From assembly GCF_004364575.1 (NCBI RefSeq), contig NZ_SOAG01000005.1:62001-126000 (forward strand): a stretch of DNA of 64,000 nucleotides, in the 5' to 3' direction. The notes below the pieces were generated by a model, which saw nothing but the letters and a program-made list of their open reading frames with translations, did not search any database and was not told the origin of the DNA. Position numbers and translations under genes: made by a program. Positions 1-64,000 of this stretch are shown piece after piece. The stretch's first letter is position 1; every line of letters begins with the position of its first letter. Source of the DNA: Myroides indicus (GTDB taxonomy: Bacteria; Bacteroidota; Bacteroidia; Flavobacteriales; Flavobacteriaceae).

Positions 1-1753
1 TTATAAACAGTTTGCCTATACACTTGCTTTTGCCATTTTAATTTCAGCTGTTAATGCCCTGACACTTAGCCCTGCATTATGTGCATTATTCCTAAAGCAG
101 CAACATGATGAACCAATTATCCGTAAAAGAAACAAAAGCAATGTAAAGCGCATTATGGGAAGATTCTTTTTTGCCTTTAATACTGCATTCGAATCTTTTA
201 CAAACCGCTACGTTATTACAATTAAAAAATTAATACAAAACAAAAAAGTAGCAATCTCTGGTTTAGCACTAATTATCGGATTAGGAATTGCTTTACTTTA
301 CAAAACACCTTCTTCTTTTATTCCACGGGAAGATGACAGTTTTATTACTTATTCTTTAGCAATGCCTCCAGGGGCATCATTGGCAAGAACTAAAATCGTT
401 TTGGCAAAAGCTGACAGCATTTTAAAACTTCGAAGTGATATTGAAGGCATGACAGCCATATCAGGATATAATACCATTGACGGAAATGCCAGTCCTTCCT
501 TTGCCGTTGGCTATATTAATTTAAAACCTTATAAAAAACGTGGAAAAATTAAGAATATAGATAAAATTATCTCCGATATCCAAAAAGATTTATCGGTAAT
601 AAATGAAGCCAATTTTAATGTTTTCCCTCGTCCTACTATTCAAGGATTTGGAGATTTTGGAGGAATTGAATTTGTTATTCAGGACAGAATGGGAGGCGGA
701 TTTGATGAATTTAGCAAGATAACTGAAGGTGTAATTAAGGAACTAAATGACAGACCGGAAATTGATGATGCATTTACTTCTTTTAAAGCTAATTTCCCGC
801 AATATTTGCTAGAGATTGATTACGTAAAAGCAAAGTCATTAGGCGTAAGTGTCAAAGATTTGATGACAACCATAAAAAACTACTACGGCAGAGTAAAAGC
901 CGGCGATTTCACCAGATTTGGTCGCACCTATCGTGTATATATGCAGGCAGATATAGAATACCGAGAAAATCCGCAATCCTTTAATTCTATTTATGTCAAA
1001 AATAAAGACGGTGAAATGCTGCCGGCCAATACATTGGTTAAATTAAAAAAAGTTTTAGGTCCGGAAACTGTTACCCGATATAATTTATACAATGCTATTT
1101 CGATAAAAGCGAATCCCTCGTCCGGATACAGTACAGGAGATGCAATGAAAGCAATTGAAGAAGTAGCCTCTAAAATGCCTGGAAACTATTCCTATGAGTT
1201 TACCGGAATGTCTCTAGAAGAAAAGGATTCAGGTAATCAGGCAATTTTAATTTTTGTACTGAGCATTGTTTTTGTTTACTTTTTATTATGTGCACAATAC
1301 GAAAGCTACTTACTTCCCATCGCAATTTTGCTTACTGTTCCAACCGGATTATTAGGCGTTGCCGTATTTATTTACCTTGCGGGTTTACAAAATAATATCT
1401 ATGTACAGGTGGGATTAATTATGTTAATCGGATTATTAGCTAAAAATGCTATTTTGATTGTTGAGTTTGCTCTACAACAAAGAAAAGCTGGCTCTTCTAT
1501 TTTTAATGCTGCAATAGAAGGAGCCAAAATGCGTCTGAGACCTATTCTGATGACTTCTTTTGCATTTGTTGCCGGATTAATCCCATTGATGTTCACAGTA
1601 GGTCCCTCTGCACAAGGAAATCACTCAATAAGCTTTAGTGCGGCAGGCGGAATGATTTTTGGAGTAATGTCTGGGATATTTATTATTCCCGTCTTATTTT
1701 ATATTTTTCAGAATTGGGATGAAAAGTTAAAAACAAAATTTACTAATGATTAA
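1..1753 (+). CDS. RND-family efflux pump inner-membrane subunit (HAE1/AcrB type), 5' end outside window
   Basis: This is the C-terminal part of a proton-driven RND exporter in the inner membrane. The reading frame is already open at base 2, so the first ATG inside the window is not the start; 583 residues are visible. Base 2 onward encodes the TM segment ending [14 protein letters not shown], which in AcrB closes the N-terminal membrane domain. A further TM helix, the second porter/docking region ([19 protein letters not shown]) and the C-terminal membrane bundle follow. The family signature [13 protein letters not shown] lies about 480 residues into the visible part. A TolC-like gene begins 12 bases after its stop, so the two form an operon; the periplasmic adaptor is presumably upstream of the window. 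The substrate cannot be told from sequence. Confidence 0.95.
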
Positions 1754-1765
1754 ACAAAAGAATTT

Positions 1766-3235
1766 ATGTTGAAAAAACACTTATATAAATACGCTGTTTA
1801 CAGTTTTACTTTTTCAGGATTTCTGATATTTGTTTCATGCGTTCCTCAATCTAAATACAGTGCTCCTAAATTTGAAATTCCGGATAGCTATAGAACACAA
1901 GACTCCTTAAAAGTAAGTAATGACTCTACTAATATAGCTGATATTGATTGGAAATCCTTTTTTGAAGATGCACAACTTCTCTCTCTCATTGAAAAAGGAT
2001 TAGAATACAATTTTGATATTCAGACTGCTTTAAAAAATATAGAAATTGCTGATCAAAAAATCAGACAAACAAAGCTAGAATGGTTGCCATCATTAGGAAT
2101 GGATATGGGCAATATAAGTTATCAATATCGCTCAGAAAATTATTATGGTACTCCTTCGTCTAATTATTATAAGCACAAGGGAAGTGATGCTCCTGCCAAA
2201 ATGTATGTCAACTCCGCTCAATATATTTCCGGATTATCTTTAAGTTGGGAACTTGATATATGGGGGAAAATAAAAAGTAAAAATATTGAAGCATTGGCTC
2301 AATATTTACAAACACATGAAGCCAAAAAAGCAATCCAAACAGAACTGATTGCCAAAATTGCTGAAGGATACTACAACTTGTTATTGCTGGATGCTCAAAT
2401 GGAAGTAGCGGAAACAAATTACGAGCTGACCAAAAATACGTTGAGAATAGTAGAGCTCCAACGCGATGCTGGGCAAATAACTTCATTGGCAATACAACAA
2501 ACTAAAAATCAAATGTTAGTAGCCAAAGCCTTAATTCCCTCTCTAAAACAACAGATTGCTGTTCAGGAAAATGCTATCTCTCTATTAACCGGGCAATTTC
2601 CACAAGATATTGAAAGACAAGCAAAATTAGCAACCGTTGAATACGAAGAAACTTTAAGTGCTGGCGTACCTTTATATATGGTAAACTATAGACCAGATGT
2701 GAAAGCTGCTGAATTAGAATTAAAAGCAAAAAATGCCGCCGTCGGAGTTGCTCAAACTAATAGATATCCAGAATTAACCATTGACTTATCGGGTGGTGTA
2801 AACAGCATGTTAGGTAAAAACTGGTTCAATATCCCCGGTTCATTATTTGGCAGCGTTATAGGAAAATTAGCCGCTCCTGTTTTTAACAAACGAAAACTGA
2901 AGACAGATTTTGAAGTAGCAAAATTAGAGAGAAATAAAGCCGAAATAAATTTACAAAAAACTGTTTATACAGCTATTACAGAAGTTACTGACGCGCTTAA
3001 TAATCTAAGTACTATTGACGAACAAATAGAAATTGCCGAAGAACAAGTTTCTACTTCCCGACTAGGTGTAAAACAATCCAATCTACTATTTAACAGTGGA
3101 TATGCCACTTATATTGAAGTTATCAATGCCCAAAAAAACATGTTAGACAATGAATTAAACTTAAATAAATTAAAACAAAATAAACTGCTATCACGTGTTC
3201 AATTATACAAATCTTTAGGTGGAGGTTGGAAATAA
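1766..3235 (+). CDS. TolC/OprM-type outer-membrane efflux lipoprotein
   Basis: Outer-membrane exit duct for the RND pump encoded just upstream. The 489-residue length is usual for the NodT/OprM branch. The N-terminus is a lipoprotein signal with lipobox FVSC, so Cys25 should be lipidated. Two OEP repeats follow, with the typical long helices (for example the stretches around residues 95-220 and 310-470) and the short SWELDIWGKI segment seen near the first strand-helix turn of this family. The gene is co-directional, 12 bases after the pump gene. It ends at 3235 and no clear hairpin terminator follows before recG. Confidence 0.93.
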   Translation: MLKKHLYKYAVYSFTFSGFLIFVSCVPQSKYSAPKFEIPDSYRTQDSLKVSNDSTNIADIDWKSFFEDAQLLSLIEKGLEYNFDIQTALKNIEIADQKIRQTKLEWLPSLGMDMGNISYQYRSENYYGTPSSNYYKHKGSDAPAKMYVNSAQYISGLSLSWELDIWGKIKSKNIEALAQYLQTHEAKKAIQTELIAKIAEGYYNLLLLDAQMEVAETNYELTKNTLRIVELQRDAGQITSLAIQQTKNQMLVAKALIPSLKQQIAVQENAISLLTGQFPQDIERQAKLATVEYEETLSAGVPLYMVNYRPDVKAAELELKAKNAAVGVAQTNRYPELTIDLSGGVNSMLGKNWFNIPGSLFGSVIGKLAAPVFNKRKLKTDFEVAKLERNKAEINLQKTVYTAITEVTDALNNLSTIDEQIEIAEEQVSTSRLGVKQSNLLFNSGYATYIEVINAQKNMLDNELNLNKLKQNKLLSRVQLYKSLGGGWK

Positions 3236-3322
3236 TAAAAAAAGAAAAAGCCTAAAATGATCTATTATCTCATTAAGATATTCCCCAAAAAAACATTATC
3301 TTAGTGCTGTTTTTTATCAAAA

Positions 3323-5425
3323 ATGAATTACAACCTTCTTGAAACTTCCATTGAATACTTAAAAGGCGTTGGTCCTCAGCGTGGTGATTTACTCAAACAA
3401 GAATTGAGTATATTTAAATATGGTGATTTACTACATTTATATCCTAACAGATATATAGACCGAACAAAATACTATAAAATCAATGAGCTTTTTAACAATC
3501 ATACCGAAGTACAGATTGTTGGAAAAGTTATCCATATTAAAGTAGTAGAACAAAAAAGAGGAAAACGATTAGTCGCAACTTTTACTGATGGAACAGGAGA
3601 AATAGAATTAGTTTGGTTTCAGGGTATAAAATGGATTAAAGATTCTTTAAAACTAAACACACCTTACGTAATTTTTGGAAAAACAAACAGGTTTAATCAA
3701 GGAATTTCAATGCCTCATCCCGAATTAGAATTACTTGAAGAGCATAAAAAAAACATTTCTTCCGCCATGCAGGCGGTATATCCCTCAACAGAAAAGCTCA
3801 GCGCTAAGATTTCAAATAAATCAATGATAAAGCTGATGCAGCAATTAATTATGGAAACGCATGCATTATTCACGGATTCCCTTTCGCAAGATTTATTAAA
3901 AACATTGGGATTAATCTCTATAAAAGAAGCACTTATTCAAATTCATTTTCCTAAAAATGCCGAAATATTAGCCAAAGCACAGTTTCGCCTCAAATTTGAA
4001 GAGTTGTTCTACATTCAGATGCAGCTATTAATAAAAAACATTGCCCGAAAAGGAAAAATAAAAGGCTTTCCTTTTAATGAAGTAGGAAGTTATTTCAATA
4101 GCTTTTACAAAAACCACCTTCCTTTCCCCTTAACCAATGCCCAAAAGAAAGTTATAAAAGAAATACGTCAGGATGTAGGTGCTCCCGCCCAAATGAATCG
4201 ACTGCTTCAAGGCGATGTCGGTTCGGGAAAAACTATTGTTGCCTTTATGAGCTGTTTACTTGCTTTAGACAATAACTTTCAGGCTTGTATGGTTGCTCCA
4301 ACAGAAATTTTAGCTACACAGCATTTCCTAGGAATTTCCGAATTAGGGAAAGCAATGAATATAAACATTAAACTGCTTACCGGCTCTACTAAAACCGCTG
4401 AAAGAAAAATTATCCATGAAGAACTGGAAAACGGAAGTCTGCAAATCTTGATAGGAACACACGCTGTCTTTGAAGACAAAGTAAAATTCAAAAATATAGG
4501 ATTAGCCATAATTGATGAACAACACCGTTTTGGAGTAGAACAACGTTCAAAATTGTGGAAAAAAAACCATATTCCTCCTCATGTTTTAGTGATGACTGCT
4601 ACCCCAATTCCAAGAACTCTTGCGATGAGCTTATACGGAGATTTAGACATTTCTGTTATTGATGAACTTCCCCCAGGAAGAAAACCCATTCAGACCATGC
4701 ATTTTTTCGAAAGAAAAAGACTGACAGTTTGGCATTTTATTCGGAAAGAAATTGCTAAAGGCAGACAAGTTTATATTGTTTACCCATTAATAGAAGAAAG
4801 TGAAAGTTTAGATTACAAAAACTTAATGGAAGGATATGAAGGAATTTCTCGTGATTTTCCATTGCCGCAATACAGTGTAAGTATTGTTCACGGAAAAATG
4901 ACTCCGGCTGAAAAAGACAGAGAAATGGAGCGATTTTCAAAAGGAGAAACTAATTTAATGGTGGCTACAACCGTTATTGAAGTAGGTGTAAATGTTCCTA
5001 ATGCCTCCGTTATGATTATAGAAAGTGCTGAACGGTTTGGCTTATCTCAGCTTCATCAGTTAAGAGGTCGTGTAGGAAGAGGCGCTGAACAAAGCTATTG
5101 CATTTTAATGACGAGAGACAAGCTCTCCAACGATTCAAAAATACGGATGGAAACGATGTGCCGTACCAACGATGGTTTTGAAATTTCTGAAGTAGATTTA
5201 AAATTACGAGGTCCGGGAGATATTATGGGAACACAACAAAGCGGAACTCTTCCACTTAAAATTGCCGATTTAGTTAAAGATCAGGACATCCTGCACTACG
5301 CCCGGCATCAAGCCATACAGTTATTAAAAAAAGATCCCGCATTAGAATTACCCGAACACCAAAGAATAAAAAATAAATTAGCTTTGTTAAATAAGAAAGC
5401 AACCATTTGGAACTATATAAGTTAA
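3323..5425 (+). CDS. recG: ATP-dependent DNA helicase RecG
   Basis: Branch-migrating helicase that remodels stalled replication forks and recombination intermediates. At 700 residues it has the family length. Residues 1 to about 240 form the wedge/OB region that grips the fork (VGPQRGDLLKQEL near the start). The helicase core begins with Walker A QGDVGSGKT near residue 296. It continues with IIDEQHRFGVEQR (the DEQH box of RecG, near 397), TATPIPRTL, and the second RecA domain with HGKMTPAEKDREM and LRGRVGRG. The start ATG at 3323 gives the conserved N-terminus. Its last codons adjoin the next gene, whose ATG is 5 bases after this stop. Confidence 0.97.
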   Translation: MNYNLLETSIEYLKGVGPQRGDLLKQELSIFKYGDLLHLYPNRYIDRTKYYKINELFNNHTEVQIVGKVIHIKVVEQKRGKRLVATFTDGTGEIELVWFQGIKWIKDSLKLNTPYVIFGKTNRFNQGISMPHPELELLEEHKKNISSAMQAVYPSTEKLSAKISNKSMIKLMQQLIMETHALFTDSLSQDLLKTLGLISIKEALIQIHFPKNAEILAKAQFRLKFEELFYIQMQLLIKNIARKGKIKGFPFNEVGSYFNSFYKNHLPFPLTNAQKKVIKEIRQDVGAPAQMNRLLQGDVGSGKTIVAFMSCLLALDNNFQACMVAPTEILATQHFLGISELGKAMNINIKLLTGSTKTAERKIIHEELENGSLQILIGTHAVFEDKVKFKNIGLAIIDEQHRFGVEQRSKLWKKNHIPPHVLVMTATPIPRTLAMSLYGDLDISVIDELPPGRKPIQTMHFFERKRLTVWHFIRKEIAKGRQVYIVYPLIEESESLDYKNLMEGYEGISRDFPLPQYSVSIVHGKMTPAEKDREMERFSKGETNLMVATTVIEVGVNVPNASVMIIESAERFGLSQLHQLRGRVGRGAEQSYCILMTRDKLSNDSKIRMETMCRTNDGFEISEVDLKLRGPGDIMGTQQSGTLPLKIADLVKDQDILHYARHQAIQLLKKDPALELPEHQRIKNKLALLNKKATIWNYIS

Positions 5426-5430
5426 ACAAT

Positions 5431-6009
5431 ATGAAATTAGTTTTTGCATCAAACAATAAAAATAAAATTAAAGAAATTAAAAATCAACTCTCCGAAAATA
5501 TAGAAATTCTAAGTTTAGAAGATATCGGCTGTGATGTTGATATTCCCGAAACCGCAGATACTATAGAAGGAAATGCAATTTTAAAAGCTGACTATATAAA
5601 AAAGCACTACGGTTATAATTGTTTTGCGGATGACTCCGGTTTAGAAGTGGATGCTTTAAACGGAGCTCCCGGAGTATTCTCTGCCCGATATGCCGGCAAC
5701 GAAAAAAATGACAATAACAATATTGATAAGCTTCTTGAAGAGTTAAAAGACCAAACAAACCGAAAAGCCAATTTTAAAACTGTGATAGCACTCAACCTTA
5801 ATAACAACCAGTACTTGTTTACCGGAACAGTAAATGGCAAAATTATTACGGAAAAACGGGGAACATATGGTTTTGGATACGATCCGATTTTTATAGCCGA
5901 AGGAATGAATAAAACGTTTGCTCAAATGAGTTTACAGGAAAAAAATAAAATAAGCCATAGAGGAAAAGCTGTTGAGCAATTGGTTGATTTTATATTAAAA
6001 CAAAAATAA
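5431..6009 (+). CDS. rdgB: non-canonical purine NTP pyrophosphatase, RdgB/HAM1 family
   Basis: House-cleaning enzyme that hydrolyses dITP, XTP and related nucleotides to monophosphates so they are not built into DNA or RNA. The ATG at 5431 starts a 192-residue protein with the family opening KLVFASNNKNKIKEIK. An earlier in-frame ATG at 5407 lies inside recG and adds residues unlike the family. Motifs seen are DDSGLEVDALNGAPGVFSARYAG (metal and nucleotide site) and YGFGYDPIF, followed by the SHRGKA C-terminal motif. It is translated 5 bases after the recG stop, so the two are probably co-transcribed. Confidence 0.95.
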   Translation: MKLVFASNNKNKIKEIKNQLSENIEILSLEDIGCDVDIPETADTIEGNAILKADYIKKHYGYNCFADDSGLEVDALNGAPGVFSARYAGNEKNDNNNIDKLLEELKDQTNRKANFKTVIALNLNNNQYLFTGTVNGKIITEKRGTYGFGYDPIFIAEGMNKTFAQMSLQEKNKISHRGKAVEQLVDFILKQK

Positions 6010-6077
6010 AAAGAGGTCCTTCAATATTTTTTCAATAATATAACATCTTTCTTACCTGATTTCTAAACAAAAAGAAA

Positions 6078-6085
6078 TACCTTTG
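6078..6085 (+). promoter_or_regulatory. -7 promoter element TACCTTTG before DEAD-box helicase gene
   Basis: Exact match to the Bacteroidota -7 consensus TAnnTTTG, 20 bases before the ATG at 6106. It implies a short leader for the helicase gene. Confidence 0.55.
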
Positions 6086-6105
6086 CAGCTATTTTTAATA
6101 TTTAT

Positions 6106-7908
6106 ATGAACAATTTCGAACAATTAGGGTTAAATGAATTGCTATTGTCTGCAATCAATGACTTAGGATTTGAGAATCCATCTGAAATTCAGCAAAAAGC
6201 AATTCCTTTACTTTTAGAAAAAAACACCGATATTGTTGCGTTAGCCCAAACGGGAACTGGGAAAACCGCAGCATTTGGTTTTCCGCTGATTCAAAAAGTA
6301 GATTTATCTAAAAAACACACTCAGGCATTAATTTTATCTCCTACCAGAGAGCTTTGTTTGCAAATAGCAAATGAGATAAAACAATATTCTAAATACGTAA
6401 AAGGGCTTCACACTGTAGCAATCTATGGTGGAGCCAGTATAACAGAACAAGCAAAAGAAATCAAAAGAGGAGCACATATTATTGTAGCAACTCCAGGTAG
6501 AATGCAGGATATGATTAACCGGAATATGGTTAATATCAAGCATATCGAATACTGTGTTTTGGATGAAGCTGATGAAATGCTTAACATGGGGTTTTATGAA
6601 GATATCACTTCCATTCTCTCAGATACTCCCGAAGAGAAAAGCACTTGGCTGTTTTCAGCAACAATGCCGGCAGAAGTGGCCAGGATAGCCCGGGAATTTA
6701 TGCACTCTCCGGAAGAAATAACGGTAGGACATAAAAATCAAGCTTCAGAAAACGTAAGCCACGAATTCTTTTTAGTATCTGCGCGTGATCGCTACCCTGC
6801 GTTAAAACGCCTTGCAGATGCTAATCCGGATATATTTTCAGTAGTTTTTTGCCGCACTAAACGAGATACTCAAGCTATTGCTGAAAAACTGATTGAAGAC
6901 GGATATAATGCCGCTGCCCTGCACGGAGATTTATCTCAGGCTCAACGCGATGCCGTAATGAAATCCTTCCGTGGAAAGCAAATCCAGATGTTAGTAGCAA
7001 CTGATGTTGCTGCCCGAGGTATTGACGTAGATGATATTACTCACGTTATAAACTACCAACTGCCCGATGAAATAGAAACTTATACTCACCGCAGCGGACG
7101 TACAGGACGTGCAGGAAAATCAGGAGTTTCTATGGTTATCATTACCAAAAGCGAATTGCGTAAAATCTCCCAAATTGAACGCATCATTAAAACTAAATTT
7201 GAGGAAAAACCTATTCCATCTGGTATAGAAATTTGTGAGATTCAGCTATATCACTTAGCAAATAGAATTAAGGATATAGAAATAAATCCGGAAATTGAAA
7301 CTTATTTGCCTGCAATTACAGAGCTTCTTCAAGATTTTGACAAAGAAGAAATCATAAAAAAGGTTATTTCTGTAGAATTCAACAGGTTTTTAGATTATTA
7401 CAAAAAAGCCTCCAACAGCCTTACTTCTGTTTCTAACGGAAAAGGCGGCAATAAAGATATTCCATCTGATGGTGCTGTTCGTTTCTTCGTAAACATTGGT
7501 TCAAAAGAAGGTTTAGACTGGATGTCTTTAAAAGATTATTTAAGAGATACTCTAGACTTGGGCAGAGATGACTTGTTTAAAGTTGATGTAAAAGAAGGGT
7601 TCTCTTTTTTCAATACCAATGCAGAGTACGCAGAAAAAGTAATGAGTATCTTAAACGGTGAAAGTTATAACGGACGACGCATTAATGTAGAAATATCCAA
7701 TAATGAAGGAGGCAGAAACTTTAACCGCCGCGATCACAACGGAAGAAAAGGTAGAAATGGTGATTTTAAGTCAGATCGCCGTTCAGATCGAGGAGAGAGA
7801 AGAAATAAATCTTTTGATTCGGGAAGAAATGAAAGAACCGCAAAAAACGAACGCGGATCGAGAAGAACTACTAGAGAATCTTCTCCAAGACGCTCCCGCA
7901 GAAGCTAA
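6106..7908 (+). CDS. deaD: DEAD-box ATP-dependent RNA helicase (DeaD/CsdA-DbpA type)
   Basis: RNA helicase expected to act in ribosome assembly and mRNA turnover, especially in the cold. In order it shows the Q motif (FEQLGLNELLLSAI...), Walker A AQTGTGKT, PTRELCLQIA, the DEAD box (VLDEADEML), SAT, and HRSGRTGRAG of the second RecA domain. Residues about 460-530 form a DbpA-type RNA-binding domain (VRFFVNIGSKEGLDW...). The last 65 or so residues are a basic Arg/Gly/Ser tail ending SPRRSRRS, likely disordered and RNA-binding. The 600-residue length is typical of flavobacterial homologues. An overlapping frame over the basic tail is a composition artefact. Confidence 0.94.
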   Translation: MNNFEQLGLNELLLSAINDLGFENPSEIQQKAIPLLLEKNTDIVALAQTGTGKTAAFGFPLIQKVDLSKKHTQALILSPTRELCLQIANEIKQYSKYVKGLHTVAIYGGASITEQAKEIKRGAHIIVATPGRMQDMINRNMVNIKHIEYCVLDEADEMLNMGFYEDITSILSDTPEEKSTWLFSATMPAEVARIAREFMHSPEEITVGHKNQASENVSHEFFLVSARDRYPALKRLADANPDIFSVVFCRTKRDTQAIAEKLIEDGYNAAALHGDLSQAQRDAVMKSFRGKQIQMLVATDVAARGIDVDDITHVINYQLPDEIETYTHRSGRTGRAGKSGVSMVIITKSELRKISQIERIIKTKFEEKPIPSGIEICEIQLYHLANRIKDIEINPEIETYLPAITELLQDFDKEEIIKKVISVEFNRFLDYYKKASNSLTSVSNGKGGNKDIPSDGAVRFFVNIGSKEGLDWMSLKDYLRDTLDLGRDDLFKVDVKEGFSFFNTNAEYAEKVMSILNGESYNGRRINVEISNNEGGRNFNRRDHNGRKGRNGDFKSDRRSDRGERRNKSFDSGRNERTAKNERGSRRTTRESSPRRSRRS

Positions 7909-7978
7909 TTTGTTAATGTTTCTCAAATAACGCATAAAACTGTAAAATATCTTTTATTTTTAGGGCAATCTTAAAACT

Positions 7979-8734
7979 ATGAGAAATTTTACAGTTTTTT
8001 TATTCTTATTCCTCTCAACCTGTTTCGTATTTGCACAAGACAGAACCAACGTAAGCGGAACAGTACTCAATGACAAATCTTTCCTTTCGATAGACGATGT
8101 TAACGTAATTAATCTTACCAAAGTAAAAGGAACGGTAACAAAAAGAGACGGAAGTTTTTCAATTGAAGCCGACTTAAATGATTCCATTCATTTTTCATTT
8201 CCGGGATATATACCTATTAAACTTAAAGTAACCAATGATTGGCTAAATAATGATAATTTAAAAATATACATGGCTGAACAATCCATTGAACTAGATGAAA
8301 TTATCATTAAAAAATATGATTTAACCGGAGTACTGGAAGTCGATACTAAACTTATCGAACTAAATGATAAATTAGAATTTGACTTCTACAGAAAAAACCA
8401 GCAGCCTTATTATGGAACGGCTATGGGGTCTTTTTTCAGTCCGGTAGATGCTATTTACAATTTGTTTAAAGGCAAAGACAAAAATCTGAAAAAGTTGAAT
8501 ACAATCAAAGAAGATCAAAATATGATTGCTTTAATGCAAACGCGATACGATAGGGAGATTGTTTGCGGATTGCTGGAAATTACACGCGAAGATATTGTCA
8601 AAACACTCCAGAGTTGCCATTATTCAGATCGCTTTATTTACACGGCAACAGATTTTCAGATTTATCAAGCATTAAATGATTGCTATGACAATTCAAAAGT
8701 GCTTGCCAAAAAACAAGAGAGAAGATCTTTGTAG
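7979..8734 (+). CDS. hypothetical secreted protein with CarboxypepD_reg-like domain
   Basis: A 251-residue protein with a signal peptide (MRNFTVFLFLFLSTCFVFAQ, cleavage likely before Asp). Residues about 25-95 look like the carboxypeptidase-regulatory-like beta domain common at the N-terminus of Bacteroidota outer-membrane proteins (VSGTVLNDKSFLSIDDVNVINL and TVTKRDGSFSIE). The remainder has no motif I recognise and no TonB-dependent barrel follows, so this is a stand-alone version. It is probably periplasmic or attached to the outer membrane. It stands between the helicase and the dihydroorotase-like gene with no tight coupling to either. Confidence 0.75.
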   Translation: MRNFTVFLFLFLSTCFVFAQDRTNVSGTVLNDKSFLSIDDVNVINLTKVKGTVTKRDGSFSIEADLNDSIHFSFPGYIPIKLKVTNDWLNNDNLKIYMAEQSIELDEIIIKKYDLTGVLEVDTKLIELNDKLEFDFYRKNQQPYYGTAMGSFFSPVDAIYNLFKGKDKNLKKLNTIKEDQNMIALMQTRYDREIVCGLLEITREDIVKTLQSCHYSDRFIYTATDFQIYQALNDCYDNSKVLAKKQERRSL

Positions 8735-8796
8735 AAAGAAAAATTGATTCTTCTCTTTTTACGTCGTCTAATGTGTTTCATCACAAAAAATAAAGT

Positions 8797-8804
8797 TATT
8801 TTTG
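8797..8804 (+). promoter_or_regulatory. -7 promoter element TATTTTTG before dihydroorotase-like gene
   Basis: Exact TAnnTTTG match, 42 bases before the ATG at 8847. It likely drives the run of three genes up to 11120. Confidence 0.5.
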
Positions 8805-8846
8805 TAGTGTTTAGCAACACATCATTAATTAAACTACTTGATTAAA

Positions 8847-10106
8847 ATGAATATCATTCTCAAAGCGGCAAAAATAATTGATCCGGACAGTCCTTATAAT
8901 AATCAAATTGTTGATATACAAATACAAAACAACAAAATAATTAAAATCGATAAGGAAATCAATCACGCCGATTTTAAAACCGTTTCTTTAGATAACCTGC
9001 ATGTGTCGCAAGGTTGGTTTGACAGTTCGGTTTGTTTTGGGGAACCGGGATTTGAAGAAAGAGAAACTATAGAGCACGGTTTGGAAGTAGCTGCAAAAAG
9101 CGGATTCACCCAAGTAGCAATCGAACCTCACTCATACCCGATTACTGATTCTCAGAGTATTGTTAGCTTTATCAAACAAAAAGCTTGGGGCAAAGCAACT
9201 GATGCGCTACCTATCGCTGCTTTAACCAAAAACTCTGACGGAAGTGATTTGGCAGAATTATTTGATATGAAAAACGCCGGGGCTATTGCTTTTGGTGATT
9301 ATAAAAAAGCCATCGATAATGCTAATGTATTAAAAATTGCTTTACAATATGTTCAGGACTTTGACGGATTGCTGATTGCATTTGCGCAGGATGAAAGCAT
9401 TCAAGGAAAAGGTGTTGCTCATGAAGGTGTCGAAAGCACCAAATTAGGCTTAAAGGGAATTCCCGCACTGGCAGAAGAATTACAGATTGCACGCAATTTA
9501 TTTTTACTGGAATACACTGGTGGAAAAATGCATATACCTACCATTTCTACCTCAAAATCAGTTGAGCTGATTAAAGCAGCTAAACAAAAAGGACTTCAGG
9601 TAACCTGTAGTGTCTCTGTACATCATCTGGTGCTAACCGATAAAAAATTGAATGGATTTGACACAAGGTTTAAAGTGTTACCTCCTTTAAGAGATGAAGC
9701 CAATCGTCAGAGTCTCATACAAGGTGTTTTGGACGGAACAATTGATTGTATCACCTCTGAGCATAATCCGTTAGACATAGAGCACAAAAAATTAGAATTT
9801 GATCAGGCTAGTTTTGGAACTATTGGTTTGGAAAGTGCTTTTGGAGCACTTTGCACAATTTTGCCTATTGAAATTGTTATCAAAAAACTAACGGCTGCAA
9901 AAGGTCTTTTCCATCAAAAACAGTACAGCATTGCAGAAAATAACCAGACTTGTTTAACACTGTTTAATCCAACGGGCAAATGGAAGTTCAGTAAATCGAA
10001 TATTCTTTCAAAATCTAAAAACTCTGCATTTCTGGATTGTGATATGCAGGGGGAAGTTTATGGAATATTCAACAACAACCAGCTGATTATCAATAAAAAA
10101 ATATAA
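8847..10106 (+). CDS. dihydroorotase-like amidohydrolase lacking the HxH metal motif
   Basis: A 419-residue amidohydrolase-superfamily protein of the dihydroorotase (PyrC, class I) type; ATG 8847 is preferred over a TTG three codons earlier. Active dihydroorotases carry DxHxHxREPG after strand one, where the two His bind zinc. Here residues 58-68 read FDSSVCFGEPG, so both His are gone although the GEPG turn remains. The later region TSEHNPLD (about 304-311) has Glu where the catalytic Asp of SDHAP sits, while SVHHLVLTD keeps its His. The fold is certain but activity is doubtful; it may be a non-catalytic partner of aspartate carbamoyltransferase, as pseudo-dihydroorotases are in other bacteria, or use a changed metal site. 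Two small genes follow closely. Confidence 0.88.
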   Translation: MNIILKAAKIIDPDSPYNNQIVDIQIQNNKIIKIDKEINHADFKTVSLDNLHVSQGWFDSSVCFGEPGFEERETIEHGLEVAAKSGFTQVAIEPHSYPITDSQSIVSFIKQKAWGKATDALPIAALTKNSDGSDLAELFDMKNAGAIAFGDYKKAIDNANVLKIALQYVQDFDGLLIAFAQDESIQGKGVAHEGVESTKLGLKGIPALAEELQIARNLFLLEYTGGKMHIPTISTSKSVELIKAAKQKGLQVTCSVSVHHLVLTDKKLNGFDTRFKVLPPLRDEANRQSLIQGVLDGTIDCITSEHNPLDIEHKKLEFDQASFGTIGLESAFGALCTILPIEIVIKKLTAAKGLFHQKQYSIAENNQTCLTLFNPTGKWKFSKSNILSKSKNSAFLDCDMQGEVYGIFNNNQLIINKKI

Positions 10107-10122
10107 TTGAAAACAAATTAAT

Positions 10123-10467
10123 ATGCTTAAAACGTTTAACGAGCACGAAATAGAAACCGGGAAAACCATGGCTATTGTTGCCCATATTACTATTATAGGA
10201 TGTTTGGTAGCAATTTTCATGAATATTGAGAATAAAAACAGATTTTCCGGGTTTTATATCAAACAAGCTTTTGGCATACACGTGCTTTTTTATATCCTCG
10301 CTTATATAGTAGGTGGAATGAATTCATGGTTTGTGACTGGTCCTTTTTACCTTATTTTTATTATGCTTTGGTTATACAGCTTTATTGGAGCAGTATCTGG
10401 AGAAATAAAAGTTTTACCCAAAATAGGGGTTTATTTTCAAAAATGGTTTAACAAATTATCTGCTTAA
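10123..10467 (+). CDS. small multi-pass membrane protein, DUF4870/Tic20-like
   Basis: A 114-residue inner-membrane protein with about three to four hydrophobic helices (MAIVAHITIIGCLVAIF, AFGIHVLFYILAYIVGG, PFYLIFIMLWLYSFIGAVSG). The pattern of a His-containing first helix, the phrase SGFYIKQAFG and a GxxxGE near the last helix resembles the DUF4870/Tic20-like family, whose bacterial role is unknown. It lies 16 bases after the dihydroorotase-like gene and 2 bases before the hydrolase gene, so all three are likely in one transcript. Confidence 0.75.
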   Translation: MLKTFNEHEIETGKTMAIVAHITIIGCLVAIFMNIENKNRFSGFYIKQAFGIHVLFYILAYIVGGMNSWFVTGPFYLIFIMLWLYSFIGAVSGEIKVLPKIGVYFQKWFNKLSA

Positions 10468-10469
10468 AA

Positions 10470-11120
10470 ATGAACACTGACTTATCTCTATCTTATCTGC
10501 TACAAGAACCAAAGCAAAAAAATGATAAAAATCCATTAATCTTACTGCTTCACGGCTATGGCAGCAACGAAGAAGACTTATTTTCATTTGCATCTGAACT
10601 GTCCGATGATTATTATGTAATTTCTACACGGGCACCTTACCCCGTTCCTCCTTATGGTTTTGCGTGGTATGCTATCACTTTTGACAACGATATGAATAAA
10701 TTTAGCGACGATGATCAAGCAATTGAATCTCGTGATTTATTAGTAAAATTTATTGATGAATTATGCTCAAAATACCCTATTGATTCTAAAAACATTAACT
10801 TGGTCGGCTTTAGTCAGGGAGCTATTATAAGCTATGCTATTGCCCTTACCTATCCTGAAAAGATCCATAAGGTAGTGGCACTAAGCGGGTATTTTAATTC
10901 GGCAATTATGAATCCTAAAACAGACATTTCAGCATACAGCCACTTAAAAATATTTGGATCTCACGGAACAGCGGATCAGATAATTCCAATTGAATGGGCA
11001 AGACAAACAAAAGACTTTTTAGAACCTTTTAAAATTCCTTTTGAATACAGGGAATATCCGGTAGGACATGGTGTCCACCCCAATAATTTTATAGATTTTA
11101 AAAAGTTTATTACAGAATAG
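10470..11120 (+). CDS. alpha/beta hydrolase, phospholipase/carboxylesterase family
   Basis: A 216-residue cytoplasmic serine hydrolase of the carboxylesterase/acyl-thioesterase (YpfH/EstB-like) type. Motifs seen are the oxyanion-hole strand LILLLHGYGSNEEDL, the nucleophile elbow GFSQG with its Ser, the acid in GTADQIIP and the catalytic His in VGHGVHP. There is no signal peptide. It starts 2 bases after the preceding stop (translational coupling) and is closed by the hairpin at 11146-11177. Confidence 0.9.
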   Translation: MNTDLSLSYLLQEPKQKNDKNPLILLLHGYGSNEEDLFSFASELSDDYYVISTRAPYPVPPYGFAWYAITFDNDMNKFSDDDQAIESRDLLVKFIDELCSKYPIDSKNINLVGFSQGAIISYAIALTYPEKIHKVVALSGYFNSAIMNPKTDISAYSHLKIFGSHGTADQIIPIEWARQTKDFLEPFKIPFEYREYPVGHGVHPNNFIDFKKFITE

Positions 11121-11145
11121 TGCTTATTTTTTTTTTATATAAAAC

Positions 11146-11177
11146 AAAATCCCTGCAAAAAACAATGCAGGGATTTT
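11146..11177. terminator. bidirectional rho-independent terminator
   Basis: Perfect 12-bp inverted repeat AAAATCCCTGCA / TGCAGGGATTTT around an 8-base loop, with T- and A-rich flanks. It separates the converging hydrolase gene and the lipoprotein gene. Confidence 0.85.
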
Positions 11178-11248
11178 TAGTTTTTATAATATTTATCATT
11201 TGATCAGAGAAAAAGATTCAATATATAACCTGAACAGTACCATTTTGA

Positions 11249-11788
11249 CTATAACTCTTCTTCTGATTCCATTACCTGATCCGGATTTATCAGCATCAAC
11301 TCTATCGTTTTGGCGGCAGTAAATTTAATCTGTCCGGTTTGTTTCAATATCAAATCTTGTCTAGTGTCTAACTCCCAACCCTCATTACTATATAATCCTT
11401 GCATATTTTTTTGCTCTAAAACAATACTTTTTTGCTGATTAGGCAAAAATATTTCTGCTTCTTTTTTATTTTTTCCTATAATTACAAAACAACTGACATC
11501 ATTATCTTCCAATTCATTTTCTTCCTGACTGCCGCTTTCCAGCGTTATCGGATTTAATCTGAATCCGTGTTCAAATATTCTAATGCAATCATTTTTTAAA
11601 ACGCTCCATCTATATCCTGCAGAGTAGGCACATCCAAATTCATCTTCTTCTCCAATAACAGTTTTCCCACCATCTGTTAGAATCATATCTGTATTTTGAC
11701 GGTCTTTTTTTTCTTTCAAAATATAATCACACGAAACAAAAAACATCAAAAACAATACGACAAATAGTTTTAAACAAAATATCTTCAT
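11249..11788 (-). CDS. hypothetical lipoprotein
   Basis: A 179-residue protein starting MKIFCLKLFVVLFLMFFVSC, a clear lipoprotein signal with lipobox FVSC at Cys20. The mature part is acidic and has no motif I recognise; it contains EFGCAYSAGYRWSVLKNDCIRIFEHGF, with two Cys that could form a disulfide. It lies 20 bases downstream of another small envelope protein gene on the same strand. It is probably an outer- or inner-membrane lipoprotein of unknown role. Confidence 0.75.
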   Translation of the reverse strand: MKIFCLKLFVVLFLMFFVSCDYILKEKKDRQNTDMILTDGGKTVIGEEDEFGCAYSAGYRWSVLKNDCIRIFEHGFRLNPITLESGSQEENELEDNDVSCFVIIGKNKKEAEIFLPNQQKSIVLEQKNMQGLYSNEGWELDTRQDLILKQTGQIKFTAAKTIELMLINPDQVMESEEEL

Positions 11789-11808
11789 GTTTTGTAAAAT
11801 TTAGGATA

Positions 11809-12300
11809 TTACCGGCTTGGATACAACACCGTCTCAATAGTTGAAAACTGTGTAGGTTCTTCTTTTGAAAAAAAATATTTTATCAATACTTCTCCGTGGA
11901 TAGCTCCGGCATAAAAATCTGCTATAATCCATCTGTGATTAATAAATTTCATTTTATCAATAATGCATTTTTGTCCGTCAATAACGCCATAAGGCACCAG
12001 AGGATTTCCATTTTCCTGATGATTTAGGGTCAAAATTTCCTCTCTTATTTTTTTGATATCACTATCCATATTTTGAAAGTCAAAATACTCTTGTGCGTCG
12101 TCATTGTAATCCAGCGAAAAATAATCTGCATCATTATCTTTAGACGTCATGTGAAGTGAATCTCGGAGAATTTCAATGCGTTTGTGTAATACTGATACTT
12201 TTTTTTCTTCTGAATTCAACATATTCCGATTAGAATTAAAGAGTAATGCTATAATAACTATAGAAAATAAAAACAAATAAAAAAAGACTTTGTGCTTCAT
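11809..12300 (-). CDS. hypothetical membrane-anchored protein
   Basis: A 163-residue protein with a single N-terminal hydrophobic helix (residues about 4-21, FFYLFLFSIVIIALLFN). A charged, probably coiled-coil stretch (EEKKVSVLHKRIEILRDSLH) and a small C-terminal domain (GQKCIIDKMKFINHRWIIADFY) follow. The topology is most likely N-in with a periplasmic domain. It is not recognised. It lies 13 bases after the MBL hydrolase gene and 20 bases before the lipoprotein gene, so the three are probably co-transcribed. Confidence 0.7.
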   Translation of the reverse strand: MKHKVFFYLFLFSIVIIALLFNSNRNMLNSEEKKVSVLHKRIEILRDSLHMTSKDNDADYFSLDYNDDAQEYFDFQNMDSDIKKIREEILTLNHQENGNPLVPYGVIDGQKCIIDKMKFINHRWIIADFYAGAIHGEVLIKYFFSKEEPTQFSTIETVLYPSR

Positions 12301-12313
12301 ATCGTGAATATAT

Positions 12314-13078
12314 TTAAAATTCTATGTGTAAATTATCGTACGCCAAATATACATTTTTTGGTAAGATTTTTTCAATTTCTGCATGAAATCCTAAATCCTG
12401 AGAGATATGTATTAAAAAACACTTTTCAGGATTAATTAACTTTATAAAATCTAAAGCTTCTTCCAAATTAAAATGAGTAGGATGGTCTTTTATCCTTAAA
12501 GCGTTTAAAATTAAAACCTCACAACCGCTTATTTTTTCTACGGCTTGTTCAGAAATATATTTAGCATCTGTTATATATACTAATTTATCTAATCGATATC
12601 CTAAAACAGGTAAATCGCCATGCATGATTTCAATTGGATAAATTGTTTTTCCTTTTATTGTAAAGACCAAATCAGGGGACACAATATTTTCAACTACAGA
12701 CGGTGCACCGGGATAACGGTTAACTGTAGTAAAAATATATTCATATCGTTTTTCCAATGCTTCCATAACCCTATCGGAAGCGTAAATAGGCATAGGTCCC
12801 TGCAAATAGCACAAAGGTCTTATTTCATCCAAACCTGCAATGTGGTCAGCATGCTCGTGAGTAAACAATATTCCATCCAAATAAGAGCAATTTGCTGTCA
12901 GCATCTGTTGCCTGAAATCCGGACCGCAATCGATGAGTAAGGTTACATCATCCCACTTAATCAGCACAGAAGTACGCAATCTTTTGTCTCGAAAATCTTT
13001 ACTGTGTGCCACCGGGTGATCAATCCCGATGATAGGAATTCCCTGTGAAGTACCTGTACCCAAAAAATAAACTTCCAA
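12314..13078 (-). CDS. MBL-fold metallo-hydrolase, PhnP-like
   Basis: Metallo-beta-lactamase fold phosphodiesterase of the PhnP/cyclic-phosphodiesterase group. It shows GTGTSQGIP at the N-terminus, LLIDCGPDFRQQM, the metal-binding motif FTHEHADHIAGLD, a later His in IMHGDLP, Asp in VYITDAKY and the closing LIHISQDLG. The frame is open to a TTG at 13099, but that codon lies inside an exact -7 promoter element. I therefore place the start at TTG 13078, which yields the family-like N-terminus EVYFLGTGTSQG and a 254-residue protein. No ATG is available. It heads a three-gene minus-strand unit. Confidence 0.85.
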   Translation of the reverse strand: MEVYFLGTGTSQGIPIIGIDHPVAHSKDFRDKRLRTSVLIKWDDVTLLIDCGPDFRQQMLTANCSYLDGILFTHEHADHIAGLDEIRPLCYLQGPMPIYASDRVMEALEKRYEYIFTTVNRYPGAPSVVENIVSPDLVFTIKGKTIYPIEIMHGDLPVLGYRLDKLVYITDAKYISEQAVEKISGCEVLILNALRIKDHPTHFNLEEALDFIKLINPEKCFLIHISQDLGFHAEIEKILPKNVYLAYDNLHIEF

Positions 13079-13096
13079 AACGTATAATTTTTTATA

Positions 13097-13104
13097 CAAA
13101 AGTA
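13097..13104 (-). promoter_or_regulatory. -7 promoter element TACTTTTG for MBL hydrolase
   Basis: Exact TAnnTTTG on the minus strand, 18 bases before the proposed TTG start at 13078. It covers the upstream TTG of the longest frame, so that frame start would not be transcribed. Confidence 0.5.
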
Positions 13105-13136
13105 CTGTTTATCTTTTTTTGTTGTACAGAATTTAT

Positions 13137-13144
13137 TAGGTTTG
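13137..13144 (+). promoter_or_regulatory. -7 promoter element TAGGTTTG
   Basis: Exact TAnnTTTG, 16 bases before the ATG at 13161. It is divergent from the MBL promoter 33 bases away. Confidence 0.5.
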
Positions 13145-13160
13145 TTTAAAAAGCTAAACA

Positions 13161-14606
13161 ATGAACACCTTTGAAGAAGATTTAGTTTTGGAAGGCGACA
13201 GAATGATTGAACATCAACCTTCTATTTCCGACAAATCACTCAGAATCAACCTAAATCACAATATATACGGAACATTTTCAGAAATCGGTGCCGGACAGGA
13301 AACCGTTCGTCACTTTTTTAGAGCGGGAGGTTCTTCCCGGACAATAGCTAAAGCCATGTCTGCCTACGACAAATCTTTTAGCGATGCTATTTATACTGTA
13401 GAAAAAGACGGACGATATGTTACGGAAAGCAGATTGATAAAAATGCTGGATTATGAAACTCGAAAAATAGAAGAACGTATCCCTCGAGAAGATAACCCCA
13501 CAAAAACCTTTTTCAGTTACGCCAATACAGTAGCAACAATAGATTACGCAAAAAAAAATAAAGGTCACGGGTGGGTAGGACTCAAATTCCAGTCTAAACC
13601 CAACGAAAGCTACAGTACTATTATTTTACATATTCAGTTTAAAGAAACGGACTCTAAATTACAGCAGGAAACTCTTGGTATTTTAGGAGTTAATCTTATT
13701 TATGGTGCATATTATCAACACCACGATACTAAAAAATTAATTCACAGCTTATATGACCATCTTGACAAAGATCAGGTCGAAATTGACAGCATTAACTTCT
13801 CCGGCCCCCTATTTAAGAATATAGACAACCGGTTAATGAGTCTTTTCTTAGTTAAAAACGGAATGACGCAAGCTGTAATGTTTGGACCGGACGGACAAAG
13901 CAAGCTTCCTGCCAACGTTTTATATCGAAAAAATATTCTGGCTCTTCGCGGAAGCTTCAGACCCGTTACTATTGTTAATATGAATATGTACAAAAAGTCA
14001 ATGGATTCTTTTGTTTCCGAAAACAATTTAGATCCGCATGATACAACTGTAGTGTTTGAAATTACGCTGTCTAATTTGCTGATGGAAGGAAAAATCGATG
14101 AGATTGATTTTCTTCATCGGGCTGATCTTCTTTGCTCTTTAGGTCAAACTGTTATGATTTCGTGTTTTCAAGAATATTATAAGCTTACAGAATACTTTGC
14201 TCATTATACCAATGAAAAAGTAGCTTTGGCAATGGGCGTAAGCAGTTTACTCAACATTTTTGAAGAAAAATACTACTATAACCTAACCGGCGGTATTTTG
14301 GAAGCGCTAGGCAAGCTTTTTAGAAATCAAATGAAAATTTACCTATACCCTGTTAAGGATGAAAATGGCAATATCATTAACTCAACTAATCTAAAAGTAG
14401 ATTTACATATTAAAGAACTATACAAGTATTTTAAAAAGAATAATCAAATTGTTGATATTAAAAGTTATGAAGAAAAAAATCTTGACATTTTTTCAAGAGA
14501 TGTGCTCAAGCTTCTTCAACAAAACGAAAATGGATGGGAAGACAAACTTCCGGATGGCGTTTCAAAAATGATTAAAGAAAAACATTTATTCGGATATAAA
14601 GGGTAA
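13161..14606 (+). CDS. large conserved cytosolic protein of unknown function
   Basis: A 481-residue soluble protein without signal peptide or membrane helix. I recognise it as a strongly conserved family in Flavobacteriia, also found in other phyla. Databases often label it TonB-dependent receptor or nicotinamide-mononucleotide adenylyltransferase, but nothing in the sequence supports either name: there is no barrel, no signal and no nucleotidyl-transferase HxGH. Conserved-looking blocks are YGTFSEIGAGQETVRHFFRAGG (residues about 36-57), FFSYANTVATIDYAKK, and HGWVGLKFQ. It has its own promoter and is followed by a bidirectional terminator. The function is unknown. Confidence 0.82.
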   Translation: MNTFEEDLVLEGDRMIEHQPSISDKSLRINLNHNIYGTFSEIGAGQETVRHFFRAGGSSRTIAKAMSAYDKSFSDAIYTVEKDGRYVTESRLIKMLDYETRKIEERIPREDNPTKTFFSYANTVATIDYAKKNKGHGWVGLKFQSKPNESYSTIILHIQFKETDSKLQQETLGILGVNLIYGAYYQHHDTKKLIHSLYDHLDKDQVEIDSINFSGPLFKNIDNRLMSLFLVKNGMTQAVMFGPDGQSKLPANVLYRKNILALRGSFRPVTIVNMNMYKKSMDSFVSENNLDPHDTTVVFEITLSNLLMEGKIDEIDFLHRADLLCSLGQTVMISCFQEYYKLTEYFAHYTNEKVALAMGVSSLLNIFEEKYYYNLTGGILEALGKLFRNQMKIYLYPVKDENGNIINSTNLKVDLHIKELYKYFKKNNQIVDIKSYEEKNLDIFSRDVLKLLQQNENGWEDKLPDGVSKMIKEKHLFGYKG

Positions 14607-14620
14607 ATAAATAAAGGATA

Positions 14621-14645
14621 AAGCTATCTAAAATTTAGATAGCTT
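14621..14645. terminator. bidirectional terminator hairpin
   Basis: Inverted repeat AAGCTATCTAAA / TTTAGATAGCTT with T-rich 3' side on both strands, between two converging genes. Confidence 0.75.
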
Positions 14646-14665
14646 ATTTTTTAAACACATAAAAA

Positions 14666-15931
14666 TTATCTTATGCTAGCATGATATGCACTTAAAATTT
14701 CTTCTCTAAAATCTGGATGAGCAATTTCCACCATAGCTTCTACACGTTGTTTTAAGGTTTTTCCATACAAATCTGCTATCCCATACTCTGTCACGATATA
14801 CTGTGCATGTGCCCGGGTTGTTACAACTCCTGCACCCTGCCTTAAAAAAGGAACAATTCGATTATGCCCTTTATTGCTCGTAGAGGCTAAAGCAATAATT
14901 GCTTTTCCTCCTTTACTCAGCGATGCTCCTCTTACAAAATCCATTTGTCCGCCTACTCCGGAATACATTTTTACACCAATAGAATCCGCACATACTTGCC
15001 CGGTTAAATCCACTTCCAAAGCAGAATTTATAGCCACTACTTTTGGATTTTGGCGAATAACAGCTGTATCGTTTACATAACTAGACTCTTTCAATACAAT
15101 AAACGGATTATTATTGACAAACTTATACAAACGCTCAGATCCTATTAAAAAAGTTGCCAACGCTCTGCCCTTTGTCACCGTTTTTTGAGAGCAATTAATC
15201 ACCCCACTTTCAATCAGATCAATTACGCCATCCGAAAACATTTCGGTATGCAACCCTAGATTTTTATGTGAAGTCAGTTGCGCTAATACTGCATTAGGAA
15301 TAGAACCTATTCCCATTTGAAGTGTACTTTCATCTTCTATTAAATTAGCAACATATTTTCCTATAATTTCCTCTTTTTCCGAAATCTGAAGTACCTCTGA
15401 GGCATATATCGGACAATGATATTCTACTGCCAAATCTATTTTTGAAACATGCAAAATACTATCGCCAAAAGTTCTCGGCATATATTTGTTTATTTGAGCC
15501 ACAACATATTTTGCCGATTCTATCGCTGCTACTGTTCCTTCCACAGAAACACCCAGTGAACAAAATCCGTGTTCGTCAGGAGGAGAAACCTGAATTAAAA
15601 CTACATCTACTTTAACTATTCCTCGTTTAAACAAATTTGGGATTTCACTCAAAAAAACAGGTGTATACGATCCATTTCCTGCCGATATTGTATGGCGAAC
15701 ATTTTTTCCGATAAAAAATGAATTAGTATGAAAACTTTCTGATAAAGCCGGATCTGCATAAGGAGCCGGTCCCTCTGTATGAATATGGCAAAACTCTACT
15801 CCTCTCAATTCATCTGCTCTGTCAGAAATGGCTTTCGTTAAAATATTAGGGGTTGCCGCCGCTGCATGAACGTAAATTCTATTGCCAGATTGAACAACTT
15901 TTGCGGCTTCTTCTGCTGTTACATATTTCAT
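14666..15931 (-). CDS. acetyl-CoA hydrolase/transferase family protein (4-hydroxybutyrate CoA-transferase-like)
   Basis: A 421-residue CoA-transferase of the Cat1/AbfT family, which moves CoA between short-chain acyl groups through a glutamyl-CoA intermediate. It has the two tandem CoA-transferase domains. Seen are GIGSIPNAVLAQL (CoA loop), GLHTEMFSDGVIDL with the Glu expected as nucleophile, and near the C-terminus GVGGQMDFVRGA and TEYGIADLYG, which are family hallmarks. It is probably cytosolic and used in acetate, propionate or 4-hydroxybutyrate metabolism; the acyl substrate cannot be decided. It is monocistronic and converges on the gene at 13161. Confidence 0.9.
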   Translation of the reverse strand: MKYVTAEEAAKVVQSGNRIYVHAAAATPNILTKAISDRADELRGVEFCHIHTEGPAPYADPALSESFHTNSFFIGKNVRHTISAGNGSYTPVFLSEIPNLFKRGIVKVDVVLIQVSPPDEHGFCSLGVSVEGTVAAIESAKYVVAQINKYMPRTFGDSILHVSKIDLAVEYHCPIYASEVLQISEKEEIIGKYVANLIEDESTLQMGIGSIPNAVLAQLTSHKNLGLHTEMFSDGVIDLIESGVINCSQKTVTKGRALATFLIGSERLYKFVNNNPFIVLKESSYVNDTAVIRQNPKVVAINSALEVDLTGQVCADSIGVKMYSGVGGQMDFVRGASLSKGGKAIIALASTSNKGHNRIVPFLRQGAGVVTTRAHAQYIVTEYGIADLYGKTLKQRVEAMVEIAHPDFREEILSAYHASIR

Positions 15932-16113
15932 TTATCTGTAATTTTTAGAGTACTATTAATATGGTATCTAATTTACAAAAATTAAAAATTTTATAGTTGT
16001 TCTAATTGTCAATTATTTACTAATATGATATATCTTTCGTATTTATATAGATGTTTTAATCTATTCAGACTTTACCAAAAAATGTTTCTGTCAACTATTT
16101 CATCAAATAATAT

Positions 16114-16121
16114 TATTTTTG
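16114..16121 (+). promoter_or_regulatory. -7 promoter element TATTTTTG before mutS2
   Basis: Exact TAnnTTTG, 19 bases before the ATG at 16141. Confidence 0.5.
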
Positions 16122-16140
16122 CAGCACAATCCTTTTGTTA

Positions 16141-18312
16141 ATGATATCAATCAATAAAAAAACCTTACAAGATTTAGAATTTGAAACTGTGCTAAACAGC
16201 GTTTCCGAATTGTGTATTACCGAAACCGGTAAAGAAGCCGCTATGAAAATTGTACCTTTTCACACGGAAAAAGATACGCTGAAAGCACTAAAACAAACTT
16301 CTGAATATGTTTCTTCATTTTCCAATAACAACATAATTCCAAATCATTATTTTGACAGCATTGATTACGAATTAAAATTTTTGGGAATTGAAGACAGTTT
16401 TTTAGAAATCAGCAGCTTTAAAAAAATATTTGCACTTACTGAAACTACACTGAATTTAATTACTTTTTTAAAAAAGTTTGAAGATTATTATCCTTTTATT
16501 CATCAGGATACAGTACAAATAGTCTTAGAAAAAGAAATTATCAAATCCATTGAAAGCGTTTTAGACAAATACGGAGAAATAAAAGACAATGCTTCTGTAG
16601 ATCTTTTAAACATCCGAAAAAGCATGAATCTGGTTAGAGGAAAAATTAATCAAAGTTTCAGCCTCGCACTCAGTCAATACAATAGTGCCGGATATCTGGA
16701 TGACATTCGTGAAACAGTGGTCGAAAATCGTCGTGTGCTTGCTGTTATAGCCATGCACAGACGTAAAGTAAAAGGCAGCGTTTTAGGACAATCAAAAACA
16801 GGAAGCATTATTTATATTGAACCTGAAGCAACGTTGCGCTTTTCCAGAGAACTCAACAATCTCGAATATGAAGAACGCGAAGAAATTGTTAGGATTTTAA
16901 AACAACTAACCAATATTATACGTCCGCACAGAGAAAAGCTCATTGATTATCAAAACTTTTTAACGCACATTGATATAACCTCAGGAAAAGCAAAATACGC
17001 TAACAAAATCAATGGTCTACTTCCGGAAATCAATAAAGAGCAAACTTTATATTTTAAAGAAGCATACCACCCTATTTTATATTTAAACAACAAAACCAAG
17101 CGCAAACCTACTTTTCCACAAACCATCAATTTGGACAAAAGTGGCAGAATTATTGTCATTTCAGGTCCCAATGCCGGCGGAAAGAGTATTACTTTAAAAA
17201 CAGTCGGTTTACTACAGCTTATGCTTCAATCAGGGTTATTAATTCCGGTACATGAACGCAGCACAACTTTTTTGTTTGACCGCATCTTAACAGATATCGG
17301 AGACAATCAATCCATAGAAAATCACCTGAGTACATATAGCTACCGGCTTAAAAACATGAATTATTTTTTAAAAAAGTGCAATGACCGCACTTTGTTTTTA
17401 ATTGATGAATTTGGAACCGGATCAGATCCGGAACTGGGCGGAGCTTTGGCTGAAGTTTTTTTAGAAGAATTCTACAATAGAAGTGCTTACGGAATTATTA
17501 CCACGCATTATACAAATCTGAAAATACTTGCTGACGAATTGCCATATGCAACTAATGCAAATATGCTTTTTGATGAAAAGTCGCTTGAACCGATGTACAA
17601 ATTAAACGTAGGGCAAGCAGGGAGCTCTTTTACTTTTGAGGTAGCTCAAAAAAACGGCATTCCTTATAGTTTAATCAACAGAGCCAAGAAAAAAATAGAA
17701 GGCGATAAAGTACGTTTTGACAAAACGATTGCCAATCTTCAAAAAGAACGTCACAAACTGGAGCGCACTTCTATAACGTTAAAAGAAGAGGAAATAAAAG
17801 CCCGTGAAGAAAACAAGAAACTGGAAACTACAAACGCCAGAGTTCAGGACAAGTTAGAGCGATATCAGGAACTGTTTGATTCCAATCAGCGTTTAGTCTC
17901 CTTAGGGCAAAGATTAGATGATTTGGCGGAAAAATACTTTAACAACAAAAGTAAAAAGAATCTCTTCGGCGAAGTTTTAAAAATAGTAGAAGTAGAAAAT
18001 TCCAAACGCAAAAAAGTCTCTGTCAAGGAAAAGAAGATTAAAGAAAAAGAACAAAAAACGATTTTAAAGGAAGTCGAAGAAAAAATAGAAATTATTCGCC
18101 AAGAAAAAAAAGAAGAAAAAGAAAAAAAGAAACAGCAGGAACAAAACAAGCCTAAATTCCTCTTAAAAATTGGAGACAGGGTACGAATGATAGACGGCAA
18201 AGCTGTGGGAACAATTGATTCCATAGAAAAAAACAAAGCTATTGTTAATTATGGTATCTTTACATCACAAGTCAATTTGGACTTGTTAGAAATGGTTGAG
18301 CGAAAAAAATGA
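16141..18312 (+). CDS. mutS2: MutS2-family ATPase without Smr domain
   Basis: A 723-residue MutS-family ATPase; ATG 16141 is preferred over TTG 16135. MutS2 binds branched DNA and/or collided ribosomes rather than mismatches. It shows the core/lever helices (NLEYEEREEIVRILKQLTNIIRPHR), Walker A ISGPNAGGKS near residue 342, Walker B LFLIDEFGTGSDPELGGAL near 420 and TTHYTNLK. A very Lys/Glu-rich coiled coil follows (about 520-670), then a short KOW-like beta domain (GDRVRMIDGKAVGTIDSI). The protein stops there: the C-terminal Smr nuclease domain of Bacillus MutS2 is absent, as the length also shows. The next gene overlaps its stop by 4 bases. Confidence 0.92.
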   Translation: MISINKKTLQDLEFETVLNSVSELCITETGKEAAMKIVPFHTEKDTLKALKQTSEYVSSFSNNNIIPNHYFDSIDYELKFLGIEDSFLEISSFKKIFALTETTLNLITFLKKFEDYYPFIHQDTVQIVLEKEIIKSIESVLDKYGEIKDNASVDLLNIRKSMNLVRGKINQSFSLALSQYNSAGYLDDIRETVVENRRVLAVIAMHRRKVKGSVLGQSKTGSIIYIEPEATLRFSRELNNLEYEEREEIVRILKQLTNIIRPHREKLIDYQNFLTHIDITSGKAKYANKINGLLPEINKEQTLYFKEAYHPILYLNNKTKRKPTFPQTINLDKSGRIIVISGPNAGGKSITLKTVGLLQLMLQSGLLIPVHERSTTFLFDRILTDIGDNQSIENHLSTYSYRLKNMNYFLKKCNDRTLFLIDEFGTGSDPELGGALAEVFLEEFYNRSAYGIITTHYTNLKILADELPYATNANMLFDEKSLEPMYKLNVGQAGSSFTFEVAQKNGIPYSLINRAKKKIEGDKVRFDKTIANLQKERHKLERTSITLKEEEIKAREENKKLETTNARVQDKLERYQELFDSNQRLVSLGQRLDDLAEKYFNNKSKKNLFGEVLKIVEVENSKRKKVSVKEKKIKEKEQKTILKEVEEKIEIIRQEKKEEKEKKKQQEQNKPKFLLKIGDRVRMIDGKAVGTIDSIEKNKAIVNYGIFTSQVNLDLLEMVERKK

Positions 18313-18725
18313 TACAAGACATTCCAAAAAATAAAAAAATAATCCTTTTTGACGGGGTATGCAACTTGTGCGATAGTGTTGTTCAAAAGGTTATCAAGGC
18401 TGATCATAAAGATCAATTTCGATTCACTTCTCTGGATTCAGACAAGGGGAAAGAAATTTTAAACTACATCGGTGTCGATCGATCACAAATAGACAGTATT
18501 GTGCTATATGAGCCAGGTATTGCCTATTATATAAAATCTCAAGCCGCATTTAAAATTGCCTCTCATTTAGGCGGATGGTATTCCTTACTATCCCCTTTTT
18601 CTATTTTTCCCAAAACCTTAACTGATCACCTCTATGATTTTATAGCTAAAAACCGCTATAAATGGTATGGAAAAAAAGACAGTTGCATGATACCGGATAA
18701 AAGCATCACTAGCAAGTTTTTTTAA
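18309..18725 (+). CDS. thiol-disulfide oxidoreductase DCC family protein (DUF393)
   Basis: A 138-residue thioredoxin-like protein with the family signature FDGVCNLCDSVV, giving the Cys18-x-x-Cys21 pair after DGxC. No signal peptide is present, so it is cytosolic. The ATG overlaps the mutS2 stop (ATGA), which points to translational coupling. Its substrate is not known for the family. Confidence 0.9.
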   Translation: MIQDIPKNKKIILFDGVCNLCDSVVQKVIKADHKDQFRFTSLDSDKGKEILNYIGVDRSQIDSIVLYEPGIAYYIKSQAAFKIASHLGGWYSLLSPFSIFPKTLTDHLYDFIAKNRYKWYGKKDSCMIPDKSITSKFF

Positions 18726-18790
18726 AAACGCTTAACGCTATTTTGTGATTTTTTACTCTTAAATAATTTTACTTAAAGTTAGGCAATGAT

Positions 18791-18798
18791 TATATTTG
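18791..18798 (+). promoter_or_regulatory. -7 promoter element TATATTTG before pheT
   Basis: Exact TAnnTTTG, 22 bases before the pheT ATG. Confidence 0.55.
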
Positions 18799-18820
18799 CG
18801 TACTTATAAAAACTATTCTA

Positions 18821-21256
18821 ATGCATATTTCATATAATTGGTTAAAACAATTCATTAAATTAGATATTACCCCTGAAGAAACCTCTGAAATTTTAACGGA
18901 CTTAGGTTTAGAAGTAGAAGGCGTTTCACGATACGAAAGCCTTAAAGGCGGACTTAAAGGAGTTGTTGTAGGTCATGTACTATCTTGCACCAAACATCCG
19001 AATGCGGATAAATTAAACGTAACAAAAGTTGATTTGGGAATTGGTGAACCAGTTCAAATTGTTTGCGGAGCTCCAAACGTAGCTGCCGGGCAAAAAGTGC
19101 TGGTTGCCACTATCGGAACCGAACTATATGACAGTGAAGGAAATGCATTTCAAATAAAAAAAGGGAAAATACGAGGCGAAGAAAGCTTGGGTATGATTTG
19201 CTCAGAAATTGAATTGGGAATAGGGACGAATGGAGACGGAATCAAAGTTTTAGAAGATAAATGGGAAGCGGGCACTCCTGCTGCCACTATTTTTGAAATT
19301 GTTATTGATGATGTTTTTGAAATAGGACTGACACCAAACCGTTCCGATGCAATGAGTCATTGGGGAGTAGCTCGAGATTTGAGAGCTGGTTTACTTCAAA
19401 GCGAAAAAAATGATACTCATCACAAAGAATTAATAACTCCTTCTGTCAGCAAATTTAAAGTTGAACGCAGAACCTTAAAAATAGATGTTTCAGTAGAAGA
19501 TTACAAAAAAGCCCCTCGCTATTGCGGAGTTACTATATCCGGAATTGAAGTAAAAGCTTCTCCTGAATGGTTACAAAACCGATTAAAAGCAATCGGAATT
19601 ACGCCTAAAAACAATATTGTAGACGTAACTAATTATGTTTTACACGATTTGGGTCAGCCTCTCCACGCTTTTGATGCAGCTAAAATTAAAGGAAATAAAG
19701 TAATTGTCCGCACGGTTGCTGCCGGTACAAAATTTACTACTTTAGACGGGATAGAAAGAACACTTCACGAAGAAGATTTAATGATTTGCGATGAAGGCGG
19801 ACCAATGTGTATTGCCGGTGTTTTTGGCGGAATTAAAAGTGCAGTTTCTGAAAATACTACATCAATCTTTCTTGAAAGTGCTTATTTTAATCCCGTAACT
19901 ATCCGAAAATCTGCAAAAAGACACGGCTTAAACACAGATGCTTCATTTCGATTTGAAAGAGGAATTGACCCTTCTATAACAGAATACGCCTTAAAACATG
20001 CTGCTTTGCTCATTCAAAAAGTTGCAGGCGGGGAAATCACTTCTGATATTGTTGATTTATATCCTAAAAAGATCGAAGACCACTCCGTGTTCCTAAACTT
20101 TAATAATATCAACAGGCTTCTCGGGGAAGATATTTCCAAAGAAACTATTAAAACGATATTGGTTTCGTTAGATATAAAAGTAAACAGCATGTCTGACGTT
20201 GGTTTAGGTATAACAGTGCCTTCCTATCGAGCAGATGTAACAAGAGAAATTGACGTCATTGAAGAAATTTTAAGAGTTTACGGATATAATAATATCACTT
20301 TTTCTTCTAAATTAAACGCTACAATTTCAAACAGTTCTCGTACCGAAGATTATAAAGTACAAAACATAGTAGCCAATCAGTTAGTTTCTCAGGGTTTTCA
20401 TGAGATTATGTCTAATTCTTTGACTACTCCTGACTATACTGCTTTATCAGAAAATATAAAGAACAGCTTTCAGGTAAATATTTTAAATCCGCTTAGTCAT
20501 GATTTGTCCGTAATGAGACAGTCTTTGTTATTTGGCGGTTTAGAATCGATTGCTTACAATATCAATCGCAAAAGGGCAGATTTAAAACTTTTTGAGTTTG
20601 GAAAAACATATCACAAAATGCTTAACAATCACGAAGAACACAAGCATTTTGCAATTTTCTTAACTGGAAATAACAATAAATCTAATTGGAATTCAAATCC
20701 AAAAGCTTTTGACTTTTTTGAATTTAAAGGTTATATTCACTCTGTCTTAGAAAGATTGGGGCTAATAAAAATATCTACACAGCCCTTGGAAAGCGATATT
20801 TTTTCTGAAGGAATGGCTTACTATTTGGGTAAAGAATTAATTGTAGAATTTGGTATTTTAAAGAAAGCTGTTGTAAAAGCCTTTGATATTAAACAAGAAG
20901 TTTTTTATGCTGATTTTCAGTGGGGCAATATTTTAAAAGTTATTTCTGCTAAAATAAAATTTACAGAACTCAACAAATTCCCATCTGTAAAAAGAGATTA
21001 TGCTCTTCTTATCGATGAGCAGGTTACATTTGATCAAATTTATTCTATTGTAAAACAAGTAGATAAAAATATTATAAAAGATGTTACATTATTTGATGTA
21101 TATCAAGGCGATAAAATAGAACAAGGCAAAAAATCATACGCTATATCCGTTTTGATGGAAGACAACACCAAAACTCTAACTGACAGCGTCGTTGATAAAA
21201 TTATGGGTAAAATCCAATATCAGCTTGAAAATAATGTAGGAGCGCAGTTAAGATAA
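18821..21256 (+). CDS. pheT: phenylalanine--tRNA ligase beta subunit
   Basis: Beta chain of the cytosolic (alpha-beta)2 PheRS that charges tRNA-Phe. Its 811 residues match the bacterial family. It has the N-terminal B1 start HISYNWLKQF, the EMAP-like tRNA-binding domain (GVVVGHVLSCTKHPNADKLNVTKV, residues about 45-150) and the B3/B4 editing region (RYCGVTISGIEVKASPEWLQNRL). It continues with B5 (LNFNNINRLLGEDIS), a catalytic-like core and a C-terminal FDX-ACB domain (FPSVKRDYALLIDEQVTF). The alpha subunit pheS is not in this window, so the two genes are split here. A strong terminator follows. Confidence 0.97.
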   Translation: MHISYNWLKQFIKLDITPEETSEILTDLGLEVEGVSRYESLKGGLKGVVVGHVLSCTKHPNADKLNVTKVDLGIGEPVQIVCGAPNVAAGQKVLVATIGTELYDSEGNAFQIKKGKIRGEESLGMICSEIELGIGTNGDGIKVLEDKWEAGTPAATIFEIVIDDVFEIGLTPNRSDAMSHWGVARDLRAGLLQSEKNDTHHKELITPSVSKFKVERRTLKIDVSVEDYKKAPRYCGVTISGIEVKASPEWLQNRLKAIGITPKNNIVDVTNYVLHDLGQPLHAFDAAKIKGNKVIVRTVAAGTKFTTLDGIERTLHEEDLMICDEGGPMCIAGVFGGIKSAVSENTTSIFLESAYFNPVTIRKSAKRHGLNTDASFRFERGIDPSITEYALKHAALLIQKVAGGEITSDIVDLYPKKIEDHSVFLNFNNINRLLGEDISKETIKTILVSLDIKVNSMSDVGLGITVPSYRADVTREIDVIEEILRVYGYNNITFSSKLNATISNSSRTEDYKVQNIVANQLVSQGFHEIMSNSLTTPDYTALSENIKNSFQVNILNPLSHDLSVMRQSLLFGGLESIAYNINRKRADLKLFEFGKTYHKMLNNHEEHKHFAIFLTGNNNKSNWNSNPKAFDFFEFKGYIHSVLERLGLIKISTQPLESDIFSEGMAYYLGKELIVEFGILKKAVVKAFDIKQEVFYADFQWGNILKVISAKIKFTELNKFPSVKRDYALLIDEQVTFDQIYSIVKQVDKNIIKDVTLFDVYQGDKIEQGKKSYAISVLMEDNTKTLTDSVVDKIMGKIQYQLENNVGAQLR

Positions 21257-21334
21257 TATTACTAATATAATCTGCAAAATATAAAATGGTTAATTCATAT
21301 ATAAGTTAATCATTTTTTATTTAAAATATCTAAC

Positions 21335-21379
21335 AAAAAAGGGGGGCTGTCTGCAATTGCGAGACAGCCCCCCTTTTTT
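21335..21379. terminator. strong bidirectional terminator between pheT and sucD
   Basis: 18-bp perfect inverted repeat made of six A, six G and CTGTCT against AGACAG, six C and six T, with a 9-base loop. It works for the converging pheT and sucD. Confidence 0.92.
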
Positions 21380-21402
21380 TTATATAGCTTCAATTTTGAT
21401 AA

Positions 21403-22275
21403 TTATCCCAAAACTTCTTTTACTTTTTTACCGATCTCTGCCGGCGAATCTACAACATGAATACCGCATTCGCTCATAATACGCTTTTTAGCTGCAGCTG
21501 TATCATCTGCCCCTCCAACAATTGCACCTGCGTGTCCCATTGTGCGTCCTTTTGGCGCTGTTTCCCCTGCAATGAATCCGATAACCGGTTTCTTGTTTCC
21601 GTTTTCTTTAATCCAACGTGCAGCATCAGCTTCCAATTGTCCGCCGATTTCGCCAATCATAATGATTGCTTCTGTTTCCGGGTCAGCCATTAATAATTGA
21701 ACAGCTTCTTTAGTTGTTGTACCGATAATAGGATCTCCACCGATTCCGATAGCTGTAGTAATTCCCAAACCTTGTTTCACAACCTGATCAGCTGCCTCAT
21801 ACGTTAGAGTTCCTGATTTTGAAACGATACCAACTGTTCCTTTTTTGAAAACAAAACCTGGCATAATACCTACTTTTGCTTCGTCAGGTGTAATAACGCC
21901 CGGACAGTTTGGTCCGATTAATCTGCAATCTCTGTGTTTAATATAATCATAAGCTTTAATCATATCTGCTACCGGAATTCCTTCTGTAATACAGATAATT
22001 ACTTTGATTCCTGCATCAGCAGCTTCCATAATAGCATCAGCAGCAAATGCAGGCGGAACAAAAATAATTGAAGTATTTGCTCCTGCTTTTTCAACCGCTT
22101 CAGATACTGTATTAAATACGGGTCTGTCTAAATGCGTTGATCCTCCTTTTCCTGGAGTTACTCCACCTACAACATTTGTTCCGTATTCAATCATTTGAGA
22201 AGCATGAAAAGTTCCCTCGCTTCCTGTAAATCCTTGAACGACTATTTTTGAATCTTTATTTACTAAAACACTCAT
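21403..22275 (-). CDS. sucD: succinate--CoA ligase (ADP/GDP-forming) alpha subunit
   Basis: Alpha chain of the TCA-cycle enzyme that converts succinyl-CoA to succinate with formation of NTP. Its 290 residues match the family. Seen are the CoA-binding Rossmann loop ([20 protein letters not shown]), [29 protein letters not shown], and GHAGAIVGG with the His that is phosphorylated (near residue 248). The beta subunit sucC is not in the window. It has its own promoter, separate from the upstream lipid A cluster. Confidence 0.97.
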
Positions 22276-22318
22276 GATCTTGATCTTGTTTTTATTTATT
22301 ATAATAACTTAATTCCTA

Positions 22319-22326
22319 CAAAAATA
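22319..22326 (-). promoter_or_regulatory. -7 promoter element TATTTTTG for sucD
   Basis: Exact TAnnTTTG on the minus strand, 43 bases before the sucD ATG. Confidence 0.5.
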
Positions 22327-22428
22327 CGCAATTCTATTCATCCATAAAACTTTTTTAGAATCTATAATTGCCTAAGCTGCTTTATTAATGAGCTTAATTT
22401 TGATTTAACATTAAATTTATCAATGCTT

Positions 22429-23364
22429 TTACAGCTTTCTTGTTTTTTCTAAAATTTCGGGAATCTTTTTGAGACTTGCTAATTGTTTCAATTTATCTCG
22501 GGATTCTTCTGCCGGATATCCAAAATAAACTTTACCGCCAGCCAGAGATTTGGAAACACCTGACTGTGCCAAAACCACTGCTTTTGCTCCAATCGTAATA
22601 CCGCTTGTAGTTCCTACTTGCCCCCAAAGAGTTACTTCATCTTCCATTATAACACATCCTGCAATACCGCATTGTGCAGCAATTAAGGAGTGCTTTCCTA
22701 TTACTGTATCATGTCCGATATGCACCTGATTATCTATTTTTGTCCCCTCTTTAATAGTTGTATCTCCTGTAACCCCTCTGTCAATGGTACAAGCTGCGCC
22801 TATCCCAACATTATTCTCAATAACCACACGTCCGCAGGATATCAAAGGATCGAATCCTTCCGGGCGTTTTTTGTAGTAAAAAGCATCTGCTCCCAAAATA
22901 GTTCCGGCATGAATGATTACGTTATCTCCTATTAGTGTTCCGTCATAAATAACAACATTAGGATGTATAATGCAGTTTTTTCCGATTACAACATTATGCC
23001 CGATAAAAACATTAGGCTGAACAATTGTATTTTCTCCAATTACGGCGCTTTCAGCTTTCAGCTTTACTGCCGGATTAAACGGATTAAAATACTTAGACAG
23101 TTTATTAAAATCTCTGAACGGGTCTTCAGAAATCAAAAGTGCTTTGCCTTCCGGACAGGGCACTTCTTTATTTATCAAGACTATACTTGCCTTAGAATTT
23201 AAAGCTTTGTCATAATATTTCGGGTGATCTACAAATACAATTTCTCCTTCCTGCACAACGTGAATTTCATTCATTCCATACACAGGAAAGTGAGTATCTC
23301 CTATAAACTTACAACCTATAATCTCGGCTATGGTCTGTAAATCCTGAACTTTTGCAAAACGCAT
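22429..23364 (-). CDS. second LpxD-like UDP-3-O-acylglucosamine N-acyltransferase
   Basis: A 311-residue left-handed-beta-helix acyltransferase. An N-terminal UDP-sugar-binding domain of LpxD type (residues about 1-100) is followed by hexapeptide repeats (VIGENTIVQPNVFIGHNVVIG...) and a C-terminal helix. The segment IDNQVHIGHDTVIGKHSL keeps a His at the place of the LpxD catalytic base. A bona fide lpxD lies 3 kb upstream in the same gene run, so this is a paralogue. It may acylate a related UDP-amino sugar or be a back-up enzyme. Its ATG is 12 bases after the efp stop. Confidence 0.85.
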   Translation of the reverse strand: MRFAKVQDLQTIAEIIGCKFIGDTHFPVYGMNEIHVVQEGEIVFVDHPKYYDKALNSKASIVLINKEVPCPEGKALLISEDPFRDFNKLSKYFNPFNPAVKLKAESAVIGENTIVQPNVFIGHNVVIGKNCIIHPNVVIYDGTLIGDNVIIHAGTILGADAFYYKKRPEGFDPLISCGRVVIENNVGIGAACTIDRGVTGDTTIKEGTKIDNQVHIGHDTVIGKHSLIAAQCGIAGCVIMEDEVTLWGQVGTTSGITIGAKAVVLAQSGVSKSLAGGKVYFGYPAEESRDKLKQLASLKKIPEILEKTRKL

Positions 23365-23376
23365 TTTTCTTTTATC

Positions 23377-23943
23377 TTATTCTTTAATACGCTCGATATA
23401 CGCTCCGGTAGCTGTATCTATTTTTATTTTGTCTCCTTCATTAATAAACAAAGGTACATTGACAGATGCTCCCGTTTCTACAGTTGCCGGTTTTGTAGCA
23501 TTTGTTGCTGTATTTCCTTTTACTCCCGGCTCTGCATAAGTAACTTCTAATATTACAGAAGCAGGCATATCAACAGCCAAAGGTAATTCTGTATCTGTAT
23601 TAATCTGAACCATTACTGTATCTCCTTCTTTTAACAAATCAGGAGCATCAAGAATATCTCTTAAAAGTGTAATCTGTTCGTATGTTTCTACATTCATAAA
23701 GTGAAATTGGTCGCCTTCAGGATATAAATACTGGAATTTATGAGTTTCCACTCTAACCGGATCTATTTTATGTCCGGCTGAAAATGTATTTTCTAATACC
23801 TTGCCGTTGGTTAAACTTTTCATTTTAGTTCTGACAAAAGCGGGTCCTTTTCCTGGTTTTACATGTAAAAATTCAACAATTTTATAAATATCATTATTGT
23901 ATTTAATACACAATCCGTTTCTGATGTCTGATGTTGTTGCCAT
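23377..23943 (-). CDS. efp: translation elongation factor P
   Basis: EF-P relieves ribosome stalling at polyproline stretches. The 188 residues form the three beta-barrel domains. The domain I loop HVKPGKGPAFVRTK carries the Lys (residue 32) that is modified in many bacteria; no epmA/epmB gene is visible here. The C-terminal domain ends GDKIKIDTATGAYIERIKE, the EF-P signature. It lies between lpxA and the second lpxD-like gene; this placement in a lipid A cluster is common in Bacteroidota. Confidence 0.96.
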   Translation of the reverse strand: MATTSDIRNGLCIKYNNDIYKIVEFLHVKPGKGPAFVRTKMKSLTNGKVLENTFSAGHKIDPVRVETHKFQYLYPEGDQFHFMNVETYEQITLLRDILDAPDLLKEGDTVMVQINTDTELPLAVDMPASVILEVTYAEPGVKGNTATNATKPATVETGASVNVPLFINEGDKIKIDTATGAYIERIKE

Positions 23944-23973
23944 CTTTCTTTATCTTTATTTATATGTTACTTA

Positions 23974-24759
23974 TTAATCGATTCCTGAATATCCTTTCAT
24001 AATTCCTCTTGAAGAATTTCGAATAAACATAATTATCTCATCTCTTTCCGGAGTGGCTTCCATTTCAGCTTCAATAATATTCAAAGCTTGTGTGGTATTA
24101 TATTTTTTCTGATAAAGGATTCTGTAAATCAATTGAATTTCTCTTATTTTTTCTGTATCAAAGCCTCTTCGTCTTAATCCTACAGAGTTTATTCCGGCAT
24201 AGGAGATTGGTTCTCTGGCAGCTTTGATATAAGGAGGAACATCCTTGCGAACCAGAGTACCTCCTGTTACAAAAGTATGCGAACCTATTTTGCAAAACTG
24301 ATGCACAGCTACTAGTCCGGCAAGTACTACATAGTCGCCTATTGTCACATGTCCTGCCAATGTACTGGCATTAGAAAAAATACAGTTATCTCCTACAATA
24401 CAGTCGTGTGCAATATGACTATATGCCTGAATTAGGCAATTTTTTCCTATTACTGTTTTATATCTATCTTTAGTTCCTCGGTTTATAGTTACGCATTCGC
24501 GGATTGTAGTATTATCGCCTATCTCTACCGTAGTGATTTCTCCTTCAAATTTCAGATCCTGAGGCTCTCCTGAAATTACCGCTCCGGGAAAAATCTTACA
24601 ATTTTTTCCGATTCTAGCACCCTCCATTATCGTAACATTAGAGCCTATCCAAGTTCCTTCTCCAATCTCTACATTATTATGAATCGTCGCAAAAGGTTCT
24701 ATTACAACATTTCGAGCGATTTTTGCACCTGGGTGTACGTATGCTAAAGGCTGATTCAT
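23974..24759 (-). CDS. lpxA: acyl-ACP--UDP-N-acetylglucosamine O-acyltransferase
   Basis: First step of lipid A synthesis: transfer of a 3-hydroxyacyl chain from ACP to UDP-GlcNAc. The 261 residues begin with hexapeptide repeats (VHPGAKIARNVVIEPFATI). Catalytic His is in AYSHIAHDCIVGD, substrate residues are in HVTIGDYVVLAGLVAVHQF, and a C-terminal helical domain follows (NTTQALNIIEAEME). It lies 19 bases downstream of lpxC-fabZ and 30 bases before efp. Confidence 0.96.
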   Translation of the reverse strand: MNQPLAYVHPGAKIARNVVIEPFATIHNNVEIGEGTWIGSNVTIMEGARIGKNCKIFPGAVISGEPQDLKFEGEITTVEIGDNTTIRECVTINRGTKDRYKTVIGKNCLIQAYSHIAHDCIVGDNCIFSNASTLAGHVTIGDYVVLAGLVAVHQFCKIGSHTFVTGGTLVRKDVPPYIKAAREPISYAGINSVGLRRRGFDTEKIREIQLIYRILYQKKYNTTQALNIIEAEMEATPERDEIIMFIRNSSRGIMKGYSGID

Positions 24760-24778
24760 ATGCTTAGTTATTAGTTTT

Positions 24779-26170
24779 TTAATTTTTTACTTTAATTATT
24801 TGAGCCATCAATTCAGCTTCAGCAACGAGTTTTCCATTTGCATAAGCATATCCCTGCATATGGCAAATTCCTCGCCTGATCGGAGTTATCAGTTCGAGTT
24901 TGAAAATCAACGTGTCTCCTGGCAAAACTTTATTTTTAAATTTGACGTTATCCATTTTCATAAAATAAGTCAAATAATTTTCAGGATCTGGTACAGTACT
25001 CAATATCAATATTCCTCCTGATTGCGCCATTGCTTCACAGATTAATACTCCTGGCATAACAGGAGCACCCGGAAAATGTCCTACGAAGAAAGGTTCGTTC
25101 ATAGTCACATTTTTCACCCCAACCACATGATTTTCGGACATCTCAAAAATCTTGTCTACTAATAAAAATGGTGGTCTGTGTGGCAACAATGACATTATCT
25201 TTGTTACATCCATCAAAGGTTCCTGATTTAAATCATAGGTTGGAACCTGATTTCTCTTTTCATTTTTTATAATCTTAGCCATTTTCTTGGCAAAACTGGT
25301 ATTTACTGCATGCCCAGGTTTGTTTGCAATCACTTTACCCTTAATGCGGGTACCTATTAAGGCTAAATCTCCTATTACATCCAACAATTTATGACGCGCG
25401 GCTTCATTGGGATAATGCAAGGTAAGGTTATCTAATACTCCGTTTGGTTTTACACTAATATCTTCTTTTCCAAAGGCCTCTTTAAGATGTCCCATAGTTT
25501 CCGGAGATATTTCTTTATCTACATATACTATAGCATTATTTAAATCCCCACCTTTTATCAGTCCATTAGCCAGTAAAGCTTCCAATTCATGCAAAAAACT
25601 GAAAGTTCTGGCTTCCGAAATTTCAGTTTTAAACTCTGTCAAAGATTTTAAAGTCGCATTTTGAGTTCCCAATACTTTTGTCCCAAAATCTACCATAGCA
25701 GTTACCTGATAACTGTCAGAAGGCATTACGATTATTTCACTTCCAGTATTTTCATCTACATATGAAATAACTTCTTTTACAACATATTCTTCTCTTTCTG
25801 CCTCTTGTGGTTTAATTCCTGCCTTTTCTACAGCCTCTACAAAATATTTAGATGATCCATCCATAATAGGAGGCTCTGATGCGTTTAATTCTATAATGAC
25901 ATTGTCTAAATCACAACCGACTAAAGCTGCCAAAACATGCTCAGTTGTATGAACACGTACTCCTTTTTTCTCTAAATTAGTTCCTCGCTGAGTGTTTACA
26001 ACATAATTAGCATCTGCTTCTATAACCGGGTGTCCTTCCAAATCCATTCTCACAAAAGTAAACCCATTGTTCACTGGGGCAGGCTTAAATGTCATGACCA
26101 CTTCTTGCCCCGTATGTAATCCAACCCCTGTTAAGGTTACTTCATTCTGGATGGTTTTTTGTTTAACCAT
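24779..26170 (-). CDS. lpxC-fabZ: bifunctional LpxC deacetylase / FabZ 3-hydroxyacyl-ACP dehydratase
   Basis: A fusion typical of Bacteroidota. Residues 1 to about 305 are LpxC, the zinc deacetylase that commits to lipid A: TTEHVLAALVGCDLDNV (zinc His), HYPNEAARHKLLDVIGDLALIG and KPGHAVNTS with the catalytic His. Residues about 315-463 are FabZ, the dehydratase of fatty acid elongation: LLPHRPPFLLVDKI, then FVGHFPGAPVMPGVLICEAMAQSGG with the catalytic His and Glu. Coupling both in one chain links the use of hydroxyacyl-ACP for lipid A and for fatty acids. Total 463 residues. The gene lies between lpxD and lpxA. Confidence 0.97.
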   Translation of the reverse strand: MVKQKTIQNEVTLTGVGLHTGQEVVMTFKPAPVNNGFTFVRMDLEGHPVIEADANYVVNTQRGTNLEKKGVRVHTTEHVLAALVGCDLDNVIIELNASEPPIMDGSSKYFVEAVEKAGIKPQEAEREEYVVKEVISYVDENTGSEIIVMPSDSYQVTAMVDFGTKVLGTQNATLKSLTEFKTEISEARTFSFLHELEALLANGLIKGGDLNNAIVYVDKEISPETMGHLKEAFGKEDISVKPNGVLDNLTLHYPNEAARHKLLDVIGDLALIGTRIKGKVIANKPGHAVNTSFAKKMAKIIKNEKRNQVPTYDLNQEPLMDVTKIMSLLPHRPPFLLVDKIFEMSENHVVGVKNVTMNEPFFVGHFPGAPVMPGVLICEAMAQSGGILILSTVPDPENYLTYFMKMDNVKFKNKVLPGDTLIFKLELITPIRRGICHMQGYAYANGKLVAEAELMAQIIKVKN

Positions 26171-26210
26171 AATAAAATCTTTTAATATTTTGATAGGTTT
26201 TATTAATCCT

Positions 26211-27230
26211 CTATATTACATTCTTTTTAACTTTTTCCAAGTCTTCAGCTATTTTAGACAGATTTCTAAAGTGGCTGTACGATCTCAAAAAGTCTGCATG
26301 GCTTAATGCCGGCGATCCCTGCACAGCAGAATTGCTTTCCAAACTTTTCGTAACTCCGGATTGCGCCTGAATTTTTACGTTATCACCAATTACCAAATGT
26401 CCCACAATTCCTACTTGACCACCTATCATACAATTTTTACCAATCTTGGTAGATCCTGCAACTCCTGATTGAGAAGCAATAACTGTATTTTCGCCAATAT
26501 CTACATTATGTGCAACCTGGATTTGATTATCCAGCTTTACGCCTTTTCTTATTATTGTAGAACCTAAGGTCGCTCTGTCAATAGTAGTTCCCGCACCGAT
26601 TTCCACATTATCTTCAATAATTACATTTCCAATCTGAGGAACTTTATTGTAAGTACCGTCTGCATTTGGTGCAAAACCAAATCCATCCGAACCAATGATA
26701 ACCCCGGCATGAACCGTACAATTATTTCCAATCACAGTTTCGGAATAAATACGAGCCCCAGCAAATAGAATTGTATTATCGCCTATAATAACGTTATCTC
26801 CAACAAATGTATTAGGATAAATTTTAACATTATTTCCTATTTTTGTATTTTTGCCAATATAACAAAAACTTCCCAAGTATAATTCTTCCCCATAAACCGC
26901 TCCCTCCGAAATTACAGAAGGCTGTTCTATTCCGGATTTCATTAATTTTACCTGATTATAATATTCCAATAATTTTGAAAAAGCTTTGTAAGCATCGTCT
27001 ACTTTTATCATTGTCGTTGAAACCGGATATTCAGGTTGAAACGTTTTATTTACAATTACTACAGAAGCCTTAGTGGTATAAATGTGATGGACATATTTAG
27101 GATTTGACAAAAAAGATATTGATCCTTCCTGTCCTTCTTCTATTTTAGCCAAAGTACTTACCTGAATTGTTGCGTCTCCCACAACCTCTCCTCCTAATAC
27201 CGATGCTATTTGTTCTGCTGCTATTTTCAT
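26211..27230 (-). CDS. lpxD: UDP-3-O-(3-hydroxyacyl)glucosamine N-acyltransferase
   Basis: Third step of lipid A synthesis. The 339 residues comprise an N-terminal uridine-binding domain (ASVLGGEVVGDATIQVSTLAKIEE...), a left-handed beta-helix with hexapeptide repeats, and a C-terminal helix (FLRSYSHFRNLSKIAEDLEKVKKN). The motif DNQIQVAHNVDIGENT holds the catalytic His, and GSDGFGFAPNADGTYNKVPQIG is the LpxD hallmark. It is the first lipid A gene of the cluster, 31 bases after the HD-domain gene. Confidence 0.96.
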   Translation of the reverse strand: MKIAAEQIASVLGGEVVGDATIQVSTLAKIEEGQEGSISFLSNPKYVHHIYTTKASVVIVNKTFQPEYPVSTTMIKVDDAYKAFSKLLEYYNQVKLMKSGIEQPSVISEGAVYGEELYLGSFCYIGKNTKIGNNVKIYPNTFVGDNVIIGDNTILFAGARIYSETVIGNNCTVHAGVIIGSDGFGFAPNADGTYNKVPQIGNVIIEDNVEIGAGTTIDRATLGSTIIRKGVKLDNQIQVAHNVDIGENTVIASQSGVAGSTKIGKNCMIGGQVGIVGHLVIGDNVKIQAQSGVTKSLESNSAVQGSPALSHADFLRSYSHFRNLSKIAEDLEKVKKNVI

Positions 27231-27260
27231 CTTGGCAAAAATATAAAATATAATTGAAAA

Positions 27261-28499
27261 TTAACGTTCCAAATCATTTTTTGGATAACACACAAAATAC
27301 TTCATTACAGGTTTAGTCAGTGCTTTTAAATTCAATTGATCCGAAGCAACTAAAACGTCTTCTACACTGCTATCCTTTTTTAAAATCATAATAGGCTCTT
27401 TATCTTTGCGATATGCCTGATTAGTCATTTTTCCTTTAAACACAAAATACTTGGCGGAGTCTACAGACAAATCATATTCTTGAGCTACTTCTGCCCGTTT
27501 GGCTTCTATTGTTTTACTTATTTCATCTTTAGTTGACATAATTTCAATCCGAAGCAATTTTCGGTTAACAATCATTTTACTGAGATTTGACAAAATGAAA
27601 TCTTCATGAAATTGCCACATTTTTAAAGCTCCTAAAATATCTGAATCGTCCAGCAAGGCAAACTTATCCAATGCTCTGCTATCAAACTCTTCATAATCAA
27701 TCTGATTGTTTAAAAAAAACAAAAGCGAATCGCTTCCCCATAATTTTATTCCTTTATGAGTCAGTTCTTTTGCTCTTTTTAAGATTCTCACTAATACTAA
27801 TTCGGCACAAACACTGGTTTTGTGTAAATACGCTTGCCAATACATTAATCTCCTTGCCACCAAAAACATCTCGACCGAATAAACTCCTTTTTCCTCAACT
27901 ACTAATTCGTCATCTACCACATTCAACATTTGAATTAATCGCTCCGAATTGATATTACCTTCTGCGACTCCACTGTAAAAGCTATCTCTTTTCAGATAGT
28001 CCATTCTATCCATATCCAACTGGCTTGAAATCAACTGCAACATGAATTTACGGTGATATTTTCCTTGAAAAATCTGAATCGCTAAATCTAATTTTCCTTC
28101 AAAATGCTGATTCAATCGGTTCATAAATAAAGTGGAAATTTCTTCGTGATGCACCCCTTCCACAATACTTCTTTCCATCGCATGAGAAAAGGGTCCGTGT
28201 CCGATATCATGGAGCAATATAGCAACATATAGGGCTGTTTCTTCTTCTTCTGATATTTTTACATTTTTAAATCTCAAAACCTGAACAGCTTTTTGCATCA
28301 GATGCATACATCCCAGAGCGTGATGAAAACGAGTATGCTGCGCTCCTGGGTATACAAGATAAGAAACTCCCATTTGATTGATTCTGCGCAATCGTTGAAA
28401 AAACGGATGTTCTATCAAGTCATATAACAAAGAATTTGGAATTGATATAAATCCGTATATAGGGTCGTTTAATATTTTCTGTTTATTTATTGTTGCCAA
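27261..28499 (-). CDS. HD-domain phosphohydrolase (dNTPase-like)
   Basis: A metal-dependent HD phosphohydrolase of the SAMHD1-like/YdhJ group found before lpxD in flavobacteria. It shows FFQRLRRINQMG, TRFHHALGCMHLM and LLHDIGHGPFSHAME (the HD pair), then MDRMDYLKRDSFYSG. The longest frame starts far upstream at GTG 28565, and an ATG lies at 28538. However, an exact -7 promoter TATATTTG at 28526-28533 sits after both, so I place the start at TTG 28499. This gives ATINKQKILNDPIYGF, the expected N-terminus, and 412 residues. A nucleotide substrate is likely but unproven. Confidence 0.87.
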   Translation of the reverse strand: MATINKQKILNDPIYGFISIPNSLLYDLIEHPFFQRLRRINQMGVSYLVYPGAQHTRFHHALGCMHLMQKAVQVLRFKNVKISEEEETALYVAILLHDIGHGPFSHAMERSIVEGVHHEEISTLFMNRLNQHFEGKLDLAIQIFQGKYHRKFMLQLISSQLDMDRMDYLKRDSFYSGVAEGNINSERLIQMLNVVDDELVVEEKGVYSVEMFLVARRLMYWQAYLHKTSVCAELVLVRILKRAKELTHKGIKLWGSDSLLFFLNNQIDYEEFDSRALDKFALLDDSDILGALKMWQFHEDFILSNLSKMIVNRKLLRIEIMSTKDEISKTIEAKRAEVAQEYDLSVDSAKYFVFKGKMTNQAYRKDKEPIMILKKDSSVEDVLVASDQLNLKALTKPVMKYFVCYPKNDLER

Positions 28500-28525
28500 A
28501 GAATATATTTTTAAAGCATATTGTA

Positions 28526-28533
28526 CAAATATA
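28526..28533 (-). promoter_or_regulatory. -7 promoter element TATATTTG for HD gene and lipid A cluster
   Basis: Exact TAnnTTTG on the minus strand, 26 bases before the proposed TTG start at 28499. It probably drives the HD gene and the lpxD / lpxC-fabZ / lpxA / efp run. Confidence 0.5.
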
Positions 28534-28543
28534 GACATATAAT

Positions 28544-28586
28544 AAAAAAACAGCCCCTTTTTCACTAAAATAGACGCTGTTTTTTT
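28544..28586 (-). terminator. terminator after hutH
   Basis: Inverted repeat of 11 bp (seven A plus CAGC / GCTG plus seven T) with a 21-base loop, 21 bases after the hutH stop. Confidence 0.7.
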
Positions 28587-28606
28587 ACTTTATTTTTTAA
28601 CTTTTT

Positions 28607-30109
28607 TTAACTATCTTGTTCTATTTGAAAAGATCCTAAGAAAGCAATTGATTTTTCTATATCATAGTGTAAAATTCGATCCACGTCTACAAAAGAAACT
28701 TCTTCTCTATACAGTTTTACAAATGACTCAATAAAATCACTTGACTTTGCTGGTCTTCTAAATTCAAGAGCCTGAGCAGCATTCATTAACTCTATTGCTA
28801 AAATACGTTCTAAATTATCCACAATTCTCAACGCTTTTGTTGCTCCGTTAGATCCCATGCTCACGTGATCTTCTTGTCCGTTGCTAGACACAATACTGTC
28901 AACGCTTGCCGGTGTTGCCAATTGCTTGTTCTGACTAACAATACTTGCTGCAGTATACTGAGGAATCATAAACCCGGAATTTAATCCCGGATCAGAAACC
29001 AAAAACGGAGGCAAATCTCTCAATCCTGAAATCAACTGATAAGTACGCCTTTCTGATATATTACCCAATTCCGCCAAGGCAATTCCCAAAAAATCCAATG
29101 CCAATGCCAAGGGTTGTCCGTGAAAATTTCCTCCGGAAACGATAATATCTTCGTTATGAAAAATATTGGGATTATCTGTTACGGAATTAATTTCTGTTTT
29201 AAAAACCTTACTTACATAGTCAATTGTATCTTTTGATGCTCCGTGAACTTGAGGAATACATCTGAAAGAATAAGGATCCTGAACGTGTTTTTTATATCTT
29301 GAAATTAATTCTGATCCTTCTAAAATATCAGTAAAGAACTGAGCGGTTTCAATTTGCCCTTTATGTGGTCTAACATAGTGGATCAAGGCGTTAAAAGGTT
29401 CAATCCTTCCATCAAAAGCTTCTAAAGAAACTGCTCCGATAAGATCAGCTAAATAAGAAAGTCTTTGCGACTTTATCAATATATAACAGCCGTACGCTCC
29501 CATAAACTGCGTTCCGTTTAGCAGCGCCAACCCTTCTTTAGATTTGAGTTTTATTGATTCCCAACCATATTTCTCGAGTACTTTTTTAGCAGGCTGGCGA
29601 AATCCATTGTGAAATACTTCCCCCTCTCCTATTAAAGGTAAAGTTAAATGCGCCAGAGGTGCTAAATCTCCTGATGCACCCAACGATCCTTGATTATATA
29701 CCACCGGCAAAATATCATTATTGTAGAAATCAATCAATCTTTCTACTGTTTCCAGCTGTACTCCGGAGTTTCCATAACTTAATGACTTGACTTTTAAAAG
29801 CAACATAATCTTTACAATCTCTTCCGGAACCAGTTCGCCCGTGCCGCACGCATGAGATTTCATCAGATTTTCCTGAAGTTTAGTCAAATCTTCGTTATTT
29901 ATTTTAACACTGTACAATGAACCGAATCCTGTATTGATTCCATAAATAGGTTCTTGCTGTGTCTCCATTTTTCTATCTAAATAATCTCTGCAGTTAACAA
30001 TGTTTGCACGAGCTTCTTCTGATAATTGTATTTTTTGGTTTTGAACCAATATTTCGTTCAGTTTTTCGATAGTAAACACATCGGAACTAATGTAATGTAT
30101 TGTTTCCAT
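28607..30109 (-). CDS. hutH: histidine ammonia-lyase
   Basis: Enzyme of the aromatic amino-acid lyase family that converts L-His to urocanate and ammonia. At 500 residues it has the family length. The Ala145-Ser146-Gly147 triad in GSLGASGDLAPLAH forms the MIO electrophile by self-cyclisation; other family blocks are YGINTGFGSL and SVTDNPNIF. No other hut gene is in the window. The gene lies 20 bases downstream of yaaA. Tyr or Phe as alternative substrates cannot be ruled out from the motif alone, but hutH-like length and blocks make His most likely. Confidence 0.92.
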   Translation of the reverse strand: METIHYISSDVFTIEKLNEILVQNQKIQLSEEARANIVNCRDYLDRKMETQQEPIYGINTGFGSLYSVKINNEDLTKLQENLMKSHACGTGELVPEEIVKIMLLLKVKSLSYGNSGVQLETVERLIDFYNNDILPVVYNQGSLGASGDLAPLAHLTLPLIGEGEVFHNGFRQPAKKVLEKYGWESIKLKSKEGLALLNGTQFMGAYGCYILIKSQRLSYLADLIGAVSLEAFDGRIEPFNALIHYVRPHKGQIETAQFFTDILEGSELISRYKKHVQDPYSFRCIPQVHGASKDTIDYVSKVFKTEINSVTDNPNIFHNEDIIVSGGNFHGQPLALALDFLGIALAELGNISERRTYQLISGLRDLPPFLVSDPGLNSGFMIPQYTAASIVSQNKQLATPASVDSIVSSNGQEDHVSMGSNGATKALRIVDNLERILAIELMNAAQALEFRRPAKSSDFIESFVKLYREEVSFVDVDRILHYDIEKSIAFLGSFQIEQDS

Positions 30110-30129
30110 ACTAATTCTGGTCTTTAATC

Positions 30130-30897
30130 TTATCTTGTAAATACTAAATTATTTTCTTTTGACTCTGCTTCGCTCCAGATATATCCGTCTACATTAAACC
30201 CTTTTATCCCCTCAACATCATCAATGTTATTATCAACAATATAACGCGCCATTTGTCCGCGAGCTTTTTTAGCATAAAAGCTTATTGTTTTTAATTTTCC
30301 GTTGCGCAATTCTTTAAATTCGGGAATAACTAAGGTTGACTTTAACGCTTTTTTATCCACTGCACTAAAATACTCATTGCTTGCTAAATTTACGAGCAAT
30401 TCTCCTTTCCTCATTTCCTTGTTCAACGCATCGGTAATAACAGGTTTCCAAAATTCATATAAATTCTCACTGGTTTTCACTTTTATTTTAGTTCCCATTT
30501 CCAATCGATAAGGTTCTATTTCATCCAGTGGTTTTAATATACCGTATAAACCGGAAAGTATCCGAAGCTTATTCTGCAAAACATCCATTTTGGCTTCTGA
30601 AAGACTATATGCATCCAACCCGACATACACATCTCCGTTAAATGCATATACGGCTTGTCTAAAGTCTTTTTCCCTACCTGTTTTCTTAGAAAATGTTCTG
30701 GTCTGGTTTCTCTTCCAGTTTAACTCTGCCAAATTAGAAGAAATCTTCATTAGCTCTTCTAAATCCATAGGTGTTTTAGATACTAGTTCTTCATTAATTA
30801 TTTTAGATTCTTTTAAAAAAGCAGGTTTTGTAGATTTATTAATTGGTATTTCCGTATTGTAATCCAAGCTTTTAGCTGGCGATATTAGCATTTTCAT
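30130..30897 (-). CDS. yaaA: peroxide stress protein YaaA (UPF0246)
   Basis: DNA-binding, iron-limiting protein family induced by hydrogen peroxide in E. coli. The 255-residue protein opens KMLISPAKSLDY, the family signature. It also has AVYAFNGDVYVGLDAYSL, LSGLYGILKPLDEIEPYRLEMG and FYAKKARGQMARYIV. In-frame starts at TTG 30906 and ATG 30903 are also possible; ATG 30897 gives the conserved N-terminus. It is followed after 20 bases by hutH and probably shares its transcript. Confidence 0.94.
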   Translation of the reverse strand: MKMLISPAKSLDYNTEIPINKSTKPAFLKESKIINEELVSKTPMDLEELMKISSNLAELNWKRNQTRTFSKKTGREKDFRQAVYAFNGDVYVGLDAYSLSEAKMDVLQNKLRILSGLYGILKPLDEIEPYRLEMGTKIKVKTSENLYEFWKPVITDALNKEMRKGELLVNLASNEYFSAVDKKALKSTLVIPEFKELRNGKLKTISFYAKKARGQMARYIVDNNIDDVEGIKGFNVDGYIWSEAESKENNLVFTR

Positions 30898-30954
30898 AGT
30901 CATCAATTTTCAATTTCAAATATAGGGTATCTATTTGTATTTTCATACTTAAGG

Positions 30955-31959
30955 CTATATCCCTTTCAATCTTTCCCATAGCTTTTTTAACAATAAAACT
31001 CCATCCTTTCGCTCTTTTTTTACCTCTTCTACCGTTAATTTGCCGTTATCGTCAACCACAAAGCGGTAACTAAACGCAAATTGCAGGTCTTCATCGTCAT
31101 TTTTTAGCAATCCAAATCGTAAATCATTAAAATAAATTTCATTTTCCTTTTCTGAAAATGTATAATATCCCTCTGATATTTGAATTAATCTTTCAACTAT
31201 CTTATTATTCTCCAATTTTTCACCATATGCCAGATTTTTAGGGTAACTTCTAAATTGTATTGAAGAGTGATCAAAAAACGAATACTCTCCAATCAAAAAT
31301 GAATCCTGTGTCTCTACAATTCCATTCCACAAAATCGTATTGCCAATCGTAGGCTTTACAGAAATGGACGTATACACTACATTTTCTTCTTTTAAAGCTG
31401 ATGTAAAGGCGTAAAAAGCAATCCCTTTTAATAGCAGAGCAACAAAGAGATAAGCAGTACTCACAATTAACCCCAATTTATTCCAATACATTCTTTTGGC
31501 AACATTGTTTTTTTCAAACATAGAACGAATTAAAAAAAACATAAACGGAAGTGTATACAAGGGATCTATTACAAAAACAGCCTTAAATGCAAACGGATAA
31601 TCAAATGGCCACAATATCCGGGTTCCCCAGGTAGTAAATACGTCTAATAAGGAATGAGTCACAAAGCCCCAGAAAAAGACCCCCACAGCTTCTTTAAAAG
31701 CAAGTCCTTTCTTTTTTTCAAGCAGATAAACAAGATAGCCAAATAACAAAGAACCAAAAATAGCAAATATAAGAGAGTGAGAGAAACCGCGATGAATTTC
31801 TAATGCCGAAATAGGATCAGTAAACAAAATGGCTAAAACATCTAAATCCGGTATTGTTCCTGCGATAGCTCCGTATAAAACAGCTTTATTTTTTAATTTT
31901 TTTCCAGCAATAGCATTTCCTATCGCTCCTCCTAAAATAATTTGTGTAAGAGAATCCAT
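30955..31959 (-). CDS. membrane-bound metal-dependent hydrolase, YdjM family (DUF457)
   Basis: A 334-residue inner-membrane protein. It opens DSLTQIILGGAIGNAIAGKK, with AGTIPDLDVL and EIHRGFSHSL, the Asp/His motifs of the YdjM/LexA-binding hydrolase family. Later HSLLDVFTTWGTRILWPF completes the putative metal site. Four or more TM helices lie in residues about 60-200, and a soluble C-terminal part follows. ATG 31959 is chosen because the 12 extra residues of the longest frame are unlike the family and lie next to the upstream terminator. Substrate unknown. Confidence 0.88.
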   Translation of the reverse strand: MDSLTQIILGGAIGNAIAGKKLKNKAVLYGAIAGTIPDLDVLAILFTDPISALEIHRGFSHSLIFAIFGSLLFGYLVYLLEKKKGLAFKEAVGVFFWGFVTHSLLDVFTTWGTRILWPFDYPFAFKAVFVIDPLYTLPFMFFLIRSMFEKNNVAKRMYWNKLGLIVSTAYLFVALLLKGIAFYAFTSALKEENVVYTSISVKPTIGNTILWNGIVETQDSFLIGEYSFFDHSSIQFRSYPKNLAYGEKLENNKIVERLIQISEGYYTFSEKENEIYFNDLRFGLLKNDDEDLQFAFSYRFVVDDNGKLTVEEVKKERKDGVLLLKKLWERLKGI

Positions 31960-31983
31960 AGTTCGTTCTACATTACAAAAGAA

Positions 31984-32007
31984 AAAAACTGCCAAAAGGC
32001 AGTTTTT
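31984..32007 (-). terminator. terminator after Lrp-family regulator
   Basis: Perfect 10-bp hairpin AAAAACTGCC / GGCAGTTTTT with a 4-base loop, 26 bases past the regulator stop on the minus strand. Confidence 0.85.
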
Positions 32008-32032
32008 GATTATTTGTATTTTTTAAATTTTA

Positions 32033-32512
32033 CTACAATTCTTTAAAAATAGTATGCATCAATCGTTTTTTATCATTGATACTTTCTTCCAAAGAAATCA
32101 TCGATTCAGTTCTGTAGACTCCATCGATATCGTCAATCATATAAATTACCTCTTTGGCATGACGAGTATTTTTAGCTCTGATTTTACAGAAAACATTAAA
32201 CTTACCTGTTGTAACGTGTGCTACAGTAACAAACGGAATTTCATTTATTCTCTCTAAAACAAATTTAGTTTGTGAAGTGTTATGTAAAAATATTCCGATA
32301 TACGCAATAAATGCATATCCTAATTTTTCATAATCCAAAGTCAATGAAGAGCCCTGAATAATTCCGGCATCTTCCATCTTTTTTACACGTACGTGAACAG
32401 TACCTGCAGAAATCAAAAGTTTTTTTGCAATATCTGTAAAAGGAACTCTCGTATTATCAATCAACATATCTAAGATTTGGTGATCGATTTCATCTAAACG
32501 AAATTTACTCAT
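32033..32512 (-). CDS. Lrp/AsnC-family transcriptional regulator
   Basis: A 159-residue regulator with an N-terminal winged HTH (LDEIDHQILDMLIDNTRVPFTDIAKKLLISAGTVHVRVKKME) and a C-terminal RAM/AsnC effector domain (residues about 70-150, alpha-beta sandwich with VTVAHVTTGKFNVFCKI). It probably senses an amino acid and forms an octamer. It is monocistronic, with its own hairpin terminator. Target genes cannot be named; the M14 peptidase gene upstream is on the same strand. Confidence 0.93.
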   Translation of the reverse strand: MSKFRLDEIDHQILDMLIDNTRVPFTDIAKKLLISAGTVHVRVKKMEDAGIIQGSSLTLDYEKLGYAFIAYIGIFLHNTSQTKFVLERINEIPFVTVAHVTTGKFNVFCKIRAKNTRHAKEVIYMIDDIDGVYRTESMISLEESINDKKRLMHTIFKEL

Positions 32513-32600
32513 AAATCAATTATTTATCTTTTTTCTAATCTATAATCTTGCACAATAATACTGAATAAAAATCATTTTTTGATAAAAAAGACAGACTTTA

Positions 32601-33752
32601 TTATTTTTTTAGCAAATAATTAACTCCTATATTTGATAAATCTACAACTTCCTCTAGTTTTTCACCTATTTTATCCTCTTTAATTGAAAGAGAATTTAAA
32701 AACACACATTGTTCTGCTAAAACTAAATGTGCAAAGTTAGTTTCTTTTTTCTCAATTTCAACAATTACAGGACAAAACTTAATCTCCTCATCCTCCAAAA
32801 CTTCTAAATATTGAGCTTTCACTATATATTGTTCTCCTGTTTGAGGCTCAATAACATTTCTCAATGCAATATCATTATAATTTTTACAATTTTCAGGAAT
32901 CTCCATATAATCCATTGTATCATTTTTAAGATATTTTTGCTCTTTTATAGAATCTAAAATAACTAAATAACTTAAAAACACTATTTCTCTTGTTTTTTCG
33001 CGTTCATAATCGTCAGGATAATGTCCCGCTTCAAACAAAATAGTAGGCACGTTTCTGGATTGAAAATAGTCTCCTATACAATTTATATTAAACCCATCAT
33101 CAAAACGCCCCACTTGTCCCGGTATCACTTTCTGAATTTCCTGATTCATTGATATAATTAACTTCATTGCCTTTTCTCGACACTGATTTAATGAACACAT
33201 TTCATCAAACGCAGGAGCTAAAAACGAAATTGTAGCTGGTTTTTCAGAGTTTCCCACACCAAAAATAGTACGTTGATCATGAAGATTAAAAGCATAATCA
33301 GGATTAAACTCATCGAACAGCTTTCTCAACAATTTGCTCTCCGGCTGGGTCAAATTGACGGAGTCTCTATTTAAATCTACCTGATTAGCATTAACTCTGG
33401 TATATTTAAATGCGCCGTCTGGATTTAGAATCGGTACAATTAAAAAAGTGAATTCGTTATACCATTCCGCTACAAAAGTTTCTTTTTGCTGATTGAGCAA
33501 ATGTAAAAAATCTATTAAGGCTTTCGTTGTGGTAGATTCATTTCCATGCATCTGCGACCACATCAAAATTTTCTTTTTTCCAGCCCCCCATTCAATTGTT
33601 TTTATTGCTCTATTTTCTACAGAAAATCCTTCCGTTTTTACTTTAAAATTACCGTTCAGAATACTCAAAAAAGGATTAATTTTTTCAAGGGGAATATACC
33701 TTCCGGAAAGATGTTTATACGTATAGTTTTTGATTAAGTCCAAATAGTTCAT
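32601..33752 (-). CDS. M14-family zinc carboxypeptidase, cytosolic
   Basis: A 383-residue zinc peptidase of the M14 superfamily. The zinc ligands are in SQMHGNESTTTKAL (HxxE) and FNLHDQRT (His), and the catalytic Glu is probably in FEAGHYPDDYE. No signal peptide is present, so it acts inside the cell, possibly on cell-wall peptides or small dipeptides. Its start lies 23 bases from a minus-strand -7 element that overlaps a repeated operator, across from the divergent XRE regulator gene. That suggests joint control. Confidence 0.9.
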   Translation of the reverse strand: MNYLDLIKNYTYKHLSGRYIPLEKINPFLSILNGNFKVKTEGFSVENRAIKTIEWGAGKKKILMWSQMHGNESTTTKALIDFLHLLNQQKETFVAEWYNEFTFLIVPILNPDGAFKYTRVNANQVDLNRDSVNLTQPESKLLRKLFDEFNPDYAFNLHDQRTIFGVGNSEKPATISFLAPAFDEMCSLNQCREKAMKLIISMNQEIQKVIPGQVGRFDDGFNINCIGDYFQSRNVPTILFEAGHYPDDYEREKTREIVFLSYLVILDSIKEQKYLKNDTMDYMEIPENCKNYNDIALRNVIEPQTGEQYIVKAQYLEVLEDEEIKFCPVIVEIEKKETNFAHLVLAEQCVFLNSLSIKEDKIGEKLEEVVDLSNIGVNYLLKK

Positions 33753-33774
33753 TTTGCATTATTTTCTACTATCA

Positions 33775-33782
33775 CAAATGTA
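33775..33782 (-). promoter_or_regulatory. -7 element TACATTTG for M14 peptidase, inside operator copy 1
   Basis: Exact TAnnTTTG on the minus strand, 22 bases before the ATG at 33752. It is embedded in the first TGTAAACA-type repeat. Confidence 0.5.
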
Positions 33783-34009
33783 AACAACTTATCTTTTACA
33801 ATTGTAAACATCTTCGTTTTTGATTTAAATTACATTTGTAAACAATATCTCTTTTTCTAAATTAATTTTTCAATATAAAAACAAATCTACGTGTTTTGTT
33901 TTATTTAAAAACATATAATCCAGTACATTAAATACGTTACAATAAAGCTTAACTTTATATTAAACACTTTTAAATAATTGCGTTTTACAAAAATTAAATT
34001 TTATTTAAT

Positions 34010-34017
34010 TACATTTG
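34010..34017 (+). promoter_or_regulatory. -7 element TACATTTG for XRE regulator, inside operator copy 4
   Basis: Exact TAnnTTTG, 37 bases before the ATG at 34055, within the second copy of the 18-bp repeat. Confidence 0.5.
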
Positions 34018-34054
34018 TAAACAACAAAAGAAAGTATAATTAAATAATGTAAAG

Positions 34055-34489
34055 ATGAATGGCTTTGTAAACAGACTTAAATTTATATTGGACTATTTAG
34101 ATATCTCCGCCTCCTTTTTTGCGGATAAAATCGGGGTACAAAGATCAAGTTTATCGCATCTTTTATCTGGCAGAAATAAGCCTAGTTTAGATCTTATTTT
34201 AAAAATAAATGAAAGCTATCCTGAGTTCAATTTAGAATGGCTTTTAAAAGGTGAAAATAACTTTTTAAATCAAAAAGAAACACCTACTCTTCCTCTTGAA
34301 GAAAATTTCGAAAAACAAACTATTACCCTTCAAAAAGAAAATGAAAACAGCTGTAACATTTCTAATTCTTCCTCTGCTATCGCCGATAATAAGCCTGTTA
34401 AACTACAAGAATTAAATAATAATTCTGAAATAGAAAATATTGTTGTTTTTTACAAAAATGGAACATTTAAAAAATACAATGCTCAGTAG
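34055..34489 (+). CDS. XRE-family HTH transcriptional regulator
   Basis: A 144-residue regulator with an N-terminal Cro/C1-type HTH (residues about 8-65: RLKFILDYLDISASFFADKI, then VQRSSLSHLLSGRNKPSLDLILKI and NLEWLLKGE). The C-terminal half is Asn/Glu/Ser-rich, low in complexity, and ends ENIVVFYKNGTFKKYNAQ. This domain order is common in Bacteroidota. The four-copy operator in front of the gene and across the divergent peptidase promoter indicates auto-repression. Confidence 0.9.
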   Translation: MNGFVNRLKFILDYLDISASFFADKIGVQRSSLSHLLSGRNKPSLDLILKINESYPEFNLEWLLKGENNFLNQKETPTLPLEENFEKQTITLQKENENSCNISNSSSAIADNKPVKLQELNNNSEIENIVVFYKNGTFKKYNAQ

Positions 34490-34535
34490 CCTTGAAAAAC
34501 ACATCGTTCAATTATTTCAGAATATATTTTTGGAT

Positions 34536-34543
34536 TATATTTG
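34536..34543 (+). promoter_or_regulatory. -7 promoter element TATATTTG
   Basis: Exact TAnnTTTG, 16 bases before the ATG at 34560. Confidence 0.55.
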
Positions 34544-34559
34544 TCTGAATAGTTAAGCT

Positions 34560-35228
34560 ATGATAAAGAAATTACTCAGTTTTTTTACGCCAATTATAGA
34601 ACAGAAGATTCCTTCTCAAACTAATAAACAGCTTGAAATAACGTGGAATAACGGACGTTTGGTTTTAGATACTGAAAACACTAATTACTCTTTCGGAAAT
34701 CTTGAAAAAGTATTGCGAAAAGGATTAAAATATGTTGGCTTTTCTAAAATTAGAAACATGGAAAATGCGCTAATTTTAGGCTTAGGTGGCGGCAGTATCA
34801 TTCATTTACTGCGAAAAGATATAAAATTTAAAGGGACTATAACAAGTATTGAATTAGATCCTGCTATTATTTTTGTAGCTAATGAATACTTTAATTTGGA
34901 TGCCCTGTCCGAAAATCACACCATTATGCAAATGGATGCTTTTGAATATGTATTGACAACAGAAGCTACTTTTGACCTGATTGTAATTGATATTTTTAAA
35001 GATGCAGAGATGCCTGCTTTTTTATTTGAAAAATACTTTATAGACAAGCTTAAATCTTTACTTAACTTAAATGGTTTTATAATATTTAATACTATCGTTT
35101 TAAATAAAAAAAATAAGAATAGAAACAATCATTATACTACACAATATGAAGCAGATATTTTTTCGGTCAAAAGATATCCTAATATGCAAAATTTAAATGA
35201 GGTTATAACCATAAAAAGACATAAATAG
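34560..35228 (+). CDS. spermidine-synthase-like SAM-dependent methyltransferase
   Basis: A 222-residue class I Rossmann protein with the SAM loop ALILGLGGGSIIHLL, acidic end-of-strand SIELDPAIIFVANEYF and QMDAFEYV, then DLIVIDIFKDAEMPAFL. The order matches the spermidine synthase/polyamine aminopropyltransferase-like group. It is shorter than true SpeE and lacks its N-terminal beta domain, so methyl transfer or an unknown role is equally possible. It has its own promoter. No polyamine genes are nearby. Confidence 0.85.
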   Translation: MIKKLLSFFTPIIEQKIPSQTNKQLEITWNNGRLVLDTENTNYSFGNLEKVLRKGLKYVGFSKIRNMENALILGLGGGSIIHLLRKDIKFKGTITSIELDPAIIFVANEYFNLDALSENHTIMQMDAFEYVLTTEATFDLIVIDIFKDAEMPAFLFEKYFIDKLKSLLNLNGFIIFNTIVLNKKNKNRNNHYTTQYEADIFSVKRYPNMQNLNEVITIKRHK

Positions 35229-35282
35229 CCGATTTTTAAAAATTGCTTTTTAATACAAAATTGCCAAATAGTTAAAAGAAGT

Positions 35283-35290
35283 TATATTTG
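35283..35290 (+). promoter_or_regulatory. -7 promoter element TATATTTG
   Basis: Exact TAnnTTTG, 42 bases before the ATG at 35333. Confidence 0.5.
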
Positions 35291-35332
35291 TATTCTCTCT
35301 TTTTTAGAGCAGAAGACAAGTAATTATGCGCT

Positions 35333-36448
35333 ATGATACAGATAAAAGAAGTTCAAACCAAACAAGACCTGAAAGATTTCGTCAAATTCCCCTTTAAGCT
35401 GTACAAAGATAATCCCTATTGGGTACCTTCGATTATCAAAGAAGAAATTAGAAGTTTCAACAAAAAAAACGATATTTTCAAATCCGTCAGTGTTCAGCTT
35501 CTTTTAGCTTATAAAAACAATAAAATTGTAGGGCGGGTTGCCTGTAGCATTAATTGGTCAGAAGTGAATGACTTACACAAACCCAAAGTCAGATTCGGCT
35601 GGCTTGATATGATTGACGATCTCGAAGTAACAAAGGCACTTTTAAATGCAGTAACCAATTTTGGAAAAAAACACAATATGCAATATATGGAAGGACCAAT
35701 GGGTTTTTCTAATATGGATAAAGCGGGTATGCTTACAGAAGGTTTTGATTACATTGCTACTATGATAGGTCTGTATAATTTGCCTTATTACCCGGAACAC
35801 ATGATAAAATTAGGGTTAAAACCGGAAGCAGAATGGGTTGAATACAAAATTGATATAGATTCGTTTCAAGAAGATAAAATAAATCATATTTCTAACATAG
35901 TTGCCCAGCGTTACGGAGTTAAAAACTTAAATTTCAAAACAATAAAAGAATTAATGCCTTACGTGGATGAAATGTTTGCGCTATTAAATAAAACCTATGC
36001 TGATTTACAAAGTTTTGTACCTATCGAGCCTTTTCAGGTAGAACACTACAAAAAAAAGTATTTATCTTTTATACATCCTGACTTTATTTCATGTGTTATG
36101 GACAAACACAATAAAATGATTGCTTTTGCCATTACTATGCCTTCCTTTTCAAGAGCTTTTCAAAAAGCAAATGGAAAATTATTTCCTTTTGGCTTTTGGC
36201 ATATTCTTCAGGCTATGAAAAAAAATAATCATGTTGAATATTATTTAATAGGCGTAGATCCTGAATACAGAAACAAGGGGGTTACTGCCTTGATTTTTAA
36301 AGAAATATACAATTGCTTCAAAAAGCACAACATCACTTTTATCGAAACAAACCCGATGTTGGAAGAAAATACAAAAATACAACAGCTTTGGAAAAATTTA
36401 AGTCCGGAAATACATAAAAGACGCAAGACATTTCGTTTGGATTTTTAA
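35333..36448 (+). CDS. GNAT-fold N-acyltransferase-like protein
   Basis: A 371-residue cytosolic protein with two halves. The N-terminal half (FVKFPFKLYKDNPYWVPSI, VGRVACSINW, MEGPMGFSNMDKAGMLTEGFD) and C-terminal half (EYYLIGVDPEYRNKGVTALIFKEIY) both show GNAT-like features. The second carries the acetyl-CoA loop PEYRNKGVTAL, an R/Q-x-x-G-x-A/G match. I recognise it as a conserved bacterial family annotated only as GNAT or hypothetical. Substrate unknown. It is followed by a strong terminator. Confidence 0.82.
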   Translation: MIQIKEVQTKQDLKDFVKFPFKLYKDNPYWVPSIIKEEIRSFNKKNDIFKSVSVQLLLAYKNNKIVGRVACSINWSEVNDLHKPKVRFGWLDMIDDLEVTKALLNAVTNFGKKHNMQYMEGPMGFSNMDKAGMLTEGFDYIATMIGLYNLPYYPEHMIKLGLKPEAEWVEYKIDIDSFQEDKINHISNIVAQRYGVKNLNFKTIKELMPYVDEMFALLNKTYADLQSFVPIEPFQVEHYKKKYLSFIHPDFISCVMDKHNKMIAFAITMPSFSRAFQKANGKLFPFGFWHILQAMKKNNHVEYYLIGVDPEYRNKGVTALIFKEIYNCFKKHNITFIETNPMLEENTKIQQLWKNLSPEIHKRRKTFRLDF

Positions 36449-36495
36449 TTTTTCCAACTCAATTAAAAAAAGATAATTCAATTTTATTTTCAACC

Positions 36496-36540
36496 AAAAA
36501 GCCAAATATTTTATATTTTTGGTAAAATATTTGGCTTTTT
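36496..36540 (+). terminator. rho-independent terminator
   Basis: 18-bp perfect inverted repeat beginning AAAAAGCCAAATATTTTA with a 9-base loop and T-rich 3' end, 47 bases past the stop at 36448. Nothing else is seen in the remaining gap up to 36660. Confidence 0.9.
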
Positions 36541-36667
36541 ATTTATTTTCCAATACTTTTGTAGTATAAAAATCATGTTTAATAAGCTTATTTGACATGC
36601 AAAAGTATCAACTACATCAAACTATTTTTTAGTTTTTTCTGAATTTTCTCCATCCTTTTTTAGCAAT

Positions 36668-36675
36668 TAATTTTG
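36668..36675 (+). promoter_or_regulatory. -7 promoter element TAATTTTG
   Basis: Exact TAnnTTTG that overlaps the TTG at 36673, the first codon of the longest frame. It therefore supports the downstream ATG at 36715 as the real start. Confidence 0.5.
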
Positions 36676-36714
36676 GGGGACTTTTTTAAGTCAGGTAAGC
36701 ACAAAAATCACATT

Positions 36715-37158
36715 ATGTTTACTGTTGAAAAAAAAGACAAAAATCAACAACCTAATTCAACTGAAGTTCAATATTACGTAGATTTCCTATATCAGCATTT
36801 AGAACAATACGGAGATAAAAGAGAAGATATAAAAAAGGCTTTAGACTATGCTTTAGGTATAGATAATAAGCCCGGAGGGTTTATTTTAACCGCCAAAGAC
36901 GAACAAAGCAAAATTGTAGGAATAGCTGTAATCTTAAATACGCTTATGAGTGGTTTTATTCCCGACCATATTTTAGTTTACATTGCTACAGATTCCAAAG
37001 TAAGAGGAAAAGGCATTGGCAGCCTTTTGATGGATCAATTAAAAAAAGAATGCTCCGGAGCTATCGCTTTGCATGTGGAAGAATCTAATCCTGCTCAATT
37101 TTTATATGAGAAAAAAGGGTTTGAGAAAAAATATATCGAAATGAGATTAAACAGATAA
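36715..37158 (+). CDS. GNAT-family N-acetyltransferase
   Basis: A 147-residue acetyltransferase with the acetyl-CoA motif DSKVRGKGIGSLLMDQLK and the C-terminal NPAQFLYEKKGFEKKYIEMRL. ATG 36715 is chosen over TTG 36673, which lies in the promoter. It ends 2 bases before the ATG of the PLP racemase-like gene. The two therefore form an operon and presumably act on the same amino acid or its D-form. Confidence 0.9.
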   Translation: MFTVEKKDKNQQPNSTEVQYYVDFLYQHLEQYGDKREDIKKALDYALGIDNKPGGFILTAKDEQSKIVGIAVILNTLMSGFIPDHILVYIATDSKVRGKGIGSLLMDQLKKECSGAIALHVEESNPAQFLYEKKGFEKKYIEMRLNR

Positions 37159-37160
37159 AA

Positions 37161-38231
37161 ATGGCATTTATCACTTTAAATAAATCAAAACTATTATACA
37201 ATTATCGATATTTAGATGATTTATTCAGCAAATCAGGTGTTAAATGGGCAGTTGTAGCAAAAGTTTTATGCGGAGACGAAACTTTTTTAAAAGAAGTGCT
37301 GGATATGAATCCATCGCAAATCTGTGATTCGAGAGTTTCAAATTTAAAAGCTATTAAAAGCTTAAATCCTGATATAGAAACAATTTACATTAAGCCTGCA
37401 CCAAACGGAAGCATAGACGAGATTGTAGAATACGCCGATATCAGTTTTAATACAGATTTAGAAACGATAAAACTTTTATCCGAAGAAGCGTTCAAACAAA
37501 ACAAAATTCACAAAATAGTGATTATGGTAGAATTGGGGGAGCTTCGTGAAGGCGTAATAAGAGAAGATCTGACCGAATTTTATAAACAAGTAATAAACTT
37601 GCCAAATATTAAGATTATTGGCTTAGGAACCAATCTTACGTGTATGTATGGCGTTCTGCCCAATCAGGACAAATTAATACAGCTCAGTTTATACAAAGAA
37701 CTCTTGGAGTTAAAGTTTAATCATCCTATTCCCTATCTCTCAGGCGGTGCCTCCGTAACAATTCCTCTTATTTTAAACGATAGTATGCCAAAAACAATCA
37801 ATCACTTTAGAATTGGAGAAACTTTATTTATGGGAACTAATGCTTATGATGGCGGAGTATATGAAAATCTGAAGCAAAACATATTTGAGCTTCACGCAGA
37901 AATAATAGAACTATACGAAAAGCCCATGATGCCTGAAGGAGACATTGGCATTAATATGACAGGTGAAAAAGTAGAGTTTAATCCGGAATGGGAAAATTCT
38001 GTCAACTACAGAGCTATTATTGATTTGGGGTTACTCGATATAGATTCGGAGCACATCACTCCCGTTTGGAAAGAAGTAGAGCTTGTAGGAGCGAGTTCTG
38101 ACATGATTGTGTTTGATTTGGGAAATAATAAAAGAGGACTCAAAGTAGGTGATACTATTCCTTTTCACATGGATTATATGGGCATTCTCCGCATTATGAA
38201 TTCCAATTATGTAACCAAAATAACAGTATAA
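37161..38231 (+). CDS. alanine/ornithine racemase-family PLP-dependent enzyme
   Basis: A 356-residue fold-type III PLP enzyme with an alanine-racemase N-terminal barrel. The PLP Lys is expected in WAVVAKVLCGDE (residue about 34), with further conserved blocks ICDSRVSNLKAIK, VELGELREGV, SGGASVTIP and RIGETLFMGTN. This layout matches the ornithine racemase (Orr)-like group rather than the biosynthetic Alr, which is longer and has a C-terminal catalytic Tyr region of another type. It is coupled to the upstream acetyltransferase gene (2-base gap). Substrate unproven. Confidence 0.86.
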   Translation: MAFITLNKSKLLYNYRYLDDLFSKSGVKWAVVAKVLCGDETFLKEVLDMNPSQICDSRVSNLKAIKSLNPDIETIYIKPAPNGSIDEIVEYADISFNTDLETIKLLSEEAFKQNKIHKIVIMVELGELREGVIREDLTEFYKQVINLPNIKIIGLGTNLTCMYGVLPNQDKLIQLSLYKELLELKFNHPIPYLSGGASVTIPLILNDSMPKTINHFRIGETLFMGTNAYDGGVYENLKQNIFELHAEIIELYEKPMMPEGDIGINMTGEKVEFNPEWENSVNYRAIIDLGLLDIDSEHITPVWKEVELVGASSDMIVFDLGNNKRGLKVGDTIPFHMDYMGILRIMNSNYVTKITV

Positions 38232-38350
38232 TATTCAGACTACAATTATCTTGAATTACATAAAACACACATTAATATTCTGTTAAAAATAATTTCAGTA
38301 ATAAAACAATCCTTTAAATTTGTTTTCATCATTTAAAACAATAATTTGTT

Positions 38351-38596
38351 ATGATTTCAACAATTATTCCTTTAGGCGGAGTAGCTCCATCAGAACTCAT
38401 AGTTGTTGTTGCAATTGCTCTTTTACTATTCGGCGGTAAAAAAATACCGGAATTAATGCGAGGGCTTGGAACAGGAATTAGAGAATTTAAACAAGCTACC
38501 CGTGACGCAGATGTTAACGTTCAAACATCGCAAGCTAAAGAAACAGGATCAAAAGTTACTGATATTACAAACGATACCAATAATAATCCTGCGTAA
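38351..38596 (+). CDS. tatA: Sec-independent translocase subunit TatA
   Basis: A small Tat component (81 residues) that polymerises to let folded proteins cross the inner membrane. It shows the N-terminal TM helix (ELIVVVAIALLLFGGKKIPEL), the FGGKKIPELMRGLG hinge with its Phe-Gly pair, the amphipathic helix GIREFKQATRDA and a polar tail. TatC is not in this window. The amidohydrolase at 45.6 kb is a possible client (Tat-like signal). Confidence 0.95.
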   Translation: MISTIIPLGGVAPSELIVVVAIALLLFGGKKIPELMRGLGTGIREFKQATRDADVNVQTSQAKETGSKVTDITNDTNNNPA

Positions 38597-38600
38597 CAAC

Positions 38601-38631
38601 AAATAAGGTCGGAAAATTTCCGACCTTATTT
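38601..38631. terminator. bidirectional terminator between tatA and purC
   Basis: 15-bp inverted repeat AAATAAGGTCGGAAA / TTTCCGACCTTATTT around one base, with T-rich 3' flank, between converging genes. Confidence 0.85.
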
Positions 38632-38648
38632 GTTTTAATAAATGTATT

Positions 38649-39332
38649 TTATCCTAAAAATTCTTTTTCCAAATCTAAAGGTGATATATAAACTCCTCCT
38701 TTGTAAACTCGCATATTTCCACCGGAAATTTCATCTATCAAGATAATTTCGTCGGTAGCTTTATCTCTTCCGAATTCTAATTTAATATCATAAAGCTCTA
38801 AATCCTTCTTCGCCAGCTCGTCTTTTATGATATGGCAAATTTCTTTAGTTCTTTCTTTTAAAACGGCGTATTCTTCCCGTTTTAAAACACCTAATTCCGC
38901 CAAAGTATCATCTGAAATCGTAGGATCTCCCCTTTCGTCATCTTTGATGGTAACTTCCACCAAAGCATCCAGTTTTTGCCCTTCGGTACAATAGGCACCA
39001 TACCTTCTCAAAAAACTACCCACTGCTCGATATCTGCAAATTACCTCCAGTCCTTTTCCAAACGGAACAGCTTCTTTTACAATCATAGAAACCTCATTTA
39101 AATCTGCTGAAACATAATGTGTCAAAACATTTTTTTGAGCTAAAACTTCAAAAAAATATTTAGTCATTTTTAATCCGCTTTTTCCTGCTCCGTCAATTGT
39201 CAGACCTACCGTGTTGGCACCCGGATCAAAAACTCCGTTTTCTCCCGTTACATCATCTTTAAATTTCAAAAGAACCTGATTGTCGGAAAGGCTATATACA
39301 TCTTTTGTCTTTCCCTTATACTTAAGAATCAT
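38649..39332 (-). CDS. purC: phosphoribosylaminoimidazole-succinocarboxamide synthase
   Basis: SAICAR synthase of de novo purine synthesis, which joins Asp to CAIR with ATP. It is the short form at 227 residues. Motifs are YKGKTKDVYSL at the N-terminus, LTHYVSADLNEVSMIVKEA, VICRYRAVGSFLRRYG (the R-x-x-x-G-S-F/L-x-R-R substrate loop) and LYDIKLEFGRD with IILIDEISGGNMRVY. It has its own promoter and stands apart from other pur genes. Confidence 0.95.
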   Translation of the reverse strand: MILKYKGKTKDVYSLSDNQVLLKFKDDVTGENGVFDPGANTVGLTIDGAGKSGLKMTKYFFEVLAQKNVLTHYVSADLNEVSMIVKEAVPFGKGLEVICRYRAVGSFLRRYGAYCTEGQKLDALVEVTIKDDERGDPTISDDTLAELGVLKREEYAVLKERTKEICHIIKDELAKKDLELYDIKLEFGRDKATDEIILIDEISGGNMRVYKGGVYISPLDLEKEFLG

Positions 39333-39354
39333 ACTTATGTGTTGTTATTTGCAC

Positions 39355-39362
39355 CAAAAATA
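39355..39362 (-). promoter_or_regulatory. -7 promoter element TATTTTTG for purC
   Basis: Exact TAnnTTTG on the minus strand, 22 bases before the purC ATG. Confidence 0.5.
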
Positions 39363-39472
39363 GTACAAAATCATTAGTTTTTATCTTGTTTTAAAAATTA
39401 AATCTTGCTTCAAATTACCTTTATTCTTTTGTGGAACATTATTTGTACTCAACTTTTCAAATTTTAGAAGGT

Positions 39473-39946
39473 ATGAAGAGCTGCATTTTCTTTCTTTTAT
39501 TAGTTTCTGCTGTATGTTTTGGTCAAAAAAATAGTTCAACGGTATACAGACCTTATGAAATAAACGAAAAAAATCTGGCAAAAGTTTTAAGCTTTGCAAA
39601 TGACACTCTATTTCAATACTTGTTTCTAATCAAAGAACGAGAGTTAAAAAACGAACTCGCTAATTATTTTAAAAGTGCTACAGGTTGCTCCGGAAAAATT
39701 AAAGATATTGAGGTTATTACTCACAATAATTCATATTTTTTAAAAAGCACCTATTCCAATCAATCTGTCATACTTACTCTTTTACATCTTACAGAAATTC
39801 CAAACATTGAGACTTATTTTTTAATATTAGGATCAAACAATTGCATTTCTCCTTCCGGTCACGAGCCTTGTTTTCCTGCAATCAATTCATACAACAATAA
39901 AAAATATAATAAATCTTGTACGTGTTTTTCTACCAAAAAAAATTAA
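39473..39946 (+). CDS. hypothetical secreted protein
   Basis: A 157-residue protein with a signal peptide ([18 protein letters not shown], cleavage probably before Gln-Lys). ATG 39473 is used because the preceding 14 in-frame residues would mask the signal. The mature part has several Cys ([28 protein letters not shown]), which suggests disulfides and a periplasmic or surface location. It is not recognised. Its 3' end overlaps the bioB stop by 4 bases on the other strand. Confidence 0.7.
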
Positions 39947-40944
39947 AAAACAGTTTCTGTTTCCTGCTTACTATTTTGCATTGGTTTTATTCCAAGCCGA
40001 TTAAACATCTGCATATCTAAAGATAATTCAGGGTTAGGGGTAACTAATAAGGTTTTATTTTCTCCTGCAAAGATAGAGTTTGCGCCTGCCATAAAACACC
40101 ATGCCTGTTCTACTTCTGTCATTTCTATTCGCCCTGCACTCAAGCGCACCATCGATTTTGGCATAGTAATTCGTGCAGTCGCAATCATGCGCACCATATC
40201 CCAAATATCAACTTTAGGCATATTTTCCATCGGTGTTCCCTTCACGCGAGCTAATGCGTTTATAGGTACAGATTCCGGATGTGTTTCCATATTAGCTAAA
40301 GTCAGCAGTAATGAAACTCTATCTCTATCGGTTTCTCCCAAGCCAATTATACCTCCAGAACACAAAGTAATACCTGCTTTTCTTACATTTTGAAGTGTAT
40401 TCAGCCTGTTATTAAAACTTCGGGTGGAGATAATTTCATCATAAAACTCCTCAGAAGTATCCAAATTATGATTATAAGCATATAATCCGGCTTCCTGCAA
40501 ACGCTTTGCCTGATCTTCGGTAAGCATTCCCAACGTACAGCACACTTCCAGTCCTAAATCATTTATCTGCTCAACCATCTCTATCACTCTGTCAAAATCC
40601 CTATTATCTCTCACTTCTCTCCAAGCTGCAGCCATACAAAATCTAGAAGATCCATTTTCTTTGGCTTTTTGAGCATGTGCAACAACCATTTCTGTAGGCA
40701 AGAGTTTCTGAACTTTAATATCGGTATGATATCTTGCTGCTTGTCCGCAATACGAACAATCTTCCGGACATCCTCCGGTTTTTATGGATAAAAGTGTACT
40801 TACCTGTACCTCATCTGGCTTGTGATATTGTCTGTGAACTGTAGCTGCTTCATAAATCAGTTCCAATAAAGGCTTGTTATATATTGCCTCTATCTCCTCT
40901 TTAGTCCAATTATTTCTGATAATTGCTCTTTGAATTGTCTGCAT
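39943..40944 (-). CDS. bioB: biotin synthase
   Basis: Radical SAM enzyme that inserts sulfur into dethiobiotin. The 333 residues match the family. The 4Fe-4S cluster cysteines are Cys59, Cys63 and Cys66 in [13 protein letters not shown]. Later [14 protein letters not shown] and the Arg/Cys residues for the auxiliary 2Fe-2S cluster are present ([21 protein letters not shown]). It is alone here, with no other bio gene in the window. A direct repeat in front of the promoter may be a regulator site. Confidence 0.96.
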
Positions 40945-40970
40945 AGGTAATTTTAAATTTGTTTACAACT

Positions 40971-40978
40971 CAAAAATA
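40971..40978 (-). promoter_or_regulatory. -7 promoter element TATTTTTG for bioB
   Basis: Exact TAnnTTTG on the minus strand, 26 bases before the bioB ATG. Confidence 0.5.
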
Positions 40979-41001
40979 TTAGATAACCTCAACAATAAGA
41001 T

Positions 41002-41035
41002 AGACCGGTTTCAAGATTCCATACAGACCGGGTTT
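41002..41035 (-). promoter_or_regulatory. direct repeat upstream of bioB promoter
   Basis: On the minus strand, AAACCCGGTCT and GAAACCGGTCT occur as direct repeats 23 bases apart (two helical turns), just upstream of the -7 element at 40971-40978. The spacing suits an AraC- or MocR-type regulator bound to one face. It does not match the BirA palindrome. Confidence 0.4.
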
Positions 41036-41203
41036 AAAAAAACGCAATTAATCTATAACAAAACACTGATAATCAACTATATATAAAATTAAAAACAATA
41101 TCTTAAACCTCTATTTTCTATAAGTAATATTTTGATTATTATACAGCACTATATAAAACAAGAACTTTTAAAAGCATTAAATTTAACAGTGTTACCCTAA
41201 AAT

Positions 41204-41250
41204 ATAGGTAAATTACCTATTGACTTTCTACATTTTCAGTGTGATCTTTG
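41204..41250 (+). promoter_or_regulatory. operator-promoter copy A: ATAGGTAAATTACCTAT + TTGAC + -7
   Basis: 17-bp inverted repeat at 41204-41220, followed at once by TGAC so that TTG at 41220-41222 can act as the -33 element. A -7-like GATCTTTG stands at 41243-41250, 20 bases further on. It has the same layout and orientation to transcription as copies at 56.4 and 58.9 kb. No annotated gene follows on the plus strand. Confidence 0.6.
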
Positions 41251-41373
41251 CCTTTGGAATTACAACAAATAGAAAGCTTAAACTGTAGGGATATCGAGGA
41301 GAAGCAAATAAAAGAGATTATTTCACTGAAAAAGAAATATGTTGTTTGTAAGTTGGTCAAACCGTCTTCTTAA
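41248..41373 (+). other. putative small ORF or small RNA of the orphan transcript
   Basis: The 514-base gap between bioB and the aspartyl protease gene has no long ORF. Between operator copy A and the hairpin at 41359 the frame from TTG 41248 (or TTG 41254) encodes about 40 residues (ESLNCRDIEEKQIKEIIS... ending KLVKPSS), with a protein-like mix and two Cys. There is no ATG and the first TTGs are close to the -7 element, so coding is uncertain. A regulatory RNA is the other reading. The rest of the gap (40945-41200) holds the bioB promoter and A+T-rich sequence. Confidence 0.3.
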
Positions 41374-41394
41374 ATTTTTAAGGAGGCGGTTTTT
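41359..41394 (+). terminator. terminator of orphan transcript
   Basis: AAACCGTCTTCTTAA pairs with TTAAGGAGGCGGTTT (two G-U wobbles in RNA), then a T-rich run, on the plus strand. It ends a transcript that would begin at operator copy A. Confidence 0.65.
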
Positions 41395-41458
41395 ATTTAT
41401 ATAAACTACATAATAATTAATTATAAAGCTTTAATATTTTTTACAATAAACATCCTGT

Positions 41459-42643
41459 TCATTTATGTATTTCTATAGTCTTTTCGCCGTCTCTTGTTTT
41501 AAAAGTCAAGGTTAGAATACTGTCTTCTTTTTGTATTTTAGTAAAGTTGCAATATTGTTCTTCCGTAATTCTGTCAATCGGATTATTATTAATTGCTGTA
41601 ATTTTATCGCCAACTTTAACTCCGTTCTTTTTAAGTTGTGAACCATCCCACATAAAGCAAACCTGCAATTCATCTCTGTTGTTTATACAGAATTTAGCAC
41701 CAAAATCTCTATGAACTCCAATAGCCGATTCAGCGCTTTTCGGAACTAATATCATATTGTCTTCTGCAAAGTTTAATAAGGTAATATATTCTTTGAGTAT
41801 GCCCATTCCCAAAAGCGGTTTACCATCCAAAATATATGCTGTAACATTTTTAATTTCAAAATCATCACCTATAGACAATTTATCTAATATAATTTCTTCT
41901 CTTTTACCGCTTTCCATTTGATTAATCGTCAACGTATAGTATCCTTCTCCTTTTCTGGTTTTCATTTTATTTGTTGTTTTAAAATCAGAAAAAAGCTGAA
42001 GTGTACCATCAAAACCTGTATCTAATAATGCTTTAAATTTATTTCTGCGATGACTTATATCTACCAAAGGCAATAAGCCCTGATGATAGCTTAAAGCAAT
42101 TTTTTTAGATTGATCCGGATGTTCAAAAACTCGGTCAGAAAAGGATACGGTTCCGTTAAAAATATCTATTTTCCAATTGCAAAGTTTTATAAGATTCATC
42201 CCTATAATCCCATCAATTTTAGTGCAAAGATGCTTATTAATCTGATCCAAATCGACTACGGCTAATAAAATATCATTAAACTCAATATCATTAATTTTTA
42301 TATTTTCAATAACCGTATAAGCCTCTGTTTGCTTTGCTTTTTCATCGGTAGAAGCTCCGCCTGATATTGTAATTTTATTATCTTCTTTTATTTTATCAAT
42401 ATCAATTATTTTGTCAGAAACAACAGTCATCATTGCGCCGGTATCAAATAGAAAATTATATTTTTTACCGATTATTTCTACTTCAATGATTGGATAGTAA
42501 CGGTCATTCTGGATCACCGAAGCATTTTGTTCAAATGTTCCCGAATGTTCTATATAACCTTTTAAATAATCATTAATATTATTCTGTCCAATACCAATAC
42601 ATGGAAACAGCAATAATAAAATACAAATTATAAGCTTATTCAT
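41459..42643 (-). CDS. secreted retropepsin-like aspartyl protease with PDZ domain
   Basis: A 394-residue protein with a signal peptide (MNKLIICILLLLFPCIGIGQ). Two pepsin-like halves each carry a catalytic motif: FLFDTGAMMTVVS (Asp67) and ALLDTGFDGTL (near residue 209). A PDZ domain follows at the C-terminus (residues about 325-385, NGVKVGDKITAINNNPIDRI). Two DTG motifs in one chain allow an intramolecular active site. It is probably periplasmic. It lies 83 bases downstream of the ParB-like gene on the same strand; a functional link to that pair is not evident. Confidence 0.87.
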   Translation of the reverse strand: MNKLIICILLLLFPCIGIGQNNINDYLKGYIEHSGTFEQNASVIQNDRYYPIIEVEIIGKKYNFLFDTGAMMTVVSDKIIDIDKIKEDNKITISGGASTDEKAKQTEAYTVIENIKINDIEFNDILLAVVDLDQINKHLCTKIDGIIGMNLIKLCNWKIDIFNGTVSFSDRVFEHPDQSKKIALSYHQGLLPLVDISHRRNKFKALLDTGFDGTLQLFSDFKTTNKMKTRKGEGYYTLTINQMESGKREEIILDKLSIGDDFEIKNVTAYILDGKPLLGMGILKEYITLLNFAEDNMILVPKSAESAIGVHRDFGAKFCINNRDELQVCFMWDGSQLKKNGVKVGDKITAINNNPIDRITEEQYCNFTKIQKEDSILTLTFKTRDGEKTIEIHK

Positions 42644-42726
42644 ATTGTAAAATTAAAAGTATTATTTTAAAACTTCAAATCTCCCTTTTCCAAACATAAA
42701 AATAAATATATCCTTTCTTCTTTTCT

Positions 42727-43332
42727 TTATCTCGCTTCCCATGATCGGGAAAACTCTTTATCCTGAAAAGCTTCGGCTAATCCAGTAATCTGTTTTAACC
42801 TCAACACTTCATCCGGATCCATCCCCAGTTCTTCTCCTATTCTATGATTAGTCCAGTCATTTCTTTTAAGAAATGCAACAAGTTTTGCCGATAGCTCCAC
42901 TTGATGTGTACCACGAGCCATATTATGGCGGACTGTTGATGCTACCCTGTTTTCAATCGTTTTATTTAAATAGGACACCGGCAAGTATCCCTTAAGACTT
43001 TCTTTTATATCCGGTATATTTTTACATGCTGTTGTACGATGAAAACCATCAACAACAACCCAATTGTCATCTTTTTTCTCTGTTGCTACTACAACCGGCA
43101 TCGTTAAGCCATCTTTGCGTATAGATAATTCCAACAGCTTCATCTCAGGCGGAGCCACTTTATTCGGATTATAATCGTTTCCTTCCACACAATCCATAGG
43201 TACCAGCTGAATATTGAGTGCCGGATGTTCCAATCCGATAAATTCATATAGCTGTTTAGTGATTTTATTGTATATCGCCACTTTTTCGTCAAAAGAGGCT
43301 TCTTTATTCTGTTCCAGTATTTGTGTTATCAT
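42727..43332 (-). CDS. IbrB-like ParB/sulfiredoxin-fold protein
   Basis: A 201-residue protein with a ParB N-terminal-like domain (residues about 40-130). It shows NPNKVAPPEMKLLELSIRKDG and VVVDGFHRTTACKN, the ExxR-type nucleotide motif altered to DGFHR as in IbrB-like proteins, followed by a small HTH (DWTNHRIGEELGMDPDEVLRL). In E. coli, IbrB works with IbrA to switch on immunoglobulin-binding genes, and similar pairs ride on phages and mobile elements. Its ATG lies inside the 3' end of the IbrA-like gene (29-base overlap), so the two are made together. Confidence 0.85.
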   Translation of the reverse strand: MITQILEQNKEASFDEKVAIYNKITKQLYEFIGLEHPALNIQLVPMDCVEGNDYNPNKVAPPEMKLLELSIRKDGLTMPVVVATEKKDDNWVVVDGFHRTTACKNIPDIKESLKGYLPVSYLNKTIENRVASTVRHNMARGTHQVELSAKLVAFLKRNDWTNHRIGEELGMDPDEVLRLKQITGLAEAFQDKEFSRSWEAR

Positions 43333-44530
43333 TTGCGTAATGAGGTAATTTTAAAAATATATTTAGTTGCTTTTCCATTTCACCTTTTGTTTGGGAAAAT
43401 GAAAGACCTTTGCACCAGTAATCATTTCTTAACAGTACTTTGCATATTCTTCTCCAAGAAGGGGCTTTACGCTGCGATTCCAGTTTTGGATCTGCAGTTT
43501 CCGGAATATCATTTTCAAACCCGTGATTTTTCCAGTATTCAAGAAATTTATCTATCTTTTTAAGGTAATGATTCTTTAAATAGGGAGGCATTGTATTGAG
43601 TAAAAACCGAGAATAGCTTTTATAGGTATGTCCCTCGGGAAGCGTCATTCTGAAATTACCAAATATGGTTCTTTTGTTTTCCGAATACCTGTTTCCAAAG
43701 TTAGCTCCTTCCACACGGGTAACCACTTTTGTCCAGGTTTCAGGCTCCAGTATTTTATAGAGATATAAGCCTCTTCTCTGATCATCTCCATAAGGCTGAC
43801 AAAGTCTCATCTGGGATAAAGGAACACCCGCCAGATACATCAAGTCATACACTTTGTTATAATCATAGCTATATCTTCCATTAGCAATCCATATATCCTT
43901 TGTAGCCCAATCGTATAAAGGATAAAAATTAAAAAGATTAGGAGCTATCCCCGTACTCCATTGTTGGAGTTTATAGCGCTTCTTTGAAAAGTTTGTAATC
44001 GTCCTGTATCGATTATAGCTTTCATCCGTACGAATTCCAACCAAACAAGCAGTATCTTCGCCTTGTGCAAACCATTTGCCAAACTCTAAAACAAATTCCT
44101 CAAATTCCATTCCCTTGCGAAAAAACGGAAAAAAATTTTGATCTTTAATCACTGAAGAATGATCAGGGTATTCACGAACCCAAGCACCTTGTTTTTCTTT
44201 ATCCCAACATATCCAGTGAGGTTGGAACTGGCTTACCGCGTTGCGCAGATGAATAGGAAGACAAACCCAATATGCTCTCACTTCCGGACGAGATACCATC
44301 CGCATAATATAATCAATCGTATGATGATATTGCGCTTCAAGATCTACAATCAAAACATCAACAGGCAATCTGTTATGAAGTCTGGCTGCTTCAATAGCCA
44401 TATTAAGCATCACACCGCTGTCTTTTCCTCCGCTGAAAGACACATATACTTTTCGGAAATTAGAATAGATAAAGTCAAAACGATTTACAGTAGCTTCGTA
44501 AACAGTAGTATTTTTATACGTTTTTGACAT
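43304..44530 (-). CDS. IbrA-like PAPS-reductase-family protein (DUF3440)
   Basis: A 408-residue protein with an adenine-nucleotide alpha-hydrolase (PP-loop) domain. Residues 33-38 read SGGKDS, as in PAPS reductase, DndC and tRNA thiolases, followed by a DUF3440-type C-terminal region (YDWATKDIWIANGRYSYDYNKVYDL and YRNDYWCKGLSF-like segments). It lacks the C-terminal ECGLH Cys motif of sulfate-assimilating CysH, so it is not expected to reduce PAPS. It overlaps the ParB-like partner gene by 29 bases. The gene is probably horizontally acquired; its biochemical role is unknown. Confidence 0.87.
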   Translation of the reverse strand: MSKTYKNTTVYEATVNRFDFIYSNFRKVYVSFSGGKDSGVMLNMAIEAARLHNRLPVDVLIVDLEAQYHHTIDYIMRMVSRPEVRAYWVCLPIHLRNAVSQFQPHWICWDKEKQGAWVREYPDHSSVIKDQNFFPFFRKGMEFEEFVLEFGKWFAQGEDTACLVGIRTDESYNRYRTITNFSKKRYKLQQWSTGIAPNLFNFYPLYDWATKDIWIANGRYSYDYNKVYDLMYLAGVPLSQMRLCQPYGDDQRRGLYLYKILEPETWTKVVTRVEGANFGNRYSENKRTIFGNFRMTLPEGHTYKSYSRFLLNTMPPYLKNHYLKKIDKFLEYWKNHGFENDIPETADPKLESQRKAPSWRRICKVLLRNDYWCKGLSFSQTKGEMEKQLNIFLKLPHYANDNTNTGTE

Positions 44531-44651
44531 CTTTATATTTTTATAAGGTCTAATTTACAAAAAATCAAAGAAATAATACTTTTCTGAGATTGGTATTTAA
44601 GTTTCCCCTTATAATTTATTAGTTAAATGCTGTTAGTTCTGAGCATGTAAC

Positions 44652-44771
44652 TTATAGCGCAAAAAACACTTCTTTCTTATCCACTTTAAGCGCTCGGGAG
44701 ATAGCCACTGCAGTATTAACTCTCATAAAATACAATCCGCTGCCGGCATTATTCGGTTTTACCCTTGATTA
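44652..44771 (-). pseudogene. remnant of an XRE-type HTH regulator gene
   Basis: The 397-base gap between the IbrA-like and ankyrin genes has no intact gene. On the minus strand a frame ending at 44652 reads RVNTAVAISRALKVDKKEVFFAL and stops. It lines up with the end of a Cro/C1 HTH (compare the usual TALKIAKALxVxxxELF). The first half of the HTH is missing or out of frame. It is probably the relic of a regulator that came with the IbrA/B pair. Nothing else is seen in the gap. Confidence 0.4.
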
Positions 44772-44927
44772 GTTTTATTTACACTTTTAGGCAATACATA
44801 AAGCAAAAATACTTACAACCATAAGCTTCAACCAGTACAGTACACTCCAGCAAACTTTGATTTACCTTAAAAAAGACCAGTTTGTAAACAGACCTTAATA
44901 AATGCTATAAATCATCTGACAAACGAT

Positions 44928-45596
44928 TTACGATTTAATAATTGCAACAATTTCTTTATAACCTTTCCGTTCGGCATGCTGTAAAGGCGTTACACCATCG
45001 TAATCCGCAATATCCATTTTAGCTCCTGCATCTTTTAAAATTTGAACGATTTGCTGGTATTTTTTACTTCCATCTCCTAAAATAACGGCTTCCATCAAAG
45101 CTGTCCAACCCAAACGATTCACATGATCGACAGGATAACTTTTAGTATTTGCCAATAATCGTACGGTTTCTACGTGACCACGTTCACAAGCGGGAATCAA
45201 AGCTGAACCGTAATACCGATTAAATACATCAAAACGAGCTCCGTTATCTAAAAAAAGCCGAACCAATTCAGTTTGTCCGCTGGCTCCGGCATATAAAAAT
45301 GGGCTGTCCAAATTATCCGCTTGCTGATTAACATCTGCACCATGCTCTACCAGTAATTTTGCCATTTCAAAACTTTTGTTATTTACTGCAATCAATAATA
45401 TCGAGCGTTTATTGTTGTCCGCAGTATTTACATTTGCACCGTTTTCCAAAGCTTTAGCAACCATTTGCAGGTTGTTCTTTTTAACTGCTTTTAAAATATT
45501 CTCCTCATTCATAATTTCTGTATTTACATCGTCTGTTCTTGAATGACATGAGGCTATCGTCACCATCATTGCCAATGCTATAAAAATTAATTTCAT
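44928..45596 (-). CDS. ankyrin-repeat lipoprotein
   Basis: A 222-residue protein with a lipoprotein signal (lipobox IASC, Cys17) and about five ankyrin repeats from residue 30 to the end. Examples are NLQMVAKALENGANVNTAD, NKSFEMAKLLVEHGADVNQQ, GQTELVRLFLDNGARFD and GYKEIVAIIKS. Ankyrin repeats make protein contacts, so it probably binds a partner at the periplasmic face of a membrane. It lies 20 bases downstream of the amidohydrolase gene and likely shares its transcript. Confidence 0.9.
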   Translation of the reverse strand: MKLIFIALAMMVTIASCHSRTDDVNTEIMNEENILKAVKKNNLQMVAKALENGANVNTADNNKRSILLIAVNNKSFEMAKLLVEHGADVNQQADNLDSPFLYAGASGQTELVRLFLDNGARFDVFNRYYGSALIPACERGHVETVRLLANTKSYPVDHVNRLGWTALMEAVILGDGSKKYQQIVQILKDAGAKMDIADYDGVTPLQHAERKGYKEIVAIIKS

Positions 45597-45616
45597 TTTT
45601 CTGTTCTACTATCAGA

Positions 45617-46969
45617 TTAATAAACTATACTCCCCTTATAAATCAACGAATGTACAGGCGACATTCTTGAAACTGCTTCTGCAGAACAGCCTGCATCTAT
45701 CAATACTATATCAGCATCATCGCCAGCTTTTGGCCATTGCTGAACACCTTTGTCGTCTAAAGGAATTGGTCCTGCTGTAGCCAGTTTTAACATTCTGGAT
45801 AATCCAAACTCAGTAACCTGTCCATATAATTGGGCAGCTAAATTAGCTTTTTGCAAAACACTTCCGGTTCCCATCGTACTCCAATAATCTATAATACTGT
45901 CATTTCCTGTCATCACCTTTACACCGTGTTTTAACAATATTGGAATAGGCATAATTAATCCGCCAAACGGGATAGTAGAAATAATGCCAACTTGTGCTGC
46001 AGCCAATTTTTCTGCTATTTCTTCTTGTTTGTCCTTTTCTAAAGTCCCCAGTGCGAAAGCATGGCTGACAAATGTTTTTCCTTTTAAAAAATGATTTTCA
46101 TTGACTTTCTCGATTAGGTATTCAATAGTTTTAAATCCAGACTCTCCTGATTCATGCAAGTGAATATCGATTCCCTTATTGTAATCCAATGCTAATTGAA
46201 CGGTTGTATCTATCGTTTTTCCAATTGAGCCATCCACAGTTGAAGGATCCAGCCCGCCAATAAAGTCAACGTTCATTTTTGCAGCTTCTTTCATATACGG
46301 AAGCGAATCGGTATAATATAATCCGTGCTGAGGAAAAGCAACCAGCTCCGCGCCAAAGCTGTCTTTTTTGTTTTCTAAAGCGATTTCCAGATTTTTTAGT
46401 GAATCCATTTTGGAAGTAGGCTCAATATTAACATGGCTGCGGGCAAATCCTGTTCCAAAAGACTGCAATAATTCGATCAATTTTTCTGCTTTATACGTAG
46501 AGTTTTTCAGCATATTCCGAAGCGTTCTCTGTTCAAGCTCTATCATTCCTTTAATTCCACCCGAACGGCGTACCGCACGCCATCGGTCGGCATATAAAGT
46601 CTTGTCTAAATGGATGTGCATATCCTTAAACGATGGCAGCATAAGCAAGCCTTTGGCATCAATTGCGTTTATATCAGTTTGATTAGCACTTATTTTTTTA
46701 ATTTTTCCGTCGGCTATATCAATCGTAAAAAGTTCTGTTTTTGTTCCGATGACTTCATCATTTTCATATTCGAAGCCAGTTTCTAACCGAACGTTTTTTA
46801 ATTTAAAACTTTTTGATTTTATTTGACTTAAAAGTGTTTCATCTTCGTTTTGTGCAGTTTTAGCTGATTGTGATTTTGCATGCAACATCCCCGGAACAAG
46901 TGTTAACCCGGCAAGTCCTAAACTAGAGTTTCTTAAAAAATCTTTACGCGATAGGTTTATCTTTTCCAT
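45617..46969 (-). CDS. exported amidohydrolase (cytosine-deaminase-like) with Tat-like signal
   Basis: A 450-residue amidohydrolase. The N-terminus LSRKDFLRNSSLGLAGLTLVPGMLHA is a Tat-type signal in which the second Arg of the RR pair is Lys. The metal site is complete: HIHLDKTLY (HxH), HLHESGE, VSHAFAL and MTGNDSI (Asp). The order fits the cytosine deaminase/N-isopropylammelide-type subfamily of secreted enzymes. The substrate is not clear. It is followed by the ankyrin lipoprotein gene (20 bases) and preceded by an AraC-type regulator gene on the same strand. Confidence 0.88.
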   Translation of the reverse strand: MEKINLSRKDFLRNSSLGLAGLTLVPGMLHAKSQSAKTAQNEDETLLSQIKSKSFKLKNVRLETGFEYENDEVIGTKTELFTIDIADGKIKKISANQTDINAIDAKGLLMLPSFKDMHIHLDKTLYADRWRAVRRSGGIKGMIELEQRTLRNMLKNSTYKAEKLIELLQSFGTGFARSHVNIEPTSKMDSLKNLEIALENKKDSFGAELVAFPQHGLYYTDSLPYMKEAAKMNVDFIGGLDPSTVDGSIGKTIDTTVQLALDYNKGIDIHLHESGESGFKTIEYLIEKVNENHFLKGKTFVSHAFALGTLEKDKQEEIAEKLAAAQVGIISTIPFGGLIMPIPILLKHGVKVMTGNDSIIDYWSTMGTGSVLQKANLAAQLYGQVTEFGLSRMLKLATAGPIPLDDKGVQQWPKAGDDADIVLIDAGCSAEAVSRMSPVHSLIYKGSIVY

Positions 46970-47123
46970 AATGAGTTTATTTTATGTTCACCACAAAGTA
47001 CGCGATATAAATATTACTCACACTATCATAAAAACTGCGAATGCTTGTAAAATTTATCTTTTTAGAGTGTTTTCAAGTATTTGTCATTTTCCTGACAATC
47101 CAATTGTATTAAAAAAGAAGAAG

Positions 47124-48002
47124 TCAAAATAAGATAGAAGCATTTTTCTCTCGAAATTCAGTTGGCGTAACACCTGTTTGTGTTTTAAAAAAGTTAGAAA
47201 AATAAGCGTGATCAGCATATCCCAATTCAAAGGCAATTTCTTTAATTGACAATAATCTTTCAATTTGTAACAATCTTTTCGCTTCGGTACAAACGCGCTG
47301 CTGAATGAGTCCAGAAGCAGAAACTTTTAAATTTTTCTTGCATAAAATATTGAGATAATTTGCAGAAATATGCAATTGTTCCGCATAAAAAGCCACCGAC
47401 TTTTGTTCTTTATAAAATTCATCAATAAGCATGTTAAACTTAGCCAGCCTCGGATTGGATTGATATACTTTAAATTCCGTAAAAGTGTGCTCTGCCTGCT
47501 TGCTTACTATTGCTGCAATAACCGCAGCCCGTGCATTAATCAAATGTACCAGCGAATCATCATTGTTTAACTCTTCCTTAATGGCATCAAATTCGTACAT
47601 CAACATTGCAAAGGCATTATTTGTTAATTTTATAACCGGATGATTTTGATAATTGGTAAAAGAAAATCGAAAAAAAGGGGCAAATTGCTCAAAAAAAGCG
47701 CGCTCTATCATTAATTGATAGGCAATAGTTCCGTCGTTAATATCCCATTTGTGAATTTGTCCCGGAAACAAAACATGGATTTCCCGATTGCCAATTGTGT
47801 AATCTTTAGAATCAATACTGTGCGTTCCAGAAGCCCGATCAAAAAGTATGATGATAAAAAAATCGTGCTTATGTGGTTTATCAATATGTCGTTTACCATG
47901 CAATTCGTTAAACAGCAATTCCTCCCGCCCCGCCGATTGCTCTTGCCGATATCCCTGAATACTTACAACAGGTATAGAATCTTGACTTGTATTTTTTTGC
48001 AT
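47124..48002 (-). CDS. AraC-family transcriptional regulator
   Basis: A 292-residue regulator with an N-terminal cupin-like sensing domain (GKRHIDKPHKHDFFIIILFD and REIHVLFPGQIHKWDI, residues about 30-90) and a C-terminal AraC double HTH (KSVAFYAEQLHISANYLNILCKK, then SIKEIAFELGYADHAYFSNFFKTQTGVTPTEFR). It stands 154 bases upstream of the amidohydrolase-ankyrin unit in the same direction, so that unit is the natural candidate target. The ligand is unknown. The gap after its start (48003-48250) holds no gene. Confidence 0.93.
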   Translation of the reverse strand: MQKNTSQDSIPVVSIQGYRQEQSAGREELLFNELHGKRHIDKPHKHDFFIIILFDRASGTHSIDSKDYTIGNREIHVLFPGQIHKWDINDGTIAYQLMIERAFFEQFAPFFRFSFTNYQNHPVIKLTNNAFAMLMYEFDAIKEELNNDDSLVHLINARAAVIAAIVSKQAEHTFTEFKVYQSNPRLAKFNMLIDEFYKEQKSVAFYAEQLHISANYLNILCKKNLKVSASGLIQQRVCTEAKRLLQIERLLSIKEIAFELGYADHAYFSNFFKTQTGVTPTEFREKNASILF

Positions 48003-48250
48003 CTTTTTGAATATTAATTATAAATATAAAACCAAATATTCATTCGTAAACAAGTTCGCTTTAAGTGGGCAACCTAATCCTTTTTCCAAATACGATGGCT
48101 ATATGATACACTTTTTTTAATCAGAAGCTCATTTATCCAAATTGACAACCAATGTAATACTTGCAAACCATAACTATGTCATTGATAATTAAAACAATGA
48201 GAATAGATTGAACATAGTACGATTTTTGTTTATTTTCGTGTTAAAGCGTT

Positions 48251-48814
48251 TTACTTTTCATTCAAAAATGGATTGTCATCTCTATCGTGTGTTACCCAAA
48301 TCAATTTGGATGTATCGTATCCTATTTCTTCTGCAATTTTTAAATAATCTGTTTTAATAGTTTCAGGAATATCTTTTGTTCTTGACAAAATCCATAAATA
48401 ATCCAGGTTTTTTCCTGCAACCAAAGCATATTGGTAATTTCCGTCTAATGCTACTACATTGTAACCAGAGTAAAAAGGACCAAAAAAACTTACTTTCAAA
48501 GCTGCAGTATCCTTATTTCCTCTAAACTTAGCTAAACCATCTGCTTTTTTCCATTCTTTTTCTATAAAATTATAGCCGCTGTTGAGTACAATGACATTTC
48601 CTTTTTCGTTTAAACTATATTGAGCAGAAACATTGTTTAGATTCTTTTCAAAACGGAAATCAAAACGGGCAATTTCGTACCAGGTTCCTAAGTATTTATT
48701 AACATCAAAATTTTCAACTGCTTTAGCATTTTTGGGAATAGATGTACAGGAATTCATAAGGGTAATAACTCCCGTGAAAAATAATACTCTTAAAATTTTA
48801 TTTTTTATTTTCAT
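48251..48814 (-). CDS. lipocalin-family lipoprotein (Blc-like)
   Basis: A 187-residue outer-membrane lipocalin. The lipoprotein signal has its lipobox at NSC (Cys23); the first structurally conserved region is YLGTWYEIARFDFRFEKN. Further blocks are FFGPFYSGYNVVALD and YLWILSRTKDIPE. Blc proteins bind fatty acids or lysophospholipids for membrane upkeep. Monocistronic. The 237-base gap up to 49051 is A+T-rich and without a gene. Confidence 0.94.
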   Translation of the reverse strand: MKIKNKILRVLFFTGVITLMNSCTSIPKNAKAVENFDVNKYLGTWYEIARFDFRFEKNLNNVSAQYSLNEKGNVIVLNSGYNFIEKEWKKADGLAKFRGNKDTAALKVSFFGPFYSGYNVVALDGNYQYALVAGKNLDYLWILSRTKDIPETIKTDYLKIAEEIGYDTSKLIWVTHDRDDNPFLNEK

Positions 48815-49051
48815 TATATGTTTAATTGATTTTGTAATCTTCTCTTGCTAATCATATTGGAGGAAAACTACAGTTTCTTCACAGGATTTTGTTTATATAC
48901 AAATTTATGAATAATCAATGAATTAGGTATATACTAATTAAGTACAATTTATGGATGAGTTTTCTCTAAAGTGTATAATTAATTTTAAGTTTTGCTATGT
49001 TTAACAACTCTGCCAGAGTTTGCTTATAAGTTACTGTCTAAAGTGTAAAAC

Positions 49052-51088
49052 CTACCGCTTCACCACCTTAACCGTTCCACTATTGCCTTCAACCGTGGTA
49101 ATAACAATAAAATACACACCGTTGCTGACGTTTTCCAGATTTATCTGGTTGTTGCCTGCAAACAAGCTTTGTTTAATCTCTTTACCGCTCATATCATATA
49201 TCGTGTAACCCAACAGGGTATCTGTAGTTTCCACATTAACAATCCCCGTGGTTGGGTTGGGATAGACATTAAATGACAGTTTATTAAACTCATCCGTACC
49301 CATATTGCCCGAACCGCATTCGCTGTTTGCCAGTTTGGCAACAAAAAAATCGGCTTCGCCGGTACTGATTAAAGGATCTAACCCCAAATCGTTGTCCCAA
49401 AACAAATTGGCATCAAAGCTACCTCCGGCAATATAATTGCCGTCATTATCCACGGCAACGGCTGTCATTCTTTTACTGCTAATAGCTTCTCCCGCTATGT
49501 CGTGTACACCTAACACTTTTCCGGACTGCTTGTCAAAACGAACTAATATAGGATCAGGTTGGTAATTTTTTACTGGACGTACTATTTCTATATTATCCCA
49601 AAAATCCCCCCCTCCCTGTGCTCCAAGTACAACTTCATCATTTTTTACTGCAATGCCTTTACCATAACGTGGTGCAACTCCTTTGCCACTTCCTGCATAA
49701 GCTGCTGTAGCCTGTACCCATTGTACATCGCCATCACTGTTAAATTTGATAATCATAGGAACCGTTCCGTGAGCTCCGGGGGTAAAAAAATAGGGTTGAA
49801 CAGATGAATCGGTCGGATCATATATTTTAACGTTGTTTTCATTGGGACGCCTAAAAAAACTCCCCCCCACATATACATCGGAGTCTTTATCCACAACCAA
49901 GGAAAAAATACAATTTGGGGGTAGATTTCCCCCGCCCGTAAGCTGAGAATAAATCTCCCTACGCCATACTTCACTACCATCATGATCATTTATAGCTAAT
50001 ATAAACGAACGTTCTACAAATGCTTTACTTTCATAAGAAAAAGGTAGCACAGAACCAGTTATATTTCCTCTCATTCCGGCAATATAATATTGTTTTTTGT
50101 TTTCATCATAAGCAAAACGAGTTCGTCCATAAGCATCAAAACCTGTATTTGGCGCAACAGGCAATTCAAAACTATTTACATAATTTAAATTGAGGTCATA
50201 TTGTGCTATCAAAAATTTAAAATGGTTGGTGGTATCGTTTATAACAGTTACATTACCGTCTAAATGTGTACCGGTATCGAAGGCGACAATAAAATGTATT
50301 TTATTATTACTGATTGCCAAGTCCAAAACCCTGGATTGAAAATTAGAACTATTTACGTCACCTTGCAAAGCAACTCTTTTTACCAGTTTTCCGTCACTGT
50401 TGTATTTAACCAGATAGGTTGTTTTAAACCCTTCCTGTGGAATTTCTGCATTCCCATTTTTCAGATCTGCAAAAGGAACGGAATCAGTTTCTGTAAAGTG
50501 CAAAGGGGGGCGGATCCCCGGTCCATCACCGGGACTGTCATTCCTGACATTAACCCCTACATATACATTGTTTTGGTTATCTAATACTAAATTATATGCA
50601 TCGTCATCCATCCACCCGCCTATGGTCTGGCTCCACCGTACTTCTCCCTCACAAGTGGTAGAAAACAAAAAAATATCTTTAGTTCCTCCTTCCCGAGCAT
50701 TTGAAGTATTGTATGCCGGAACCGGTACGCCGTCCAAGTGGGTTGAGGGTGTCCATGCTCCGTTATAAATTGTTTCGCGGGGTCCTTTTAAAGTAGCTAT
50801 AAAATAATAATTATTATCGGTTCCCGCCTTTATATCATGGATTTGTTCATCGTTTATCCCTCCTAATCCCCCCCACCTTCCTCCGCCGTTCATTGCCCAT
50901 TGCCACTGGTAGGGTTGGGTTTGCTGGGCGTTGACAGATATTGAAAATAAAGAATGGAGAATGGAGAATAGAAGGATTTGGAAATTTATTAATTTGGGAA
51001 TTTGAAAATGAGATGCTGACTTCTCGATACGCTCCGCTACTCGTAGTGACGGTTCAGTATAAAAGGATATGTGTATTTTTTGTTTCAT
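49052..51088 (-). CDS. T9SS-exported beta-propeller-like surface protein
   Basis: A 678-residue protein. Residues about 600-678 are a type A T9SS sorting domain (FNVYPNPTTGIVNVET, YTIYDMSGKEIKQ, LENVSNGVYFIVITT). The middle has repeated blocks of the SBBP/propeller type (VKYNSDGKLVKRV, IKFNSDGDVQWVQATAAYAG, VRFDKQSGKVLGV, VAVDNDGNYIAGGSF). The signal peptide is odd: about 33 residues, partly encoded by a REP-like repeat, precede the hydrophobic core QILLFSILHSLFSISVNAQ. Secretion through Sec and then T9SS is expected, with release or attachment at the surface. Confidence 0.88.
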   Translation of the reverse strand: MKQKIHISFYTEPSLRVAERIEKSASHFQIPKLINFQILLFSILHSLFSISVNAQQTQPYQWQWAMNGGGRWGGLGGINDEQIHDIKAGTDNNYYFIATLKGPRETIYNGAWTPSTHLDGVPVPAYNTSNAREGGTKDIFLFSTTCEGEVRWSQTIGGWMDDDAYNLVLDNQNNVYVGVNVRNDSPGDGPGIRPPLHFTETDSVPFADLKNGNAEIPQEGFKTTYLVKYNSDGKLVKRVALQGDVNSSNFQSRVLDLAISNNKIHFIVAFDTGTHLDGNVTVINDTTNHFKFLIAQYDLNLNYVNSFELPVAPNTGFDAYGRTRFAYDENKKQYYIAGMRGNITGSVLPFSYESKAFVERSFILAINDHDGSEVWRREIYSQLTGGGNLPPNCIFSLVVDKDSDVYVGGSFFRRPNENNVKIYDPTDSSVQPYFFTPGAHGTVPMIIKFNSDGDVQWVQATAAYAGSGKGVAPRYGKGIAVKNDEVVLGAQGGGDFWDNIEIVRPVKNYQPDPILVRFDKQSGKVLGVHDIAGEAISSKRMTAVAVDNDGNYIAGGSFDANLFWDNDLGLDPLISTGEADFFVAKLANSECGSGNMGTDEFNKLSFNVYPNPTTGIVNVETTDTLLGYTIYDMSGKEIKQSLFAGNNQINLENVSNGVYFIVITTVEGNSGTVKVVKR
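51016..51052. repeat. REP-like palindromic repeat inside coding sequence
   Basis: The stretch TTCTCGATACGCTCC plus GCTACTCGTAGTGAC is a G+C-rich imperfect palindrome of the kind scattered between flavobacterial genes. Here it lies in frame within codons about 12-25 of the T9SS protein gene at 49052-51088, ahead of the hydrophobic signal core. Confidence 0.55.
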
Positions 51089-51126
51089 AGTTTGTTAGTT
51101 TTTAAATGATAATTATATTTTGCAAG

Positions 51127-51149
51127 ATCCCTCCGCTTCGGTGGGGATA
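51127..51149. repeat. second REP-like palindrome, intergenic
   Basis: ATCCCTCCGCTTCGGTGGGGAT, an imperfect hairpin of the CCCTCCGCTTCGG type typical of intergenic repeats in this group. It lies between the start of the T9SS protein gene and the terminator of the giant PKD gene. Confidence 0.5.
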
Positions 51150-51183
51150 ACAGAAAAAAAAGTTAATAAAATCTAAAATTAAT

Positions 51184-51222
51184 AAAAACGGCACTAAAAG
51201 TCAAGCTCTTAGCACCGTTTTT
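51184..51222 (-). terminator. terminator of the giant PKD gene
   Basis: AAAAACGG..CTAA pairs with TTAG..CCGTTTTT over an 11-base loop, with one 2x2 internal mismatch and a T run on the minus strand, 13 bases after the stop at 51235. Confidence 0.65.
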
Positions 51223-51234
51223 GAATTAAACAGG

Positions 51235-54200
51235 TTATTTTTTAATCAATTTTTCGGTCGCAATGCGTTTGCCGTCTGCTTCCAGTATAACAATATATGT
51301 TCCCGGAGCAAAATGGCTGATATCCAGTGTGATTTCGCCCGTTTTGCCGCTTACTTTCTGTTTGTACCGCTGTACGCCCAAAAGGTCATAAACTGCAATA
51401 ACATCTGCGTTTTTGTACTTAGTACCCGTGCTAAACGTCAGCACTGTATTTTGTGAAGCAGGATTGGGTGACAGTATCAGCGAAGCAGCCTGCGTGGCTA
51501 CGTTTGTTGTGGTTTTACTATAGATATCGGGCAGCTCTACCGGTACGGTGTCTGCACAATTTGGTCCGCTTACCACAAACAGATCCGGCGCTCCGGGCAT
51601 ATAAGCACCGCTGACGTAAAAATCAACCACAAAAGAGTTGAAGCCCGGATTAAGCACCAGCACAGACGGAACAAATGTTCCGTAAGCGTTAGCACTGTTC
51701 AGGTGTACCGTAACCGGGCTGCCCGTTGGGTTATTCATTTGAACGTAGTACTTGATTCCGCCCGGTATAATTTCCATCCTTTCAAAGTGAGGTTCAAATC
51801 CACAGTCATTTGGCGGGCATCTGTCCAGGTCAAACATAATAGAAGGAGTATTGCTGCCAAAGGTACAACCGTCCTGAGTAACCGTTAACTGGTAAATGCC
51901 ACCCGTATTCACTGACTGGTTAGGAATAAAATAAGTTCCGCTTTGGGTAACCGCCCCGTTTACTTCCCATTTATAATTTTCATAAACGCCCAAAGGTCCT
52001 AACAAATACGCATCGCAAACCGTATAACAGCCATCCGGTACTACCCACAATGCGCGGTTTGGGTTATGAGGCACCTGCAGATAGCCAACAGCACTGCATC
52101 CGGACGTTTCGGTATAGGTTACGCTATACGCCCCGCCGTGGGTTACTTCTATCACCTTTCCGGTCATGCCGTTGCTCCAGTTATACACCCCTGTTACCGG
52201 TCCGGTTGCCGTTAATCGGATGGTGTACGGATCGCAATTAATCACGGTGTAACTAATGGCTGGCTGGGTTACCGGAGGATGTACCTCCACCGTTGCCGTA
52301 AAACTGTTGGTACACAGCGGATCGCTTGCCGCACGGGTATGGAAGGTATAGTTATACGTACCCGGAGACAGTCCGTTTAGGGTTAACGTCATATTGGTAC
52401 TTCCGCTTACCCACGTATTATACCCCGCCGGCAGTGCCGGTCCGCTCCAGCGGTGTTCTACCACATTATCTGTGGTTATACCCACCAAAACAGTACCTCC
52501 GCCATAACACACACTGGTGTTTCCGTTGATAATAGCAAACGGAGGCTGACGCAAAACATAATTTTTAGGATAAAACACCATCTCATAGTTCTTACACCCT
52601 TTGTCATCCACCAATACCACCCAGTAACTTCCGCTTTGTACCGGCTGATAGGTCATGCCCGTACCTACTTGCTGATCACCGCGCATCCAGATGACATCGG
52701 CGGGAGGTGTTGACCCCAGTGGCGATTCATAAGTTAATGGTGTAGCATTACCATCGCAATAATCCGGATTAACGGGCAAAATAGTTCCTGTACTTAAATC
52801 AGTTTCATTGATAATTACTTCAACAGTATTAGTTGATGTGTAAGTACAACCATAAAGGGTAGTAACTTTTAAACTAACTTGATAATCATCCGGTTTCGCA
52901 AACTGAACTGGTGTGTGTTCTTCCTTTGTAATAAAAGATGTGCCATTAAAGCTCCATTCATAGGTGTTGTTGGGGTTATAATCCGGTGTGGTTAAAGTAA
53001 TCACCTCCTCAGAACAATAATTTAACGGCGACAGCGTAAAGTTCGGATCCGGTTCGGGTTCTAAAGTTACCGTTACCGAAGTTTCACATTCCGGCGTACC
53101 CTGGGTAGAGTTTACTTTCATGGTATAAGTATAGGTACCCGGTCCTATGCTGCTTATGGTCGTACTGTTGCCGGATGCTCCTGCCGAAACGCCCGGTCCG
53201 GAATAAGCATAGCTCAGCGTACTAAGCGGTATATTATACGTTAGGGTGTTGTTGTGCAGCACCACTTTGTACGTACCATCGCCGTTACAGCTAATGGCGG
53301 TTTCCAGCTTGGCTTCGTATTTTTTTTCAACCGTATAGGTCCTAATCAAAGTACAGCCGTCGTAATCCAGATATGCCGTAACTGCATGTGCTCCCGGCAC
53401 CGTACCTGTAAAGGTTGCTGTATCTGTACCCTGCCCTCCCGTTACGGTAAGGTGCTCACTGCCCGCCCACGAAATGGATGTTGGCGGATAGTCAGCATCC
53501 AGCTCTGCCGTAATCTGGTTACAGCCTGTCCATTCTGCCGATACACTGGCATTAGGATTTGGCGAAACGGTGCAACCATCCGGTCCCGGACTGCCTCCGC
53601 AGCTCTCCGTTACAAGGATATTATCTGATTTGACCAGACAGCCGTTTTTATCGGTTACCTCCAACGAATAGCTTCCGCCCGGATTCAATCCGATAATGGT
53701 ATAATTGGGACTGGTACTTGATTGCAGTAAAGTTGTTCCTTTAAACCATTTAAATATCATAGAGGCTGTAATACCTGTAGATACGGTTGCCGACAGATTA
53801 ATAGAACCATATTCCTGCGGACATACCACATAACTGTATAGCGGTGAAATGTACAGCTCTGTTTTTGGAAATACAATTGCGGTTTTTGACGCTGATACTC
53901 TGTTGCTGCACACTTCCAGTTCAAGCTCTATCGTTCTGGAAATATTATTAGACGTATTGTTGGTAAAGTTGTTATTTATGGTCAGGCTGCCACTTCCTGT
54001 ATAGCTATAGGTATTCTGATAAACGCCGTCTATCAGTACCCGTACCTGCGCAGGAGCAGGCGGAGTCATCGTAATAGGAATATGCACACTGCCTGCTGCA
54101 GGGCAAATATCCGGTATGCTGCCAATAGTAACCACCGGGTTGTTTATCAGCTGAATCGTACGGGTTTGTGTAAAAATCACACCACACTTAACTACTTCCA

Positions 54201-55728
54201 CCTGTAAAATTCCCGTTGCAGAAGTACTGATTTCGTTAAAACTTACAGTTACCGTATGGTCGTGAATACCATCAATAATACTTCCAAAATTGTCCGCTCC
54301 TGTACTACTCAAAATACTCCAACTTACAAGATCGGGTACTATCCCTTCCAGATCTACCGTAAATGTAGCACTACTGCTGGAACAAAATGCTGCCTGTCCG
54401 CTGTCATTGATAATATACGGATTAATAACTGCTTCATTAACAGTAAACTCAACTGGATCAGAACTACACGTTTTTCCGTTTTTTACAATCTGTTTAACCA
54501 CACTTACCGTTGCCGGAGTACTGGTAAACTGTATATCTGCCTGTGCTCCGCTATTGTCGCCAATAACTTCTCCGTTATCCACGCTCCACAAATAAATAAA
54601 GCCCGGTTCTTCTTCACTCAGCGTATAGGTATAAGGCGTATCTATACATACGTGATCCGGTCCGTCGATAGTGCCGGTTATAACTGGTGTTTCTACAATT
54701 TCCACCGTCAGAGGATCTGCCATGCATCCGCCGTAATCTGCTGTGATAACATATGTTCCCGGGGTATTAAAAGAATGGGTAATTAGAGTTCCGATAGAAG
54801 TCTGTACCACATTTCCGTCTAACAATATCTGCCATCGCACAGATACCGCATTATGGGTTTCAAAAGACATAGTGGCTCCCTGACAATTGGTAAGTTCGTC
54901 ACCCGTTATAATTTCCGGTCGCTCCAGTACCGAAAAAGGTATATCGGCATTTCCTATACAAAATCCATCGTCTATCAGGGTGTTGTTATATTCAACGCTT
55001 AAAACGTAATTTCCGGGCATTGCTCCGTCTACCACAATTTCGTTGCGCTGATCTGTATATACCAGCATAGGATGATTGGGATCTCCGTCTATCTTCCATT
55101 TAAAATCTGTTGCCGGCCATTGAGGGAGCTTAAAACGCCCCTGACCATCCTGACAGACTATGTCGGATCCTTTAATGATTGCTGTATCGAGGATGACCGG
55201 AATTTTTACCGTAGTCCAATGCGGGCAAGAACAATGCGAGAGGTAGTATACATAGCCAAAGCCATCTTCCGGATCTACGTGATCCCAAACTACTTCTACC
55301 GACGTACCGTGTTCTGCTATTATTGTTCCTCCTTCTACTCGCCATTCACCACCGCAACCGTCGGTTACGCTGTACGTTTCATGAGCTCCGTGACAAACCA
55401 CAGAAGGACAGGAAACTTCAAATTCCAAAGCGTTTGCAATGTTTACCTCCCAGCTATACGTTGAACTACAATTACAACTGTTGGTAACCGTTAAAGTAAT
55501 TAAATACACTCCCGGATGGTCGTAAGCGTGTGTAGGTTCAAAAAGGCTGGAGGTAGTGCCGTCTCCAAAGTCCCAAAGGTAATTGACAATAGGTGAACCT
55601 CCGTTGTCAACTGAAAGATTATTAAAAGAGATAGGTGAAAAAGTACAGAAGCTTTTTTGTCCCGGTTCAGGTCCGTCAAACTTAAACTCAGCGGTTGGAT
55701 TGATCGTTTTTTCTATACAAATTGTCAA
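51235..55728 (-). CDS. giant PKD-repeat T9SS surface protein, main part of a gene cut by an in-frame stop
   Basis: A 1497-residue frame rich in PKD/Ig-like beta domains. The first (YLWDFGDGTTSSLFEPTHAY with HPGVYLITLTV) is a textbook PKD; many PKD-like units with paired Cys follow. The C-terminus is a type A T9SS sorting domain (LILSPNPASQNTVLTF, IAVYDLLGVQRYKQ, ISHFAPGTYIVIL, ending KLIKK). It has no signal peptide and its only start here is TTG 55728 (TICIEKT). The same frame continues upstream through SSSNTNATVLWGSNGNGS to a TAA at 55825-55827, beyond which lies a 95-residue piece with a signal peptide. It is thus most likely the body of one 1625-codon gene. The DNA is clearly richer in G+C than its neighbours. 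Adhesion or matrix function is inferred. Confidence 0.85.
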   Translation of the reverse strand: MTICIEKTINPTAEFKFDGPEPGQKSFCTFSPISFNNLSVDNGGSPIVNYLWDFGDGTTSSLFEPTHAYDHPGVYLITLTVTNSCNCSSTYSWEVNIANALEFEVSCPSVVCHGAHETYSVTDGCGGEWRVEGGTIIAEHGTSVEVVWDHVDPEDGFGYVYYLSHCSCPHWTTVKIPVILDTAIIKGSDIVCQDGQGRFKLPQWPATDFKWKIDGDPNHPMLVYTDQRNEIVVDGAMPGNYVLSVEYNNTLIDDGFCIGNADIPFSVLERPEIITGDELTNCQGATMSFETHNAVSVRWQILLDGNVVQTSIGTLITHSFNTPGTYVITADYGGCMADPLTVEIVETPVITGTIDGPDHVCIDTPYTYTLSEEEPGFIYLWSVDNGEVIGDNSGAQADIQFTSTPATVSVVKQIVKNGKTCSSDPVEFTVNEAVINPYIINDSGQAAFCSSSSATFTVDLEGIVPDLVSWSILSSTGADNFGSIIDGIHDHTVTVSFNEISTSATGILQVEVVKCGVIFTQTRTIQLINNPVVTIGSIPDICPAAGSVHIPITMTPPAPAQVRVLIDGVYQNTYSYTGSGSLTINNNFTNNTSNNISRTIELELEVCSNRVSASKTAIVFPKTELYISPLYSYVVCPQEYGSINLSATVSTGITASMIFKWFKGTTLLQSSTSPNYTIIGLNPGGSYSLEVTDKNGCLVKSDNILVTESCGGSPGPDGCTVSPNPNASVSAEWTGCNQITAELDADYPPTSISWAGSEHLTVTGGQGTDTATFTGTVPGAHAVTAYLDYDGCTLIRTYTVEKKYEAKLETAISCNGDGTYKVVLHNNTLTYNIPLSTLSYAYSGPGVSAGASGNSTTISSIGPGTYTYTMKVNSTQGTPECETSVTVTLEPEPDPNFTLSPLNYCSEEVITLTTPDYNPNNTYEWSFNGTSFITKEEHTPVQFAKPDDYQVSLKVTTLYGCTYTSTNTVEVIINETDLSTGTILPVNPDYCDGNATPLTYESPLGSTPPADVIWMRGDQQVGTGMTYQPVQSGSYWVVLVDDKGCKNYEMVFYPKNYVLRQPPFAIINGNTSVCYGGGTVLVGITTDNVVEHRWSGPALPAGYNTWVSGSTNMTLTLNGLSPGTYNYTFHTRAASDPLCTNSFTATVEVHPPVTQPAISYTVINCDPYTIRLTATGPVTGVYNWSNGMTGKVIEVTHGGAYSVTYTETSGCSAVGYLQVPHNPNRALWVVPDGCYTVCDAYLLGPLGVYENYKWEVNGAVTQSGTYFIPNQSVNTGGIYQLTVTQDGCTFGSNTPSIMFDLDRCPPNDCGFEPHFERMEIIPGGIKYYVQMNNPTGSPVTVHLNSANAYGTFVPSVLVLNPGFNSFVVDFYVSGAYMPGAPDLFVVSGPNCADTVPVELPDIYSKTTTNVATQAASLILSPNPASQNTVLTFSTGTKYKNADVIAVYDLLGVQRYKQKVSGKTGEITLDISHFAPGTYIVILEADGKRIATEKLIKK

Positions 55729-55824
55729 TACCTCAACTGTACTGTCCTCATACGTTATAGTGAGTGTTAAACTTCCGTTACCGTTGCTACCCCATAATAC
55801 AGTGGCGTTAGTATTACTGCTGCT

Positions 55825-56112
55825 TTATACAGTACCTCCGGTAGCCTGCCACTCAACGCTGACAACATCATTGGCAGAAAAACTGTAGTTTACCGTACTT
55901 TCTCCGCAAACACGAATACATACACCTAAAGAAATCTGCTCATAAAGATTTTTATACTGATCCTGACCTTCAGAATCATACTCAATACACCCCACTTCCT
56001 GATCCCACGTCAGGACAGGGTTGTGTGCTGTTTGCGCCTTTATACCTAAAGACCACAGGACAATCAGCATGATGCCCAATGCCCGAAAGAGCAATCTGGT
56101 AGTTTTTGTCAT
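55825..56112 (-). pseudogene. 5' fragment of the giant PKD gene, with signal peptide
   Basis: A 95-residue frame with a good Sec signal (TRLLFRALGIMLIVLWSLGIKAQ) and the start of a beta domain (CIEYDSEGQDQYKNLY, then VVSVEWQATGGTV). It ends at TAA 55825-55827 and the downstream giant frame is in the same phase (56112 minus 55728 is 384, a multiple of three). One codon change, for example CAA or AAA to TAA, would explain it. Alternatives are a sequencing error or programmed read-through. Confidence 0.75.
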
Positions 56113-56187
56113 AATTAAGACTTTTTTGATTTGTAATCATACTTAATAAATTAGATTATTTAAAGGTTAATAATTATTTGAAATATG

Positions 56188-56212
56188 CTGTATCACTGTT
56201 AGATACAGTATC
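56188..56212 (-). promoter_or_regulatory. competing hairpins in the leader of the giant PKD gene
   Basis: In the long leader, CTGTATC / GATACAG (loop 7) and GATAC-A-GTATC share one strand, so two overlapping stems exclude each other. They lie about 80-100 bases before the ATG at 56112. Confidence 0.35.
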
Positions 56213-56342
56213 TGTATAAATTATCTCTTCTCAAAGTTCTATGACAAAAATTATAAAGCTGTGATTTTTTTTTATCGTATTAATGGAATCAAAATTCCGG
56301 CGAAATCGTTACAATTTTTGCTAGTAAGATTAAATTATGAGT

Positions 56343-56390
56343 GCAATTTAGAAAGCTTTAACAAGCAAGTCAATAGGTAAATTAACTATT
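56343..56390 (-). promoter_or_regulatory. operator-promoter copy B upstream of giant PKD gene
   Basis: On the plus strand ATAGGTAAATTAACTAT at 56373-56389, preceded by GTCA. Read on the minus strand this is the inverted repeat followed by TTGAC (-33 at 56371-56373) and, 20 bases on, TAAATTGC as a degenerate -7 (56343-56350). One base of the right arm differs from copies A and C. The remaining 371-base gap is A+T-rich leader. Confidence 0.65.
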
Positions 56391-56483
56391 TATTAAGTTA
56401 ATTGGAGTTATAAAACCAAAAACACAGGGTAAACAAGTGATTTTTTATTGATTTATGTGTAAAGGACACAGAGGAAGGTATAT

Positions 56484-57137
56484 TTAAATTATTTTATTTA
56501 AATCAATTATTCCATATTTTACACAATATAAAATAGCAGACATCATATCGGGAAAATTATATTTTCGCTGTATATTTTGTTTATGGGCGTTAATTGTTCT
56601 GGTACTTATATTTAGGTTATTTGCAATATCTTTGGGCTTGACTCCTTTTGCGGTTAGTTCTATAATCTCCAGTTCTCTTTCCGTAAACTGGATTTCCATA
56701 CTTTCAACGTCAACATTTAAATTGACCTTGATTTCATCTATGACAGAAGCCAAACCCTGCTCAAAATAAAAACCGTTGTCTTTCAGATTCCAGATTGCAT
56801 CTTCCAACTCTTTGGGAGGTGTGTTTTTAGTAAAGTAACCTTGTGCCCCCATCCTGATTACTTTTTTTATTGTATCTGTATCTCTCATAAGGGTAAGTAT
56901 GGCCGTTTTAATATGAGGAAAGCGCTCTTTAATATTTTGATACGTTTCAAAACCATCCATTACAGGCATTTGCAAATCCAACAGCAATATGTCAACCGGT
57001 ATGTATTCCAACCGTTCTAAAAGTTCTGCTCCGTTAGATGCTTCAAGAACAACAGCCATATCCTTAAAATCCCTGATTAAAATTGCCAGAGTTTTTCTAA
57101 ATAAAGTATGATCGTCTGTAATTGCTATTCGTAACAT
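56484..57137 (-). CDS. NarL/LuxR-type response regulator
   Basis: A 217-residue two-component response regulator. Its receiver domain has acidic residues DD at 8-9, phospho-acceptor Asp54 in LLLDLQMPVMDG, Thr in TAILTLMRD and Lys in GYFTKNTPP. The C-terminal LuxR HTH is at residues about 148-210 (FTERELEIIELTAKGVKPKDIANNLNISTRTINAHKQNI). ATG 57137 is preferred over TTG 57143. It lies 30 bases after the kinase stop. It is the best candidate to bind the ATAGGTAAATTACCTAT sites in front of its own operon and of the giant PKD gene. Confidence 0.95.
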   Translation of the reverse strand: MLRIAITDDHTLFRKTLAILIRDFKDMAVVLEASNGAELLERLEYIPVDILLLDLQMPVMDGFETYQNIKERFPHIKTAILTLMRDTDTIKKVIRMGAQGYFTKNTPPKELEDAIWNLKDNGFYFEQGLASVIDEIKVNLNVDVESMEIQFTERELEIIELTAKGVKPKDIANNLNISTRTINAHKQNIQRKYNFPDMMSAILYCVKYGIIDLNKII

Positions 57138-57167
57138 AGTCAAATATATTAATAAATAATGTTGAAT

Positions 57168-57935
57168 CTATAATTGCTTTTTTAAATGGATTTGTATTTT
57201 ATTTCCTTTGTCAACCGGAATCTGCATCAATTGAGCTCCCATATATTTAATTCGTGAAGTTATATTTTTTAAGCCCATTCCGTAAGAGATTTTTAAGCTT
57301 TTGTAAAAATCAAATGAATTGCCGTCATCTGTAACTTCCAGAATAATATATTTACTTTTGTCCCGGATTGCAAAATCTATACAACTACATTTACCGTGTT
57401 TGATTGCGTTGGTAACCAACTCCTGTATTATTTTATACAGTTCATAGCCTTGTGCTGACGGAATATCTATATTTTCTGCATAATACTCTTCATTAATATC
57501 AATTTCGTTCCATTTTCTCACTCTTTCAAAATAGCTCTTCAACGTTGAAACTAATCCCAAGCTATCTAACATTGGTGGCATAAGGTTATAGCTAATATTT
57601 CCAATATCGGCAAGTATGTTGCTCAGTGTACTTTCTACTTCCAAAAATATACTTTTTTTAAAATCGTCTTTTTCTTTGCGATAAAGGATGGTAATATAGT
57701 TTTGCACAGCGCTTAAATCTCCGCTAACGCTATCGTGTAAATCGGACGCAATCCGCTTGCGCTCTTTTTTTTCGGTTTCCAAAGTTATATGGAGTAAAGC
57801 ATCAGACTCCTCCCTGTTCATATTGTGTACTTTGGTACGATACAGCAAAACAATTAAAACAATACCCAAAACAGAAAGTAACATAATTACTGTTCCAATC
57901 CAAAAAAATATTTTTATACCCGCTTCATGTTCCAT
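57168..57935 (-). CDS. DesK/NarX-type sensor histidine kinase without extracellular domain
   Basis: A 255-residue kinase with one N-terminal TM helix (about residues 8-31), a HisKA_3 dimerisation domain with His67 in RIASDLHDSVSGDLS, and an HATPase_c domain (IIQELVTNAIKHGK as N box, EVTDDGNSFDF as G1, GMGLKNITSRI as G2). There is no periplasmic sensing domain, so input probably comes through a partner. ATG 57935 overlaps the 3' end of the membrane protein gene by 22 bases; a TTG at 57953 is also in frame. Confidence 0.93.
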   Translation of the reverse strand: MEHEAGIKIFFWIGTVIMLLSVLGIVLIVLLYRTKVHNMNREESDALLHITLETEKKERKRIASDLHDSVSGDLSAVQNYITILYRKEKDDFKKSIFLEVESTLSNILADIGNISYNLMPPMLDSLGLVSTLKSYFERVRKWNEIDINEEYYAENIDIPSAQGYELYKIIQELVTNAIKHGKCSCIDFAIRDKSKYIILEVTDDGNSFDFYKSLKISYGMGLKNITSRIKYMGAQLMQIPVDKGNKIQIHLKKQL

Positions 57936-58552
57936 ACCCCGATAATTAAACAAGTCCTCAAAATAAGCGTTGCAATAATATTAACCAGCCAAATATCAAA
58001 AAGATACACTCTATTTTCAAATATAAAACAACTTAGCAAAAATAAAAATGAAGTACTCGAATAATATATTGCCAATCCGGAAACAAAATAGAAATTAGAG
58101 TCCTTAAGCAGATTCGGAATCTCCATTTTCTGAAAAAGCTGTTTAAACCATATATACGAAAAAAAGAAAACAAACAATGTTATTGCTATTTTATTTATAG
58201 CATTTGCCACAAGCGACTGATATTCTTTCCAAAAATAAAAAGACAAGATGTATGTAGTTAGTAATACAATGAAAGATATAGTAAAAACTTTTTTATAGGA
58301 AGAGCGAAGTAGTTTGTAAAAAAAATAATATATAGTCAAAAACTCTAATAATGAATATATCTGAAACCAGTAAGTTGTATTAACTTTAAGAATAAAAGTA
58401 CCTATCCCCTCATATAGTGTTGCAATAAAAGTAAGCCATACAAAGGGTTGAATAGAATCTGAAACAACAAAAGCTCTTTTTTTCAGGAATAATACAATGA
58501 GAGGAATTATTCCAGCAAAAAGAGCTGCATATGTAATAGAATAATACAACAT
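57914..58552 (-). CDS. multi-TM membrane protein of the kinase operon
   Basis: A 212-residue protein with about six or seven hydrophobic helices (YYSITYAALFAGIIPLIVLFL at the start, ILRTCLIIGVWNMKRV at the end) and short loops. I do not recognise the family. ATG 58552 is used because it forms a TAATG overlap with the stop of the preceding gene; the longer frame from TTG 58585 is less likely. It overlaps the kinase gene by 22 bases. Tight coupling to a kinase that lacks its own sensor domain suggests a membrane sensor or a 7TM-like input module. Confidence 0.8.
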   Translation of the reverse strand: MLYYSITYAALFAGIIPLIVLFLKKRAFVVSDSIQPFVWLTFIATLYEGIGTFILKVNTTYWFQIYSLLEFLTIYYFFYKLLRSSYKKVFTISFIVLLTTYILSFYFWKEYQSLVANAINKIAITLFVFFFSYIWFKQLFQKMEIPNLLKDSNFYFVSGLAIYYSSTSFLFLLSCFIFENRVYLFDIWLVNIIATLILRTCLIIGVWNMKRV

Positions 58553-58869
58553 TAAAGTTTTATCAAAACACTGTATTGAGGACAAATATTAGGACAAGGC
58601 GATAAATTTTCAAGAATAACACCTTGTGTTATATCTTCTCCCTGTATATCTACCCCTACCAACACCAGATTATTTTTTCCGGATGTTGCATCATAACCAT
58701 TGTAAATACGAATCCCTATGCAGTTTTCCTGCTCTAAAATAAGATTAAGTTTATTGCTTCCCGCAAAAAATGATTTGATAGCCCCCGGATTGTTTTCCTG
58801 AAAAGCATGTGTATATTCAATTGCCTGATCTAGTGTAATAACATCTGAAGAATCTCTATTTATTTCCAT
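58552..58869 (-). CDS. small conserved-looking cytosolic protein, first gene of the kinase operon
   Basis: A 105-residue protein without signal or membrane helix. It has an N-terminal helical part (DVITLDQAIEYTHAFQENNP), then a central beta region (KLNLILEQENCIGIRIYNGYD, NNLVLVGVDIQGEDIT), and a C-terminal CPNICPQYS with Cys92 and Cys96 plus Cys50, which could bind metal or be redox active. The start ATG 58869 lies after the -7 element at 58888-58895; the longer frame from 58890 would overlap it. Its stop overlaps the next ATG (TAATG). The function is not recognised. Confidence 0.75.
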   Translation of the reverse strand: MEINRDSSDVITLDQAIEYTHAFQENNPGAIKSFFAGSNKLNLILEQENCIGIRIYNGYDATSGKNNLVLVGVDIQGEDITQGVILENLSPCPNICPQYSVLIKL

Positions 58870-58887
58870 AATTAAAAGTTTTATTAA

Positions 58888-58935
58888 CAAATATACACAT
58901 TGCTAAAGCTTATAGTCAATAGGTAATTTACCTAT
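58888..58935 (-). promoter_or_regulatory. operator-promoter copy C upstream of the two-component operon
   Basis: Plus-strand ATAGGTAATTTACCTAT at 58919-58935 preceded by GTCA. On the minus strand the repeat is followed by TTGAC (-33 at 58917-58919) and, 21 bases on, a perfect -7 TATATTTG (58888-58895). The arms are perfect. The rest of the gap up to the tRNA terminator at 59384 holds nothing I can name. Confidence 0.7.
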
Positions 58936-59383
58936 TTTTAAAAAATATACTAAATAAGAATGTTTTAGTTGACAAATAAATTATAATTATTTTCTATCTT
59001 CTATTGAATTGCCCTCAAATTTCACCTATTTGCTTTTAAAACACATTTAGTTTTATTTCCAAAATAAAGCCAAAAAGTCTATTCAGAGAAGCATAGGCTT
59101 TGTAAGTGTTTGTAATTATTAATCATGAACTGCTCTTAAATAAACTGCTTTGGACTGTAATGATTGCGAGGTAATTTGCCAATCTGCTTGAAAATAGCTT
59201 ATCGGCATTAAACAATGCCTTTTGCCGATTCTTAACTCTTGCTTGAATAATTTATTTACATACTAAAAGCGATAAACAAATCCGATTAAGTGTTTTTCAT
59301 TAAAAAAAATGAAGATAGCAAAGATTTTTCATAGCCTTAATATTCTATATCCCTTTCCGTTTTTGACGTAATAGTTAAAAACA

Positions 59384-59417
59384 AAAAACCTGCAAATTCT
59401 ATAAAATGCAGGTTTTT
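59384..59417 (-). terminator. terminator of the tRNA-Val cluster
   Basis: 11-bp hairpin AAAAACCTGCA / TGCAGGTTTTT with a 12-base loop, downstream of the last tRNA on the minus strand. Confidence 0.75.
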
Positions 59418-59453
59418 ACTAGGTTTTACTAAAAAGTAACTTCGTTAACTATG

Positions 59454-59528
59454 TGGGCGATGAGGGATTCGAACCCCCGACCCTCTGGGTGTAAACCAGA
59501 TGCTCTGAACCAACTGAGCTAATCGCCC
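59454..59528 (-). tRNA. tRNA-Val(TAC), third in transcript
   Basis: 75-base cloverleaf read on the minus strand: acceptor GGGCGAT / ATCGCCC with discriminator A, D-arm TAGCTCAGTTGG, anticodon stem TCTGG/CCAGA around loop TTTACAC (anticodon TAC, Val), T-arm GGGTTCGAATCCC. CCA is not encoded. Confidence 0.96.
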
Positions 59529-59555
59529 GAAATATCTTTTATTCTTGTAAATGTG

Positions 59556-59630
59556 TGGGCGATGAGGGATTCGAACCCCCGACCCTCTGGGTGTAAACCA
59601 GATGCTCTGAACCAACTGAGCTAATCGCCC
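59556..59630 (-). tRNA. tRNA-Val(TAC), second in transcript
   Basis: Identical in sequence to the copies on both sides, with anticodon TAC. The spacer to the next copy is 27 bases. CCA is not encoded. Confidence 0.96.
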
Positions 59631-59679
59631 GAATATTTTTTAATTTCGGTAATATACGGTATGCTTTTAGAAAAAATGG

Positions 59680-59754
59680 TGGGCGATGAGGGATTCGAAC
59701 CCCCGACCCTCTGGGTGTAAACCAGATGCTCTGAACCAACTGAGCTAATCGCCC
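59680..59754 (-). tRNA. tRNA-Val(TAC), first in transcript
   Basis: Identical body to the other two copies. Unlike them, the discriminator A is followed directly by CCA in the DNA (59677-59679), then a T run. Confidence 0.96.
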
Positions 59755-59801
59755 TTTTTTCTTATCTTAAGAACGTGTAACCGTCTGAACGATTACGGGT
59801 G

Positions 59802-59831
59802 CAAATATACAACGGGATTTTAACTTTGCAA
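59802..59831 (-). promoter_or_regulatory. promoter of the tRNA-Val cluster
   Basis: Minus-strand TATATTTG (59802-59809) with TTG as -33 at 59829-59831, 19-base spacing, about 48 bases before the first tRNA and just after the folC stop. Confidence 0.65.
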
Positions 59832-59848
59832 GCTTTTTCTTATCTTTT

Positions 59849-61066
59849 TTATAAAATTTCTGCAACTACAAATGTACTTCCGCCTATGTAAATCAAGTCT
59901 TCTTGCGTAGCCAATAATTTTGCTTTTTCATAAGCTTCTGAAACTGAATTTACAATCTCTCCTTTTAATCCAAATTCTGCTGCTTTTAGAGCTAAAACAG
60001 ATGCATCCATTCCACGCAAAATTTTTGGAGAGGTAAACAAATATTTTGCTGTTTTAGGCAATAAAGGTAAAATAGAATCCAAATCTTTATCGCTAACTAC
60101 ACCAAAAACAATATACAAATCTTTATATTTTTCCGACATCAGCTGCTCAACAACTATTTTTAAGCCATGCTCATTGTGCGCTGTATCTGCTATCACTTTA
60201 GGATTTTTGCCTAAAATTTGCCATCTGCCCTGTAAATTTGTATTATCAATTACATGCATCAAACCTTCTTTCTCCGCCTGTTTAGAAATTTTAAAATGCG
60301 TACGGAGCAAATCAATCGCCTGTCTTGCTGTGCGGACGTTATATTTTTGATAACTCCCTTTTAAATCGGTTTCAAACTGGTTTTCTGCAAAGCTTTCTGA
60401 CGCAAAATAGATAGGAGCTCTGAGATCATTAGATTTTGCAATAAACACCGGTTTTGTTTCAGTCGTATATTCTCCGATGACAACAGGAGTTTCTTTTTTG
60501 ATAATCCCTGCTTTTTCTCCGGCTATTTCTGGCAGTGTATTTCCCAAAAAAGCTGTATGATCTTTTCCTATATTCGTAATTACTGAAACCAGTGGTTCAA
60601 TAATATTGGTAGCATCTAACCTTCCTCCCATGCCTACTTCTATAACCGCTACATCAACTTTTTCTACCTTAAAATATTCAAAAGCCATACCTACTGTCAT
60701 TTCAAAAAAACTGAGTGCATTTGCCTCAAAAAATGCTTTGTTTTTTTCAATGAAATCAACCACAAAAGACTGTGGAATTTCTATGCCATTAATTTTTATT
60801 CGCTCTCTAAAATCTTTTAAATGCGGAGAAGTGTACAAGCCCACTTTATAACCTGCTTCCTGAAGTACAGAAGCAATCATAGATGAAGTTGATCCTTTGC
60901 CATTGGTTCCGGCAATATGAATAGTTTTTATTTCTTTTTGCGGATTTCCTAAATGATTTGACAATTTAACAGCATTAGACAAATCTGCTTTATATGCCAC
61001 TGCTCCTTTTTGCTGATACATAGGCAACTGACTGTACATCCAGTTCAGCGTATCCTGATAAGTCAT
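59849..61066 (-). CDS. folC: folylpolyglutamate synthase / dihydrofolate synthase
   Basis: Mur-ligase-family ATP enzyme that adds Glu to dihydropteroate and/or folates. It has 405 residues. Motifs are the P-loop HIAGTNGKGSTSSMIASVL, VGLYTSPHLKDFRERI, DVAVIEVGMGGRLDATNI and ITNIGKDHTAFLGNTLPEIAGEKAGIIK, then a C-terminal Rossmann-like domain (IADTAHNEHGLKIVVEQL). The start ATG 61066 is 4 bases after the stop of the TonB-like gene, so it belongs to the exbB-exbD-tonB transcript. Confidence 0.96.
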   Translation of the reverse strand: MTYQDTLNWMYSQLPMYQQKGAVAYKADLSNAVKLSNHLGNPQKEIKTIHIAGTNGKGSTSSMIASVLQEAGYKVGLYTSPHLKDFRERIKINGIEIPQSFVVDFIEKNKAFFEANALSFFEMTVGMAFEYFKVEKVDVAVIEVGMGGRLDATNIIEPLVSVITNIGKDHTAFLGNTLPEIAGEKAGIIKKETPVVIGEYTTETKPVFIAKSNDLRAPIYFASESFAENQFETDLKGSYQKYNVRTARQAIDLLRTHFKISKQAEKEGLMHVIDNTNLQGRWQILGKNPKVIADTAHNEHGLKIVVEQLMSEKYKDLYIVFGVVSDKDLDSILPLLPKTAKYLFTSPKILRGMDASVLALKAAEFGLKGEIVNSVSEAYEKAKLLATQEDLIYIGGSTFVVAEIL

Positions 61067-61070
61067 AAAT

Positions 61071-61877
61071 TTAAGTTCCTACTTTAAAGTTAATTACAAT
61101 AAATCCTATTTGAACTGCAGGTGCTTTATCATCTGAATTCCATCTAAATGTTTTTGCTGTAGCAATAGCTGCATCAACCAAACACGATGCTGAATTGGTA
61201 GTTCCTTTTGTTTGTTGTGCAGAAATAACTCTGCCGCTCTTATCCACTCTTATTTCGATTACTACGGTTCCGGTTTCATTACAATTTGGTTCTACTTTTC
61301 CGCGTGTTGCCAAACTTCTGTTTGTCAATCCCCAGCCTAAACCGCTTCCACTTCCCGCGCCTGTTCCTCTACCTGTTCCGTAAGTTGTATTAGCATACAT
61401 ATCTCCGGTCAATTTTCCCTGATCGCCTTCTGCATCTGAATTTCCCTGACCTGTTCTTGCTCCTGATGTATTTTGTCCGCTCAACAGGCTTTCCAAAGCA
61501 TCAGTTGTACTTTTACTGGGTTTGGGATCTGATTTTGGTTCCGGCTTTGGAGCAGGTTTAGTTTCTGTTTTAGGTATATTATCTGTTTTGGCTACAACAG
61601 GTGTTTCTATTTTGTTTTGCGTTACTATTGGTTCGGCTGCTTCAGGAACAGATACAGTTTGAGACTGTGCCTGGATCTGCACAATTTCTTTAGGCTGAAT
61701 TTCTCCTTTTCCATACTCGCTATTTCCGAAACTAATAGCAATTTCTCCTCCCATTAAATAAGGCTCTTCTTCCGGCTGAGATATTTTGTAGAAAAAAAAC
61801 AGCAAAAATAGCAAAGCAAATACTGTGGAAGTAATTGCAAATGCTTTTTTTTCACTTTCTGTCTGTAATATTTTCAT
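61071..61877 (-). CDS. TonB-like energy transducer
   Basis: A 268-residue protein with an N-terminal TM helix (ITSTVFALLFLLFFFYKIS), a Pro/Lys/Glu-rich periplasmic spacer (TKPAPKPEPKSDPKPSK), a Gly/Thr/Ser-rich stretch (GTGRGTGAGSGSGLGWG) and a short C-terminal domain (GTVVIEIRVDKSGRVISAQQTKG, then IGFIVINFKVGT) of TonB-C type. With ExbB and ExbD it passes proton-motive force to outer-membrane receptors; a TolA-like role is also possible. It starts 2 bases after exbD. Confidence 0.9.
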   Translation of the reverse strand: MKILQTESEKKAFAITSTVFALLFLLFFFYKISQPEEEPYLMGGEIAISFGNSEYGKGEIQPKEIVQIQAQSQTVSVPEAAEPIVTQNKIETPVVAKTDNIPKTETKPAPKPEPKSDPKPSKSTTDALESLLSGQNTSGARTGQGNSDAEGDQGKLTGDMYANTTYGTGRGTGAGSGSGLGWGLTNRSLATRGKVEPNCNETGTVVIEIRVDKSGRVISAQQTKGTTNSASCLVDAAIATAKTFRWNSDDKAPAVQIGFIVINFKVGT

Positions 61878-61879
61878 TT

Positions 61880-62275
61880 TTATTTCGGCTCTACCGCCAA
61901 TACTATTTTATAATTATTTCTATAGGCAATATCCATCACAAAGACGGCATCCTCTACGGGAACACCTTTAGCCACGTGCAAAACAATATTGGGTTCTTCC
62001 TGTTCTCCTAATTTTGCTTTTAGGCCTTCTTCTAAAGTTTCAGGTAAAAATTCATCCTGATCTATAAAATAATTGGATTGCTTATCTACACTAACTGCAA
62101 CTGTTTCTACTGCATCAGATTTTCCGTCAGAATTAGGCAAAACCAAATCCAGAGCATTCGTTGTTGTCATAGTTGTAATAGCCACCATAAAGAAAATCAA
62201 CAACAAAAAAACAATATCTGTCATTGATGACATATTAAACTCGGCTGTTATCTTATTTCTTCCTCTTATATTCAT
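61880..62275 (-). CDS. exbD: biopolymer transporter ExbD
   Basis: A 131-residue ExbD/TolR protein: a short cytosolic N-terminus, one TM helix with the proton-carrying Asp (MSSMTDIVFLLLIFFMVAITT), and a periplasmic domain ending YRNNYKIVLAVEPK. The start ATG overlaps the exbB stop by 1 base, and it is followed by the TonB-like gene after 2 bases. Confidence 0.95.
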   Translation of the reverse strand: MNIRGRNKITAEFNMSSMTDIVFLLLIFFMVAITTMTTTNALDLVLPNSDGKSDAVETVAVSVDKQSNYFIDQDEFLPETLEEGLKAKLGEQEEPNIVLHVAKGVPVEDAVFVMDIAYRNNYKIVLAVEPK

Positions 62276-62994
62276 TATACAGGCTCATTTAATAAATCTA
62301 AAAACTCTACAGCATTTGCTTCTAACTGATGAATAATTTTATCAATTTTACTCACTAAGTGATTATAACCTACATAAGCAATAATACCGACGATTAAACC
62401 AAAAACGGTAGTCATCATCGCAGTATATACTCCTTCTGACAAGACGCTCATATCAATTCTTGCCGACCCGTTGGCCGCCATTTCATGGAAGGCAATAACC
62501 ATTCCCACTACAGTTCCCAAAAAACCGGTCATCGGACCTGCTCCGGAAAGCGTTGCCAGCAGATTAATATTTTTTTCCATTTTATAAACCTCCAATTTTC
62601 CGGCATTTTCAATAGCTGTATTAATATCCTGTAACGGTTTGCCTATACGAGAAATTCCTTTAGCTATCAGCCTTGAAACCGGACTGTTGGTATTTGCACA
62701 CAACATTTTAGCTTGGTCAATTTTTCCTTGAGATAAAAACATTTTAATTTGAGCCATAAAATTTTCATCCACCTTTGCTACCTTTTTAATAGCAAAAAAC
62801 CGCTCCAAATAAAGATAAACAGCTAAAAAGAGCATGATAAAAATTACAACCATAATAGCTTGTCCGATAGGACCTCCACTGAAAATAATTTCGCTCAAAG
62901 CCAATTCTTTACCTGCTGCATGATTTCCCTGTTCAATTGCATTCGATAATGTTTCTGCTGTAGCTGTTGTGTCTACCTGTAAAAAATGAAACAT
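62275..62994 (-). CDS. exbB: MotA/TolQ/ExbB proton channel family protein
   Basis: A 239-residue inner-membrane proton-channel subunit. It has TM1 near residues 44-64 (IGQAIMVVIFIMLFLAVYLYLERFFAIKK), then a cytosolic helical part. The two-helix C-terminal core follows (LSGAGPMTGFLGTVVGMVIAFHEM and VYTAMMTTVFGLIVGIIAYVGYNHLV), with the TolQ/ExbB signature TGFLGTVVGM. First gene of the exbB-exbD-tonB-folC run. The gap 62995-63265 holds its leader and no gene. Confidence 0.95.
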   Translation of the reverse strand: MFHFLQVDTTATAETLSNAIEQGNHAAGKELALSEIIFSGGPIGQAIMVVIFIMLFLAVYLYLERFFAIKKVAKVDENFMAQIKMFLSQGKIDQAKMLCANTNSPVSRLIAKGISRIGKPLQDINTAIENAGKLEVYKMEKNINLLATLSGAGPMTGFLGTVVGMVIAFHEMAANGSARIDMSVLSEGVYTAMMTTVFGLIVGIIAYVGYNHLVSKIDKIIHQLEANAVEFLDLLNEPV

Positions 62995-63265
62995 AAATAA
63001 TTTAGTTTTAAGTTTGATTAATGTTTATTATCAATATCAAATTACGTTCCTCAATATAACTTATAAAAATGTATCGTTTTATTTTTTTTCATATCACTAA
63101 AATAATGGCTTAAAATCCAAAACGTTACAAATTGCGTTTATATAGGAAAATATTTTTGTTTTGAGTGTCAAATATATAAATGTTTTGAGTATATTTTTTC
63201 TCTTTACGAGGATTCTTTCCGCAAACAAACGGAATATTTATCATTTTAACTCTACATTAATAAAT

Positions 63266-64000
63266 TTATTGTTTCTCATCAAAAAAATCATAGATTTTGC
63301 CCGAGCTATGATCTCTTTCTGCTCCTGTTACACTTGCGAGAACATTCACTTCATTTCGCAACCTAAGTACTCCCAAAAGCGCAAATATCAAAGCTTCTTT
63401 ATAATCGATAATTAAATTTTTAGGTTTTTCAAAAATAAGCTCGGGAGAATAATGTCGAATTCTGTGAAGTAAAAAATTATTGTGTGCTCCTCCTCCGGTT
63501 ACCAATACCCTACTTTTATTATTTAACGGAATTCCATCGGCTATCTGCATAGCAATATGTTCCACCAATGTTGCCAAAAAATCAGATACGGATAAATTGT
63601 ATTTTTTCAGGATGGGATTAACCGAACTATTTACGAATTCCATTCCAAGCGATTTTGGAGGAAGTTCTCTGTAATATGTCAACGAATTCAGTTCTTTCAG
63701 TAAATTATTATCTACTTTTCCCCTTTCAGCCCAAAGTCCGTTTTTATCATAAGCTTTTCCCTCTTTTTGTGCTTGTTCATTTAATAATACATTAACCGGA
63801 ACAAGATCATATGCTACTCTGCTCTGTTCATTTTCAAAAGAAATATTAGCAAATCCTCCTAAGTTGAGACAAGCTTTATATTCTCCGAATAATAAGCGAT
63901 CGCCAATAGGCACTAACGGAGCCCCTTGTCCTTCCAAAGACACGTCTTCAACCCTAAAATCACACACAACCTTTTGCTGAAGCAAGTCGGTTAAAACAGG
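63266..64000 (-). CDS. anmK: anhydro-N-acetylmuramic acid kinase, 5' end outside window
   Basis: Peptidoglycan-recycling kinase that opens and phosphorylates anhydro-MurNAc. The frame is open to the window edge (upstream codons encode PVLTDLL), so the TTG at 63985 is not the start. Visible blocks are VCDFRVEDVSLEGQGAPLVP (the DxxxGGxGAPLVP site, here with Leu-Glu-Gly-Gln-Gly), YKACLNLGGFANIS, AYDLVPVNVLLNEQA and VLVTGGGAHNNFLLHRI. The C-terminus is complete. About 244 residues are present. Confidence 0.94.
   Translation of the reverse strand, partial: PVLTDLLQQKVVCDFRVEDVSLEGQGAPLVPIGDRLLFGEYKACLNLGGFANISFENEQSRVAYDLVPVNVLLNEQAQKEGKAYDKNGLWAERGKVDNNLLKELNSLTYYRELPPKSLGMEFVNSSVNPILKKYNLSVSDFLATLVEHIAMQIADGIPLNNKSRVLVTGGGAHNNFLLHRIRHYSPELIFEKPKNLIIDYKEALIFALLGVLRLRNEVNVLASVTGAERDHSSGKIYDFFDEKQ

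What the first reader, a model, noticed from the sequence alone, without database searches (positions are those of the whole stretch)
41204..58935. One inverted-repeat operator links a two-component operon, a giant surface protein and an orphan transcript
ATAGGTAAATTACCTAT occurs at 41204-41220, with one arm change at 56373-56389, and as ATAGGTAATTTACCTAT at 58919-58935. In every case the repeat runs, in the direction of transcription, straight into TTGAC, and a -7-like element follows 20, 20 or 21 bases later. The operator centre is then near -45, where a LuxR-type response regulator would act as activator. Copies B and C precede the giant PKD gene and the operon that encodes just such a regulator. 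Copy A precedes no known gene. I saw no fourth full copy. This looks like a small private regulon: signal, membrane protein, kinase, regulator, then adhesin plus an unknown small product.
Basis: partly seen in the sequence, partly recalled or inferred. Interest (0 to 1): 0.82.

Follow-up and report, generated by a model that had tools for sequence, protein, structure and literature searches.

The report
Two-component operator for phage-defence genes
In this Flavobacterium a DNA switch next to three promoters very probably belongs to the sensor-regulator operon beside it; in some related species the same kind of switch sits in front of surface proteins and many different anti-phage systems, so one signalling system may turn on part of their immunity.

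Summary
The three inverted repeats are real and, at one mismatch or fewer, the only copies in the 3.06-Mb genome. Each abuts the -33 TTG, with a -7-like element 20-21 bases on. The operon (p112, membrane protein, kinase, NarL/LuxR-type regulator) is a conserved module: its membrane protein is in 28 of 249 genus genomes, own included. A diverged form of the operator precedes operon and PKD gene in the three relatives found with this locus, and its sequence tracks the regulator's DNA-binding domain. 'Private regulon' is too narrow: in some other Flavobacterium the same architecture, often two dyads 33 bp apart, stands before cas9, Gabija, Hachiman, reverse-transcriptase, TIR, methylase and Abi-type genes and T9SS proteins. 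This is not general: 1 of 8 readable cas9 loci in operon-bearing genomes has it. Best reading: an autoregulated two-component activator, driving here its operon, a surface protein and an orphan RNA, and in some relatives defence genes. Weak points: sequence evidence only; the PKD gene has an in-frame stop; the orphan RNA is not conserved; strict dyads at 9 of 31 operons.

The parts
41204..41220 (+). Operator copy A (perfect dyad TAGGTA-AAT-TACCTA), -33 TTG at 41220-41222, -7-like GATCTTTG at 41243-41250
   Evidence: same dyad next to the homologous aspartyl-protease gene in G284, opposite orientation
41256..41396 (+). Predicted orphan transcript (about 140 nt) ending in a 15-bp terminator hairpin (41359-41392) and a T run; no clear ORF with a normal start
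   Evidence: MFE -28.6, z -2.34, 3 of 200 shuffles fold as well; only short matches in 299 genomes; start site inferred
56373..56389 (-). Operator copy B (one arm changed), -33 TTG 56373-56371, -7-like TAAATTGC 56350-56343, before the PKD gene
   Evidence: promoter and a one-mismatch dyad conserved before the PKD gene in G107, G196, G284
51235..56112 (-). Giant PKD-domain protein with T9SS type A sorting domain; in-frame TAA at 55825-55827 splits it (95 codons + downstream ORF 51235-55728)
58919..58935 (-). Operator copy C (perfect dyad), -33 TTG 58919-58917, consensus -7 TATATTTG 58895-58888, before the four-gene operon
58555..58869 (-). First operon gene ('p112', 105 aa from ATG), found in 31 of 32 operon loci; invariant C50, C92, P93, C96 in 24 sequences; no Pfam, NCBIfam or PDB match
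57914..58585 (-). Membrane protein (by reading the sequence), 223 aa, no family match
57168..57953 (-). Sensor histidine kinase (HisKA_3 + HATPase_c)
56484..57137 (-). NarL/LuxR-type response regulator (receiver + GerE HTH), ATG start
49052..51088 (-). T9SS protein next to the PKD gene; a homologue lies in the same locus in G107 (tblastn) and, by eye from the N-termini, in G196 and G284

Best explanation
The repeat is the binding site of the response regulator encoded at 56484-57137. On a signal read by the membrane protein and kinase (perhaps with p112 as modulator), the phosphorylated regulator binds as a dimer centred at -43/-44 and activates promoters whose -33 TTG abuts the site. In the window it drives its own operon, the PKD surface gene and an orphan terminated RNA. 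In some relatives the same module and operator architecture control a variable set of surface (T9SS) and anti-phage defence genes. Shown: sites, spacing, conservation, co-distribution with the operon, co-variation with the DNA-binding domain, defence genes downstream in some species. Inferred: binding, activation rather than repression, signal, role of p112, function of the RNA.
For: Only 3 close copies in the genome, all in 17.7 kb. Module conserved: membrane protein in 28 of 249 genomes, own included; in 32 loci examined p112 in 31, membrane protein and kinase in 32, regulator in 30. Dyad (one mismatch) before the PKD gene and strict dyad before the operon in the 3 relatives found with this locus. 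Operator type goes with the DNA-binding domain: TAGGTA-N3-TACCTA beside own, G022 and second G196 regulators; TAAGTA-N4-TACTTA beside G107, first G196 and G284; TACGTA-N4-TACGTA beside G084, G254 and others. G284's receiver is nearer the window's (70% vs 62% to G107) but its DNA-binding domain is 100% identical to G107's (49% to own), and its operon and PKD operators are G107-type. Of 61 palindromic TTG-abutting sites collected without a -7 requirement, 44 have TAnnTTT(G/A) at +20 or +21. Operator matches: 78 in 38 genomes with strong p112 vs 85 in 261 others; 3 or more in 8 of 38 vs 1 of 261 (tallies by hand; test). First downstream genes matching PADLOC at 1e-5: 14 of 29 scanned singly, at least 15 of 59, vs 1 of 20 nearest upstream genes. 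PDC-M37A cassettes: dyad in 2 of 2 operon-bearing genomes, 0 of 3 others, each dyad in its host's own form.
Against: No binding or expression data. Strict dyads with TTG within 3 bases precede the operon in only 9 of 31 loci; the rest show half-sites or nothing clear. G284 keeps two TAGGTA-N3 sites although its regulator has the other DNA-binding domain, and flanking DNA of its mosaic locus came along with that domain. The cas9 link is not general: among operon-bearing genomes found by Cas1 homology, 1 of 8 with a readable cas9 has a dyad upstream (G254 yes; G016, G193, G280, G196, G022, G099, G284 no; G172, G084, G296 not readable), so cas9 alone does not separate them from 0 of 18 other genomes. 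The -7 elements of A and B are poor. The conservative defence count (15 of 59 vs 1 of 20) is weak (P 0.04), and the singly scanned genes were partly chosen by eye.
Confidence: 0.75

Rival explanations
1. The dyad is bound by another regulator, for instance the paralogous system on contig C24 or an unlinked factor, and the neighbouring operon is merely one of its targets.
For: A second operon of the family lies at G000:C24 with a different recognition helix, though its kinase frame is split; many operons lack a strict dyad; G284 has two operator types but one p112 locus.
Against: Operator type matches the DNA-binding domain of the adjacent regulator across species, including two paralogues within G196; operator counts track the operon.
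Confidence: 0.12
2. The regulator represses: the dyad abuts the -33 element and blocks RNA polymerase until the signal arrives.
For: The dyad touches TTG directly; sequence alone cannot give the sign.
Against: A centre at -43/-44 and a second dyad 33 bp (about three turns) upstream at 43 of 99 sites are what one expects of an activator (general knowledge); poor -7 elements at A and B suggest need for one.
Confidence: 0.1
3. In relatives the operator travels inside particular mobile cassettes or a promoter family, so the defence link reflects cassette history in a few species rather than a host immune regulon.
For: Three G254 sites have nearly identical flanks; defence genes are mobile; 7 of 8 readable cas9 loci in operon-bearing genomes lack the dyad; most sites come from a few genomes.
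Against: No dyad at homologous cas9 or PDC-M37A loci of genomes without a clear operon (0 of 21); the two PDC-M37 cassettes with a dyad carry different operator forms, each that of its host (G254 TACGTA, G196 TAAGTA); at least ten unrelated gene families are involved.
Confidence: 0.15

Closest known systems
Gac/Rsm pathway of Pseudomonas as a coordinator of defence (PMC11888443; abstract and sections 7 and 11 read)
   Same: A two-component system with a LuxR-type regulator (GacA; type recalled) that controls phage-defence systems and anti-bacterial functions, with target sets that vary by species.
   Different: Gac acts through small RNAs and RsmA after transcription (recalled); here the operator itself sits before the genes, in another phylum. 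The authors write that such pathways in other phyla 'may well await discovery'.
VraTSR / LiaFSR envelope-stress systems of Gram-positive bacteria (systems recalled)
   Same: Membrane protein, HisKA_3 kinase and NarL-type regulator together; the best solved relative of the regulator family is labelled VraR (1e-44) and the kinase has a weak LiaS match.
   Different: p112 and the membrane protein match no family; the operator and targets differ; phylum differs.
Mucin-enhanced CRISPR-Cas spacer acquisition in Flavobacterium columnare (PMC9233685; start of abstract in a listing and passages read)
   Same: An environmental signal raises CRISPR adaptation in a Flavobacterium; the terms 'two-component' and 'promoter' were not found in that text.
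   Different: I could not test whether F. columnare carries this operon or operator.
PorXY-SigP control of T9SS genes in Porphyromonas (PMC4800418; search listings only)
   Same: Two-component control of T9SS-related genes in Bacteroidota.
   Different: Acts through an ECF sigma factor (title); PorX is not a NarL-type regulator (recalled); targets are secretion-machine genes.

Membership tests
NarL/LuxR-type two-component system | Receiver with phospho-acceptor Asp and switch Lys plus GerE HTH | tested here: met
   Pfam PF00072 and PF00196; D9, D54, K104 invariant in 28 sequences
NarL/LuxR-type two-component system | Cognate HisKA_3 kinase in the operon | tested here: met
   PF07730 3.8e-06, PF02518 5.7e-08; kinase homologue in 32 of 32 loci, in two frames in the C24 paralogue
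NarL/LuxR-type two-component system | Regulator binds the dyad | not testable with these tools
   only indirect: co-variation
VraTSR/LiaFSR system | Membrane partner of the VraT/LiaF family | tested here: not met
   no Pfam or NCBIfam match of the 223-aa protein at E 0.01
VraTSR/LiaFSR system | Kinase reaches the LiaS model cut-off | tested here: not met
   90.9 bits against a cut-off of 450
Gac/Rsm-type defence coordinator | One system controls several phage-defence systems | tested here: inconclusive
   operator before defence genes in some relatives, not before most cas9 loci of operon-bearing genomes; no expression data; none at the three sites of the window
Gac/Rsm-type defence coordinator | Acts through Rsm small RNAs and an RsmA protein | not tested
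   no Rfam match in the window at gathering threshold except three tRNAs; RsmA/CsrA was not searched
GacA orthologue | Regulator reaches the GacA model cut-off | tested here: not met
   NF007018 107.7 bits against a cut-off of 280

The most novel reading that the evidence does not exclude
In a part of the genus Flavobacterium this is an immune regulon: one dedicated two-component system, through a rigid tandem operator fixed at the -33 element, switches on diverse acquired anti-phage systems (CRISPR-Cas9, Gabija, Hachiman, reverse transcriptases, TIR, methylases, Abi) together with surface proteins. New cassettes are adopted by gaining the host's operator, and the window shows a stripped-down version whose orphan terminated RNA may be a regulatory output.
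Probability: 0.38. Interest if true: 0.88.

Novelty: new variant of a known kind. Interest (0 to 1): 0.7.

Why it matters
How bacteria decide when to express their many anti-phage systems is largely open. A coordinated defence regulon has been described in Pseudomonas (PMC11888443), whose authors speculate that analogues in other phyla await discovery. Here is a concrete candidate in Bacteroidota with a readable DNA code: from the regulator's DNA-binding domain one can predict the operator, and from the operator the targets, including unknown genes that are then candidate defence or surface functions. It can be tested with one gene deletion and RNA-seq.

Tried and rejected
Orphan RNA as a conserved small RNA: the DNA search of 299 genomes (own included) gave only short matches; the best outside the own genome is the dyad itself in G284, and a recurrent 35-bp stretch does not extend when aligned. 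Rfam on the window gave only three tRNAs. A 39-codon open frame from a TTG in the transcript was read by eye; I do not claim a peptide.

p112 by fold: AlphaFold on 6 sequences gave mean pLDDT 65, and Foldseek no PDB match below E 0.001; no PDB sequence match at E 1. Function left open.

Exact 17-mer in 59 relatives: no exact copy in the listed rows (the list was cut), and matches with up to 2 mismatches (102 forward) were as many as for the reversed control (108) (summed by hand), so I turned to the operon and its own upstream dyads.

Cas9 as a clean test of 'operator follows the operon': my first comparison used two cas9 loci that I had found through the dyad. When I read the cas9 loci of further operon-bearing genomes, 7 of 8 readable ones lacked the dyad. 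Counting only cassettes found by homology, 3 of 10 in operon-bearing genomes (cas9 1 of 8, PDC-M37A 2 of 2) against 0 of 21 others; one-sided P about 0.03, worked out by hand. One of the 21 (G101, weak p112) has a related kinase-regulator set and two dyads elsewhere.

Literature: ten searches showed me no description of this operator or operon; three operator strings occur in no held text. The library lacks most subscription papers.
Full report
1. The observation. The repeat ATAGGTAA(A/T)TTACCTAT is present at the three stated places and nowhere else in the window with up to three mismatches (expected 0.42; 0 of 100 shuffles reach 3). In the 3.06-Mb assembly there are five places with up to two mismatches; the three with 0 or 1 mismatch all lie here within 17.7 kb. 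Neither of the other two runs into TTGAC, though one runs into TTGTT on its minus strand. Each of the three repeats ends in the first T of TTGAC. The -7-like octamer starts 20, 20 and 21 bases after TTG. F. johnsoniae promoters have TANNTTTG at -12 to -5 (PMC6847099, passages read), so the dyad centre is at -43 to -44. Copy C has a consensus -7; A and B do not.

2. Genes. C precedes a four-gene operon: a small protein (p112), a membrane protein, a HisKA_3 kinase and a NarL/LuxR-type regulator. B precedes a PKD-domain protein with a T9SS sorting domain. That gene has an in-frame TAA after codon 95 (55825-55827); G107 and G196 read through there. A precedes a stretch of about 140 bases that ends in a 15-bp terminator hairpin, before the 3' end of a convergent aspartyl-protease gene.

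3. The operon is a conserved module. The membrane protein matches in 28 of 249 same-genus genomes, own included (34 places). In 32 fetched loci p112 is present in 31, the membrane protein and kinase in 32, the regulator in 30 (L068 begins at a contig end; both G155 loci lack the regulator; one weak second place in G084 was not fetched). p112 at E 3e-28 or better is in 38 of 299 genomes, and weaker relatives bring it to 63 of 299. The window's genome has a second copy on contig C24, whose kinase is split over two frames.

4. The operator is conserved in architecture, not in letters. Upstream of p112, or of a roughly 150-aa membrane-protein gene that leads the operon in some species, a strict dyad TAnGTA-N-TACnTA followed by TTG within 3 bases occurs in 9 of 31 loci; the others show half-sites or nothing clear. 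Three forms exist: TAGGTA-N3-TACCTA, TAAGTA-N4-TACTTA and TACGTA-N4-TACGTA. They go with different forms of the regulator's recognition region. G196 has two systems and both corresponding operators. G284 has a mosaic regulator: receiver 70% identical to the window's and 62% to G107's, DNA-binding domain 100% identical to G107's and 49% to the window's; its operon and PKD operators are of the G107 form. Against this, two TAGGTA-N3 sites remain in G284 near its aspartyl-protease gene, and neighbouring DNA of the mosaic also came from the G107 side, so the swap is not clean.

5. The PKD link. In G107, G196 and G284, the three relatives in which I found this PKD gene, the promoter before it has the dyad (one mismatch) and the same TTGAC-N18-TAAATTGC layout. 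Copy A's transcript has no homologue in 299 genomes. In G284 a dyad lies next to the homologous protease gene, in the opposite orientation.

6. Promoter geometry. Among 61 distinct palindromic TTG-abutting sites collected without asking for a -7 element, 37 have TAnnTTT(G/A) at +20 and 7 at +21; the background is 0.22% per position. Among 99 sites (a set that includes loci, which were chosen with a -7 element), 43 have a second dyad, loosely matched, exactly 33 bp upstream.

7. Distribution. CAATAnGTA-N3/4-TACnTA: 61 matches in 16 of 28 genomes with the membrane protein against 9 in 6 of 28 without. In 299 genomes: 78 matches in 38 strong-p112 genomes (23 of 38 with any) against 85 in 261 others (68 of 261 with any); three or more in 8 of 38 against 1 of 261. 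Most of the signal comes from a few genomes (G254 15, G084 11, G016 9, G300 8, G172 6). In a collection of 84,980 species the full TACGTA promoter pattern gives 59 stretches, 47 in Flavobacterium records and 12 elsewhere, nearly all Bacteroidota (one Ignavibacteria MAG).

8. Targets in some relatives. First or second genes downstream include cas9-cas1-cas2 (L131) and cas9-cas1 (L183), Gabija gajA-gajB (L170), Hachiman hamA (L175), a UG5-type reverse transcriptase (L179), a CAP12-type TIR (L206), a ThsB TIR with PDC-M37AB in G196 (L156), PDC-M37AB in G254 (L133), C5 methylases (L152, L154), OLD/AAA ATPases with or without DUF4435 (L141, L207, L209), AbiJ (L139), and DUF6119 with AbiH two genes further (L145/L211). 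Others are T9SS proteins, a small protein of unknown function recurring in seven genomes, and unknown genes. At 1e-5, 14 of 29 first genes scanned singly match PADLOC (I picked part of them by eye); 30 more scanned together match nine families, one member each, so at least 15 of 59. Of 20 nearest upstream genes taken, 1 matches. P is 0.001 and, for the conservative count, 0.04.

9. Host regulon or cassette promoter. I looked at the same kinds of cassette by homology. PDC-M37A: five genomes of 299 have it; dyad upstream in the two with the operon (G254, G196), none in the three without (G242, G228, G232), and each dyad has its host's form. cas9 (found through Cas1): no dyad in 18 genomes without a clear operon (14 without p112, 4 with only weak p112, one of which, G101, has a related kinase-regulator set). 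But among operon-bearing genomes with a readable cas9, only G254 has the dyad, and G016, G193, G280, G196, G022, G099 and G284 do not. F. jejuense, found through the dyad, also has it; its operon is inferred from the operon's first gene (L201). So adoption of defence genes is patchy: strong in the tandem-TACGTA species, absent for cas9 in the others read. Only 20 of the 89 genomes with Cas1 were fetched in the first round and 9 more, chosen for their operon, in the second; L346, G172, G084 and G296 were not readable.

10. Conclusion. The most likely mechanism is activation by the linked regulator at -43/-44. The larger finding is that this module and operator stand before a variable set of surface and anti-phage genes in some relatives. 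Binding, sign of regulation, signal and the roles of p112 and of the orphan RNA remain inference.

Noticed in passing
window 55825-55827 (-): In-frame TAA interrupts the giant PKD/T9SS gene after codon 95, while two relatives read through; assembly error, recent pseudogene or other cause not decided.
   Followed up: partly
window 59454-59754 (-): Three tRNA genes with the same score in tandem, upstream of the operon.
   Followed up: no
window 42727-44530 (-): ParB-N-like protein (below Pfam's cut-off) next to a PAPS-reductase/DndC-like protein (weak NCBIfam matches); the pair recalls IbrB/IbrA (recalled, not tested).
   Followed up: no
L067 (G000:C24:338-2658): Second p112-membrane-kinase-regulator operon in the same genome with a different recognition helix; its kinase is split over two frames and its operator is unclear.
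   Followed up: partly
L074 10939-10974: Three overlapping dyads at 10-bp steps between the divergent p112 operon and an RteC-family gene in G146, each outer dyad abutting a TTG on its own strand.
   Followed up: no
L140, L144, L146, L147, L299: T9SS repeat-protein promoters carry an extra TATAGGTAAGAAGACCTAGT motif between TTG and the -7 element, a second imperfect dyad inside the spacer.
   Followed up: no
L129, L130, L133: Three G254 sites share nearly identical flanks followed by a GTATGAC...GTCATAC dyad, before unrelated genes.
   Followed up: no
L137, L142, L153, L166, L174, L186, L196: A 115-139-aa protein (LKINILNEDG...GFLIDREI..GLYITFD) without NCBIfam match is a recurrent gene behind the operator in seven Flavobacterium genomes.
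   Followed up: partly
L176, L217 (Algoriphagus), L168 (Myroides): The same promoter pattern lies just behind a response-regulator gene, or a kinase-regulator pair, in other Bacteroidota genera.
   Followed up: no
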